64,000 nucleotides of DNA from Beroe forskalii (taxonomy: Eukaryota; Ctenophora; Nuda; Beroida; Beroidae), in assembly GCA_011033025.1 (NCBI GenBank), contig WFMF01000505.1, positions 8,198 through 72,197 of the forward strand, written 5' to 3'. Position 1 is the first letter of the stretch; every line of letters starts with the position of its first letter. Below are positions 1-64,000 of the stretch, one piece after another. Below the pieces are notes generated by a model. It saw only the letters and a program-made list of their open reading frames with translations. It was not told where the DNA came from and made no database searches. Both the position numbers and the translations under genes were made by a program.

Positions 1-395
1 TCATACTGACTTACTGACATTGGATAATTTTGTTTTGTTCACAATTGATCCAGGCCAGGAACTGTCTTAGAAATCTGCTACACCTACATTCGACTCGATT
101 GAATTGTGCACAAGTTGTAACCTTAACGGTTAATTTCACAACTGCAGTTACTACTTTTTTCACCGACTCAACTTTGATTATCGACCAACCTCTGCCACAA
201 TTAAAATTTAAAGCAATCCATCTGGAATATCTTCCGTTATTCAAGTTATGTCCTTTCTCCATCTTGAGATCTTCAATTTGAAGTTAAAGAAAAGTCAAAA
301 ATTTTCAAAAAGGTACAGCACAGAATTAAAAAGTAATTGCGTAATAGAAAGCACTCGCATACTAACTGATCATAATCTGCACGTGCAAAAAATTT

Positions 396-409
396 GTTTC
401 CATAGCAAC
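396..409 (+). promoter_or_regulatory. X-box-like motif (RFX type)
   Basis: GTTTCCATAGCAAC matches the imperfect palindrome bound by RFX factors (GTYNCC AT RGNAAC form). A CACGTG E-box core lies 15 bp upstream. A near-identical motif lies at 2153-2166, beyond the Merlin element, also downstream of a CACGTG. Function is inference; no adjacent gene is visible. Confidence 0.35.
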
Positions 410-534
410 GGTACCATTATGCACATTTTCCCCATTCGTTTCTCTTGATATTTTCTTGGCAAGCTCAAATTTAAACTGTGCACCCGCACAGACAGACATA
501 ATTCACGTGCCATCTCCAAATTATATATTAGACT

Positions 535-555
535 AGAAGGCCCGTTGGGCCTTCT
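535..555. repeat. Short perfect hairpin
   Basis: AGAAGGCCC and its exact reverse complement are separated by a 3-base loop (GTT). No terminator or gene context is visible. Confidence 0.6.
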
Positions 556-1422
556 GGGTCACAGGACACCCGACCCTTTCAATGCTGGCTACAGGGCACC
601 ACCATGCCAGCATATAATTGCCCTAGTCAGGACCCTGGTTTCTTAGGCTTGAAAAGTTGAAAAAATGGACATTAAAGTACGCAGTATTTTCAAAATTCAT
701 GAGCCACAACGCAAGTTTCATAAATAATAATATTGAATTATGAAAATTAATGACAAAACAATTGAAACGTATGAAATTGGAATAAAATGAACAATTGCGG
801 TTTTTAAGTTTGGAAGTGTCAAATGTGATATCTTACACTAAGTTAGTCATTGATGCAATTTTTTGTTACTGGGGGTGGGGGTGCAACGTAACGAAATTAC
901 GAAATATTCACATAAGGGCTTTGAAAATATAGACCAAATTTTACGATTGCATATTAACCTCGAACAAACAGCTGTTAAATAAGAAGAACTCAAAAATAAT
1001 GTTTTTTAATCTTAAGTTCAGATTAGGAGAATAGATGGGCAACAAATTTGAATCTGAGCTCATTAAAATCAAAATTTTTTGCATTTTTATCTTTTCATAA
1101 CCCACTTCTAGCTTCAGTAAATAATTGAATTCCTCATTCCGTCGAATTCTCGCAGCAAACCATCGAATTGTTTTCTTGAAAGAATTACCGCTAATTTTCA
1201 TAATGGAACAACTCTTACCATTTCTCCTACGACGGTGATAAGTTAGTTCTCGGTCAAAAACTTTTTACCGAACTCGAAAATTCTATTGGGAACGTATAAA
1301 TTATAAGGCAGTCTTGAACTATTCCGACACGACCGGCTGGCCGGCCGGCTAGCCGACCGGCCAGCCGGCCGGCTAGCCGGTTAGCCGGTTGGTACTAACT
1401 TAGTACCAACTGCAACGCCCAG

Positions 1423-1875
1423 ATGGCGTGGACTTCCTGTTCTGCAACCCACTACAGAGATGGTTCCTGCTGGAGATGCCCTAGCTGTGGAGTATACCGC
1501 TCAATCAGACACAACTCCATCCTGGATCAGCAGAACATAACCTTCACGCAGTTCATCTGGCTCCTCCACGCCTTCTCCAACAAGAACAACACCAACGTTA
1601 ACATTGCGGAGTACACGGGACTGTCAGAGCACTCTGTGTCGGTGTGGGTGGGCAAGCTACTAACCTGCTTGGCGGAGTACCTGTATAAGAACCCTGTGGT
1701 GCTCGGCGGACATGGTGTGGTGGTGGAGGTGGACGAGAGTAAATATGGGAAGCGGAAGAACAACCGAGGATCATGGCGGGATGGCAAACGAAGGTTTGGA
1801 GAAGGAAGGCAAAGGGGTGTTGGAGAAGGGGTTAGCCGGCCGGCTAACCGGCTGTCCGGTTGGCTCACCGGCTAG
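1423..1875 (+). pseudogene. Truncated Merlin transposase
   Basis: The reading frame looks like the start of an ISXO2/Merlin DDE transposase. It has a zinc-ribbon half (WRCPSC, about residues 17-22), then a helix-turn-helix-like segment (GLSEHSVSVWVGKLL), then GGHG and VEVDESKYGKRKNNRG, which in this family carries the first catalytic Asp. After about residue 118 the frame passes into the CCGG/CTAG satellite and no later catalytic residues are present, so it cannot be an active enzyme. The start is arbitrary because the upstream Cys pair of the ribbon is also missing. Confidence 0.8.
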
Positions 1876-2053
1876 CCGACCGGCTAACCGACCGGCTAGC
1901 CGGCCGGCTAACTGGCAAGCCGGGCGGCTAGCCGACCGGCTGATTGACTAGCCGGCCGGCTGGCCGGCCGGCTAGCCGACCGGCCAGCCGGCCGGCTAAC
2001 CGGCTAGCCGGCCGGCTGGCCGGTCGGCTAGCCGGCCGGCCAGCCGGTCGTGT
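1831..2053. repeat. GC-rich palindromic-word array (CCGGCCGGCTAG)
   Basis: Degenerate 8-12 bp self-complementary words (GCCGGC, CTAG, GGCCGGCC) are repeated without a fixed period. A shorter block lies at 1331-1391 in mirrored position, so the element can fold on itself. Confidence 0.8.
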
Positions 2054-2066
2054 CGGAATAGTTCAA

Positions 2067-2812
2067 CAGTGGAAACGTTTTCAAAATATACAACAACGAA
2101 ATGGCAGATTCTTCGTGAAAATGCACGTGCAGTTTTGCGCGCGCTAGCCCATGTATCCATAGCAACGCGCTCAACTGGTGAATCAAATCTAAAACTCGAT
2201 CATGTTTTTTCGACCCTTTTCCAACTTTGAGCGTTAACCACAAAATCTAAAGCCTTTATTCAAAAAAGAAGAATGTAGCAATACGAAGACACCTTTTTTC
2301 TACCACCCTGCAAAAAATCGCGGTTTTTCAACTCCTAGTTTGTCAGATTTTCTGGGAGAGCGGAAGCTCCTACCTTGAACTGCCTCTTTCGATTATAATA
2401 ATAGATTATACCCCTCCCAAGCTTGTTTTAGCGACCGTGTAAGTTTGGTTATACGGTCTTCACTAAATTACAGTGCAAAAAAGCTTAAAATGAAATTTGA
2501 CTTTATAAAGGAGCACTCAAAAATCTACTTAAGCATTGAATCCGGACAAGAGTCGTCAGACTCTTGTCCTGTTGTTTGGTCATAGAATAGTTGGTCCCAG
2601 CTGTTTCCGATCGGGGTATAATCCGGTTCCATGATCTCAGCTGTGACCGTATACCTTCGATAATGAACTCGGCAGTCGGCACGCCTCGTCCATTATCCGC
2701 CTTACACAGTCTCGGTTGTCGCCTCGACCATGTAAGTTGCGGTATACGGTCACCACTTCGACATGTAACCGCTTAATCTACAAGGGACCGGACGGTAGAA
2801 TATAACCTTACA
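2067..2812. other. Intergenic; hairpin and dispersed-repeat piece
   Basis: No gene seen. It contains a second X-box-like site (2153-2166), an 11-bp-stem hairpin (2544-2569) and, at about 2590-2790, a piece of a dispersed repeat also seen near 34620-34700 and 57900-58030 (shared CTCGTCCATTATCC and CATGTAAGTTG words). It ends at the outer border of the inverted duplication. Confidence 0.55.
2544..2569. repeat. Perfect 11-bp-stem hairpin
   Basis: GGACAAGAGTC and its exact reverse complement flank a 4-base loop. It is not followed by a U-run and no gene lies next to it. Confidence 0.6.
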
Positions 2813-3254
2813 CAGGTGTTTCGAGTTCGAAAAATGAGATTTCAAAGTTGCGCGGTGCCACATACGTACGTGGGTCGTGGATATACTGTTAAATCAATAT
2901 CACGTACGTACAAATAGCGGTCGTTTGGAAATTTCAGAAGTCGTTCTCAGATCTCGCAACATCTATGTAATACTCTCAGAATGAGTTCTGCTGTAATGCT
3001 CCTTATTTAGCTCGTCCTTAAATTACAATAGTATGAGTAGTAATGTAAAACTCTTTGACTTGCTAATGAAGATATTTTGTCTCTCTTACAGTGTATCACT
3101 GTACGAGAGACAAAGTATATTTCTTTCGTTATAGATAGAAATTTATAAATGGTTTCATTTTTCTCCACGACATAACCGTTACGTCTTGATTTAACCAATT
3201 CAAACTGTTATTTTTTGGCGATATGTTTGAGACTTAGAAAACAAGCAGCACCCC

Positions 3255-5264
3255 ACCCCTGAAGCAACCCAAACCCCTCCCTTTATCTAACCTCTGAGTG
3301 TCTGGGAGGACTCTGTGTCTCCTCCTTACCACCCCTCCCCTGAAGCAACCCAGACCCCTCCCTTCATCTAACCTCTGAGTGTCTGGGAGGACTCTGTGTC
3401 TCCTCCTTACCACCCCTCCCCTGAAGCAACCCAAACCCCTCCCTTCATCTAACCTCTGAGTGTCTGGGAGGACTTTGTGTCTCCTCCTTACCACATCTCC
3501 CCTGAAGCAACCCAAACCCCTCCCTTCATCTAACCTCTGAGTGTCTGGGAGGACTCTGTGTCTCCTCCTTACCACCCCTTCCCTGAAGCAACCCAAACCC
3601 CTCCCTTCATCTAACCTCTGAGTGTCTGGGAGGACTCTGTGTCTCCTCCTTACCACCCCTCCCCTGAAGCAACCCAAACCCCTCCCTTCATCTAACCTCT
3701 GAGTGTCTGGGAGGACTTTGTGTCTCCTCCTTACCACCCCTCCCCTGAAGCAACCTAAACCCCTCCCTTCATCTAACCTCTGAGTGTCTGGGAGGACTCT
3801 GTGTCTCCTCCTTACCACCCCTCCCTGAAGCAACCCAAACCCCTCCCTTCATCTAACCTCTGAGTGTCTGGGAGGACTCTGTGTCTCCTCCTTACCACCC
3901 CTCCCCTGAAGCAACCCAAACCCCTCCCTTCATCTAACCTCTGAGTGTCTGGGAGGACTCTGTGTCTCCTCCTTACCACCCCTCCCCTGAAGCAACCCAA
4001 ACCCCTCCCTTCATCTAACCTCTGAGTGTCTGGGAGGACTCTGTGTCTCCTCCTTACCACCCCTCCCCTGAAGCAACCCAAACCCCTCCTTCATCTAACC
4101 TCTGAGTGTCTGGGAGGACTCTGTGTCCTCCCTCACCACCCCTCCCTGAAGCAACCCAAACCCCTCCCGTCATCTAACCTCTGAGTGTCTGGGAGGACTC
4201 TGTGTCTCCTCCTCACCACCCCTCCCCTGAAGCAACCCAAACCCCTCCCTTCATCTAACCTCTGAGTGTCTGGGAGGACCCTGTGTCTCCTCCTCACCAC
4301 CCTCCCCTGAAGCAACCCAAACCCCTCCCTTTATCTAACATCTGAGTGTCTGGGAGGACCCTGTGTCTCCTCCTTACCACCCCTCCCCTGAAGCAACCCA
4401 AACCCCTCCCTTCATCTAACCTCTGAGTGTCTGGGAGGACTCTGTGTCTCCTCCTCACCACCCCTCCCCTGAAGCAACCCAAACCCCTCCCGTCATCTAA
4501 CCTCTGAGTGTCTGGGAGGACTCTGTGTCTCCTCCTCACCACCCCTCCCCTGAAGCAACCCAAACCCCTCCCTTCATCTAACCTCTGAGTGTCTGGGAGG
4601 ACCCTGTGTCTCCTCCTCACCACCCTCCCTGAAGCAACCCAAACCCCTCCCTTTATCTAACCTCTGAGTGTCTGGGAGGACCTGTGTCTCCTCCTCACCA
4701 CCCCTCCCTGAAGCAACCCAAACCCCTCCCTTCATCTAACCTCTGAGTGTCTGGGATGACTCTGTGTCTCCTCCTCACCACCCCTCCCCTGAAGCAACCC
4801 AAACCCCTCCCTCTATCTAACCTCTGAGTGTCTGGGAGGACCCTGTGTCTCCTCCTCACCACCCCTCCCCTGAAGCAACCCAAACCCCTCCCTTCATCTA
4901 ACCTCTGAGTGTCTGGGAGGACTCTGTGTCTCCTCCTCACCACCCCTCCCCTGAAGCAACCCAAACCCCTCCCTTTATCTAACCTCTGAGTGTCTGGGAT
5001 GACTCTGTGTCTCCTCCTCACCACCCCTCCCCTGAAGCAACCCAAACCCCTCCCTTCATCTAACCTCTGAGTGTCTGGGAGGACTCTGTGTCTCCTCCTT
5101 ACCACCCCTCCCCTGAAGCAACCCAAACCCCTCCCTTCATCTAACCTCTGAGTGTCTGGAAGGACTCTGTGTCTCCTCCTCACCACCCCTCCCCTGAAGC
5201 AACCCAAACCCCTCCCTTCATCTAACCTCTGAGTGTCTGGGAGGACTCTGTGTCTCCTCCTCAC
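3255..5264 (-). repeat. 81-bp minisatellite anchored at a splice donor (left arm)
   Basis: About 25 copies of an 81-bp unit; most units stay open on the minus strand because 81 is a multiple of 3 (repeated peptide VVRRRHRVLPDTQRLDEG...). The array begins at the base after exon 3. The authentic donor GTGAGGAGG recurs in each unit as GTGAGGAGG or GTAAGGAGG, so it is a tandem series of 5' splice-site copies. Single-base indels interrupt the frame at several units. I regard it as intronic, not as a coding repeat. Confidence 0.9.
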
Positions 5265-5415
5265 AACTGCAATGCCCTCCGGGTTGATGCGGACCTCCAC
5301 CTCCTTGTAGTAGTCGTCCTGATCGCTGCCCTGGGACGGGGAGAGCAGGCTGCAGTCGAACACGTCCTCGTCCCTCTTGTAGAACACCTCGTCTTTCAGC
5401 TCGCTCGAACTCAGT
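5265..5415 (-). CDS. Exon 3 of unrecognised gene, left copy
   Basis: This exon follows a CAG acceptor with a pyrimidine tract and ends at GTGAGG. It joins exon 2 in phase (AG + A), giving RR-LSSSELKDEVFYKRD. It encodes an acidic, conserved-looking segment (KDEVFYKRDEDVFDC..., ...GSDQDDYYKEVEVRINPE). No family is recognised. The left copy has no downstream exon: the duplicated arm stops near 2813, before the equivalent of the ORF at 32699-33288. If that ORF belongs to the gene, this copy is 3'-truncated. Confidence 0.7.
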
Positions 5416-5841
5416 CTGACAAGGAGAGAATGGGTTAGATAACCAATAATTTTCTCCGCGTTAAGCATAGACCAAAGTTGTGCAGATAGCCGAAACCTTA
5501 AATGTCGATTATCGATACAATTAATTTCCGTCAAAACTTCAATGTTTGCCTTTTTTGTCGTTTAATCGTTGCTATCATTCTGTCCTTATTGTGGTTTCAT
5601 TGTTCATTGTTGAGTTATTATGATTAGAAAGTTGTTACCGGTATAAACCGCTTAACAAGGGCCGCTAGAAAATGCAGAGTTGCAACCTAAAACCTTATTA
5701 TGCGAGAAGGAAATTCCCACGAAGCGGTTGAAGCCGCAATCTCAGATAGATAATTACTCCTAAAATGTCAAGGAAGTGGGTTGGAATAGGAGTTAAGCAG
5801 CTAAAATATCAAACTGCTGGGTAGGAGTTACCCAGTATCTA

Positions 5842-6247
5842 CAAGTACTCTCCAGTGCCAAATAGAAGGGGGTCGAAATAAACGTCTTTGGGTAGTGAAT
5901 TAGCAGAATCACTGCAAACGGTGGGGTCTCAAATAAACGGGTGGTGATGGGATGATGAGACTCTAGTCACAAAATTATCAAATTGGGAGAGGAAAAAAGC
6001 AATCTGTATGAAGCTGTGATCAAAATATTTGCTGTATTATTACCTTGGACACTTTATTTCATATAAGAATATTATTTTTTGGTCAATTCGCTGTTTAAAT
6101 CTGCTTTCAGAAAAATTTATTTTAAAAAATCCAAAAAAATGAGCTAACGAAGAGGTTGCTTAATAAGCGTCTTCAGCTGGGAAAAAAGTCAAAAATTTGC
6201 TAACGTCTCCCCCCCCCCCTTTTATTTGGCACTGGAGAGTACACTTG
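5842..6247. mobile_element. 406-bp TIR element, left arm only
   Basis: Ends CAAGTACTCTCCAGTGCC and the inverse of CAAGTGTACTCTCCAGTGCC. It sits in intron 2 of the left gene copy. The right arm (about 27440) lacks it and reads CTACACTAG at the site, so this is an insertion in the left arm or an excision from the right. It is non-coding and contains a long C-run. TA precedes the left end; the exact target duplication is ambiguous. Confidence 0.75.
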
Positions 6248-6285
6248 TCAGGGAAAACGATTCTCCATCTCAGCAGCTCACTAAC

Positions 6286-7870
6286 CTCCTCGAATCCAAG
6301 TTTCGCTTGTCTCTGATTTCCCCAATCTTCTGCGTGCACTGAGCGAGGGACTCTGAGTCCTCCAGCTCTTTCTTTATCTCCTTTAGTTTCCTCTGAAGGG
6401 AGGCTGAAGTCACATCGCCACTCTTAGGCGGACTGTATCTCTTCAGAAGTTCCTGCATTTCTCCGTTCTTAGTGCCGCCACAGGGCGCCACTTCTCTGTT
6501 GTTGCCACTTATTCTCTGCACTTCTTTATGGTCGTCAGTAAGTGGCATATCTGATCTCTGGTTTTCCAAAGATGTCACACCTCTCGTGTTGTCAGTAGGT
6601 GATAACGGGTGATTGCATTGACTACACTTTTTCCCTGGAATGTGAACTGCCCTCAGAGCTTTGGGCTTCACCAGGGTCTCCTTAACATGGCTGATGTCAG
6701 TGCTGAAGTTGATGCTATTTGGACGAGGTTTGGTGGAGGATGTGACAGGTATCTTGAAGATCTCTGCTTCCTGTTTGCAGGGGCGTGAGGAAGGTGCTGG
6801 GGGTTGCTTGGTGTCTGTATTTTGGCTGCAGGGAAGGGGAGGTGAAGGGGACATGGCAATGTCACTTGGAGACGGAGACATGACACCAGCAGTGTCACTT
6901 GGAGACGGGGACATGGCACCAGCAGTGTCGCTTGGAGACGGGGACATGACACCAGCAGTTTCATTTGATAGAGACATGTCCCGTGATAAAGACATGTCCC
7001 GTGATAAAGACATGTCACGTGATAAAGACATGTCACGTGATAAAGACATGTCACGTGACAGAGACATGTCACGTGACAGAGACATGTCGCGTGAGAGAGT
7101 ACTCCCCCTACTCTGAGACTCCTCCACCTGAAAGCTGCAGGCAGACTCCTCCAAGGAGCCCCGGGGTGCATACGGCAAGTGGATGGTGTTCTTAGGATGG
7201 ACTAGCGGACTCACCAGACCTCTCCCGCCTGAGCTAGAACCTGGAAGGTCGCCAGAATACTTCCTTCCTGAGGACACCGGGAATCCGGTCTCCATGACAA
7301 TGGGCACCGGAGGATCAGACACTTTCCTCATCACTTGGCTTAGTTCATCTCCCTGCTTCTCCTGCTTCTTCTTCCCTTTGAAGATGAAGGGAGAAAATGC
7401 TCGTTTTAGCGAATGTAACGAGGAGTTTCCGGACTTCTTAGTTTTATTGACCTGCGCCTCAGATTGAGTCCTGCGGATATCCTTGTGGTTGCCTGAGTGT
7501 CTCTTGCCTGAGTATCTGAGCTTGCCGAGTGAGCTGCCCTTGCTGGGAGCGTTGTCTGGGGTTGTGGTAGGTGGGGTAGTGTGGTCTGGCATGATGTCCC
7601 CTGCTGATCTGAGGGAGTAGTCGCTCCCCGTGGAGGGCTGCGAGTCAGCAGCTAGGTTCTGTAGGTGAAGGGTCCGCGTCAGACATCTGTCCGACTGGAA
7701 CTTGTCGCGATGATTCAGGTTGAGGAATACGTTGCCGGACAACAAACAAAAGGGAGAAGAGGCACTAGAGCTGTTATCAGAGGGACACTTGACACTCTGC
7801 GCTGAGAGGAATGTGCCGGCGAAGTGAGCGTCAACTCCCCCGCCCTTACGCGCCTTGCTCTGCAACATTC
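6286..7870 (-). CDS. Exon 2 of unrecognised gene, left copy
   Basis: A 1.6 kb exon; the first ATG is at 7868, two bases inside an exon that follows a TTTTCCAG acceptor. The donor is GTTAGTGA after codon ...RRNLDSRR. The product is Ser/Pro-rich and basic. A segment rich in Lys (SLKRAFSPFIFKGKKKQEK) is followed by seven copies of LSRDMS, then three MSPSPSDTAG-type repeats, a C-x-x-C motif (CSQCNHPL), and a likely coiled coil near the end (LQRKLKEIKKELEDSES). This suggests a cytoplasmic scaffold or signalling protein, but no family is recognised. The frame is open throughout. The MSPSPSD repeat has one more unit than the right-arm copy. Confidence 0.75.
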
Positions 7871-10800
7871 CTGGAAAAGAGACAAACGAGTCAGCAAATG
7901 ACTTACTTTGTGTTACGCTCTTAATGTAATCACAGCTTTAAAAACATATATATTATGCTGTATATTCCCCTATTACTCTATTAGAGCGACTTTATATTTA
8001 GGTTCCGTGTGAGTTTCACTCGTACGATAATATACGCGTGAAACCTTACACTCAGGCCATCACAGCACTTCTACGGTTAAAAACATACGTGTCAGAGATT
8101 AATTAGCGTATTTCATATCAAATTCCGCGGCAATTAACTCGAATGTACCAGTTCTACACTTGAAACGGCTCAGGTTGGTACTGGTATGACCGGGATAAAA
8201 AATGGTGCTAATTTCTCTAAATGGAATGAGAATAAAGAAAGAGCACATCATTACGCATAGGGGAGGATCTGAAGCTTGCGAAGCACTATTTCCATGCGGC
8301 ATACCTACTACATATTTGAGTGTAAACTGTAATCAACTTTTATTAACTTATTAATATCTGAGGGTCACGATAAAAATTTCAGTCGATTGTAGCGAATAAT
8401 CTTAATAAATCGTGAAGAATAGTCTAAGAATGGAGCTGGAGGGAAAGCCCTGCTATAAAGAAGGAAGGAGATTTGTGGGAAATAACAAAAAACATGAGTA
8501 GTGAGAGTGGCAGCAGTATACCGTGTTCCCATACATTCTAACAAGCATGGGAGGGGCTGAACGAATTAACAGCACACTATTCAAATAAAGAAATAAAGCA
8601 AATAGTGATACACAACAGCCAGACAACAGATCGGGTACAAGACGTCGTCCCTTGGGACACCTCTCCTACATACTACATAGGGGGACTGATCTCTCGCAGA
8701 TACGTATTCCCCTATTGTATAGCACACTTATTCGACGACCGACGTGTATCCCCGGCGTACAAAAGGCACCAAGGGAGCGCCAAAGGGGCATCGGGCGGGC
8801 ACCTGTGCCCTGAGCGAGACTCGCAAAACGGGACCATACTCACTACTCATGACAAATCGACAAAACTAGAGTAGAAAATTAGTGTGAACATGCGCGCACA
8901 TTGCGCTTGTTCACAGCAAATATGGCAATAATATGTTCTGATATTGATTTTTAGCAGTTGTGGCAAAAGAGATTATCTAAATATCTAGTCTTTCAAATTC
9001 ATAGGTAACCAAATCGTGGAGACCACACAAATAAAACATTCTTTTCTATCGACAGAAAAGCGGTAGACGTCTTTAGGCACCGACTCCTTGATCTGAGACG
9101 TCGTCTTTTTGACGATTTGGCTGACAGCTACCAGTCAAAAGAGGCGCACTACACTTGTATACTAGAGTACTGGGTATACATCATACTATTATAGTTTCCT
9201 GAGCACTATTATTGCTATTGCTGTCATGTTGTACATTGTAATGCAGGAGTTAAATGTGGCGTATGACGTGGCAATCAAAAGTACAATTTCAACAGACAAA
9301 GTCTGACCAGAGAACAGCGACAATTCAAAGCGATGCAACCAGAGCTTTTCATGAAACCAAACTTGGAGGGAGTAAAAGCTTAAAAGGTAGCCACAAATAA
9401 AGGAAGTGATGATAAGGTGTGGTGTTGAACGGAGAGCGCAATTGACACAACAGCTGCTCATTGGCAATTGTGAGAAATACAATTCATGTATTAAAAAGTT
9501 AAAACTCCATGAATGGCAACATCTTCGATTGATAATAACATTAAACATTGTTTATCTCAGTACACCCCACTCGAAACGGGTGAGGTGTTGTCGTAAGCAA
9601 TGGCGATAGGATGATTGGGTCTGAAGTTTTCTAGGATAAACTGGGTTTTCCTTGTTCACTTCGATTGACTGGGCTTGTGGCATGAATAGACCGAAGTCAT
9701 TTTCTTGAACGAAGTTATAATGGCCGAAACCGAAGTCGAGGCCGAAGGTGGAAAAATCATTAATAATTTATCAATCACCAAATCAATTAATTGATTATGG
9801 TTTTTACTTTTTTTTATAAAAATTATCTTATTATGTGGAAGTCACTGATTAGAATTTTAGGAACTGATTAGGAAATTTAATTCGTATGATCCACGGTAGC
9901 AAAATTTTAGGCCAAAAATCAATTTGTTTAATGACTAATTTGTGATTGATATCTTAAATAAACTACGGTCAAACTTCGGCAACTTTTGGTCCTGGTGTAC
10001 GGCATCTGTGACAGAACAGTTTACGCTTTGCCCCCTGCTGCGAGGGGCATCACTGCTGTTGTGATGTTTTTCAACAACTGAAGGTGACTAGCACCAGAGT
10101 TGTAGGCTAGCGTAGCGCTCGTCAGCTCAGACCCCTCTGTCAGGGATGGAAACAGAGCGGGACAGTTTCCAGGGCAGCTACGTGGAGCAAAGCAATTGCC
10201 CCTGCCCCCTCGAATAAGAGTAGTCCAGAGACAAGATTTCTTGAAAAACCAAATGCAACATCATATTATATAGAAAGTGAAACCGAGAAGCAGGCGTGAA
10301 CAATGAAAGAAATAGTTACCTTAGCAAAGAAAAATGCCTGTTCTCAATAGGGAATGTTAAAACTGAGTAGGTCACAGTTCATCGAATGTTCAATAAACGC
10401 ATGGTAGGCAAACTCTCTCATCACGAAGAACAGAAGTAGGTACAAAACCAGGACTATGTCTCACGGTCCAAGCAAGATAGCGAGATAAGCGGCAGATAAG
10501 CAATTACACAATTATTAGGCCTATTTTAATTACAAGGCAGTGCACAACAAAGGCCGCTAATGAGATAATTAATGAAGTAATTCCTAAAATATACGAGTCA
10601 TCTTGGGCATTTTACAATTCGCATTTATAAGTGCCTTTATACCCAACCAACTCATGGCAGGAAGATGGGTGATGAAGGAACATGGTCCATGAGGAATCCG
10701 TTGGTTTTATACTTCTATACTTTCTATGCAATCCGACAATGCACTTTTGTGTGGTCAACATATCATTACTGTGTAACAAGCGAAAGTGCCCTGTACAAAA

Positions 10801-11669
10801 CAGAGTGCCCTGTACAAAACAACGCGCAACTCCCAGGGAGCATTAAAACAAACTGACGGCAGAATGCTGCCGGAATGACAGAACATGACGTAAGAAATGC
10901 GTGGTTTGCAAGCATTGCAAGCAAGGTGCTACTCCGCACTGTGTAATGTGTATACCAGCTAATTACTTAATTAGGAGAACCCACAGTGCTCCTTGCATAG
11001 GAGTTCAGCTGGTAGCTCACTGCTGATTGCATGCCAACAGCCTGGTATCTTGGGAGGTTGTGGGGGCCTAGTACATACACTCGGTATAGGGGAATTACGG
11101 GGGATATGGCATACCTAACTTTAGAGATATTTTACGATCAGATTATGTTCATTTGAATCATATTTTTTTTAATTAAGGATTGTTTTGCGACATTTTAAAC
11201 ATGTTAAAGCCAGTGTGAACACAATTCTTTGCTTGGTAAGGCATAAAAGCATGTATACCATTTAACCTGTAAAAATACAATCTCATTTTGTTTTGGTGAA
11301 ATGGTACATTCAGATTTTGGGGAATTGGCATATGCCATTTGACCAAAATTTTGGTGTACCAAATAACCAAAAACTTATAATTATACTTTTAATGAGGAAA
11401 ATGTACTCTATCCACCATAGCACTACTATATTCTCTTATTATTGCACAATAATCGTGGGATTTGATGATATGCATATTATAATATATGTAATAAAGGAGT
11501 TGATCTATCACATTATTGGGCTATAGTCCAATAGTCGTTCATCTTCGAACTCCAGGATTGATTCAAGTCTCTTTGACTTTCCAACAGCCGTTTTGGGTTT
11601 TGGTAGCAAAAGAACAATGTTCTCTATAGCATGTTTACATAGGTCCTCCTCATCAGGATATGTGAACTT

Positions 11670-12360
11670 TTATCTGATTCCCTTCTTCAAATCAGATCTC
11701 CTCAGAAATTTGGTTTCAACATCTTTCTGGGAGCACAATGTCTTGATAAAGCCAGCATAGTAAACAGGCTTTGATTCTTTGGATGTAGTAGGATTTTCAT
11801 CAGTCAAATCACTCACACCAAAGTCATTAAATGAGACAAGAACAAACTGCCCAGGGGACAAATTATTACAGTCTATAGTGGATGGTGTTGTGCAGGCCAA
11901 ACTGCTGATTACTTTAGGAACTGTCATTCTCAATGTTGAGCACCTTGTTCTTCTTTTCTTCTTACTGATCATCTTCGATTTTCCTTTTCCAGAAAAAGTT
12001 CTTTCCTCACTTTTGTCTTGGCTGTTGAACTTGAATCTCCTGCTTCACCAGCCTCCTTCAACTTCAATGCCTTCTTCAAGGCCTTTATCTCCCGGCTATA
12101 GTTCTTTAAATCTTCCTTGAGTTTATTCTCCTCATTGTCAATTTTTTCAAGTACGGGCTGGACGTTACAATAGCTGTTGCACCCTTAGCTTTTCCCTGAT
12201 TTGTTGGTTGCCTCTTGATTGTCTTTGTAGAAAATCTTGGGAACAGGTATTATATCCAGGCAAAATCTCTCTTGATACATCAATATCTGGATCTGCAGCT
12301 GAGACTTTATACCAGAAACAACATCAGCATCAGGACATACTCCAAGATCCGAATTAGCAC
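11670..12360 (-). pseudogene. C-terminal fragment of a Tigger/jerky-like transposase
   Basis: On the minus strand, pieces in shifting frames read like the C-terminal tail of pogo/Tigger-type transposon proteins. There is a TSSPYLE-like motif, a Lys/Glu-rich coiled segment (KEDLKNYSREIKALKKALK, about 12050-12130), KVRKELF, then a frameshift near 11975, then a C-terminal module with GQFVLVSF, PVYYAGFI and KFLRRS. The module ends in a stop at 11670. The DDE core is absent. The family is assigned by resemblance only. Confidence 0.5.
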
Positions 12361-12371
12361 TGCTGGTGGGC

Positions 12372-13300
12372 TCACTTTCAAGCGGTAATTAAGCTATTCG
12401 ATCATTAATAAGCGTTAATTAAAGCTTAAGACGTAACGGCGATTATTACCGGTAGCTGGCGGCAGCCATGGTCAGGGCTCGGTGGCAGGTGGATCCAGGA
12501 AGCGATAATTAACGGAAAAATCCCCCAGAATAAGCAAGCGTTAATTGTCGATAATTACCGTTAATTACCGATAATAGCGGTAATTAACGATAATACGCGT
12601 TAATAAGCGTTAATAGCGCTTATTACCGTTAACGAGAGCGGGCAGCAGGCATCAGGGCGGGTGGATCCAGGAAGCGATAATAAGCGGTAATTAACGGAAA
12701 TATCCCAAGCATAAGTAAGCGTTATTTGTCGATAATTATCGTTAATTACCGTTAATTACCGGCATTAGCGATAATAAACGGCCAAAAGCGCTAATTAGCG
12801 ATTCGTAAGCGATAATAAGCGCTAATATCGCTTTATTAACGAAAAAAGCGCTTTTTTTGACCACCTTTAATTAACCGTTAATAAGCGCTAATACCGCAAG
12901 ATTACCGGTATTTTCGACACATTCAAATTACCGGTAATAATCGCTTACCCAGCGCTTTTTATTTCGGCCAAAATCAAAGAAAAAAAGGACATTAATTATC
13001 GCTTATAATCGCTTCCGTTAGCGATAATTATCGATTATAAGCGCTTCATTAACGGTAGGGAAAAAACCGCTCAGTGAGCGATTATAACCGGTATTCTGAA
13101 GCGAAAAGCGATAACTTAACGCTAATGTCCCTTATTATCGATAATTAACGTTGAAAAAGCGCTTTTTTCTTTGCAATGTCATTTAGCGCTTTTTTCTGAG
13201 ACCTCAGAAAGCACTTCGTAAGCGTTTTATTAACGGTCTTTTTCCAACAAAGCGGTATTTACCGCTTTTTTTGCGATAATTATCGATAATTAAAAAAAAG
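12372..13300. repeat. AT/GCG palindromic-word array
   Basis: About 0.9 kb of degenerate self-complementary words (GCGATAATTATCGC, CGGTAATTACCG, AGCGCTAATTAGCGCT types) without a strict period. There is a partial internal duplication (about 12470-12540 against 12640-12710, sharing GTGGATCCAGGAAGCGATAA). No terminal repeats are recognised. Confidence 0.8.
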
Positions 13301-13344
13301 TTCCTAACGACAGTTGCCCGACAAAATACTAAAATAATACGAGG

Positions 13345-13440
13345 TAATACTTCTGGGGATCGAAATTTTGGGGTTACAAAAATATGGGAATTTTTTTCAA
13401 GGAATCCCCAAATTTCGTTCCCTTAAAATATGTCTCGTAA
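13345..13440. repeat. Hairpin repeat family, copy 1
   Basis: Contains GGGGATCGAAATTTTGGGG, then a GGGAATTTTTTTC...GGAATCCCC hairpin, then AAATTTCGT and TGTCTCGTAA. Other copies lie at 16087-16172, 16459-16556 and (inverted) 34097-34240. Non-coding. Confidence 0.75.
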
Positions 13441-13815
13441 AGTATGAACTGGCTAGGATAGCCAGGATCCGAATTAACATTTTGACGATGGTCTTGAGTC
13501 CATAGGTCCAATGCATTGCCCATGTGAGGCCTCGAAGCAAAAAAAGGGTCCAATAATCGAAATTCTGCCCGAAGGAGATCATAGAGCTTAGCTTTTGATT
13601 GCATTCGATTGGTTTCGAGGAGCTGATTTATTTATTTGTCGAAAAATGACGCAGTTATGGCCATTTGTCACATGCGAAGCGCACACAAAAGTGTCGATGG
13701 CCTATTTTGGGCATAAAAATTGTCATTATGGCCACATTTTTGGAGATATGAGCTTCAAACTTGTTTTGTTCATCATTCAGATCGATATCGATGGGCAAAC
13801 CAGTTTATGAGTGAA
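13441..13815. repeat. Dispersed repeat with GAGGAGCTGAT core
   Basis: Related to 34690-35110 and, inverted, to 35230-35512. Shared features are a GGCCAGGAT-type start, TTGCCCATGTGAG, CGAAATT, a GAGGAGCTGAT core and a TTGTTTTG...CATCATT end. No coding capacity. Confidence 0.65.
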
Positions 13816-14707
13816 TTTGACCTAATTAGCTAATTCGTCCATTTAGCCCATAAGAACCCTCAAAATTCCAGTAAATCGTCATTATCTCAGTGGACTTTAT
13901 ATTTTTCGTTATAACTTCGCCATTTCAAAAAAATTTCACACGAAATTTTCAGAATCGGGCTAGAATTACTACTAACCAAAACTTTTTTGGCCATCGGAAC
14001 AAAAACTCCCCGGGAAGTTTTGCTCCGATGGTCAACAACTTTTGGGGGCTTAACTCAAAATTTTGGTAAATAACAAAGAAATTAATAAAATGGTGGTTGT
14101 GATGTTGATGTCCACTATCCATGAACCCAGCTTTAAAGTGGTTCTGATTTTCTTATGAAGTTATGGATATGGTTGGTAGGTTTGTAGTCTATATCGACGA
14201 CTCTTATTAAGTTATAAGCTTATACTCTTATAGTCGCTAATCAACGAGTGTTTACTGTTTACTCTAATCAAGGACTTTCTTGTAATAATGTTCGCTAATC
14301 AAAGAATCTGGGTGTGTTTAGGTATGTGCTTAGTGTGTACGCAGGGACGCTAATCCAATCAATTTATTCAACACGGCGGATATTCCTCATATTCATCACA
14401 GTGTTATGCTACCGCAGTGGGAATATAAGAACATACCTTCTGTTGTATTGTACCTTCTGCAATCTACAATGTGTATACTCCCGTAACCTTCGCAACAAAC
14501 ATTTCGTTATGGAACGTGTTGTTGGAGGGGATTTTCTTGGTTAGTTGGTAGCTACCTCTCACCGACTTTCTGTTTTGTGCTATCATAAGTTCATTGTTTG
14601 TTACCTATTTACCTACTTATTTAGCTATTCACTGAAGACTTGTTGAGACGTAGGTAGGTAAGTATTGATTTTCACAGTTTTTCTTTGCCATTACTCTGCA
14701 GTAGAAA

Positions 14708-14830
14708 CCTAATAAGCGAGGCGGGGGAGAGACAATAGCAATTTTCAACTAAAAAGTCCGGGACTCCCAATAAATTCTCCACATCCCCCACCCCGGTAAG
14801 CTTATTTCAAACCCCCCCCCGCTTATTAGG
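14708..14830. repeat. Small fold-back element
   Basis: CCTAATAAGCG at 14708 is mirrored by CGCTTATTAGG ending at 14830, around GC-rich, G-run and C-run DNA that can also pair. It looks like a MITE; no target duplication is evident. Confidence 0.6.
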
Positions 14831-15131
14831 TACTTTTTCTCATAAAGTCATAACGTCTGGCTTCTGGGGGCTGCCGCCCCAAAAACCGCCCGGAAATATA
14901 TGAATTAATTTATGAAAATAGGCGACCTTGGTAAGCATGTCGCTGGCCCGCTGACGGCCCCGAATGTTACAGCTTCTCAGCTTTATAGCTTTTTAGAAGT
15001 GCCTTGGTAGTTCTTACATAAGTACAAAATATGTAGAGTTCTTTAGCGATCATGGCTTCAGGCTTTAGCGATCACGGCTCTAGCGATGGCTTCAATGTTC
15101 TAATGTTAGGCTATTAGTTAATTGTTAGCGG

Positions 15132-15309
15132 CAGGGACGTAGCCAGAGGGTATGCAGACTATGCATTGCATACTCTGAAAAAGTTCCTTGCATAGTCTCA
15201 AATTTTGAGAAAATTGCTAATTATAGCTAATAAGGCTTAATTTTACTGCCAGATGCATACCCTAGAAACACTTTGCATACCCTGGCCTCGAACCCTAGCT
15301 ACGTTACTG
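15132..15309. mobile_element. hAT-type MITE with perfect 8-bp target duplication
   Basis: The 178-bp element starts CAGGGACGTAGCCAG and ends GCTACGTTACTG, imperfect inverted repeats with the CAG...CTG ends typical of hAT elements. It is flanked on both sides by GTTAGCGG (15124-15131 and 15310-15317). Inside, GGGTATGCA/TGCATACCC also pair. Non-coding. Confidence 0.9.
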
Positions 15310-15820
15310 GTTAGCGGCCTAGTACAAGTCATTTAAGGATTAAATTTGACGTTTGTATTAAAGTCATTGATCGGAGTGTTGTAAACTTTACAGATTCGCT
15401 GACCGTTATCTTAGGTCATTTATCAGTTATCTGCCGTGCTTCCAATGCGATTATTAAATCAGTGTGTATACATTATCTCATTATCCCATATCGTATTGAT
15501 ATTGTCCCAGTCATTTAATCTACAAACCATCATTGGTGATTGAGTGATTGGTGGTGTTGTGTTGATGACGTCATTACCACAGCCTCAAGTGGTGAGGTGA
15601 TGACGTTGAAGCGGTTATTTTGCGTGAGGCCAGATAGGGTTGGCCGTGATACCGCTTTGTGTTTTGTAAACCTATCCCTTGTAGGTGTACCACTACAAGA
15701 GTACAAGCTAACAAGTGTAGTGTGTACAATGTATCCCTTTGTATAAGACCCTTGTCTCACTTACATTGTAACCCGCGTCCTTTTGTAGACCATGTCTCGC
15801 GCATGTTTAAATAGGCTACG

Positions 15821-15828
15821 TGACGTCA
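15821..15828 (+). promoter_or_regulatory. CRE-like site TGACGTCA
   Basis: A perfect CREB/ATF palindrome in a locally GC-richer stretch (15770-15960). No transcript start or gene is visible nearby, so function is uncertain. Confidence 0.3.
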
Positions 15829-16086
15829 TCAACTCCCCGCCGTAACCCGTTGTTATGGCGTCATTCTCAAGGCGTGTTGTTAGTGCGCTATTCCGCAGTC
15901 ATTGGCGTCCCTTGTTATTCCGGCTGTTTTTGTGTGAGCTGGTTTTCCGAGTGTCGAGTATCAGATCGCAGTGCTTTAGCTTTCTTTAGCTTCAGCTGAG
16001 GCTAGCACTGTTCTTTAATTTCGTCAGTTTTGCTGTTATGTTCAAATTCGAAGATAGCTACCTTCGAAGACAAAATAACATGGGAC

Positions 16087-16172
16087 AATAATTCCGGGGA
16101 TCGAAATTTTGGGGTTTCGAAATTATGGGGATTTTTATCAAAAATCCCCAAATTTCGTACCCCGAATTAAAT
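16087..16172. repeat. Hairpin repeat family, copy 2
   Basis: ATTCCGGGGATCGAAATTTTG is followed by GGGGATTTTTATCAAAAATCCCC and AAATTTCGTACCCC. Same family as 13345-13440. Confidence 0.75.
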
Positions 16173-16458
16173 TAGAGGATTTTCGCCTTTTTTCAAATTC
16201 GAAAAGATAGGCTAACTTTTGGGAATAAATCAGAACTTCAGAAAGGCCAATATCACTGAGGTGATCGATGAAGTAGGATTTCCAGTACAAGATCCCTTTT
16301 ATCGAGTCAAGTTTATATTAGAAGGTTTTATTTGGAATTACTGCATTTTAGATATTTTGAACTCTTCTGCACTGATATACTTATTGAAATTTGTCTGGGA
16401 ATCCCAAATTTTATGCAGCTGTTAGTCAAATCACAAACCCGCAATTAACTAATTTGGG

Positions 16459-16556
16459 GGAAATAATTTTTGGGATCGAAATTTTGGGGGTACGAAAATA
16501 TGGGGATTTTTTCGAAAAATCCCCAAATTTCGTACCTTTTAAATGTGTCTCGTAAG
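16459..16556. repeat. Hairpin repeat family, copy 3
   Basis: GGGATCGAAATTTTGGGGGT is followed by the hairpin GGGGATTTTTTCGAAAAATCCCC and by TGTCTCGTAAGGT, as in copy 1. Confidence 0.75.
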
Positions 16557-17470
16557 GTAATCTTTTTGTCGTATTGCTTTCTGAATAATACCTACCTATG
16601 TGTATTATTATTTATTTTCCATAGTTCCTGTGTATACCTCCGGTCTCTTCACTATTCAAATTCTGAAAGTACATCCAAACCCCGCAATGCTCTTTTCGAT
16701 GATGGAGGACGGGGGTCTCCTACATTTCTAAGTGGTGTCCATTTGATGCCACATCTCCTGGCTTTAATACCTGGTGGTCGACCGGGCGGCGGGCCCGCAA
16801 CAGACTATGTCCATCAAAAAAGATTTTTCGTGGGTACCATTGGACCCGCCACTATTAAGTCCATGATTATTTGGTGGACTTAATAACAGAGTCCATGGCG
16901 GATCTGACACTATGACAGCCCAAATATCCCCTGCATTCATACGTTCAGTATAACTATACCTGTAATATAAGAACTATGACAGTCATAAGGAGACTGTACG
17001 GTGTACACACCACTACACGGGCCATACACACCCTTTACTCTGTACAGTGTGTATCTTAATGTATACCGAGTGTATGTGCAAGGCCCCCATCACAACCTCC
17101 CAAGGGACCATGCTGTTGGCATGCAATCAGCAGTGAGCTACCAGCTGAACTCCTATGCAAGGAGCACTGTGGGTTCTCCTAATTAAGTAATTAGCTGGTA
17201 TACACATTACCCAGTGCGGAGTAGCACCTTGCTTGCAATGCTTGCAAACCACGCATTTCTTACGTCACATTCTGTCATTCCGGCAGCATTCTGCCGTCAG
17301 TTTGTTATTTAATGCTCCCTGGGAGTTGCGCTTTGTGCAGGGCACTCTGAATTTACTGCTACTTTCCTTAGTGAGTGGCAACTGCATTCTTTCGCTTGTT
17401 ACACAGTAATGATATTATGTTGACCACACAAAAGTGCATTGTCGGATTGCATAGAAAGTATAGAAGTATA

Positions 17471-18469
17471 TCTCCCTGCATAGGAAGCTGATTGCGACAC
17501 CATACACGTGACCCTTGAACGTGACAGGTCACGTGTCATGGTGACCATGAATCAGAGCTTTGTAATTATACCACGTGCCTCTGCTTCATATCACGTGTAA
17601 TTAGATTATCTTGAGAGTCATAGCAAGGAGGAGCGCATTTCCTATATTTTCCTGAATGAGGGAAATATCTGAAAATACTGCCCGCTTGGCATCGAGCCAG
17701 TTGAGTATGGAGTTTCTACTCACTTAACTGTACGAGTGTATCGAGAGAGCTATAATTATATCGCAAACCAAAGTTTACAAACTGCTTATTAGATACATTA
17801 ATCTAATTATACAATAATTTTAATGTGGTAAAATACATATTTAGAGTGCACACCAAATTTTAGAAATATTTCGGAAAGTGTAAAAAAGTGATATGAAGTG
17901 TAAAAAAGTGATATGATCCTGCGACTGCGTTATTACTTTATTAAACCTATAGAGTGCTGTAGGTATAAGTTTAATAATCTATGTTTATATGATGAAACTA
18001 AATTGTTTTTATGGCTGCATCCAATTTAACCGGTATATAACAGTACTACGAAAGTAAGGAGTTTGAAACAAATTGCAAGTCAAGCAAAAGTATCACTGAG
18101 CTTTCCTCTACCAACTGGTGCTAATATATACACCTGCTGTGAATAATAGGCGGCTAGATTCGACAGTTTGGCAGCATGTTACCATGTTAATGACGTCATT
18201 TCGCCGGATAAATTAAATATGAGCGGGTGTAAAGGCTAGTAGTTGATACTTGTACCAACCATGTGGCAACGTGACTTGGTCATATAGAGTGACACCTGAT
18301 ACCCCTGTGTTATGCGAAAGCCAATGTTACTGCGTATTTATGAGTCACGTTGCAGTGTAAGAGCCAATCAAACTTTAGATGCGATTTTCTCAAAAACCAC
18401 TTGGAATTGGTTCACATAATTTACAGGGTTCAAACCGTCAGATAATTTTTTATTAATTATGCAGGGAGA
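17471..18469. mobile_element. 999-bp TA-flanked TIR element, right arm only
   Basis: Starts TCTCCCTGCATA and ends with its exact reverse complement. TA lies on both sides (17469-17470 and 18470-18471), as for Tc1/mariner-type insertions. The left arm (about 10710) has the uninterrupted site. It is AT-rich and carries no long open frame, so it is non-autonomous. Confidence 0.85.
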
Positions 18470-18476
18470 TATGTAC

Positions 18477-18528
18477 GATATTCCACTGTAAACTCGGGCC
18501 TAACGGCCCTCGTTTACAGTGGAATATC
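18477..18528. repeat. 52-bp near-perfect palindrome
   Basis: GATATTCCACTGTAAAC is mirrored by GTTTACAGTGGAATATC around GGGCC...GGCCC. It is absent from the left arm and lies directly after the 999-bp element, so it may be a second tiny fold-back or part of the same insertion. Confidence 0.8.
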
Positions 18529-20984
18529 TATACATATAACCAACGGATTCCTCATGGACCATGTTCCTTCATCACCCATCTTCCTGCCATGAGTTGGTTG
18601 GGTATAAAGGCACTTATAAATGCGAATTGTAAAATGCCCAAGATGACTCGTATATTTTAGGAATTACTCCATTAATTATCTCATTAGCGGCCTTTGTTGT
18701 GCACTGCCTTGTAATTAAAATAGGCCTAATAATTGTGTAATTGCTTATCTGCCGCTTATCTCGCTATCTTGCTTGGACCGTGAGACATAGTCCTGGTTTT
18801 GTACCTACTTCTGTTTTTCGTGATGAGAGAGTTTGCGCCTACTATGCGTTTATTGAACATTCGATGAACTGTGACCTACTCAGTTTTAACATTCCCTATT
18901 GAGAACAGGCATTTTTCTTTGCTAAGGTACCTATTTCTTTCATTGTTCACGCCTGCTTCTCGGTTTCACTTTCAAGAACTTGCATTTTTCTATATAATAT
19001 GAAGTTGCATTTGGTTTTTCAAGAAATCTTGTCTCTGGACTACTCTTATTCGAGGGGGCAGGGGCAATTGCTTTGCTCCACGTAGCTGCCCTGGAAACTG
19101 TCCCGCTCTGCTTCCATCCCTGACAGAGGGGTCTGAGCTGACGAGCGCTACGCTAGCCTACAACTCTGGTGCTAGTCACCTTCAGTTGTTGAAAACATCA
19201 CAACAGCAGTGATGCCTCGCAGCAGGGGGCAAAGCGTAAGCTGTTCTGTCACAGATGCCGTACACCAGGACCAAAAGTTTGCCGAAGTTTGACCGTAGTT
19301 TATTTAAGATATCAATCACAAATTAGTCATTAAACAAATTTATTTTTGGCCTAAAATTTTGCTACCGTGGATCATACGAATTAAATTTCCTAATCAGTTC
19401 CTAAAATTCTAATCAGTGACTTCCACATAATAAGATAATTTTTATAAAAAAAAGTAAAAACCATAATCAATTAATTGATTTGGTGATTGATTAATTATTA
19501 ATGATTTTTCCACCTTCGGCCTCGACTTCGGTTTCGGCCATTATAACTTCGTTCAAGAAAATGACTTCGGTCTATTCATGCCACAAGCCCAGTCAATCGA
19601 AGTGAACAAGGAAAACCCAGTTTATCCTAGAAAACTTCAGACCCAATCATCCTATCGCCATTGCTTACGACAACACCTCACCCGTTTCGAGTGGGGTGTG
19701 CTGAGATAAACAATGTTTAATGTTATTATCAATCGAAGATGTTGCCATTCATGGAGTTTTAACTTTTTAATACATGAATTGTATTTCTCACAATTGCAAT
19801 GAGCAGCTGTTGTGTCAATTGCGCTCTCCGTTCAACACCACACCTTATCCATCACTTCCTGTTATCATCACTTCCTTTATTTGTGGCTACCTTTTACTCC
19901 CTCCAGGTTTGGTTTCATGAAAAGCTCTGGTTGTAATTTGTATCGCTTTGAATTGTCGCTGTTCTCTGGTCAGACTTTGTCTGTTGAAATTGTACTTTTG
20001 ATTGCCACGTCATACGCCACATTTAACTCCTGCATTACAATGTACAACATGACAGCAATAGCAATAATAGTGCTCAGGAAACTATAATAGTATGATGTAT
20101 ACCAAGTACTCTAGTATACAAGTGTAGTGCGCCTCTTTTGACTGGTAGCTGTCAGCCAAATCGTCAAAAGGACGACGTCTCAGATCAAGGAGTCGGTGCC
20201 TAAAGACGTCTACCGCTTTTCTGTCGATAGAAAAGAATGTTTTATTTGTGTGGTCTCCACGATTTGGTTACCTATGAATTTGACAGACTAGATACTTAGA
20301 TAATCTCTTTTGCCACAACTGCTAAAAATCAATATCAGAACATATTATTGCCATATTTGCTGTGAACAAGCGCAATGTGCGCGCATGTTCACACTAATTT
20401 TCTACTCTAGTTTTGTCGATTTGTCATGAGTAGTGAGTATGGTCCCGTTTTGCGAGTCTCGCTCAGGGCACAGGTGCCCGCCCGATGCCCCTTTGGCGCT
20501 CCCTTGGTGCCTTTTGTACGCCGGGGATACACGTCGGTCGTCGAATAAGTGTGCTTTACAATAGGGGAATACGTATCTGCGAGAGATCATTCCCCCTATG
20601 TAGGAGAGGTGTCCCAAGGGACGAAGTCTTGTACCCGATCTGTTGTCTGGCTGTTCTCGGTCACCACTTGCTTTATTTCTTTATTTGAATAGTGTGCTGT
20701 TGAATGTTAATTCGTTCAGCCCCTCCCATGCTTGTTAGAATGTATGGGAACACGGTATACTGCTGCCACTCTCACTACTCATGTTTTTTGTTAATTCCCA
20801 CAAATCTCCTTCCTTCTTTATAGCAGGGCTTTCCCTCCAGCTCCATTCTTAGACTATTCTTCACGATTTATTAAGATTACCTTAGTGGTAGAAATTAAGA
20901 TGTGTATTTATTAAGGACGTACTAATTAAGAAGTGTACTAATTAAGGCAGTAAAATTTCGGCAGATGGGCACCTTGCAATCGGC

Positions 20985-21370
20985 GCCGATCAGCGCTGAT
21001 CAGCGCCGACCCACCGCCGATCAGCGCCGATCGGCGCTGATCAGCGCTGATCGGCGCTGATCGGCGCTGATCAGCGATTGATCAACGCTGATCAGCGACG
21101 ATCAGCGCTGATCGGCGCTGATCAGCGCCGATGGAAAAAATTTAAAATTTCATCGGCGGTCGTCGGCGCTGATCGCTGATCAGCGCCGATCAGCGCTGAT
21201 CGGCGCCGATCGGCGATCAATCAGCGCTGATCGGCGAAATTGGCCGCCGATCAGCGCTGATCAGCGCTTTGATCAGCGCCTACCAAAACACCTGCATAGG
21301 AGCTTTAGAAAACTCCATCGGCGCTGATCAGCGCTGATCAGCGCCGATCAGCGCTGATCAGCGCCGATCA
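20985..21370. repeat. GGCGCTGATCAGCGCC palindromic array, left
   Basis: Degenerate repeats of CGGCGCTGATCAGCGCCGAT-like palindromes (TGATCA and GGCGCC cores). Mirrored by 24210-24600. Confidence 0.88.
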
Positions 21371-21849
21371 TTATAAACTTACTAAATTCGCATTGACATG
21401 GACATGTGGTATGTTTCCCTTAAAAATATAATTCCGGCTGGCCCTGGGAAACGTTTAATGGCAAATCCTTGCACCTAGGCTATCACAACATCAACAACCA
21501 TGTCAATAGTCAACAACAACATTAAATATTGTAAACAACTACAGACCCGTAGCGCCGGGTCGATTATAGGCTTTAAACAAATATTCAAAAAAATTAGTAT
21601 CAAAATAAGCGGCCAGATAGTTTGAAGTACTTTCATACAAACTACGATTTATTAACTTTGAAAGTCTGTACGTATAAGATGCGCCCATATCTCCCAACGC
21701 CCTAATTTCGTAAATTGGACGTTGAGAATATTGGACGCAAAAATATTCGAAGTCCTGAGGTCATGATCGAACGTATTTCGTTCATAACTCGACTCAGGAT
21801 AGACGTATGATACCTTAAACCTTTACTAATTTACTAGACAGTAGACCGC

Positions 21850-22450
21850 AACATTGTTACGACAAAGATGCGAAGTAACGGCACAGAAACTCCGTTATGA
21901 CACAGAAACACCGTTACGACACATTAACGGCGCAGTAACACTGTTAACTATAATTAGGCACAGTAACAACGTTACGACAAAAGCAAACACCGTTGTCACA
22001 GTGACACCGTTACGACACTGTAATGCTGTTATGACAATATGACACAGTATCGTCGTTACGACTCAGTAACGTCGTTACAACACAGTAATGCCGTTATAGG
22101 CGTTACGACACAGTAACGTTATTACGAAACAGTAAAGCCGTTACGACACAGTAACAACGTTATGACAGTATCGTCGTTACGACACAGTAACAACGTTACG
22201 ACACAGTATCGCCGTTACGACACAGTATCGCCGTTAGGACTCAGTTGCGTCGTTACGACTCAATAACGTCGTTAAGAAACGGTAACACCGTAACGACACA
22301 GTAACACCGATACGACACAGTAACACCGATACGACTCAGTAACACCATTACGACACAGTAACAGTAACACCGTTACGACAGAGTGTCACCATTAAGGCAA
22401 AAAGTAACACCGTTACGACACAGTAACACCGTTACAACACAGTAATGTTG
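21850..22450. repeat. CGTTACGACACAGTAACAC tandem array
   Basis: About 30 imperfect copies of a 19-20 bp unit. The reverse complement (GTGTTACTGTGTCGTAACG) forms the mirrored block at about 23810-24080. Confidence 0.85.
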
Positions 22451-22544
22451 TTGCTTATTAACCATCAAAAGCGCTTTATCAACGGGCCCAAAAGTAAAAT
22501 GGCGTTTTCTGTCGTCTTACGGCTTTACGGCTAAATCTTATATG

Positions 22545-23065
22545 CAAACCGCCGATTCGGCGCCTAAACGCCTATAATTTTATTACTAATAAAATTATAG
22601 TGCTATAGGCGCCGATTCGGCGCTTATATTAGCGCCTATAACCGCCGCTTTTCGGCGCCTATTAATAGGCGCCGATAGTTTTCGATCGTCGAACTATCGG
22701 TGGTCATCGACGCCCCTATAGTACCGCCTATCGGCGCCGAAAAGCGCCTATACACCGGATTTCGGACCATCGGCGGTTTTCGACCGTCCTACGCCGCCTC
22801 GTCATCGGCGCCTCATCGCCTATCGGCGCCTGTACCCAAACCATCATCGGCGGTTTCGATCGCCTATAGGCGCCTGTACGCCATCGCTCGCCTATAAGCG
22901 ATATTTTTTCCAGGCGATCTGTACGGCCATCTACGAGTCTGAAGCGCCTAGGGCGCCTATAGGCGCCGATATTTTTTCCAGATCCGGCTGTGTTCTTCCT
23001 GATTTTTTCGGCGCCTATAGGCGCCGATATTGATCTCTAAACTATCTAAATTCCTTATTTTTCGG
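22545..23065. repeat. GGCGCCTATAGGCGCC palindromic array, left
   Basis: Interspersed GGCGCC and CTATAG palindromes around ATCGGCGG words. Mirrored by 23465-23790. Short open frames here are by-products of the repeats. Confidence 0.85.
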
Positions 23066-23069
23066 CGCC

Positions 23070-23450
23070 TATGGGTTAAGGCTGGGTTAAGTGGGTTTGG
23101 GTTTGGTTTAGGGTTTGGCTTGAGTTGCCCAGGGGGTTAGGTTTGGGTTAAGTTTGGGTTGGGGTTAGGGTTTGGGTTGACCCAAACCACCCAAACCCTA
23201 ACCCAAACCCTAACCCAAACCCTAACCCAAACCCTAACCCAAACAAACCCTACCCTAACCTAACCCAAACCCTAACCCAAACCCAAACCCCTAACCCCAA
23301 ACCATAACCCAAACCTAACACAAACTCTAACCCAAACCCAAACCCAAACCCAAAGCCCTAACCCTTACCCTAACCCAAGCCCTGGGCAAAGCCTAACCCA
23401 AAGCCTAACCAAACCCTAAACCAAACCCCTAACTCTATCCCAATTTAGGG
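23070..23450. repeat. Telomere-like repeats at the fold-back apex
   Basis: G-strand TTAGGGTTTGGG-type repeats (about 23075-23178) switch to C-strand CCCTAACCCAAA repeats (about 23180-23450). The unit is the metazoan telomere hexamer alternating with TTTGGG. The head-to-head switch lies at the centre of the mirrored element. Confidence 0.88.
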
Positions 23451-23464
23451 CTTAGGACTGCCTT

Positions 23465-23790
23465 AATTCATCGGCGCCTATAGGCGCCGATACCTCAGAC
23501 TCCCTACCGGGCCGTGGATCATGAAAATATCACGATAGGCACCTATAGGCGCTTATAGGCGGTGATGGCCGTACAGGCGCCTATAGGCGGTCGAAAACCG
23601 CCGATGTCGCCGAAAAGCGGTGTATAGGCGCTTTTCGGCGCCGATAATTCGACGATCGAAAACTATCGGCGCCTATAGGCGCCTTTAAAACGGTACCGCC
23701 TATAGGCGCCGTATAGGCGCTTAAAAAAGTTAAACTTTAAAGGCGCCGATTCGGCGCTTTGCGGCGCCGAATCGGCGATTTGCATAAATA
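23465..23790. repeat. GGCGCCTATAGGCGCC palindromic array, right
   Basis: Mirror block of 22545-23065. Confidence 0.82.
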
Positions 23791-23809
23791 GGATTTAGCC
23801 GGCTTTACG

Positions 23810-24080
23810 GTGTTAGTGTGTCGCAACAATGTTACCGAGTTGTTGCACCGTTACTGATTCGTACTTCGTGTTTCGTAACGGTGTTACTGTGTCGTAACGG
23901 TGTTAGTGTTACTGCGTCGCAATTACGGTGTTACTGTGTCGTAATTACAGAGTTATAGTGTTACTGTGTCGTGACGGTGGGACGTGTCGCAAAGGGGTTG
24001 CTGTGTTGCAACAGTGTGACTGTGTCGTAACGGTGTTACTGTGTCGTAACTGTGTTACTGTGTAGTTACTATGTCGTACT
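23810..24080. repeat. GTTACTGTGTCGTAACG tandem array
   Basis: Inverse of the block at 21850-22450, with fewer copies (about half the length), so the two palindrome arms have drifted in copy number. Confidence 0.82.
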
Positions 24081-24209
24081 ATTGACATGGTTGTTGATGT
24101 TGTGATAAACCTAGGTGCGAGGATTTTGCATTAAACGTTTCCCAGAGCCAGCTGGAATTCTATTTTAAGGAAACATACCCACATGTCCATATCAATGCGA
24201 ATTTAGTAA

Positions 24210-24600
24210 GTTAGCGATCGGCGCTGATCAGCGCTGATCGGCGCGATCAGCGCGATCAGCGCCTATGGAGTTTTCTATGGCTCCGGTGCAGGTGTTTTTG
24301 GTGGCGCTGATCGCTTTGATCAGCGCTGATCGGCGGCCAATTTTCGCCGATCGCTGATTTCGATCGCCGATCGGCGCTGATCGCGCGATCGGCGCTGATC
24401 AGCGCCGACGACCGCCGATGAAATTTTAAAATTTTTTCCATCGGCGCTGATCAGCGCCGATCAGCGCTGATCGGCGGTGTCGCTGATCAGCGCTGATCAA
24501 TCTGATCAGCGCCGATCAGCGCCGATCAGCGCTGATCAGCGCCGATCGGCGCTGATCGGCGGTGGGTCGGCGCTGATCAGCGCTGATCGGCGCTGATTGC
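24210..24600. repeat. GGCGCTGATCAGCGCC palindromic array, right
   Basis: Mirror block of 20985-21370. It ends in GATTGCAAGGTGCCCATCTGCC, the inverse of the left block's outer boundary. Confidence 0.85.
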
Positions 24601-25839
24601 AAGGTGCCCATCTGCCAAAATTTCTACAACAAATCAGGCAAATCTAGGACTAAATTTCACCAAAAATACCGATATTAAAACAAGAAGAGGGCAGATTTTT
24701 TCCATTGAATTCAATTTATTTGGGATCTATGAAATTTGGACAAAAGTAAAACTAGGCGTTCTAGAGAAACAGATTAGCAAACGGGTACTCAATGAGCATC
24801 CTAGAGTCAACACCATGTTCTTTGCAACGTTTCACTGCCTCCGTTTGATCAAAAGATTGGGCGATGATTCATTCCACTGAAATTTTGAAGGCCTTGTTTC
24901 CTGATGAAAACGTCGAAGAAGATATCGAATATGGTTCTTTTGGGCTTGAGGTGGAAGATATGGATTATGGAAGATGTGCAGGAAGGCGAAGAAGCTGAAG
25001 AAATGCCTATAATTTTATCGAGTGATAATTGTTTATCATATCAAATTTGATTTTGTCTGCACTGATGCTTTCGCTGAAAATTTCTGAACCTGTATTGAGA
25101 GAAAATAGAATGCCTTAATATTGTAGTGAAAGAAGGGATAGGTATAGATGTACAAATCTTTTCTTAAACAAAATTTTCTAAAATTTTGGTATTATACAAA
25201 TTACGGTAGGTAGAAATTAAGATTCGTAGAATTTAAGGAGTGTACTATTTAAGGCAGTAAAATTGCTTACTGCCTTAAATAGTACACTTCTTAATTTCTA
25301 CCACTAAGGTATTCGCTACAATCGACTGAAATTTTTATCGTGTCCCTCAGATATTAATAAGTTAATAAAAGTTGATTACAGTTTACACTCAAATATGTAG
25401 TAGGTATGCCGCATGGAAATAGTGCTTCGCAAGCTTCAGATCCTCCCCTATGCGTAATGATGTGCTCTTTCTTTATTCTCATTCCATTTAGAGAAATTAG
25501 CACCATTTTTTATCCCGGTCATACCAGTACCAACCTGAGCCGTTTCAAATGTAGAACTGGTACATTCGAGTTAATTGCCGCGGAATTTGATATGAAATAC
25601 GCTAATTAATCTCTGACACGTATGTTTTTAACCGTAGAAGTGCTGTGATGGCCTGAGTATAAGGTTTCACGCGTATATTATCGTACGAGTGAAACTCACA
25701 CGGAACCTAAATATAAAGTCGCTCTAATAGAGTAATAGGGGAATATATACAGCATAATATATATGTTTTTAAAGCTGTGATTACATTAAGAGCGTAACAC
25801 AAAGTAAGTCATTTGCTGACTCGTTTGTCTCTTTCCCAG

Positions 25840-27391
25840 GGATGTTGCAGAGCAAGGCGCGTAAGGGCGGGGGAGTTGACGCTCACTTCGCCGGCACATT
25901 CCTCTCAGCGCAGAGTGTCAAGTGTCCCTCTGATAACAGCTCTAGTGCCTCTTCTCCCTTTTGTTTGTTGTCCGGCAACGTATTCCTCAACCTGAATCAT
26001 CGCGACAAGTTCCAGTCGGACAGATGTCTGACGCGGACCCTGCACCTACAGAACCTAGCTGCTGACTCGCAGCCCTCCACGGGGAGTGACTACTCCCTCA
26101 GATCAGCAGGGGACATCATGCCAGACAACACTACCCCACCTACCACAACCCCAGACAGCGCTCCCAGCAAGGGCAGCTCACTCGGCAAGCTCAGATACTC
26201 AGGCAAGAGACACTCGGGCAATCACAAGGATATTCGCAGGACTCAGTCTGAGGCGCAGGTCAATAAAACCAAGAAGTCCGGAAACTCCTCGTTACATTCG
26301 CTAAAACGAGCATTTTCTCCCTTCATCTTCAAAGGGAAGAAGAAGCAGGAGAAGCAGGGAGATGAACTAAGTCAAGTGATGAGAAAAGTGTCTGATCCTC
26401 CGGTGCCCATCGTCATGGAGACCGGATTTCCGGTGTCCTCAGGAAGGAAGTATTCTGGCGACCTTCCAAGTTCCAGCTCAGGTGGGAGGGGTCTGGTGAG
26501 TCCGCTAGTCCATCCTAAGAACACCATTCACCTGCCGTATGCACCCCGGGGCTCCTTGGAGGAGTCTGCCAGCAGCTTTCAGTTGGAGGAGTCTCAGAGT
26601 AGGGGGAGCACTCTCTCGCGTGACATGTCTCTATCACGTGACATGTCTCTGTCACGTGACATGTCTTTATCACGTGACATGTCTTTATCACGTGACATGT
26701 CTCTATCACGTGACATGTCTCTGTCACGTGACATGTCTCTATCACGTGAAACTGCTGGTGTCATGTCCCCGTCTCCAAGTGACACTGCTGGTGTCATGTC
26801 CTCGTCTCCAAGTGACATTGCCATGTCCCCTTCTCCTTCCCTTCCCTGCAGCCAGAAGACAGACACCAAGCAACCCCCAGCACCTACCTCCCACCCCAGT
26901 AAACAGGAAGCAGAGATCTTCAAGATACCTGTCACATCCTCCACCAAACCTCGTCCAAATAGCATCAACTTCAGCACTGACATCAGCCATGTTAAGGAGA
27001 CTCTGGTGAAACCCAAAGCTCTGAAGGCAGTTCACATTCCAGGGAAAAAGTGTAGTCAGTGCAATCACCCGCTGTCACCTACTGACAACACGAGAGGTGT
27101 AACATCTTTGGAAAACCAGAGATCAGATATGCCACTTACTGACGACCATAAAGAAGTGCAGAGAATAAGTGGCGACAACAGAGAAGTGGCGCCCTGTGGC
27201 GGCACTAAGAAAGGAGAAATGCAGAAACTTCTGAAGAGATACAGTCCGCCTAAGAGTGGTGATGTGACTTCTGCTTCCCTTCAGAGGAAACTAAAGGAGA
27301 TAAAGAAAGAGCTGGAGGACTCAGAGTCCCTCGCTCAGTGCACGCAGAAGATTGGGGAAATCAGAGACAAGCGAAACTTGGATTCGAGGAG
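25840..27391 (+). CDS. Exon 2 of unrecognised gene, right copy
   Basis: Near-identical to the left-arm exon. It follows a CTCTTTCCCAG acceptor; the ATG at 25842 is the first in frame. It ends at donor GTTAGTGA in phase 2, which joins exon 3 exactly. Visible features are a Lys-rich patch, LSRDMS repeats (about residues 254-300), two MSPSPSD repeats (one fewer than the left copy), CSQCNHPL and a final coiled-coil-like stretch. The first exon or promoter is not identified. The ATG may be the true start or an internal Met after an upstream exon. No function is assigned. Confidence 0.78.
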
Positions 27392-27859
27392 GTTAGTGAC
27401 TATTGAGCTTCTGAGATGGAGAATTGTTTTCCCTGACTAGTGTAGATACTAGGTAACTCCTACCCAGCAGTTTGATAGTTTAGCTGCTTAACTCCTATTC
27501 TAACCGGCTTCTTTGACATTTTAGGAGTAATTATCTATCTGAGATTGCGGCTTCAACCGCTTCGTGAGAATTTCATTCTCGCATAATAAGGTTTTGGGTT
27601 GCAACTCTGCATTTTCTAGCAGCCCTTGTTAAGCAGTTACCAGTAACAACATACTAATCATATACGAATAACTCAGCAATTAACAATGAAACCACAATAG
27701 CGACCGAATGATAGCAACGATTAAACGACAAAAAAGGCAAACGTTGAAGTTTTGACGGAAATTAATTGTATCGATAATATCACGGCTATCTGCACAACTT
27801 TGTTCAATGCTTAACACGGAGAGAATTATTGGCTCTCTAACCCATTCTATTCTTGTCAG

Positions 27860-28010
27860 ACTGAGTTCGAGCGAGCTGAAAGACGAGGTGTTCTACAAGA
27901 GGGACGAGGACGTGTTCGACTGCACCCTGCTCTCCCCGTCTCAGGGAAGCGATCAGGACGACTACTACAAGGAGGTGGAGGTCCGCATCAACCCGGAGGG
28001 CATTGCAGTT
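27860..28010 (+). CDS. Exon 3 of unrecognised gene, right copy
   Basis: Acceptor TTCTTGTCAG, 151 nt, donor GTGAGGAGG. It encodes LSSSELKDEVFYKRDEDVFD... and ...YYKEVEVRINPEG. It ends in phase 0. The next candidate exon (32699-33288) would need phase 1, so an unseen exon or a different junction must lie between. The 81-bp array begins at the next base. Confidence 0.75.
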
Positions 28011-29665
28011 GTGAGGAGGAGACACAGAGTCCTCCCAGACACTCAGAGGTTAGATGAAGGGAGGGGTTTGGGTTGCTTCAGGGGAGGGGGGAGGGACACA
28101 GATTCCTCCCAGACACTCAGAGGTTAGATGAAGGAGGGGTTTGGGTTGCTTCAGGGGAGGGGTGGTAAGGAGGAGACACAGAGTCCTCCCAGACACTCAG
28201 AGGTTAGATGAAGGGAGGGGTTTGGGTTGCTTCAGGGGAGGGGTGGTAAGGAGGAGACACAGAGTCCTCCCAGACACTCAGAGGTTAGATGAAGGGAGGG
28301 GTTTGGGTTGCTTCAGGGGTTGGGGAGGAACACAGAGTCCTCCCAGACACTCAGAGGTTAGATGAAGGGAGGGGTTTGGGTTGCTTCAGGGGAGGGGTGA
28401 GGAGGAGACACAGAGTTCTCCCAGACACTCAGAGGTTAGATGAAGGGAGGGGTTTGGGTTGCTTCAGGGGAGGGGTGGTGAGGAGGAAACACAGAGTCCT
28501 CCCAGACACTCAGAGGTTAGATGAAGGAGGGGTTTGGGTTGCTTCAGGGGAGGGGTGGTAAGGAGGAGACACAGAGTCCTCCCAGACACTCAGAGGTTAG
28601 ATGAAGGAGGGGTTTGGGTTGCTTCAGGGGAGGGGAGGGGAGGAGACACAGAGTCCTCCCAGACACTCAGAGGTTAGATAAAGGGAGGGGTTTGGGTTAC
28701 TTCAGGGGGGGTGGTGAGGAGAAGAGACAGAGTCCTCCCAGACACTCAGAGGTTAGATGAAGGAGGGGTTTGGGTTGCTTCAGGGGAGGGGTGGTGAGGA
28801 GGAAACACAGAGTCCTCCCAGACACTCAGAGGTTAGATGAAGGGAGGGGTTTGGGTTGCTTCAGGGGAGGGGAGGGGAGGAGACACAGAGTCCTCCCAGA
28901 CACTCAGAGATTAGATGAAGGGAGGGGTTTGGGTTGCTTCAGGGGAGGGGTGGTAAGGAGGAGACACAGAGTCCTCCCAGACACTCAGAGGTTAGATGAA
29001 GGAGGGGTTTGGGTTGCTTCAGGGAGGGGTGGTAAGGAGGAGACACAGAGTCCTCCCAGACACTCAGAGGTTAGATGAAGGAGGGGTTTGGGTTGCTTCA
29101 GGGGAGGGGTGGTAAGGAGGAGACACAGAGTCCTCCCAGACACTCAGAGGTTAGATGAAGGAGGGGTTTGGGTTGCTTCAGGGGAGGGGAGGGGAGGAGA
29201 CACAGAGTCCTCCCAGACACTCAGAGGTTAGATAAAGGGAGGGGTTTGGGTTACTTCAGGGGGGGGTGGTGAGGAGAAGAGACAGAGTCCTCCCAGACAC
29301 TCAGAGGTTAGATGAAGGGAGGGGTTTGGGTTGCTTCAGGGGAGGGGTGGTGAGGAGGAAACACAGAGTCCTCCCAGACACTCAGAGGTTAGATGAAGGG
29401 AGGGGTTTGGGTTGCTTCAGGGGAGGGGAGGGGAGGAGACACAGAGTCCTCCCAGACACTCAGAGATTAGATGAAGGGAGGGGTTTGGGTTGCTTCAGGG
29501 GAGGGATGGTGAGGAGGAGACACAGAGTCCTCCCAGACACTCAGAGGTTAGATGAAGGAGGGGTTTGGGTTGCTTCAGGGGAGGGGAGGAGGAGACACAG
29601 AGTCCTCCCAGACACTCAGAGGTTAGATGAAGGAGTGGTTTGGGTTGCTTCGGGGGAGGGTTGCT
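28011..29665 (+). repeat. 81-bp minisatellite anchored at a splice donor (right arm)
   Basis: About 20 copies, against about 25 in the left arm. Most units carry GTRAGGAGG and a TTGCTTCAG acceptor-like word. Copy length varies by 1-10 bases, so the open frame breaks more often here than in the left arm. Internal higher-order duplication is visible (about 28620-28960 resembles 29170-29510). Confidence 0.9.
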
Positions 29666-29686
29666 GCTTGTTTTTCAAGTCTTAAA

Positions 29687-30532
29687 GGGGGGAGTTTCAC
29701 TGTCCCAATTTTCCCAATTGTCCCTGTCCCAATTTACTTTTTTTTTGAGTTTGGGACTGGTTTTTGGGACAATTGGGACATTTGGGACAATTGGGACAAA
29801 CAAAAATTTGAAAAAATAAGTCATTTATCATTTTTTACATTGATTAAAGATTTTCTATCATTGAAATGAATGCTATATTCATACTAGTATACTATGTTCA
29901 TATTTTGGTTGTGTTTGTTTGCAGTGGTTAAGTGTTCCCATTCCCCTATCCCAAAACCTATGATGGGAAAAAGACAGTGGCAGTTGCAACGCAGCAAGTG
30001 CTGCTATTTTCATCTATATACTACACTACAGAAGTGCTGAAGTATGTTCACCAAGTCTTTATAGTTAGTAAACATTTAAAAATAATAAAAGGAGTAACAG
30101 GCTGTGAGACAGGCTGTGGGACAGGCTGTGAGACAAAAAAAACACTAAACTGTCGCTCAAAAACACAATCATTTGAATCCCAGTTGTCTGTCATTTTTGT
30201 CCCAAATGTCCCATTTGATCAAGTCCGCATTTGAGTCCCATTTGTTCCACTTTCTCTGTCTCATTTGTCCCAATTGTCCCAAATGTCCCAATTGACCCAG
30301 TCCAAATTCACTTTTTCGAGTCTCATTTGTTCTATTTCCTCTGTCCCAATTGTCCCATTTGTCCCAAATGTCCCAGTCCAAATTCACTTTTTCGTGTCCC
30401 ATTTGTTCTATTTTCTCTGTCCCATTTGTCCCAATTGTCCCATTTGTCCCAAATGTCCCATTTGTCCCAATTGTCCCTGTCCCAATCCACTTTTTCTTGA
30501 GTTTGGGACAATTGGGACAGTGAACCCCCCCC
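29687..30532. mobile_element. 846-bp TIR element made of GTCCCAATT repeats, right arm only
   Basis: Starts GGGGGGAGTTTCACTGTCCC and ends with the inverse GGGACAGTGAACCCCCCCC. The left arm lacks it and has the join near 3230. Both ends carry runs of the word TTGTCCCA (right block 30185-30520; left block 29700-29800, followed by its inverse), so it can fold back. The middle (29830-30170) is unique AT-rich DNA. Open frames here (repeats of CPNCPICPKCP on one strand) are translation of the repeat. Confidence 0.8.
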
Positions 30533-30638
30533 AAACATATCGCCAAAAAATAACGGTTTGAATTGGTTAAATCAAGACGTAACGGTAATGTCGTGGAGAA
30601 AGATGAAACCATTAATAAATTTCTATCAACAACGAAAG

Positions 30639-32094
30639 CAGGCATGGATCCAGCCCAGAATTTTTGGGGGCGTGCAAATTTGAGCTCACTCGGCGCCGCT
30701 TCGCGGCGCCTCATTCGCAGTAAGTGCGTTTTTCGAAAATAAAGATAATTCAAGTAAGTATTAGCAATAGCAGGGGCCTGGGGGCGCCCGCCCCCAGAAG
30801 CCAGATGTCTGGAATGTAAAGAAATGCCTTCTCAATAGGGTTTTTGCATTGTTTTCATCTCAACAGCTTCATCGTTGTAGTTGTACTCAATTTCACTAAA
30901 TGTATTCACAATCGAAAGAAAGAAAGGACAGCAGGGGTCTGGGGGCGGCAGCCCCCAGAAGCCAGAGGTGTGGAATTTAAAGAAATGTCAAATCAATAAA
31001 GTTTTTGCATTGTTTTCATCTCAACAGCTTCATCGTCGTAGTCGTACTCAATTTCACTAAATATATTCACTCAATCAAAAGAAAGAAAAAACAGCAGGGG
31101 TCTGGGGGCGGCAGCCCCCAGAAGCCAGAGATCAGGAATTTAAAGAAATGTCATCTTAATAGTGTTTTTGCATTGTTTTCATCTCAACAGCTTCATTGTT
31201 CATTGTTGAGGTCGTACTCAATTTCGCTAAATATATTCACAATCAAAAGAAAGAAAGAACAGCAGGGGTCTGGGGGCGGCAGCCCCCAGAAGCCAGAGGT
31301 CTTGAATTTAAAGAAATGTCACCTCAATAGAGTTTTTGCATTGTTTTCATGTCAATTTTCAACAGCTCCGTCGTTTTTGTCGTACATTATTTTACTAAAT
31401 ATATCCCCAATCACCAGGAATAAAAAACAGCAGGGGTCTGGGGTGGCTGCCCCAAGAAGCCATATGTCTGGAGTAAGACATGTCTGTTGCCACCTCAATA
31501 GCTCAATAGGGTTTTGCATTGTTTTCATTTCATCAGCTCGATCGATAATGTCGTACTCAATTTCAATAAATTTAATATTGTAAATCAAATGAACAGCAGG
31601 GGTCTGAGCCCTCAGACTCTGAGGGCGGCAGCCCCAGAAAGCCAGAGTTTGGGAAGAAACAGTTTTGGAAGAAACAAGTGAAGAAGTTACAACAATAGCG
31701 TATTCCCATTCAATTGATACTTTTATGTTGTCTCCAAACCAATAATTCAGTTCATGTAAAGCTTGTCCGTTGAGACAATTACAGATAACTGCATCATCTG
31801 ATGTTCTCAGTGGTATCCATCATTGAAGCATCATTCAGGCCATCTATTTCTGACGAATGCTATTCTAGATACTTGACAGTTGACAAATAAGACTATTCAT
31901 GGATCGGAATTTATAACCTTATGTTTAAAATACTATTAATTTTCATAAATTCTTCAGTCCTTTTTCGGACTTTATTTTAAATTCTAATGATGCTTTAGTT
32001 TGAAATCTTTGAATTGCACGCCCAGAGCACGCCCCCAAATTTTCATTTGGGGGCGTGCGCACGCCCCCAGCACGCCCCCGTGGATCCATGCCTG
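30639..32094. mobile_element. hAT-like element with 8-bp target duplication, right arm only
   Basis: Ends are CAGGCATGGATCC and GGATCCATGCCTG. It is flanked by AACGAAAG on both sides (30631-30638 and 32095-32102), and the left arm has the single uninterrupted copy (3123-3130, opposite strand). CAG...CTG ends with an 8-bp duplication are typical of hAT. No transposase. The body is about five copies of a 165-bp unit (30769-31650) with GGGGGCGGCAGCCCCC cores; subterminal GGGGGCGTGC words pair with the far end. Confidence 0.92.
30769..31650. repeat. 165-bp tandem unit inside the hAT-like element
   Basis: Starts of successive units (CAGCAGGGGTCTGGGGG) fall near 30769, 30930, 31094, 31259, 31427 and 31594. 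Each has a GC-rich palindrome, an AAAGAAATGTCA block and a TTGCATTGTTTTCATCTCAA block. A related core lies at 14857-14895. Confidence 0.85.
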
Positions 32095-32698
32095 AACGAA
32101 AGAAATAAATTTTGTCTCTCTTACAGTGATACACTGTAAGAGAGACAAAATATCTTCATTAGCAAGTCAAAGAGTTTTACATTACTACTCATACTATTGT
32201 AATTTTGAGGACGAGCTAAATAAGGAGAATTATAGCAGAACTTATTCTGAGAGTATTACATAGATGTTGCGAGATCTGAGAACGCTTTCTGAAATTTCCA
32301 CACGACCGCTATTTGTACGTACGTGATTTATCCACGACCCACGTACGTATGTGGTGTCTCGCAACTTTGAAATTTCAGAATGAATCACATTTTTCGAACT
32401 CGAAACACCCGTCTAAGGTTAATCTTGGAAGTGTTAATCTTGGCCCATTATTTGAGGATAGTTATCAGTCTCCAAGTCTTAATGAGAGGATCAGGAAGGA
32501 ATTAGTTTTCTGAGATTTGAAACGCTTCAACATTAAATTTTTGGATTCCGAGGTTGGAACTGGCAATTAGGATTTATTGTCTAGACGCTTGGGAAATTTT
32601 CTTCCTCACAGTACGGGGTTGGGGGTATTGGTTAACTGGATTTATTGTATTTCATGCAATTCATGTAAGTTCCTTATTTAACACTTATTGAGCCCCAG

Positions 32699-33288
32699 TG
32701 GTTCGAATCAAAATGCTGCCTTTCAAACGCCCTCCACTACCCAGGAGTGTGGACAACATGAGGAGGTCCACTATTCACGTAGACGACAGAGTGTTCTGTG
32801 ACAAGGCAGTCCTGCAGTCCATCTACGGACACAGCCCTACTCACGTTTCTAAGCGTGCCTCCAATGAGCAGGAAGGGGCGGACGCCCCTGGTTTGAAGCT
32901 GCGTCCCTTCAAACACCAGCAGTCAGTGCCCAACCTGCTGGCCAGCATGGGGGAGGAGGCTGCAGCCCCGGACAGAGACACGCTGGTCTCAGCAGGACCC
33001 ACCTGCCGGGAAACGGACCGGCTGAAGCGGGAGTTTCACAAGAGCACTGCCAGCAACCTGCCCATACACAAGAAGTACATCCGAGCTTACACCAAGTTCT
33101 ACGAGCAGAGACTCGCTCTCAAACTCCTGGACCTGAACAGGTTCATCAAGGAGGAGCAGGAGCATAATGCTCAGCTCGACGAGAGGATCCGACGATCTCT
33201 CCTCCAAAACGATCAACTGCTCAAGGAACTGAACTCTGCTAAACAGGATATACTCAACATGATCAAAGTCATTGAAATTCCCGTCTGA
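32699..33288 (+). CDS. Terminal exon-like ORF with C-terminal coiled coil
   Basis: Open from an AGCCCCAG acceptor to TGA at 33286, about 196 codons; the first ATG is at 32713. Codon use looks protein-like (GC-rich third positions). The product has RRSTIHVDDRVFCDKAVLQ near the start, a variable middle, then a helical C-terminal third (RAYTKFYEQRLALKLLDLN, FIKEEQEHNAQLDERIRRSL) likely to form a coiled coil. No family is recognised. It lies just outside the duplication, downstream of the right-arm gene, so it may be that gene's last exon; the exon 3 phase does not match directly. An ATTAAA signal lies at about 33420. Confidence 0.65.
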
Positions 33289-34096
33289 TTGCTCATACCG
33301 CTGATTTCATGGATAGTGTGTATTCCAGCAGCTATAAAAGCCTGAAATTAACGTTCGTTTTGTGGTAATGTCTGCCATGAAATTGGATTCAGTTTTTTAA
33401 GCTTTGTAAAGCGCTTGGAATTAAAGTGAACGCTTGAAAGGGCCGAAAGCTTTTACAACCTCACTATATGATTGAATAACTCTATGACCATGGAAGAGAG
33501 CGCTGTTCAGTCGGAAATATTTCAAAATTAAACTCCTTTGTACTAAAACAAATCTTAAATTTAAAACGTGCGCTCATTCGAAAACCTTTTCATTGCAGCC
33601 GGTGATATCTTGTCTAGGAACGTAATTTTCTCTTAATGGCATTGACAATTGACCTCACGACACTTAATACTTTAAAATGATAAGACCTCGGCTTAATCTC
33701 TTACATGGATAATGGCTATTATTGAACATTGAATAACTATACAACCATAGCATTATATTATGTTATTTCGACATGCTTAAAGGCTGAATTCGATAAATCG
33801 GACAATTCTCGAATTTATTATAATTACATTTTAAAATTGAATGCCCCGGGTAACAGCTATTTTAATTTCTACTGTATGATTTTTACCCTTACATGTTGAA
33901 TGTTGATTGTATTGATAAAATTGAAAATGTCTACAATCCTACTTATAATTCTTCATCATATATTTGATTTGAAATCACTCGGTACCCAATCAGTGACGTT
34001 TGATGACATCATTTGCAGCTAGGCAGTATTTAAATATCATTGATGAGCACATATTCAAGCTAAACCTCATATACCTTACAAATTATTTATATACGT

Positions 34097-34240
34097 AATT
34101 TGGGGATTTTTCGAAAAAGTCCCCATGTTGTTCCCCACAAAATTTTAAAATGACGTCATCATCATACGTTAACATGCCTAATATTCTCAAAAATATCCCC
34201 AAATTTTGTACCCCCAAAATTTCGGTCCCCGGAATTAAAT
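34097..34240. repeat. Hairpin repeat family, copy 4
   Basis: Opposite orientation to copies 1-3, with an extra TGACGTCATCATCATACG stretch between the GGGGATTTTTCG and ATCCCCAAATTTTG halves. It ends TTCGGTCCCCGGAATTAAAT. Confidence 0.7.
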
Positions 34241-34689
34241 TATTGTTCCATGTTAATTTATTTTGTATGGTAGTTATATGACGTGATCATTACGGAAATT
34301 TCAGTCACGCTGATCACTTCGTTGTGAATATGAATGTCCGTGAAAATTATGTTCGTGATTTTCAGCTCCGTGAAAATTAAGTTCAGTAATTCCTCCTAAA
34401 AATTTTCATACTTCAACTCTTTAAAAATGACAAATTATGGATGAAAATCGTAAAAATCGATCCGAAGTTCCGAAAATTTGGAATTTTTGTTGAAAATTTG
34501 TAGTGGCAGGATGAAACGTGAATATTCATGATTTCTGTGAAGTTTAACTTTAAATCCGTGAAACTAATAATATAAAGTCCGTAATAATTTAAATTATGCC
34601 CGAAAAGGTATGATGTCGAAGTGGTGTCCGTCTACTGCAACTTATATAATGGTCGAGATAACAGCCGAGACTGTGTAAGACGTAAGTTG

Positions 34690-35512
34690 GATAATGGACG
34701 ATCGCAAATTCGGGATAAGAGTTGGCCAGGATGGCCTAGGCATGTACCAACACTGGTGGTCTCGAGTCCATATTTCCAACATTGCCCATGTGAGCCCTCG
34801 GAATAAAAATGGGGTCCAAAACTCGAAATTTTAACGGAATGAGATAGCTTATAGCTTCGAGTTCGATTCGTCGTGAGGAGCTGATCATTTAATAGGGTTT
34901 TTGTTTGCCAAAATTGTATGAAAAATGACAAAGTTATGCCCATGTGAATGGTGCGCGCCAAAGTGGCGTTGGCCCAATCCTATTTTGAGCTTAAAGAATA
35001 ATTATAAAGATGGCCATAATAGCCACAAGTTTGGAGAATCAGAAATTAGTGTCAAACTTGTTTTGCCCATCATTTACCAATTTTTTTGGAAAACACGTTT
35101 CTGAGATAATGGTTGACCCAAAAGGTACACCCCTTGGCTTGACCATCCATTTCAAACTTAATGGACTAAACAAGTTTGAAATTTGAAGCTGATTTTTCCA
35201 AAATTTCGGCCATCCTTAGGCCCAAAATAGGCCAGTGCCTATTTTGGGCCTTCGCATGGGATTGGACATAACTTCATCCGATTTTGACAAACGAATACAC
35301 TAAAATGATCAGCTCGTCGAGACGAATCGAATGCAATCAAAAGCTAAGTTTTATCTCCTAGTCCTTAAAATGAAGAGTTTTGGATTGGACCCCGGTTTTG
35401 CTCCGAGTTCTCTCAATCCCATGGGGAATGACGCAATGTTCATGTTGGACCTATGGAATTGTTTAGGCCATCCTGGCCAGCTCGTATCCCAAACTCGTGT
35501 TTTCAAAATATG
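34690..35512. repeat. Inverted pair of a dispersed repeat
   Basis: 34690-34910 (GGCCAGGATGGCCTAGG...GAGGAGCTGATCATTT) is mirrored by 35290-35512 (AAATGATCAGCTCGTCGAG...GGCCATCCTGGCC). The inner parts hold matching TTATGGCC words. A single diverged copy is at 13441-13815. It may be a fold-back element of about 0.8 kb. Confidence 0.65.
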
Positions 35513-37040
35513 AGGCTTTAAACCCGACCCCCCCCCCCCAAAAAAAATTGGTTTTTCAGCAATTTGCACTAATTCTTATTCAGTGGAAACCGCATAACCT
35601 AACTTACAAGTCGCTAAAAGAAGTCTGGAAGGGGTATAAATATAATACTAATAGTCAGTCCTTTGTAATCAGTATTAATATTATAATACTGATAACAGAG
35701 GATGGTCTATGTGTTATGGTCATGGTGACTGGAGGTCACACCCACCGGGCCTTGCTAGTAAATATAACATTTTAGAACGTTATAGATTTAAACTGAGAAG
35801 TTCACATGTTTTGAGCGTTTTTTATAATCAACCTCAGAAGTCTGTCTTATCTTTTTTACTAAATGTTAATTTTCATATCCATATTTTTGGTTCCAATTCG
35901 TGCTGTCCGATAAAATTACAGTTACATTTACACTTAAAATTAATCCCGTTTTCAAATTAAAGCTATAATGAATGAATCGGTCAAGAAAATCGTAGCGAAA
36001 TGTACAAACACTATGCAAACACTATTAATGGAGCGTAAAGGGTCGCTCTTTAAGAAAAATGATCTCAAAAGTAATAAAAGGAAGTGTCATGCATTGCCAT
36101 ATTAGGCAAAATCGTCTCACAGACAATAGCACTGATATTGTAGCTTGAGCTGTTTCAATGGACGCATAAGCTATAACCGACGCTATAGTCCGAAATCGAG
36201 AAACCTTCGATAAATACGTCTTTAGCGTCTGCTTGTAATCTGGCTTCGGTTGCAGGAAGTCGCTAATTGATGTGTCTCGTATAGAGCAGGGTGACTAGAC
36301 AGCCTATAAACCTTTTTCTTTTCATTTCCAAATTCAATGGCGATTATATTTATATTGTATTTGTACCTCGCGTGCATAATGCATAAATTATACACTCCTG
36401 TACGGGGCCATCCATTGAAACTTTAAGGGGGGGGGGGTGTCTCAAGCCAAATTTTTTGTAGAACACGTACTTGAGATAATGGTTGACCCAAAACTAAAAG
36501 GTACACCCCGTGGGCCAACTTTTTGGTCGGGTTTGATACCCCAGACCCTCTGGCGCCCAAAATGGGCACCTTTTTAAATCAAAATTCAAAAGCGACTTGG
36601 ACAGGGTCCGAGGTGTGCACTCGACACTCATACATAATGGTCCCTGAGTTACCATAAAAAATTGAAGTCCATATCTCAAAAATGGTCCAGTTATGGCCGA
36701 AAAAATGTATGCCCATTTACGGGCATACAAGGGTCGCACTAGCCTATATTTGGCCCATTACTTGGCCAAATATCAACATTTTTGAATGAAACCACCTTTA
36801 TTCGATAAATAGTGTTGGATTACGTATTCTCTGCAAGTTTGAGATTGATTGTTGTTGAAATGACGATTTGAGGTCCCAAAAACCCCTAAAATTAACATTT
36901 TCTCGGTTTATCACAAAAAAAATGTAAAGTCCATTATATTCATCTATATCACAAAACTTCAAACTTTGAGGTTTTGCAATAATGGACTTAACATTTTTTT
37001 TCAAAATCTCTGTTGTCTGACGTTCGCGTTGACAGCACTA

Positions 37041-37785
37041 CGGTGGCCGAGCAGGCTCACTTTTTTTTACATAAAAAATTTTTCATAAAAAATTTTTTAT
37101 GTAAAATTTTTTAAGCCTTTTCGTCCAACCCCGTGGCCGAGGAGGATTAAAAAATTTTATGTAAAAATTTTTGAGCCTTTTCGTCCACTGCAGTGGCCGA
37201 GAAGGATCACTTTATTTTACATAAAATTTTTTGCATAATGGCCATTGGCCACGTCGTTTGCACCTGCTGTGGCCGTGGCCGCGTGCGCGTTAGGCGGCCG
37301 ATCTAGCGCGCGCGGCGCGGTAGCGCGGCGCGCATGCGCAGATGGAATTCTGACAAATTATTTGAGTCGATTTTTTTGTATTTTTTGCCTTGAGCAGTAA
37401 TTATTAATTATTCAACTTAATTCGATGAAAAGGCCGTAGAAATATTTTTCTAATGAACCATGGGCACGTGTTTTGAAATAAATGTTTCTGTTGAATCAAT
37501 GATCTTAAATGTCAGTATTAAATCAAAATATCCTATACACTATAAATCATTTTAATTATTTATTTCTATGAATTTATTTGAAATAAAAAGAAATCTTTCT
37601 TCAAGACATTAATTTCTATGAATAGAATTATTCTGCAATGGATAGAGCTTCATTGATACTTTGGTTAATTGGGCTATCCATCTGAATGCTTTTGATGCTA
37701 TAAATCAAATTATTTTATGTTGTTAATTGATTCATGAATTATGAATTATCTTATGAATTATCTTATGAATTATGTTTTATAAAAG
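37041..37785 (+). repeat. Long inverted repeat, left copy
   Basis: Outer part: AT-rich T-run words between CGGCCAC/GTGGCCG boxes (37041-37230); then a GC-rich CpG-dense segment (37255-37345); then AT-rich DNA to 37785. Confidence 0.85.
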
Positions 37786-38264
37786 GATTGGGGCTATATT
37801 TGTGACAAATGTAAACTGTTTCTATGCTTGAACATTGATGTTTTAAAGAAATTCTTTATTTTATGGATTTTTCTCTACTAAATTGGTAACTGCTGCTTCT
37901 CCAAAATAGCCCTTTAGCTGCAAAAGTCATGCCAAAATAATGCAATGTCCCAGAAAATATATAGACCAATCAAGACTCTTTCATTTTAGAGATTGAGGCA
38001 ATTGTTGCATCCACTTCATCCACATGACATAGTGAAACCAGGTTTGTGGCATAAAAAATTAACCCTTTCTTAAATGCAAGCTAGCTTCCTTATTTGGACA
38101 TGAACAAATTTAAATTAACAACAATTCATGCTCTGCACCAAAGGCAGCATTACTCAAAAATTCCCTGAGAAGCTCTTATAGTTACAATTGAAAGTTGTTA
38201 TTTCATTTTAAAAATTTTAATGGTTGTTCAGTTGTTATAACTCCTGTAGGTAATACATGTCCAG

Positions 38265-39560
38265 ATTTGCCTACTCCTGTCTACTGGTGCCTCCTTGAAC
38301 TGCAGAAGAAGGTTCCCTGATATGATGTGAGCTACAAAATACGTACCGCTTGCAGCTGCAGACTTCTTGCAGTTGAATACAATACAATGCAACAGGTTAA
38401 CTATAATAATCATGAAGTAACATTTCGAGATAAGAAACTGGAAAGATTTAAGATTTCAATATTGACAGATATTGAATATGTCATTAATTCATTGTTACTA
38501 TAAGGTTGATGGTCATTAATTTGTTAAAACTCATGTAATTGTAATACCTGTCCAGGTTTGTCTACTCCTGTCTCCTGCCTTCAGTGAACAGCTGAAGTAT
38601 GTTTCCTGATCTGAAGCAAGTTACTAAGTACCTACCACATGCAGACCTTTTCAACACAATGCAATCTAACAGGTAAACAGTGCTTGATTTCATAAATATG
38701 TTTGAATGTTGAAATAAGGGACTTGATGGGGTTGGCAAATATAGGAGCCCCAAATAAACGCAATTTTGACCTCAAATGCCCATGATCCTTCATATATCGG
38801 GTTAATTGAAGGTGTGGACTCCATCATATATGATGGAGTCCACTATACTACCATACTGTGTGAGGGTATGATTGGAGTTAAACCCATGTCAAGGAGGCAA
38901 AAAGCCCATGTATCTCAAAATTGATACATGGGCTACCCCTACTTACCAGCACCATAGAATGGACAGATATTAAATAATGCAGTTATCACATTGCCATTTC
39001 AGTGTATGAGTAGAAGGTTGACGGTTGTCAATAACTTGTTCAAACTCATGTAATTGAAAAACGTGTCCAGGTTTGCCTACTCCTGCCTACTCATAGACTT
39101 GAACTGCTGAAGAAGGTTCCCTGATCCGATACATGCTACTGAGCACTGCCCCACACCTGCTGACCTGCAGACCTTTTCGATGCAATATAATCCAACAGGT
39201 AAACTATGATAATCATTAGCAGGTCGGGATCAGAAACTGGAAAAATTTAATTGAATTCTGAATGGTCTGATATTGATTAATAATCATTGATGGTTAATTA
39301 CTTGTGAAAACTCATGTATCATACGTTTTCAGGATTGACTGCTCCTGCTGATGCTTCTTTGGTCGGTGCTTATCCTGGTACTTCTTTGAACTTTTGATGA
39401 AGATTCTCTGATCCGATAGGAGCTTCTGCCAAGTTATTGACAACCGTCAACCGTCAGCCTCGCACCTGCTGACTTTCCAATACTGCAAGCAGCACAAAAT
39501 AGCACCTTGGAATCGAAAAATTGGGAGAATTCCATTGATGGACCTCAGAATGGACAGATA
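38265..39560 (+). repeat. Tandem exon-like units (possible non-coding RNA exons)
   Basis: Four diverged copies of a 300-500 bp unit. Each core of 117-131 bp (38265-38395, 38556-38672, 39071-39198, and a decayed copy from 39333) starts after a CCAG or TTCAG acceptor-like word. In the first three it ends ACAG followed by GTTAAC or GTAAAC, a donor-like word. The cores share TTTGYCTACTCCTG, GAAGTTCCCTGAT-like and CTGCAGACYTTTTC-like words. No frame is conserved, so a spliced non-coding transcript or an old exon duplication is possible. Confidence 0.5.
38814..38843. repeat. 30-bp perfect palindrome
   Basis: GTGGACTCCATCATA and its exact reverse complement are adjacent without a loop. Confidence 0.8.
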
Positions 39561-41104
39561 TCAATTAATCATAATAATATTCTATCCCATCGTATAAGCA
39601 TATGATTAGGTAGATGGTGTACGTTTTGATACATGTGTCTTCGTGCATTTGATTTTGAGTACTTGCATTACCGACTTTTGCTCGAACGACCGTAAATAAT
39701 TGAGGGAAGCAATTAATTTAAAGAAAACAGGCTATAGGGACCGTACACATATTACGTAATCATTTTTTGGGCATTTTCCCCTTCTCCCCTGACCCCTCTC
39801 CATAATCAAACGTTGTCTCGGTCAACCCCCCCCCCCCTCTTTTGGCAAATATTACGTAATCACGGCACGACCCCCTCTCCAGAAAGCTGAAACAAAGTTC
39901 TTTACTTTAGCATGTTATAATTGCATTGAAAACATACTTCTTCAGATGTGCTTTTTCAGACAATATTGATGATGTGCAAAACTTGATTGACTCAGAATTT
40001 TAATTTTTTCTGGAGGGCAAAAGGCAAGATTTTTTGTTGATATAACTACTAGATTTAATGTTTTATGTTACCATAATGCTCATTTGTGATTAAATGTTCT
40101 TGAAAAGGATCCTAAAGGATGTGAAACGTCACTCAACAGTTACCGCTTAGATGCCTAGAGAATTGAGTTTCTTAATTATGGTTAAGCGGGTTAAAAATGT
40201 GTGCTTTATTATTATAATTGATAATCATTTTAATGATTTATGTTAAGCGAAACTGAATACCTAACGAACACAGTTTGGCTAGTATTGAAATATAATTAGA
40301 ACTATAGAAATATTGGAAATTGCCTTCTTTTACACTTTACGAAGAAAAATCGTATATTCGTCCACGCAAAAATCTTGAAAATATATTTTATCCTACAGTC
40401 TACAGAAACTACTTTTTGGCCCAAATTTATGAAAATAGGTGGGTGAAAATTTCGTATTCAGTCTATCAGTTTTTTTTCAAGATTTGAGATCTCCATTGAA
40501 ATGCAATTTTCATCGAATCATGGTCAATTTTTTTTGGATAAGGAGCAGTTTTGTCATGAAACTTAGAGGTATACCTTATCGGACATAGTTAACACGAACA
40601 TTAAAATCACGCAGCTAAGCACATCAGCGTGAATATTAATGTCCGTGAAAATTTTGTCCGTGATACTATTGTCCGTGATTTTCAGGTCCGTGAAAATTAA
40701 GTCCGGTATTTCCTCTTAAAATTTCTAGGGTAGAGAAGCAAAATTTCTGACTTTATCTCTTTAAACGCAATAACAAAATTTTTAAGGAAATTATGCTTTT
40801 TTTATGCTAATAGAACCTGCTATATGGAAATTTATCATATTAATTAACGAAATATATTGAAAAAATCTTGAAATCAAGTATTCAAATCGTTGTAAAAATG
40901 GAAAAAATCGAACCGAAAATTCCGAGATTTTCTTGAAATTTGAAGTGGCAGGATCGAGCGTGAATATTAATGTCCGTAAAATTTTCATAATTATGTCCCC
41001 TCGGCTGATTATGTAATATGTGAATGATCCCATATTCATATTCATGCCATTCCACAAACCTGAGATGAAACTCACATGTAGCCATATAATATACGCTTAG
41101 AGCA

Positions 41105-41470
41105 TGGCTGGGAATGCGCTAATAGAAATTATTGCACGAGGCGTAGCCGAGTGCAATAATTTATATTAGCCAATTTTGAGGGTACTTGTAGGCGTGCAAT
41201 AATAAGTAATATTGCACTCCTCACATTGGCTAATACACTTAGAGCATGGCAAATGGTCATGACGCTAATAAAATTATTGCACTCGGCTTCGCCTCGTGCA
41301 ATAATTTGGTATTGTCGCACTCGGCCTGCTCCTCGTGCGACAATACAACTCGGCAGATTTTTGGTTAATTTTGCCGTTTTATATCGGGCGATTAACAAAC
41401 GAATGGGATATCGAAAATTATCACACGAGGCGTCAGCCGAGTTTGACAATTTTCGATATCACACGATCCA
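41105..41470. repeat. Cluster of GCAC(T/G)CGG hairpins
   Basis: Several hairpins with stems such as AAATTATTGCAC (41271-41307) and TATTGTCGCAC (41310-41345), each with a CGGC...GCCTCG loop. A related hairpin is at about 41125-41165 and a half-copy at 41420-41460. Related CTCGCAAGCTCGTGCA words recur at 44470-44590. MITE-like; open frames here are not credible. Confidence 0.7.
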
Positions 41471-41479
41471 TGAGTTTGT

Positions 41480-44400
41480 TGATTGTATTATTACTCGACA
41501 AAACAGTTCTCCCTACCACTCGGGTCTGACGACCATCTTCTGAATTCAACGTTTTTATAGATTTTCGAGTGCTCCTTCATAAAATTTACAATTTATTTAA
41601 CAATATTCTGCTGTATTATTCCGCCACTTTGCAGTAGTTCTACAAAGGAGTGATATATCGATAATTATTACACTGGAGTTTGAGCCACGGGAGGGAATAA
41701 TCGATTTTAAAACTTCCTGTTCTTTTTCAAAGGTTAAAGTGTAATTTTTTCCTGTTCCCAATCGCGTTTTTGTTTTACAAAAAGGCATTGAGAAAAGGTT
41801 AGCAGAGATCGTGTTTTTTGGGGGTTGTGTGTATACTACCTTTACGCGTACTGTTAAATCTGAAATAGGTGGTGGGACCAAATTTGGTCGTATGCGCGCG
41901 TGTGGTATGTACGTATGTATGTACGTCACTTTTTTGATCATTTTCAAGCATCCAACTGCTCCTTTATAATATCACTCGCGCCAATATAGCTTGGTGTAGT
42001 GGCATACTGTACAATGTGTACTGCAGCTAGATTACAGTTATTCGGGTTCAATGCTCTGTTCATCCTAATGACCTAATGTTGAAACTTGGAAATGTATTCT
42101 TTTTAAAAAATCTTCATCATTCTTCAATTTCATCAAACTTTTCAATGATAAAAGGTACATGGATGTCTTTCGATTTTCTTGGAACTTTCCGTCAAATTTT
42201 GTCTTTTGATTGGGTTTCAATCAAATTATCATTTTTTTTAAGCAGGAGGCACTTATTGACATGAGCAATAGATTTCGATGATTCGATCAATGATGATTGA
42301 CCTTAGCAATTTCGCTGAGGAAAGTAAGAGATGAAAATTTGTCCCAGTATCTCATAAATGTACGAAATCTGCATCTTCAATCTTGGCTATTAATCCTTCT
42401 TTTTATCTTTAAGTTGGCACAGTTGATCCTGATATCACAAAGCTCGACGCACTTGGTTGAATATCTACTCAATAATCGCCATGAGTATTGAGCAATCCTC
42501 GATCAAGTGAGCTCTGGCCTCTGACTGTGGTATCCGAGCACCATAACATCAAACTGCAGAAACTTTTAAGGATAGAAAATAATGTGATTTCGTATGATAA
42601 AATTATTTTCATCAATAGAAACGCTCGATAATGCGCAACGCTTGTATGGGTACGAGGCGTCGAACAAAACTCAAAAGGAAACAACCAAGAATGAATGCGT
42701 ACGCGCGCAAACAGAACATATATGGCAGGTGTTCATTTGCGCGCGCAGTAAAATGCACGTGCGACTTGTGATCACGTACGACCTTTATTGTTTCATGGAA
42801 TTGAAGCGCTCGCCGAGGTTACAGAAAAAGAGCACCATTATTATTTTCAGTCTATACTTACGAATGGAATATAAAATTGATTCAATAATGTGATTATTGC
42901 GATGTGACTCTTGATAATGATAGATAAAGTTATAAAGCGTTTCATCGTCAACTCATCCTGTCAGTAAGCGAGACGGACAATGGTCGACGGCGTTTTTTTT
43001 AATGACGGCGTGTTTTAATGCCAGCCCCGGGGAACAGGAAATTAATCGCCTGCATACAGGAAGAACGGGCACAAGAAATGTGCCGGCAGGCGCAATTCTT
43101 GTTTGAATCTGAAATGATTTAACCTTGGAAACTGACCAAATTTACTGAAAGAACTAAGTTAGGAATTTTAATTTGGAGCCCGGTTAATCATACACCAGAG
43201 GGGTGATATTTATGATTGGCATGGTTTTCGATAATCTTTTGATAGAATTTTGATTTTCCTCTACTTTGCGACAAAATAGTAATTTAAATATGCTAACCGA
43301 GGAGTGTGACGGACTTTCTTAGGAGTGCGACTGGCATTGACTTTCTTAGGAGTTTGATAGGCTTACTTACGGGTAACACACCCCTCTCAACTCATAACAT
43401 ACCCCTATCTCATCGTAACCCACCCCTCTCCACTCATATTATACCTCTATCCACTCATATAACACCCTTCTCAACTCATAACGCACCCCTCTCAACTCAT
43501 AACAACCCCCCCCCTCAACTCATAACACACCCCTCTCCACTCATAACACACCCCTCTCCACTCGTAACACACCTCCGCCACTCATATTATACCTCTGTCC
43601 ACTCATAACACACCTCTCTCAACTCATAACAGACCCCTGTCAACTCAAAGCACACCCCTCTCCACTCATAACACACACCTGAACAAACCTCCCGTACCTC
43701 AGAAATCAGAGAAACCCACTGCAGACTCTTCAAGCGACCTTTTCTTTAACGTTTCGAGCATTTCCCTTTAAATTTTTAAGCAATATCACAACTTTTTCGA
43801 CCTTTTCCCAATTTTAAGGGAATCCCTCATTTCTGCACTAACAGTTTATTTGTTATTATTAACGCAAGATAAAAATTTCTAAAATATATATAATATCACC
43901 TCTATATCTGGTGGAAGCAGGGATGGAGCACAATGTAATCTGTATCCCCAGTCTGGGGATCAAAATAAAGATAACACAGACTTGTGGTCCATTTTATGAT
44001 TTTGTTTTGTTATGTTTCATATCTTTTGCTGCCGTGTTTGATGTGTCAGAGTTTATTTCTTGAGTTTTAAGTTAGGGTTTTAAGATTGGTATAGATATTA
44101 AATATACATGCATATTGGCGCCATTCCCATTGCTCGATGTACTTTACACTATACTCCCGCTTAAGCATGTTTTGATCATTGGCCTCTGTATTTATTTGTT
44201 ACATAATACCATGGCGCTATGATTAGGCATTTATGCTACATTGACTTTTTATGAATTAACGAATGGCGAAGGGAGTGCCACCTTTTCAACCTCTTCGATC
44301 ATGATATAAAGAAATAATGTATGATGTGCATATAATTGTTGAAACGATGATTCATATGAAACACTGATTCGTATGAATTGTTTTTATAGCGTTTGCTTTC

Positions 44401-45487
44401 ATTGTTTCGTATATGGCAGGGTATTGATACAGTAAATGCTCACATGGGTATCAGAATAACCATCGTAATTGCACTCGCAAGCTCGTGCAATGACTTCAAT
44501 TAATGTACTCGCAAGCTGGTGCATTTATTGCATGAATCCCACTAGCAAGGTCGTGCATTTATTGCATGGATCCCACTTGCAAGTGTGCATTTACCGTATA
44601 TTATATTACATGATTCCGAAATTTGCACGCCCGTGAAAATGCCAGTTATATTCTCCTTTTAACTGCATAGTAGGAGTTATTTGAACGGGAGTGGTGATAA
44701 GAATTTTGAAAGATATACTCATTGTATCTATAATGATTGTGAAATATAATTGGACAATTAATGAACTAAATATATGAAGTGTATTATTTTGTCTCTTCAA
44801 ATTTGTTACTGAACTTCTTTCATTTCAAATTAGCTATACCAGAACTGAACCAAAATTGTATCAGGGACCCTAAAGGCACGACAAGAGTAAAACTCCTTGA
44901 CAAAGCTTCGTTTTTTCAAGGAAAAAATTACAGAATTTTATTGTAATACGTTCTTTCAAAATCCCTCAGTGAGACCATTAATACTTACGGGTCACGACTC
45001 ACGCATCTTAAAAATTAAATGCAGAACTCCAACGGTCGCCGTATATTTAACTGAAGTACTGACGTATTGGTCGCCATAAAGCTCGAATATTGACTTAATT
45101 TTTTTGTGCCTTTCGGGACACCTGGATAGCTAGGTATGAAATGGGGCTATCAGTACCGGTCCGCTCTCCTGGTTGAGTTTCTGATAAAGACGAATAAATG
45201 TGAAAACTTTGAATTATACGAATATGGTGACCTTTGTCCGTAGTCGAATCCGTACGTAAGTGTGGCAGCTTGTCGATTCTGCTATGCCCCATATTAAAAT
45301 AGGCTGTTGTGCGTCATCAACGCACCATATTAAAATGTCATAATGACGCCATCTTGGTCGCTTATTCATCAAATGTGCATGAATTTCGTATATTATGGAA
45401 CACGCGACTGTTCTCTTAGCAGCATTTCAGCGCGGGATTTGAGCGCGCACGCGAGTTTTTATTGAAAAAAGTGATGCCCTGGAGTGA
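41480..45487. other. AT-rich non-coding stretch
   Basis: No gene supported. It contains the CTCATAACACACCCCTCTCC array (43374-43680), GTGCATTTATTGCATG words (44470-44590), and otherwise unremarkable AT-rich sequence. Short frames lack domains. Confidence 0.55.
43374..43680. repeat. 21-22 bp tandem repeat (CACTCATAACACACCCCTCT)
   Basis: About 14 imperfect copies. The open frame across it is repeat-derived. Confidence 0.8.
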
Positions 45488-45739
45488 GCCTCCTCGGCCA
45501 CGGGCATGGACGAAGAGGCTCACTTTTTTTACATAAAAAAAAGTGAGCCTAAAAAATTTTTTCATGTTTTTTTTTTCTTGAAAAATTTTTATAGTAAAAA
45601 AAGTGATCCTCCTCGGCCACGGGGTTGGACAAAGAGGATCAAAAAATTTTATATAAAAAATTTTTCAAGTAAAATTTTTTATAATTTTTTTTTAATGAAA
45701 AATTTTTTATGTAAAAAAAGTGAGCCTGCTCGGCCACCG
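45488..45739 (-). repeat. Third copy of the CGGTGGCCGAGCAGGCTCAC terminus
   Basis: Runs of T- and A-rich words between GTGAGCCT/GTGATCCT and CGGCCAC boxes, ending exactly at CCACCG then TA (45740-45741), as at the tips of 37041-51377. No mirrored partner of its own is nearby, so it is an orphan end or the edge of a nested family member. Confidence 0.75.
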
Positions 45740-46396
45740 TACTCTGGTTTTGCGCACAGCGTGCGTGGCAAGCGACTTAGCGACGCCCCTGGTTACTGGT
45801 TTGGGGAAGGCCAGGGTTAGGATCATGATTTGTTAGGTTTAGGGTAAGGGTGATATGAGAATCAGCGACCGACGCTGAATTCTCGTGATGCCGAGGGTCT
45901 GTCTACGGCCGACAAGGGGACTGGCAACGCCTTGCCCTAACCTGCTAACCAGGACCCTGGTTTTGCGACGCCCCTGGTTAGGGGAAGGCAACGCCAGACA
46001 TTCAGACAAATTGGGATATTTGAACTTTTGAAGTTAGTGCCGCGCATTAAAAATAATAAATATGAATATGAATCTATACCCAACTGCCGTTATCGGCACT
46101 GGATAGTCACGTGTCATGCATCAATCGACATTGTAAAAATTTCATAGCAACCACTGCAGAAAACAAATAGCCTGCACTTGGCACTGCGAGCCGCAATTCG
46201 TTATGTGATTGCCTAACTCTGCTTTCTAAACCTCTTGCAATTGCATAAGTTCTTTGACGTTTCGAGGAAGCAAAGAATGTGAATGTATAATTTAAACCCC
46301 TGAATCCCTGATTCGATGCTTCGTGGCATGTGAGCTCCACAAGCCAGCTGCCAGCACCTGACACCTATTCCGGCTAGGGAACGTAAGTCTCTAATA
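45740..46396. other. Intergenic, short duplications only
   Basis: GCGACGCCCCTGGTTA occurs twice (about 45780 and 45965), with CCAGGGTTAGG-type words. No gene seen. Confidence 0.5.
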
Positions 46397-47074
46397 ACTG
46401 GGCGCAAATGAGCGCAATTGAGCGCTAATGAGCGCAATTGAGCGCTAATGAGCGCAATTAAGCGCTAATGAGCGCAATTGAGCGCAATTAAGCGCTAATG
46501 AGCGCAATTGAGCGCTAATGAGCGCACTTAAGCGCAACTGAGCGCAAATGAGTATAAGAAAGTTTTATTTTTTGTAAAATAGCTACAACTGAGCGCAGCT
46601 GAGCGGAATTGAGCGCAACTGAGCGCAAAATTGAAATTATTTGCGCTCAGCACAACTGAGCGCAAAATTGAAAATTTGCGCTCAGTTGTTCTGAGCGCAT
46701 ATGAGCGCAAATGAGCGCAAAATAATTTGCGCTCAGTAAAACTGAGCGCAAAATGCAAAAATTTGCGCTCGTTAGCGCTCGTTAGCGCTCATTTTCAAAT
46801 TCTGTTAATTTTGCGCTCGTTAGCGCTCTGAGCGCAAAATGGGCGCAAAGTGGGCGCAAAATGGGCGCTAACGAGCGTTAATGAGCACATATGAGCGATG
46901 ACGAGCATATATGAGCGCAAAATTTTGCGCTCATTTGCGCTCAGTTATTTTCGAGGCTCTAGAGCGCTAATGGGCGCTAACGAGCGGTAATGAGCGCTAA
47001 CGAGCGCAAAATTTTGCGCTCGTTAGCGCTCGTTAGCAATCATATGTGCTCAATTGTGCTCATTTGCGCTCAGT
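46397..47074. mobile_element. 678-bp TA-flanked fold-back made of a 10-bp word array
   Basis: Starts ACTGGGCGCAAATGAGC and ends with the inverse of ACTGAGCGCAAATGAGC; TA lies on both sides (46395-46396 and 47075-47076). The left half is an almost strict 10-bp repeat (GAGCGCAATT / GAGCGCTAAT). Towards the right the word turns to its complement (TTGCGCTCA), so the whole can fold. It abuts the 5' edge of the retroelement, which is truncated there. Confidence 0.8.
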
Positions 47075-47076
47075 TA

Positions 47077-48913
47077 AGCCTTGCGCTACACTTTACATTT
47101 GCCTGCCATGCTGCATTTACAAGGTTGATGTTGTTAGGCCAAGTTGGGAAAGCTGTGAAGCTGATAGACAATAACAGTGATGTGAAGGGTGTTCACAAGC
47201 TGACTCGTCATGTCAAGACAGTCCTGGTGTGCAAACACCCTGATGCCAAACCAGCACCTCAGCAGTTGAAGATGGAGATAACTACCCCAGAACCCCAGCC
47301 GGTGATCTTTGAGGAAATTGATGGTCAGATGGTCAACAGAGTCGCCAAAACAGTGCATGGTTCTGGCGGGCCCACACTCTTGGATGCAGATGGATGGAAA
47401 CACATCCTGTGTTGCAAGTCCTATGGAAAGGCATCTGAGAAGTTGTGCGACGCCATCGCTGAACTAGCAAAGTACATCAGCACCAATGAAGTCAGCCCAA
47501 CTGCCTTGGAAGAACTCCTAGCATGTCGTCTTATCCCCCTGGACAAGGGCAATGATAAGCGGGGAGGCATTGGAGTGAGACCAGTGGGTGTTGGTGAGGT
47601 GCTGCGGCGAATTGTGGGCAAACTGGTTATCAGTGTCTTGAGGAAGGACATCCAGCAGGCTGCAGGGCCGCTGCAAACTTGTGCTGGTCTCAAAGGGGGG
47701 ATAGAGGCTTCCATCCACGCTACTCGGGAGCAATGGGAGCTGCCAGCTACTCAAGGCGTGTTATTAGTGGATGCAGACAATGCTTTCAACACAATCAACC
47801 GAGAGCTGGCAGTTCATAACATCAGGGAGCTGTGCCCACCCTTCCATCGCTTCATTGCCAACACTTATCAGCGACCTGCCATGCTGGTGGTTAGTGACGG
47901 TCAGACAACTGAGTACATGGGGTCGGAGGAAGGCTGTACGCAGGGGGATGTTGCTGCCATGGCCTTCTACGCGCTGGGAGTCAAACCACTGATTGCGGAG
48001 CTCTCGACTGCAGTTGATGCATCTGCTTGTAAGCAGATGTGGTACGCAGACGACTCAACTGCTGCCGGGAAACTGGATGGGATTAAGAGGTGGTGGGATT
48101 TTCTGTGTGTTAGGGGGCCCGAATATGGATATAGACCGAAGCCATCAAAAACTGTGTTGATTGTGAAAGAGGAATGTCTTAAGGAGGCTAAGAAGATGTT
48201 CAAGGGTTCTGGCATTCAGGTCACGGGTGAAGGAGAGCGTCATCTAGGTGCTGTGCTTGGGACAGAGGAATTTAGGAGTAGCTATGTTGCAGACAAAGTG
48301 GCAAAGTGGGTTCAGGATGTTGACCAGCTCTCTGAAATTGGCAAAGATGACCCGCAGGCAGCCTACGCAGCCTTCACAAAGGCACTGTGTCACAGGTGGA
48401 CATTTGTCCAGAGAACTGTACCTGGCATCTCCGAACTGTTTGGTCCACTTGAAAACGCCATACGACATAGCTTTTTGCCAGCCATTGTAGGAAGGCATGT
48501 TTCAGTCCTGGAAAGGAAGTTGTTCACATTACCTGTCAGACTTGGGGGGGCTTGGAATTTCAAACCCAGTAGAAGGTTCAGATTTTGAGTTCCAGGCCTC
48601 AGTGAGAATCACCGAGAATCTAAGACAGTTGATTATTGATCAGCAGTTATCCCTTGATGGCTATCAGGCTGACAGTGTTGCAGAGGTGACCAGGGACTGC
48701 TTAAAGGACAAAGAAGTGAGGATGATGAGAAAGATTTCCGAGATTGGATCAGACTCTTCTGATGAAAGGTTGAAGAGGTCTATCTCCTTAGCCCAAGAGA
48801 AGGGTGCTGGGTCGTGGCTCACCGTACTCCCCATTGGTTCTCTTGGATGGGTAGGGGAGATAGGCGGCAAATGGGACAGTTTGTCAAATGGGACAGATTT
48901 ATATCGCACTTAA
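47077..48913 (+). pseudogene. Retroelement reverse transcriptase, 5'-truncated and frameshifted
   Basis: Translation gives a non-LTR-type reverse transcriptase. RT motifs are ACRLIPLDKG and GIGVRPVGVGEVLRRIVGK, then motif A LLVDADNAFNTIN (about 47760-47800), motif B EGCTQGDVAAMAFY, and the catalytic WYADD box (48040-48054), then RPKPSKTVLIV. The frame slips at a 7-G run (48544-48550) and continues in the next frame (GLGISNPVEG..., LTVLPIGSLGW). A 929-bp element then interrupts it at 48854. The N-terminus is missing: sequence before 47077 is a fold-back array. Not functional as it stands. Confidence 0.85.
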
Positions 48914-49782
48914 TATTGATCACTATGTAACATGAGACCTTTGAATATGTTTCAATTAGTGGAACATAGCTATGAATGGAATTGCAGGTCGAATGCAATT
49001 AAAATCATGGTTTAAGGCTACAAAGGTGAACAAGGTCATCCAAACTAGGAAGTTGAGTTTTTTCGTTCGACTGTTGTGTTTGCATGACTGTTTTCAGGTC
49101 ACTTTTTTCGGTTTTATAGCCCATATCAGACATCTCGCAATGTTATTCAAACGTCAAAAAATGTTGCTTCTCTAATTTTTAGAATATATTATGCGAAGTA
49201 TGCATGCCATGTCAAATCGTCAAATGGGACAGTTCAAAATTTGGAAAATGGGACACCCTTTTGGCAGAATATTTCCATCTCATTAAACGTAATATTGCTT
49301 TTTGACCAGCTTGAATTAATAGAAATAGCATATTTTTCATTATGGAACAGCTGTTCTGGCGTATTTGGCATTTCTCATCAACTTCAAAAATTTGCTCCCT
49401 TATTCCAGCCCTGAAACTGATTTTGGCTTTTTTGCGCAATTTTATTCAAATCTGATCAAAATCTCCATCTTTAGCACTTAAAGAAATCAAAATGGTATCA
49501 AACTCTTCATATCAGGCAGCAGACAACTATGGGGACTGGGTTTTTGTGTGATGGGACAGGGTGTCCCATTTGGTAATTATGGCACTTGGAAAATGGGACG
49601 CTGCCTGTCAAATGGGACAGCTCATTATCTCAGAAACCATTCATATAAATGGCCCTGGAAGGTGCAACAGAACATATTTCAACAATTTAAGTACCCTGGA
49701 ATATCAATTTCACAAAAAGCCTAGATATTTTAGCTCAAAATGTTCATCTCAATTTATTGTCCCATTTGCCGCCTATCTCCCC
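48854..49782. mobile_element. 929-bp TA-flanked MITE inside the retroelement
   Basis: Ends GGGGAGATAGGCGGCAAATG and its reverse complement. TA lies on both sides (48852-48853 and 49783-49784). Subterminal AAATGGGACAG words repeat near both ends and in the middle. The host reading frame is in register on either side, so the insertion accounts for the break. No transposase. Confidence 0.92.
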
Positions 49783-49784
49783 TA

Positions 49785-50516
49785 CTGAATAAGGAAGAGT
49801 TTAGAGATGCTCTCAGGCTGAGATACGGCTGGCAGATCCCTAACATTCCAGCAGTTTGTGTTTGTGGAAAGAAGAATTCGGTAGACCACACTTTAATTTG
49901 CAAAAATGGTGGCTACTTGATCTTCAGACACAACAAAGTTCGAGACACAAACGCTGCGTTTCTTAGGGAAGTCTGTCATGACGTTAAGACCGAGCCTGAG
50001 CTGATCCCTATTGACTCTTCTCAGTCAATCCCTGGGAATGTGGAGGAGAGGGCCCGTCTTGACATCTCTGCTCGAGGGCTTTGGGGACCTTTCCAGAAGA
50101 CGATGTTCGATGTTAGGATCTTCCATCCGAATGCGGACTCCTACAAAGATCGGGACATCAAGTCGGTATACACCCAGCACGAGAACATTAAGAAGAGGGA
50201 GTATGAGCAGCGAGTCATCCAGGTGGAGAAGTGTAGCTTCACACCACTCGTATACAGCACGTCAGGAGGTATGGCACCTCAGGCACAGGCCTTTCATCGG
50301 AAGATTGCAGAGCTGGTTGCAGAGAAAACTAATGAGGAATATCGCGATGTTATCAGTACAATGAGAACAAAGCTGTCATTTGCCCTTCTGAAGAGTGTGC
50401 TGGTGTCAGTTAGAGGACCTCGGGGCAAGACCTCTCGTGAGCGCAAATCGCCAATTTCTGAGATTTCGTTCAATCTCATCCCAGATGGACTGAGAGGAGA
50501 TGTTTCATTTTCGTAA
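49785..50516 (+). pseudogene. Retroelement C-terminus: zinc finger and restriction-like endonuclease
   Basis: Continues the same protein after the MITE. It begins LNKEEFRDALRLRYGW, then a Cys/His finger (CVCGKKNSVDHTLICKNGG), RHNKVRD, and a segment resembling the PD-(D/E)xK endonuclease of R2/NeSL/CRE-type retroelements (ARLDISARGLW, MFDVRIF). It ends in TAA at 50514. RT followed by finger and nuclease is the order expected of restriction-like-endonuclease LINEs. The specific clade is not assigned. Confidence 0.78.
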
Positions 50517-50620
50517 TTTGATTCACCTGAAAGGTTCAGCATCAATTTCCTGTTTCGGCTTTTGAGATTTTTCGTGATTTTAATGTATCATATTGTGATC
50601 TATAGAGATGTATGGGTAAA

Positions 50621-51377
50621 CTTTTATAAAACATAATTCATAAGATGATTCATAAGATAATTCATAATTCATGAATCAATTAACAACATAAAATAATTTG
50701 ATTTATAGCATCAAAAGCATTCAGATGGATAGTCCAATTAACCAAAGTATCCATGAAGCTCTATCCATTGCAGAATACTTCTATTCATAGAAATTGATGT
50801 CTTGAAGAAAGATTTCTTTTTATTTCAAATAAATTCATAGAAACAAATAATTAAATAATGATTTATAATATTAGGATATTTTGATTTAATACTGACATTT
50901 AAGATCATTGATTCAACAGAAACATTTATTTCAAAACACGTGCCCATGGTTCATTAGAAAAATAATTCGACGGCCTTTTCATCGAATTAATTTGAATAAT
51001 TACTGCTCAAGGCAAAAAATACAAAAAATCGACTCAAGTAATTTGTCAGAATTCCATCTGCGCGTGCGCGCCACCGCGCCGCTCGCGCTAGATCGGCCGC
51101 CTAACGCGCGCGCGGGCACAGCAGGTGCAAACGACGTGGCCAATGGCCATTATGCTGAACTAAGATATATGGAAGCGAGGAAGATCAAAAAATTTTTATG
51201 TGAAATAAAGTGATCCTTCTCGGCCACTGCAGTGGACGAAAAGGCTCAACAATTTTTACATAAAAATTTTTGATCCTCCTCGGCCACGGGGTTGGACGAA
51301 AAGGCTCAAAAATTTTTACATAAAAAATTTTTATGTTAAATTTTTTATGTAAAAAAAGTGAGCCTGCTCGGCCACCG
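50621..51377 (-). repeat. Long inverted repeat, right copy
   Basis: Inverse of 37041-37785. The inner edge begins about 100 bp after the retroelement stop codon. The divergence from the left copy is visible but modest. Confidence 0.85.
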
Positions 51378-51642
51378 TATAATAGTTAGCCTACGCCCTA
51401 CACTCGCGCAACATTCCCCTAACTGCAGGGGCTTGCCGGGCCGCGCACTCCGTGCGCGTAACCAGGTCGTAGGATGTTACCCTACCCTCGCGCGCGCGGC
51501 GCAACGGTCCACATTTGGACGTCACTTTGCGCCTTCGGCAAGTCAGAAGAAAGGGACGGACATTGCCCGTCGATGATGAAAGCATTCCTAAATAACAGTG
51601 TTCCAGAGGGACCAAATTTACTCCATGTTACGGAGCTCCTTA

Positions 51643-51968
51643 GGGATTGTTCACATATTACGCAATCACCTAGGGGGAGGGAGGGGGTTTCCGAATGATT
51701 ACGTTACATGTTATTGTAACTAATACAACTACTGTAACCCATATGTGTGCAGACCGCTCGATTGAAAAAGGGAGCTCGATAGGGACGCGCAAAAATGTGT
51801 GCTTTTGACGGAATTTGTATAGAAAGTTGAAGCGAGCAGAGGAAATCCGCGCGTCTTTATCGAGGCCTCTGTCAATCGAGCGGTCTGCACACATATGCGT
51901 TTACTTGATTATGAGGGAGAGGGGGTTAAAATCAGCTAAAATTGATTACGTAATATGTGAACGATCCC
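51643..51968. mobile_element. 326-bp MITE with TTA target duplication (PIF/Harbinger-like)
   Basis: Ends GGGATTGTTCACATATTACG and the inverse of GGGATCGTTCACATATTACG. TTA is on both sides (51640-51642 and 51969-51971), a 3-bp TWA-type duplication as in PIF/Harbinger. Related ends occur at 41005-41035 and 52175-52195. Confidence 0.82.
51740..51897. mobile_element. 158-bp fold-back nested in the MITE
   Basis: CATATGTGTGCAGACCGCTC (26 bp in all) is exactly mirrored at the other end; inner GAGCTCGATAGGGACGCGC and GCGCGTCTTTATCGAGGCCTC also pair. It sits inside the TTA-flanked element. Confidence 0.85.
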
Positions 51969-52554
51969 TTATTTTGCGCACGCATGCATAAAAGGGCTCC
52001 GCAACATGATGATGGAGCAAAAACGGGGCTGGGTGATGGGAGGGGGGTTGGTCTTTGACTTAAGGGGGAGGTTGCCAAACGTTGCCTGTCCCATATTTTT
52101 GGGGCGCGCGGATGGGGCCAGGCAACGCCTGGCAAGGGGGAGGGGGTTGAAAGTGGCCTAAAAGTGATATTAATAATAATATGTGAACGATCCCAAATAA
52201 GAGAAGAGTCTCGCAAAGATGTTTTTTACATTTCACAGGGGAAAATGTGGACGGGAAGGGAAATTTGGATTACGGACGTTTGTGCATTTAAAATAAACGG
52301 GGGATGGGCTCAATATAAAAAGTCCAATTGCCAAAATCTTGCGATGTCCTTTTTGGACATCTCCATATGACTATGAGTCAAAGATGTCAAACAGTTGGGT
52401 TGGGCGAAATTACGCTTAAAAACATATAAATAACAATCCCAGAATCAATAAGCTACTAGTAGATAAAAGCCAAGACACAAAACACTAAAACAAATGTAAA
52501 TGAAGGAATGGCACGATAACCAGCAGCAATAATTAACAGTGTGTCTGTTTGATA

Positions 52555-52611
52555 TCAATCCACGGATTCCTCGTCGTTCAGAATCATGAACTTGTTCATG
52601 GAATCTGTGAT
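52555..52611 (-). CDS. EIF4B: eIF4B exon 8 (terminal)
   Basis: After a CTTCTTCAG acceptor: ITDSMNKFMILNDEESVD and a TGA at 52555-52557. Phase 0, matching exon 7. Confidence 0.88.
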   Translation of the reverse strand: MTDSMNKFMILNDEESVD

Positions 52612-55600
52612 CTGAAGAAGGGATCTGTTATGATTTACTCGACTATTTGAATTGTGCAGTATTGGGTCGAATCTACAATGTTTTTTGTATGTAGGGGGAC
52701 GGTCAACATACCTTTTCGGTTTTTTTCAAAAAATTACTGAAATATCTGAAAAACCAAATTGATTATTGATATACTGACTTTGATAAGACGGTAATTTCAG
52801 AAGGTTTACAAGGTCAACTCACAATATCCTCTGAGACGTCATCTATCTTTTGAGCGGTTGGTGTTTTGATTGGTCCTGTGCTCTGAGCCCTGGCGCTCCT
52901 CCAGTTGGCAGTGTCTGCTGGCCGGGCACCTCCGAACGGGTTAGCCTGTGGCAATGTTGGGAGAGTTGGAAACAAAGAAAAAAAAAAGTAACGAATCAAA
53001 ACCTCGATATAAATCCGATACATCCTCTCCCGCAATTTTGCAAAAGTATGTTAATGAACTGTGTCATAGACCATGGACACATCATTGGCCCCTTAGTACT
53101 ACCGATCCCTCACCTTAGGTTTTGGCTGTTTGTCAGGTTGTTTGTACTACCGATCCCTCACCTTAGGTTTTGGCTGTTTGTCAGGTTGTTTGTACTACTG
53201 ATCGCTCACCTTAGGTTTTGGTTGTTTGTAGGTTGTTAGTACTACTGATCGCTCACCTTAGGTTTGGGTTGTTTGTCAGGTTGTTTGTACGACTGATCCC
53301 TCACCTTAGGTTTTGGTTGTTTGTACTACAGATCCCTCACCTTAGGTTTTGGTTGTTTGTCAGGCTGAGGTGGTCCAGGCTGGGGAGCCCCGGCTCCCTC
53401 CGGCCGCTCCCTTATATCCACAGGTTTAGCTGCCCCGAACGGGTTGGGTTTGTTGGTGTTCTGAGACGCCTCCTGCTCTCCAGAGCCCATCGTTCTCGGC
53501 TTGATGTTGAGCCTCGGCCGTTCCCTGGGCTCCTCCCCCAGATCACCGTGCCTCACCCAAGCGTTGTCATCACGAGGCTCCTCACGAGGTCTCCAAGGGT
53601 TTCGGTCACCACCTCGGTCTCTACCTCGGTCCCCTCTTTCTCCTCGGTCATCATGACCATCCCGGAACCTGGATTACGTGAGAATTGGTATTGATCAGGA
53701 AGCAGGGAGGGAGCTTCCTGGCTTACTGGAGTTGGATGCACGTGCGTTCAGTGCAATTGATAACACCGAAATTATCAAACAAGACAAATCAGTGTGAAGT
53801 CATTAATAAGTAAACACACGAAAACCAGCTTATCTCCCATATGAGCAAGGCAATCCTCCATTTTCACGATTCATATGGAAGGCATACCAGAAAACCGCTC
53901 CAATAAACCCACAAAGTGTGAGAGGTGATATGAGCGATAATCAGAATCGTGTAATTCTTTACTCACGATCTGGGAGACTCCTTGGCAGGCTCGTTCATCT
54001 TCGTACCGAAGTCATCTCGGGAGAAGTTGTCCGTGTCACCGCCCCCTCGACCACCATAGGGCCGTGGGCTCCGCTCTTTGTCTTCGTACTTCCGGGGTCC
54101 TCGTCTGGGAATGGAGTGAGGGTATTAGGAAAGTAATAACAGAGGTTTGACTTGCATGAAGCATGAAGAGTCCTGGTAGGTGCACGATTACTTTTTAATC
54201 TCTGGGTAGTGCAAAGCCTCAGCTATCTATGTGTCCCTTTCAGTGATTCAGTCACAAATAGGAATAACCATTTGAACTGCTATGAGGATCAATTTGCACC
54301 AATAATGGCACACACAGAACATAAAACTAGGCTTTCCATTATCGGTAACAAATTTTTTATCTAGATAAACCGATAATTATTTCGGTTTTATCTAGATAAA
54401 ATTTATCTAGATAAAATCTATCATTTTAAAAACATTTTGCCACTGTCCATCTGGTTACTTTCGCTCAATATACGTCAGTCTGATATCATGGTGATTGTTG
54501 AAAAACCCGACAGGCGTTAGTGAAAAATGAGACTGTTGTTAGTGATAACACTACGTCTGGAAATTGTCAATTATACGTAATAGTGGTACCAAAGGCACTT
54601 CCGATTGGTTTCAGAAATCATTCAGGTTGATATCATTGATTTGTCAGTGTTAGACTGATGCCATAAATCCGTCACAACAGTATTAGGAATACTCAGCAGA
54701 CTACGTCAGACTGGTGTCAGTGAAACGGCAGACTGGTGTCAGTTGATAGGGCAGACTGGTGTCAGTGATACGGCAGACTGGTGTCAGTGATAAGTCAGAC
54801 TGGTGTCAGTCATACGGCAGACTGGTGCCAGTGATACGGCAGACTGGTGTCAGTGATAAGTCATACTGGTGTCAGTGATATGGGTGACTGATGTCAGTGA
54901 TAAGTCAGTTTGGTGTCAGTGATACGGCAGACAGGTGACCGTGATACGGCGTATTGGTGTCAGAGATACGGCAGACTGGTGTCAGTGATACGACAGACTG
55001 GTGTCAGTGATAAGTCATACTGGTGTCAGTGATCTGGCAGACTGATGTCAGTGATGAGTCAGACTGGTGTCAGTGATACGGCAGACAGGTGTCAGTGATA
55101 AGTCAGTTTGGTGTCAGTGATACGGCAGACAGGTGTCCGTGATACGGCATATTGGTGTCAGTGATACGGCAGACTGGTGTCAGTGATACGGCAGACTGGT
55201 GTCAGTGATACGGCAGGCGGGTGTCAGTGATACGGCAGACTGGTGTCAGTGATAAGTCATACTGGTCAGTTATATGGCAGACTGGTGTCCGTGATACGGC
55301 AGACTGGTGTCAGTGATAAGTCAGACTGGTCTCAGTGATAAGTCAGACTGGTGTCAATGATAAGTCAGACTGGTCTCAGTGACACGGCAGACTGGTGTCA
55401 GTGATACGACAGACTGGTGTCAGTGATAAGTTGTACTGGTGTCAGTGATACGGCAGACTGGTGTCAGTGATACGGCAGACTGGTGTCAGTGATAAGTTAT
55501 ACTGGTGTCAATGATAAGTCAGACTGGTCTCAGTGACACGGCAGACAGGCGTCAGTGATACGACAGACTGGTGTCAGTGATAAGTCATACTGGTGTCAGT

Positions 55601-58600
55601 GATAAGTCATACTGGTGTCAGTGATCTGGCAGACTGATGTCAGTGATGAGTCAGACTGGTGTCAGTGATACGGCAGACAGGTGTCAGTGATAAGTCAGTT
55701 TGGTGTCAGTGATACGGCAGACAGGTGTCCGTGATACGGCATATTGGTGTCAGTGATACGGCAGACTGGTGTCAGTGATACGGCAGACTGGTGTCAGTGA
55801 TACGGCAGACGGGTGTCAGTGATACGGCAGACTGGTGTCAGTGATAAGTCATACTGGTCAGTTATATGGCAGACTGGTGTCCGTGATACGGCAGACTGGT
55901 GTCAGTGATAAGTCAGACTGGTCTCAGTGATAAGTCAGACTGGTGTCAATGATAAGTCAGACTGGTCTCAGTGACACGGCAGACAGGTGTCAGTGATACG
56001 ACAGACTGGTGTCAGTGATAAGTCATACTGGTGTCAGTGATCTGGCAGACTGATGTCAGTGATGAGTCAGACTGGTGTCAGTGATACGGCAGACAGGTGT
56101 CAGTGATACGGCAGATTAGTGTCAGTGATACGGCAGACTGGTGCCATTGATACGGCAGACTGGTGTGAGTGATATTTGATACTGGTGTCAGTGATATGGT
56201 TGACTGATGTCAGTGATAAGTCAGTTTGGTGTCAGTGATACGGCAGACAGGTGACCGTGATACGGCGTATTGGTGTCAGTGATACGGCAGACTGGTGTCA
56301 GTGATACGGCAGACTGGTGTCAGTGATACGGCAGACGGGTGTCAGTGATACGGCAGACTGGTGTCAGTGATACAGCAGACTGGTTTCAGTCATCTAGCAG
56401 ATTGTTAGTGTCGGTAATAAGTCTGGCCAGTTTCAATGATAAATATCTGACTTGTGTCTGTGAATAGTGTCACTGGTGCCAGATTTGTGTCGGTATCAGT
56501 TATCCATTAAACAAGTGTCAGTGATACATCAGGATAGTTTCAACTATACATAAAATAGGTGTCTGTGGTATGTCGGACTGGTGTTGGTGTTTGGTCAGAA
56601 AGGTACCAGTGACATGCTAGACTGGTGGCAGTGATCATTCAGACTGGTGAAAGTTGAAACCAGTCCGAAAGTTAGTGTTTTTTTAATGAAATTTTTCAAT
56701 TTTACAAGCATTTTTTAACGCAAGCTTTTTTGCTATTTTATCTAGATAAAAATAATTTTTATCTAGATAAACCGATAATTTATTTTGACGAATTATCGGA
56801 GATAATTATCGGTTTCGATTATCGGACTGGAAAGCCTATATAAAACACACAGAATCTAAATTGACTTGAAAAGATCGCATCAGACACGTCCTATTGACTG
56901 GCGAAGAACACCCAATATATCGTGATATAAACTAATAGGTTCTGACTTCTACTCGTTGGTAAGGAACGGGTTCTCCGTCGTCCTGAGGTCGGACATCCCT
57001 CCGCCAGTCATCACTAGTCGTGTCCACGTAGGGTTTCCTCTCACCATCCTCGTTACTCCTTCCTCTTTCCCACTTCTCAGCACTGTCTGGAGAACAAGAG
57101 AGGGTTAGTTAACTTTAACAGGCAAAATGCTGCTATAAATTACTAGAATCTTGATACTCACATTAGTGACTAGTGACGACGTAGATATATCAATATGAAT
57201 CCTGTTTTATGATACGTCGGAATGAAATGTTCCTCATACCTGCTTCTCCTCTATCTCTATTGTCTTTTCCTGTAGCCACATCAACCTTAATAGGCCTGTT
57301 TCGGACAACTTTCTCATTCGATTTCAAGGCTCCAATCAGACCTTCTGCGGTATGGAACTCAACGTACCCAAAACCTTTGAAGTGGCCAGTATCCTTCTCT
57401 TTCAGCAGTCTTACTTCTTTCACCTGAGAGTAACGATATTCTTGAAAATGCAAGAGCCAGACATTGATCGTAAAATGTTATTTGATTCGGATTAAACGAA
57501 AGAATTTATTTATCCATCGTTTGTGGAACCCTTCGAACGCCGGGACTTGCGTCAGCGTGTCAGATATCGTCCGAAACGGAGGGTTAGTTTCACTCTTATC
57601 TCTTTTGAGGGGGTAGCCCTACGCCCTAGTTAATCTACCCCACAGTAGTACCTATTTTCAGTAGTACATATTTACCATAACTCGGCAGTTTTATTCGTTG
57701 ACGCAATCAGAAATAACGCGCATTCGTGACACCATGTAAATCAATGAAAGACGCGCAAATGCGCGTTTTAGAAATGCGAGAGATAATTTGTTGTATCATC
57801 GAAATGTCGTCGCGGGTAACGCAAACGTAAATAATGCACGGCTCAAAATGGCCCATTTGTGCCAGAGGCCTTTATTCCTGGCCGCTACGGCTCCCCTTCC
57901 ATTCACAAGACATGCAAAACATCCATAATGAACACGGCACACCTCGTCCATTATCCAACTCACAAAGTCTCGAATCCCCATCGATCATGTAAGTTGTGGT
58001 ACACGGTCAATACTTCGCCGTATATAACCACTAATTTATCGTTGAAATGTTCATTTTCTAAGGTTTCGACATGAATTATTTACATTCTCATAACTGCTTA
58101 ACTTCATCACTGATGTAACCGAATCATTTGACACTCACCGTGGCCTTGACAAACAAGTTGATGACATCGTCGTCGTTGAAGTCGAAGGGTAGGTTCCCTA
58201 CGAAGGCAGTGAAGGGCGGACTCCGGGGCACTTTGCTGGGGTCGAAGGAGCCCTCCCTTTGGGCACGGGGGGCACTGGGCAGCGCGCTGACATCAAACGA
58301 GGCAGGGGCATTCACTACCACGGGATCTGAGGATGACGGTTGGTTAGTGCTGTAGTCGGCGTGTCTATCTTCAATAAGCACAAAAACATGCCCAATTTTA
58401 ATAAGATGATAGGTTAGGGAAAAGTTTTAAGCTTTACCTGGTTTACTGAGGTCAGTGGAGGACCACATACCTGGTTTACTGAGGTCAGTGGAGGACTCTG
58501 CGGACCATGTTGGAGCTGCTACTGGTGTCACAGGAGCGTCATCACCCAGGAACTGTGACAGGTGTAAGACTTGTCCCTTCTTGGCCCCTCCTTTACGTTT

Positions 58601-58606
58601 AACCAT
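52555..58606 (-). CDS. EIF4B: eIF4B, eukaryotic translation initiation factor 4B (8 exons seen)
   Basis: Cofactor of the eIF4A helicase that binds RNA and helps recruit the 43S ribosome to mRNA in the cytoplasm. Exon 1 encodes the family's N-terminus (KKGQVLHLSQFLGDDAP). Exons 2-3 hold the RRM, with RNP2 (TAFVGNLPF) and RNP1 (KGFGYVEF). Exons 4-6 are rich in Asp, Arg, Gly and Tyr, like the self-association (DRYG) region, and include the family signature RPRLNIKPR followed by NPFGAAKPVD; exon 7 repeats this as NPFGGARPAD. Exon 8 ends MNKFMILNDEESVD. All junctions agree in phase except exon 4 to 5, where at least one exon (length 3n+2) seems missing from my reading. Introns hold a hAT-like element and splice-site duplications. 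Confidence 0.93.
52823..52945 (-). CDS. EIF4B: eIF4B exon 7
   Basis: 41 codons between TTGCCACAG and GTGAGTTG. It carries a second NPFG-ARPADTANW motif and ends KIDDVSEDI. Phase 0 at both ends. Confidence 0.9.
53092..53370 (-). repeat. 48-bp array duplicating the exon 6 donor
   Basis: Six copies of the end of exon 6 plus its donor (KPK then GTGAGGGATC or GTGAGCGATC), at 53331-53340 (authentic), 53295-53304, 53247-53256, 53200-53209, 53152-53161 and 53104-53113. Spacing is mostly 47-48 bp, with one 36-bp step. Reading past the authentic donor meets TAG after four codons, so use of later copies would add an early stop. Confidence 0.88.
53341..53668 (-). CDS. EIF4B: eIF4B exon 6
   Basis: Begins with FRDGHDDR after a CGTAATCCAG acceptor (phase 2 entry) and contains GDRNPWRPREEPRDDNAW, ERPRLNIKPRT and NPFGAAKPVD. 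It ends QPDKQPKPK before GTGAGG. Confidence 0.92.
53967..54104 (-). CDS. EIF4B: eIF4B exon 5
   Basis: RGPRKYEDKERSPRPYGG, then DNFSRDDFGTKMNEPAKESP, between CATTCCCAG and GTGAGTAA. Entry needs two bases of a codon from the preceding exon; exon 4 as read ends on a whole codon, so the junction is unresolved. Confidence 0.85.
54328..56838. mobile_element. 2.5 kb hAT-like element carrying a 22-bp minisatellite, in eIF4B intron 4
   Basis: Ends TAGGCTTTCC and GGAAAGCCTA, with further pairing ATTATCGG words and repeated TTTATCTAGATAAA palindromes near both ends. The 8-bp flanks CATAAAAC and TATAAAAC differ at one base, as for an aged hAT target duplication. The body (about 54690-56640) is the AGACTGGTGTCAGTGATACGGC array. 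No transposase. Confidence 0.85.
54690..56640. repeat. 22-bp minisatellite (AGACTGGTGTCAGTGATACG)
   Basis: About 85 copies with variants (AAGTCAGACTGG, ACGGCAGACAGG). A higher-order duplication of several hundred bp is visible: about 55010-55400 resembles 55610-55980. Confidence 0.92.
56953..57086 (-). CDS. EIF4B: eIF4B exon 4
   Basis: SAEKWERGRSNEDGERKPYV and DTTSDDWRRDVRPQDDGEP between GTTCTCCAG and GTAGAAG. The donor is the only good one before an in-frame TAG; it ends in phase 0. Confidence 0.8.
57240..57423 (-). CDS. EIF4B: eIF4B exon 3 (second half of RRM)
   Basis: VKEVRLLKEKDTGHFKGFGY, then VEFHTAEGLIGALKSNEK and RPIKVDVA. RNP1 is intact. Acceptor TACTCTCAG, donor GTATGAGG in phase 1. 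Confidence 0.93.
57424..58138. other. eIF4B intron 2 with a dispersed repeat
   Basis: No exon seen. The part at 57900-58030 (CTCGTCCATTATCC, CATGTAAGTTGTGG) belongs to the repeat also at 2590-2790 and 34620-34700. Confidence 0.6.
58139..58326 (-). CDS. EIF4B: eIF4B exon 2 (first half of RRM)
   Basis: After CATCCTCAG: PVVVNAPASFDVSALPSAPR, then PRSPPFTAFVGNLPFDFNDD and VINLFVKAT. RNP2 is TAFVGNLPF. Donor GTGAGTGTC. Confidence 0.93.
58437..58498 (-). repeat. 33-bp tandem duplication of a 5' splice site
   Basis: CTGGTTTACTGAGGTCAGTG plus GAGGAC occurs twice, offset by 33 bp, each with a donor on the minus strand. Confidence 0.9.
58438..58606 (-). CDS. EIF4B: eIF4B exon 1 with duplicated donor
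   Basis: ATG at 58604-58606; MVKRKGGAKKGQVLHLSQFL matches the Lys-rich start of the family. The exon end is tandemly duplicated: CAG/GTATGTGG after 58471 and, 33 bp on, CAG/GTAAAGC after 58438. Both donors are canonical and in the same phase. The 11 extra codons (including MWSSTDLSKP) are open, so both isoforms would be readable. The proximal donor gives an exon of 58471-58606. Confidence 0.9.
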
Positions 58607-59310
58607 TCAGAATGAAGCGCTAATTGCAGCGGGTTAGTTAGTGGGGAGGGACGAGGGTAATCATTATATAGTCATTAGAGGGTAGTTGTTATATAATAGT
58701 TAGTGAAGGGAAATGGAAATACAGATACTATATGAATTATAATCAACAAAAAAATTTGATCCAATCTACTCAAAAGCGCAAAAGCTTAACAGATCGATGA
58801 TGAATGAGGCACATTGTGCAGTGGATAAATTGTTAAAGAATAAAATAAATAATTACATTATCCGTCACTATCACAGTTTAATGATAACTCAACGCACATT
58901 AAGTTATGTTGTCAATGCAAATTAAAAGATGTTTTTATCCACAATTGTTTGAATCTTGATCCTTCATCGAAGTATTACATTGGAAAGCTAACACAACGAT
59001 CGAATATTTGGGCCCGTTTTCTGATTTCGTCTGCTTCGCATATAATCCACATTTCATCATCACACATTTCATTATCTATTAGCCATCATACTTATATTAC
59101 ATTGAACTCTTGTCACATGTTAGTTTATCAGGAAGTATTTATGGCAATGGCATAGCTCACATTTCAAGCTTTCCAAAGACACACTTCACGGAGCCCCTGC
59201 TTCAACTCAATTCGACTAGCTCTGGAAGCGGTTTCGTGGTAATCTCAGTTCCGGCATGATTTGGCTTGATTCGACCAGCTCCTGTTTGTAGTATCAACGA
59301 TAAGATCTCA
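58607..59310. other. Intergenic gap upstream of eIF4B
   Basis: AT-rich; presumably contains the eIF4B promoter and 5' UTR together with the 3' UTR of the next minus-strand gene. No distinctive promoter element is recognised. Confidence 0.5.
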
Positions 59311-59430
59311 GTTCCACCTCTGAAAGCCCATATTGCTCTGGTTTATCTCAGTTCCACCTCTGGAAGCCCACATTGCTCTGGTTTATCTCAGTTCCACCTC
59401 TGGAAGCCCACATTGCTCTGGTATATGGAG
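59311..59430 (-). repeat. 40-bp triplication of a coding end and stop codon
   Basis: Three copies of a 40-bp unit (59311, 59351, 59391) that on the minus strand reads CAGAGCAATGTGGGCTTCCA, GAGGTGGAACTGA and GATAAAC. The first translated copy (59391-59430) plus its TGA ends the protein, so the other two are 3' UTR. Confidence 0.9.
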
Positions 59431-59598
59431 GGGGTTCCCTTGGCCAGGTTGGGGGTGTAGCCCCCGTTGTAAGTGGGGGAGTTGCCCCGGGACCCCTGGT
59501 ACACCATGTAGCCGTCCTGGCCAGGGGTCCGCAGCTTGCTCAGGTGATATGTCTTCATGTAGCTCTCTGCCGTGCTCGAGCTCTTGAACTTGTTGTAG
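59388..59598 (-). CDS. Terminal exon of unrecognised gene
   Basis: After CCCTTCCCAG the frame reads YNKFKSSSTAESYMKTYHLS, DGYMVYQGSRGNSPTYNGGY and GTPSIYQSNVGFQRWN, then TGA at 59388-59390. It is Tyr-, Ser- and Gly-rich, like the cytoplasmic tail of a membrane or adhesion protein, but that is only an impression. It joins the previous exon in phase (AC + C). Confidence 0.75.
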
Positions 59599-59828
59599 CT
59601 GGGAAGGGGATATATGAGTCACAAGATATAACCACGCACAATCGAATTTCAAGACATATTAGTTTTAAAGAGAGGGGTAAGGCCTCGACATTTAGGATAT
59701 TTTCCTGGCAATATGCTTTATGAAATTATTATCAGCCATAAATTTTGTACACTACACTTACGAAAGAAATGAACGGACAGTATTCATTATAACCATAACA
59801 TTACAGTCATATACGAAGCACTACTAAC

Positions 59829-60031
59829 GTAGCAAAAGGTTTCGGGTCGTATGATCCGGGTTGGGGTGACTGGGAGGGCGAAGTTTCGGGTGTCTTGTAT
59901 CTGTCCTCAATGGGGGGCTCTACGATCTTCCGAGTTTCGGGGATAAGACTACCGAGGGGCAGCGTTTCTATGTCATTCCGCTCACTGTCGCTGACACTGT
60001 AGTCGAAAGGACTGTCTGACTTACGGGGCAC
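59829..60031 (-). CDS. Penultimate exon of unrecognised gene
   Basis: Acceptor TTTTCCTCGCAG, donor GTTAGTAG. VPRKSDSPFDYSVSDSERND, then PLGSLIPETRKIVEPPIED and TPETSPSQSPQPGS; acidic then Pro/Ser-rich, probably disordered. Confidence 0.75.
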
Positions 60032-60275
60032 CTGCGAGGAAAAGCTGTCAGTAAAAGGGAAGGGCCGGAGGGGCAAATGTTGTAGGTTGTTCTCATTTCA
60101 ACAAGACTTGATAATACTGACACTACGTAAGATTCAAGAATGACTTTCAGAATCTTAAGAAATATTGTAAATCACGATGCTCATTCCTCAAATTTCACAA
60201 CACCATACCAGTTTTCACCATGATAGACAGTACATGAGAAACATAGCATGAGATACAAGATAAAAGTGTGTGAAC

Positions 60276-60490
60276 CTTAATCTTCCTCTTCCTCTTCTCC
60301 TTCTTGATAGGTTCCTGTTTGCTCTTCTCCATGGTGGCTCGCTTGGTAGGTTTCCGCTTCATGTTGTGATCCTCTGTCATGACTTGGGGGTAGAGTTTCC
60401 TGACCGTAGCGTCTATCTTCCTCTTCCTGTTCCGGGCTAGTTCCTGTTCCTCGTACTCCTGCAGCTCCTCCCTCGTCGGGGGGCAGTACC
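60276..60490 (-). CDS. Upstream exon of unrecognised gene
   Basis: Follows CCCCCCTAG; reads YCPPTREELQEYEEQELARN, then RKRKIDATVRKLYPQVM and a strongly basic end (KKEKRKRKIK). Donor GTTCAC, phase 0. Earlier exons must lie beyond the 3.5 kb array, outside the window. No family is recognised; a basic stretch of this kind could bind lipid or nucleic acid. Confidence 0.72.
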
Positions 60491-63400
60491 CTAGGGGGGG
60501 GGGGTAGTGTCAGTAGTCAGTACCCTGGGGGAGTAGTGTCAGTACCCTGGGGAGTAGTGTCAGTACCCTGGGAGTAGTAGTGTCAGTACCCTGGGGGGGC
60601 AGTACCCTAGTGGGGAGTAGTGTCAGTACCTGGGGAGTAGTGTCAGTACCCTGGGGGGAGTAGTGTCACCTGGGGAGTAGTGTCAGTACCTAGTGGGGGC
60701 AGTACCCCTAGTGGGGAGTAGTGTCAGTACCCTGGGGGAGTGTCAGTACCCTGGGGGAGTAGTGTCAGTACCCTGGGGAGTAGTGTCAGTACCCTGGGGG
60801 AGTAGTGTCAGTACCCTGGGGGAGTAGTGTCAGTACCCTGGGGGTGTAGTGTCAGTACCCTGGGGGGCAGTACCCTAGTGGGGAGTAGTGTCAGTACCCT
60901 AGTGGGGAGTAGTGTCAGTACCCTGGGGGAGTAGTGTCAGTACTCTGGGGAGTAGTGTCAGTACCCTGGGGAGTAGTGTCAGTACCCTGGGGAGTAGTGT
61001 CAGTACCCTGGGGGAGTAGTGTCAGTACCCTGGGGAGTAGTGTCAGTACCCTGGGGGGGGGCAGTACCCTGGGGGAGTAGTGTCAGTACCTTGGGGGAGT
61101 AGTGTCAGTACCTTGGGGGAGTAGTGTCAGTACCTTGGGGGAGTAGTGTCAGTACCCTGGGGGAGTAGTGTCAGTACCCTGGGGAGTAGTGTCAGTACCT
61201 TGGGGAAGTATTGTCAGTACCCTGGGGGAGTAGTGTCAGTACCTGGGGAGTAGTGTCGGTACCCTGGGGGGCAGTACCCTAGTGGGGAGTAGTGTCAGTA
61301 CCCTAGTGGGGGAGTAGTGTCAGTACCTGGGGGAGTAGTGTCAGTGCCCTGGGGGAGTGTCAGTACCTGGGGGGGGCAGTACCCTGGGGGAGTAGTGTCA
61401 GTACCCTGGGGGGGCAGTACCCTAGTGGGGAGTAGTGTCAGTACCCTGGGGGAGTAGTGTCAGTACCCTGGGGGAGTAGTGTCAGTACCCTGTAGGGGGG
61501 GGCAGTACCCTGGGGAGTAGTGTCAGTACCCTGGGGAGTAGTGTCAGTACCTTGGGGGAGTAGTGTCAGTACCCTGGGGGAGTAGTGTCAGTACCCTGGG
61601 GGAGTAGTGTCAGTACCCTGGGGAGTAGTGTCAGTACCCTGGGGGAGTAGTGTCAGTACCCTGGGGAGTAGTGTCAGTACCCTGGGGAGTAGTGTCAGTA
61701 CCCTGGGGGGGCAGTACCCTAGTGGGGAGTAGTGTCAGTACCCTAGTGGGGAGTAGTGTCAGTACCCTGGGGGAGTAGTGTCAGTACTCTGGGGAGTAGT
61801 GTCAGTACCCTGGGGGAGTAGTGTCAGTACCCTGGGGAGTAGTGTCAGTACCCTGGGGAGTAGTGTCAGTACCCCTAGTGGGGAGTAGTGTCAGTACCCT
61901 GGGGGAGCAGTGTCAGTACCCTGATGGGGAGTAGTGTCAGTACCCTGGGAGGTGTCAGTACCTGGGGGGTAGTGTCAGGGGGGGGAGTAGTGTCAGCACC
62001 TAGTGGGGAGTAGTGTCAGTACCCTAGTGGGAGTAGTGTCAGTACCCTAGTGGGGGAGTAGTGTCAGTACCCTGGGGAGTAGTGTCAGTACCCTGGGGGT
62101 AAGTACCCTGGGGAGTAGTGTCAGTACCCTGGGGGAGTAGTGTCAGTACCCTGGGGAGAGAGTGTCGGGGCACCTGGGGGAGTAGTGTCAGTACCCTGGG
62201 GGAGTAGTGTCAGTACCCTGGGGAGTAGTGTCAGTACCCTGGGGGTGTAGTGTCAGTACCCTGGGGGCAGTGTCAGTACCCCTGGGAGTAGTGTCAGTAC
62301 CCTGGGGAGTAGTGTCAGTACCCTGGGGGAGTAGTGTCAGTACCTTGGGGAGTAGTGTCAGTACCTTGGGGGAGTAGTGTCAGTACCTTGGGGAGTAGTG
62401 TCAGTACCTTGGGGAGTAGTGTCAGTACCTGGGGAGTAGTGTCAGTACCCTGGGGGAGTAGTGTGTCAGTACCTTGGGGAAGTATTGTCAGTACCCTGGG
62501 GGAGTAGTGTCAGTACCCTGGGGGAGTAGTGTCAGTACCCTGGGGAGTAGTGTCAGTACCCTGGGGGAGTAGTGTCAGTACCTGGGGGGGGCAGTACCCT
62601 GGGGGAGTAGTGTCAGTACCCTGGGGAGTAGTGTCAGTACCCTGGGGGAGTAGTGTCAGTACCCTGGGGGAATAGTGTCAGTACCCTGGGGAGTAGTGTC
62701 AGTACCTTGGGGATGGTGTCAGTACCTGGGGGTAGTGTCACTACCCTGGGGGAGTAGTGTCAGTACCTTGGGGGAGTAGTGTCAGTACCTTGGGGAGTAG
62801 TGTCAGTACCTTGGGGGAGTAGTGTCTTGGGGGAGAAAGTGTCAGTACCCTGGGGAGTAGTGTCAGTACCCTGGGGGAGTAGTGTCAGTACCCTGGGGAG
62901 TAGTGTCAGTACCCTGGGGAGTAGTGTCAGTACCCTGGGGGAGTAGTGTCAGTACCCTGGGGGAGTAGTGTCAGTACCTTGGGGGAGTAGTGTCAGTACC
63001 TTGGGGGAGTAGTGTCAGTACCTTGGGGGAGTAGTGTCAGTACCTTGGGGGAGTAGTGTCAGTACCCTGGGGGGCAGTACCCTAGTGGGGAGTAGTGTCA
63101 GTACCCTGGGGGAGTAGTGTCAGTACCCTGGGGGAGTAGTGTCAGTACCCTGGGGGAGTAGTGTCAGTACCCTGGGGGTGTAGTGTCAGTACCCTGGGGG
63201 GCAGTGTCAGTACCCTGGGGGAGTAGTGTCAGTACCCTGGGGGAGTAGTGTCAGTACCCTGGGGGAGTAGTGTCAGTACCCTGGGGGAGTAGTGTCAGTA
63301 CCCTAGTGGGGAGTAGTGTCAGTACCCTAGTGGGGAGTAGTGTCAGTACCCTAGTGGAGAGTAGTGTCAGTGCCCTGGGGGAGTAGTGTCAGTACCCTGG

Positions 63401-64000
63401 GGGGGGGCAGTGTCAGTACCCTGGGGAGTAGTGTCAGTACCCTGGGGGAGTAGTGTCAGTACCCTGGGGAGTAGTGTCAGTACCCTGGGGAGTAGTGTCA
63501 GTACCCTAGTGGGGAGTAGTGTCAGTACCCTGGGGGAGTAGTGTCAGTACCCTAGTGGGGAGTAGTGTCAGTACCCTAGTGGGGAGTAGTGTCAGTACCC
63601 TGGGGGAGCAGTGTCAGTACCCTAGTGGGGAGTAGTGTCAGTACCCTGGGGGGGCAGTGTCAGTACCCTGGGGGGCAGTACCCTGGGGGGCAGTACCCTG
63701 GGGGCATTACCCTGGGGGAGCAGTGTCAGTACCCTGAGGGAATAGTGTCAGTACCCTGGGGGGCAGTACCCTAGTGGGGAGTAGTGTCAGTACCCTGGGG
63801 GAGTAGTGTCAGTACCCTGGGGAGTAGTGTCAGTACCCTGGGGAGTAGTGTCAGTACCCTGGGGGGGGGCAGTACCCTAGTGGGGAGTAGTGTCAGTACC
63901 CTGGGGGAGAAAATAAAGTACCCTGGGGAGTAGTGTCAGTACCCTGGGGGAGTAGTGTCAGTACCCTGGGGGAGTAGTGTCAGTACCCTGGGGAGTAGTG
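60491..64000 (-). repeat. 20-21 bp array anchored at a splice acceptor, runs off the window
   Basis: About 170 copies of AGTAGTGTCAGTACCCTGGG with G-run and TAGTGGGG variants. On the minus strand each unit reads CCCCCAG or CCCCTAG followed by GGTACTG, the same as the authentic acceptor and first exon bases at 60490. Thus the array is a long series of 3' splice-site copies. In the exon's frame each unit also contains TGA. It lies wholly within the upstream intron. Confidence 0.92.

Follow-up and report, generated by a model that had tools for sequence, protein, structure and literature searches.

Tandem repeats lying across the borders between exons and introns have been described in several systems. 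First of all, the available parts of PMC3087553 and PMC3902484 describe the so-called mirages of amphioxus, which are minisatellite-like tandem duplications of exon–intron boundaries, found at donors as well as acceptors, with units of 10-160 bp; the source cited there for the term is a 2002 Adh paper. The genes named as carrying them are Adh3, the globins BflGb6 and BflGb9, troponin C and PGBD5, and the AG/GT signals are contained in many copies, with splicing reportedly undisturbed (PMC3087553, PMC3902484). Internal tandem repeats at exon–intron boundaries are also reported for human duplicated genes in the portion of PMC2812944 at hand. In addition, tandem arrays of dual-specific AG|GT sites occur in the polyubiquitin gene UBC, and the accessible text of PMC10809524 gives 77 human introns of the same type. 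Finally, intron gain, either by tandem genomic duplication or by staggered-break repair, is treated in the extracts of PMC3443670 and PMC2891723.

The arrays analysed here come from Beroe forskalii, whose genome assembly comprises 216 Mb in 1134 contigs, and were first noticed in a window, that is, the whole stretch of 64,000 bases under analysis. The original prediction was that tandem arrays in at least six places begin exactly at exon borders, copy splice sites or a stop codon, and are a strong candidate for an undescribed phenomenon. This last point gives way to the literature, as the amphioxus mirages, so far as the available parts of PMC3087553 and PMC3902484 describe them, have the same structure. 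That is to say, the genome is rich in minisatellites, and the arrays belong to an already known kind.

In the window, 125 rows were listed by Tandem Repeats Finder (TRF), and their summed coverage is 14,191 of 64,000 bases (22%); in 28 other loci, the summed TRF coverage is 35,872 of 280,000 bases (12.8%). With 22% of the window and ~13% of the 28 loci under arrays, some contact between arrays and exon borders is expected. The sample of the genome amounts to ~300 kb, consisting of 30 loci of 10 kb (L with a number) picked by family searches aimed at multi-exon myosin, chaperonin and kinase genes; L021 and L028, which extend the window and L020, respectively, are the exceptions to this choice. 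The spliced genes of the sampled loci include homologues of muscle-type myosin and of CCT. Many full-length protein-kinase domains were met by the kinase family search in single open frames, which suggests intronless kinase genes or retrocopies. In L006, the similar adjacent exons 3625-3850 and 3922-4104 both match Myosin_head at ~104-173 and are possibly mutually exclusive.

All exon borders are predictions of a simple hidden Markov gene finder built for this analysis, and a gene-finder score >6 defines a good exon. It matched 40 of the 41 Pfam-matched exons compared, which were taken, out of 123 Pfam rows, from six loci that had also served for training. Its output on 363 kb of merged sequence contains 262 good exons, and the predicted splice borders number 514, including 448 outside the window's contig. 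Masking of the arrays led to false borders inside coding arrays (7083 and 26626 of the window), and down-weighting was used instead. Of the 168 predicted introns, the window's contig contributes 16, a few of which join different genes, so the set includes some false introns. In the donor matrix trained on the sampled loci, ~5% of the donors are GC, and position +3 is T in 23%. The positions of the features are collected in Table 1.

Table 1. Arrays, predicted exons, checked borders and direct-repeat introns (bare numbers are window positions; positions with L belong to the sampled loci).
Feature	Position	Strand	Basis or remark
81-bp array, 25 copies, arm 1	3249..5264	-	overlaps or abuts 3' end of predicted coding exon
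'Exon 3', arm 1	5227..5415	-	gene finder
In-frame 33-bp and 18-bp arrays within coding exon (LSRDMS repeats)	6856..7094	-	TRF
81-bp array, ~21 copies, arm 2	28011..29661	+	counterpart of arm-1 array
48-bp array with six AAG|GTGAG donors	53096..53360	-	sequence inspection, site scoring
eIF4B-like exon, 3' end is first array copy	53341..53668	-	gene finder
22-bp array, 77 copies, deep in eIF4B intron	54702..56390	.	TRF
eIF4B exon-1 end and donor, two copies, 33-bp spacing	58438..58495	-	sequence inspection
40-bp unit, three copies, TGA in each	59305..59426	-	first TGA is stop of open frame
Predicted exon with acceptor adjoining 22-bp array	60276..60490	-	gene finder
22-bp array by acceptor	60511..64000	-	continues ~460 bp past window into L021
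Homology-checked border	L001:7573		striated myosin
Homology-checked border	L005:5084		myosin
Homology-checked border	L023:5914		CCT gamma
Homology-checked border	L012:5209		myosin VI
Homology-checked border	L017:4501		myosin
Direct-repeat intron	L025:7766-7953		
Direct-repeat intron	L025:6097-6307		
Direct-repeat intron	L005_6:2929-3943		
Direct-repeat intron	L030:9532-9711		
Direct-repeat intron	L018_19:16351-17635		

The gene that we take to be eIF4B encodes a predicted protein with an RRM domain outside the array-bearing exon. The identical donors of its 48-bp array follow the exon-end bases 53341, 53305, 53257, 53210, 53162 and 53114, with spacings of 36, 48, 47, 48 and 48, and the donor score is 6.9 at all six sites; the exon-proximal copy is taken as the putative real donor, and the next exon starts at 52945, ~150 bp beyond the array. 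These six sites bear out both the 48-bp donor array predicted at 53340 and the more general claim that the units hold exon-edge bases together with the functional signal. The 33-bp duplication claimed for the exon 1 donor is likewise present, with matching exon ends at 58471 and 58438 and donor scores of 6.6 and 5.2. The 22-bp array at 54702-56390 is a counter-example, as it lies far from good exon edges.

The arrays at 5264 and 28011, both with an 81-bp unit, represent a single array present in each arm of an inverted duplication and are therefore counted once; the arrays of the six claimed places are all real, but the independent places are five. Blocks within 3226-8398 and 25310-29686 form this inverted duplication with 93-95% identity, the exon parts of the two arms differ in 3 of 151 bases, and the difference in array copy number (25 against ~21) refers to one inverted duplication only. 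The exon next to the arm-1 array was given by the gene finder in two variants, either as 5227-5415 or extended into the array as 4741-5415, and its end was reset to 5227 for the tests. The candidate donor at 5264 (GTT|GTGAGG) has a score of 2.9, against 5.6 for a stronger candidate (CAGAG|GTTAGA) that lies within the first unit at 5226, at a distance of 38 bp, so that the position of this array "exactly at the border" is uncertain. With this ambiguity at 5264 and with arrays that overlap the exon instead, a start exactly at exon borders is not what the sequences have. Downstream of 'exon 3' in arm 1, no good exon (score >6) is predicted. The large inverted duplication (3226-11088 and 17062-29686) is broken into blocks of 89-96% identity and is accompanied by degenerate CCCTAA/CCCAAA telomere-like repeats at 23189-23441. 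Exon interiors can hold arrays too, as seen at 6856-7094, where the LSRDMS repeats are encoded by the 18-bp array adjoining the 33-bp coding array, the copy number of the latter being 3.4 at this place and 2.3 in the opposite arm.

The supposed 40-bp triplication at a stop is real as far as the three TGA copies are concerned (59388-59390, 59348-59350 and 59308-59310), but no splice site is involved, and the unit length of 40 is not divisible by 3. Similarly, an array does adjoin the acceptor at 60490, but the unit is 22 bp and not 20 bp, and its TRF start is 60516, with 25 intronic bases separating the array from the exon; AG|GGTACTG is common to the unit and to the exon start at 60490. Elsewhere in the window, the open frame 46981-48585 contains a reverse transcriptase domain (RVT_1, E 2.3e-9), and 10-bp arrays lie upstream of this frame at 46402-47072.

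In independent, conserved genes elsewhere in the genome, arrays likewise hold copied donors and acceptors whose scores equal or resemble one another. There are eight acceptors scoring 5.5-7.8 at L005:5084, four acceptors scoring 7.5-7.6 at L023:5914, three donors all scoring 4.0 at L018:9447, and 28 donor-like sites at L027:8498, where 13 of the 14 listed score 7.1. As in the mirages, the unit extends across the exon–intron boundary and the AG/GT signals recur in the copies, where they are intact in 82-100% of the copies (in those 14 of the 16 arrays for which copies were found). At five places (Table 1), an ungapped protein alignment to solved homologues crosses the exon-proximal border and confirms it as the real one. 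In the L005 unit, the 11 exonic bases are codons of the conserved myosin FNSF, which indicates that the exon came first and was then copied into the intron. The arrays spanning a border outside the window's contig number 14 after the correction given below, a set that keeps the borders of L020 and L027, which have had no homology check; five of the 14 are carried by the L018_19 gene, a divergent myosin with weak matches only. For L013, a homology search at an over-strict threshold gave no match.

The frequency of such arrays was compared with a placement null, in which each merged array was collapsed to one unit and placed randomly outside exon interiors. The correction consists of two border changes judged by homology to myosin sequence: the border L002_3:3264 is presumably wrong when set against myosin, and, as the motif aimed at was not located, its exon end was placed at 3301, whereby the array leaves the spanning class; the L007_8 border was shifted by 25 bp by a similar judgement. 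In all loci, with the stop-codon repeat included in the uncorrected counts, the number of border-spanning arrays is 20 (9.6 expected; p=0.0023), and at score >=100 it is 17 (6.4 expected; p=0.0004); the corrected values are 18 against 9.6 (p=0.0096) and 15 against 6.3 (p=0.0023). A test with the best TRF row only (18 against 11.5, p=0.046) was dropped, as several arrays were missed, and the merged arrays were used instead.

A possible meaning of this excess is that tandem amplification is actively seeded by exon edges, as the original prediction had proposed as one alternative. Strand breaks or their repair where exon passes into intron would be an example of such a cause, and arrays at borders would then be in roughly two-fold excess. 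It is in favour of seeding that, outside the window's contig and before correction, 15 of 137 arrays are spanning against 8.0 expected (p=0.018), 22 against 12.4 are spanning or within 15 bp (p=0.0087), and 12 of 54 against 5.4 are spanning at score >=100 (p=0.0093). An 'intronic only' null gave a stronger value outside the window's contig (15 against 5.2, p=0.0003), but it is biased, since the filter puts border-spanning positions at a disadvantage among the random placements, and it was rejected. After correction, the three comparisons become 14 against 8.1 (p=0.036), 21 against 12.4 (p=0.017) and 11 against 5.4 (p=0.022); when the divergent myosin-like gene L018_19 is also removed, they fall to 9 against 7.4 (p=0.32), 16 against 11.5 (p=0.12) and 7 against 4.8 (p=0.21). 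If L018_19 is left out but the window is retained, the spanning arrays of score >=100 number 11 against 5.8 (p=0.035). Thus, in the loci independent of the finding, the significance of the excess depends on one gene; the claim that border arrays go beyond chance is weakly supported by 14 against 8.1 and loses significance with 9 against 7.4. The border frequency outside the window's contig is 1.2 to 1.7 times random, and a modest true excess at borders is possible. Moreover, donors and acceptors are struck about equally (10 and 9 of 19 splice cases among the spanning arrays, the mis-called L002 acceptor included), which speaks against seeding, and the exonic share of the unit has a mean of 0.50 over 20 spanning arrays against 0.49 in the null.

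Seeding was also set against the duplication of the junctions themselves, using 30-mers centred on borders, with a local copy defined as >=25 of 30 matches within 2 kb. Locally duplicated were 13 of 242 donors and 13 of 245 acceptors; in the adjacent intron, the numbers are 15-18 of 239-241 at +10 to +75 from donors and 10-20 of 243-245 at -10 to -50 from acceptors, and in exon interiors ~1% of the 30-mers. In random intron at least 40 bp from borders, 243 of 1498 are duplicated at a 26-of-30 threshold, a high rate that reflects the greater weight of large arrays. Among the 26 border hits, several are not independent: two are false coding-array borders, one is the stop codon, one array is represented by both of its arms, one place is counted twice through overlapping loci, and one pair of similar neighbouring exons is included. 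Junction duplication shows a step at the border and no peak relative to the nearby intron, and, with the loss of significance when one locus is removed, seeding is regarded as unlikely.

The original prediction also allowed that arrays of decoy splice sites are kept to tune splicing, and selection for spare sites would be a related case. Copy scores that are the same as or close to that of the real site (eIF4B, L018:9447, L023:5914, L005:5084) agree with this idea. On the other side, conservation of the copied GT/AG does not exceed that of the remaining dinucleotides in the unit, the mean mid-rank being 0.54 (0.5 expected) in nine arrays; these nine, out of 16, are those with >=5 decoy copies and a stable unit in the centred control, and three of them (L013:4454, L017:168, L017:9457) have borders without a homology check, are classed as 'exonic' and are uncounted in the placement test. 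In the 60490 array, 95% of the unit positions are conserved at least as much as its AG, and among the 14 spanning arrays outside the window's contig, with the L002 case left out, the unit length is a multiple of 3 in three. In 163 intronic arrays away from borders, a donor-like site occurs 7 times in sense and 7 times in antisense, without strand bias, and an acceptor-like site 2 times in sense and 1 in antisense. Kept decoys are therefore considered highly improbable, and neither seeding nor kept decoys is shown by these data. Donor-like motifs are somewhat more frequent in intronic arrays than in non-array intron on both strands (8 against 4.2, p=0.06; 10 against 5.3, p=0.04). A lower number of changes at copied GT/AG than in the rest of a fixed window (44 of 742 against 926 of 9646, p=0.0006) vanished with windows centred alike, and this uncontrolled count was rejected because central columns suffer fewer indels.

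It may also be asked whether the arrays made the borders, being left over from introns that arose when an AG|GT segment was duplicated in tandem (the Rogers model). Of the 168 predicted introns, 5 carry a direct repeat of >=9 nt that is in register across their two splice sites, against 0.10 expected, none of 200 permutations reached five such introns, and in the clearest case, the CCT gene intron L025:7766-7953, the repeat is exact over 15 nt. These five introns are possibly recent intron gains. However, four of them have no homology to the flanking exons wider than the repeat, and the fifth matches its own array only, so they would fit staggered-break repair rather than large tandem duplication. 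None of the five is in the window's contig, and two hold an array near a border. In the array-bearing introns themselves (eIF4B 53341, 58438/58471, L005:5084, L001:7574 and L023:5914), donor and acceptor share 0-3 bases in register; the Rogers model places donor and acceptor in copies of one segment, and the eIF4B introns have 3 bases in register. An origin of the borders from the arrays is thus held to be quite improbable.

The best explanation is considered to be chance placement of frequent minisatellites, in combination with short introns and with tolerance at exon edges, to which a probability of roughly 0.7 is assigned. Under this explanation, very many short tandem duplications would arise in the genome, with starting segments lying nearly anywhere outside exon interiors, and where such a segment by chance includes an exon edge, an array with copies of the splice site would result. 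Such border arrays would be tolerated, as the copy adjacent to the exon still completes it, and the remaining copies would be intronic and drift neutrally. Only the exon-proximal copy would be spliced, by exon definition, and the duplications would be neutral. A broader alternative, in which exon edges are duplication hot spots about two-fold over random, with sites continually copied and new introns sometimes following (5 of 168), seems doubtful. Of the 448 predicted borders outside the window's contig, 14 (~3%) are located within tandem arrays. Provided that splicing relies on the exon-proximal copy alone, which the homology suggests, the spliceosome would manage with anything from several to dozens of similar copies next to the real site, and such arrays would then be a useful natural test of exon definition.

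Compared with the known systems, the arrays resemble the intron-gain cases in the direct repeats with AG|GT at exon edges and differ from what is described in the extracts of PMC3443670 and PMC2891723 in that only 5 of 168 introns are concerned, none of them in the window's contig. Like the UBC arrays, each unit here contains a splice site, and 9 of 12 listed donors are AG|GT. In UBC, according to the accessible text of PMC10809524, one site acts as donor and acceptor within the repeats, whereas the far border of the eIF4B intron is outside the array: the next exon, at 52945, has no shared sequence, and the AG|GT donor has an acceptor score of 3.0. The repeats of human duplicated genes are likewise minisatellites at exon–intron boundaries, and some of them form new introns or alternative transcripts with RNA support in the portion of PMC2812944 at hand, whereas the arrays here are known from DNA alone. 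The closest likeness is to the amphioxus mirages, since the minisatellites here duplicate exon–intron boundaries at donors and acceptors and carry AG/GT in the copies. Unlike the mirages in the available parts of their sources, they are hosted by a 216-Mb genome, some arrays have >=25 copies, they are read solely from genomic sequence, and they have been compared with random placement. The mirage pattern, so far that of a handful of lancelet genes in those parts, is in this way extended to the present genome, and a random-placement test is added to it.
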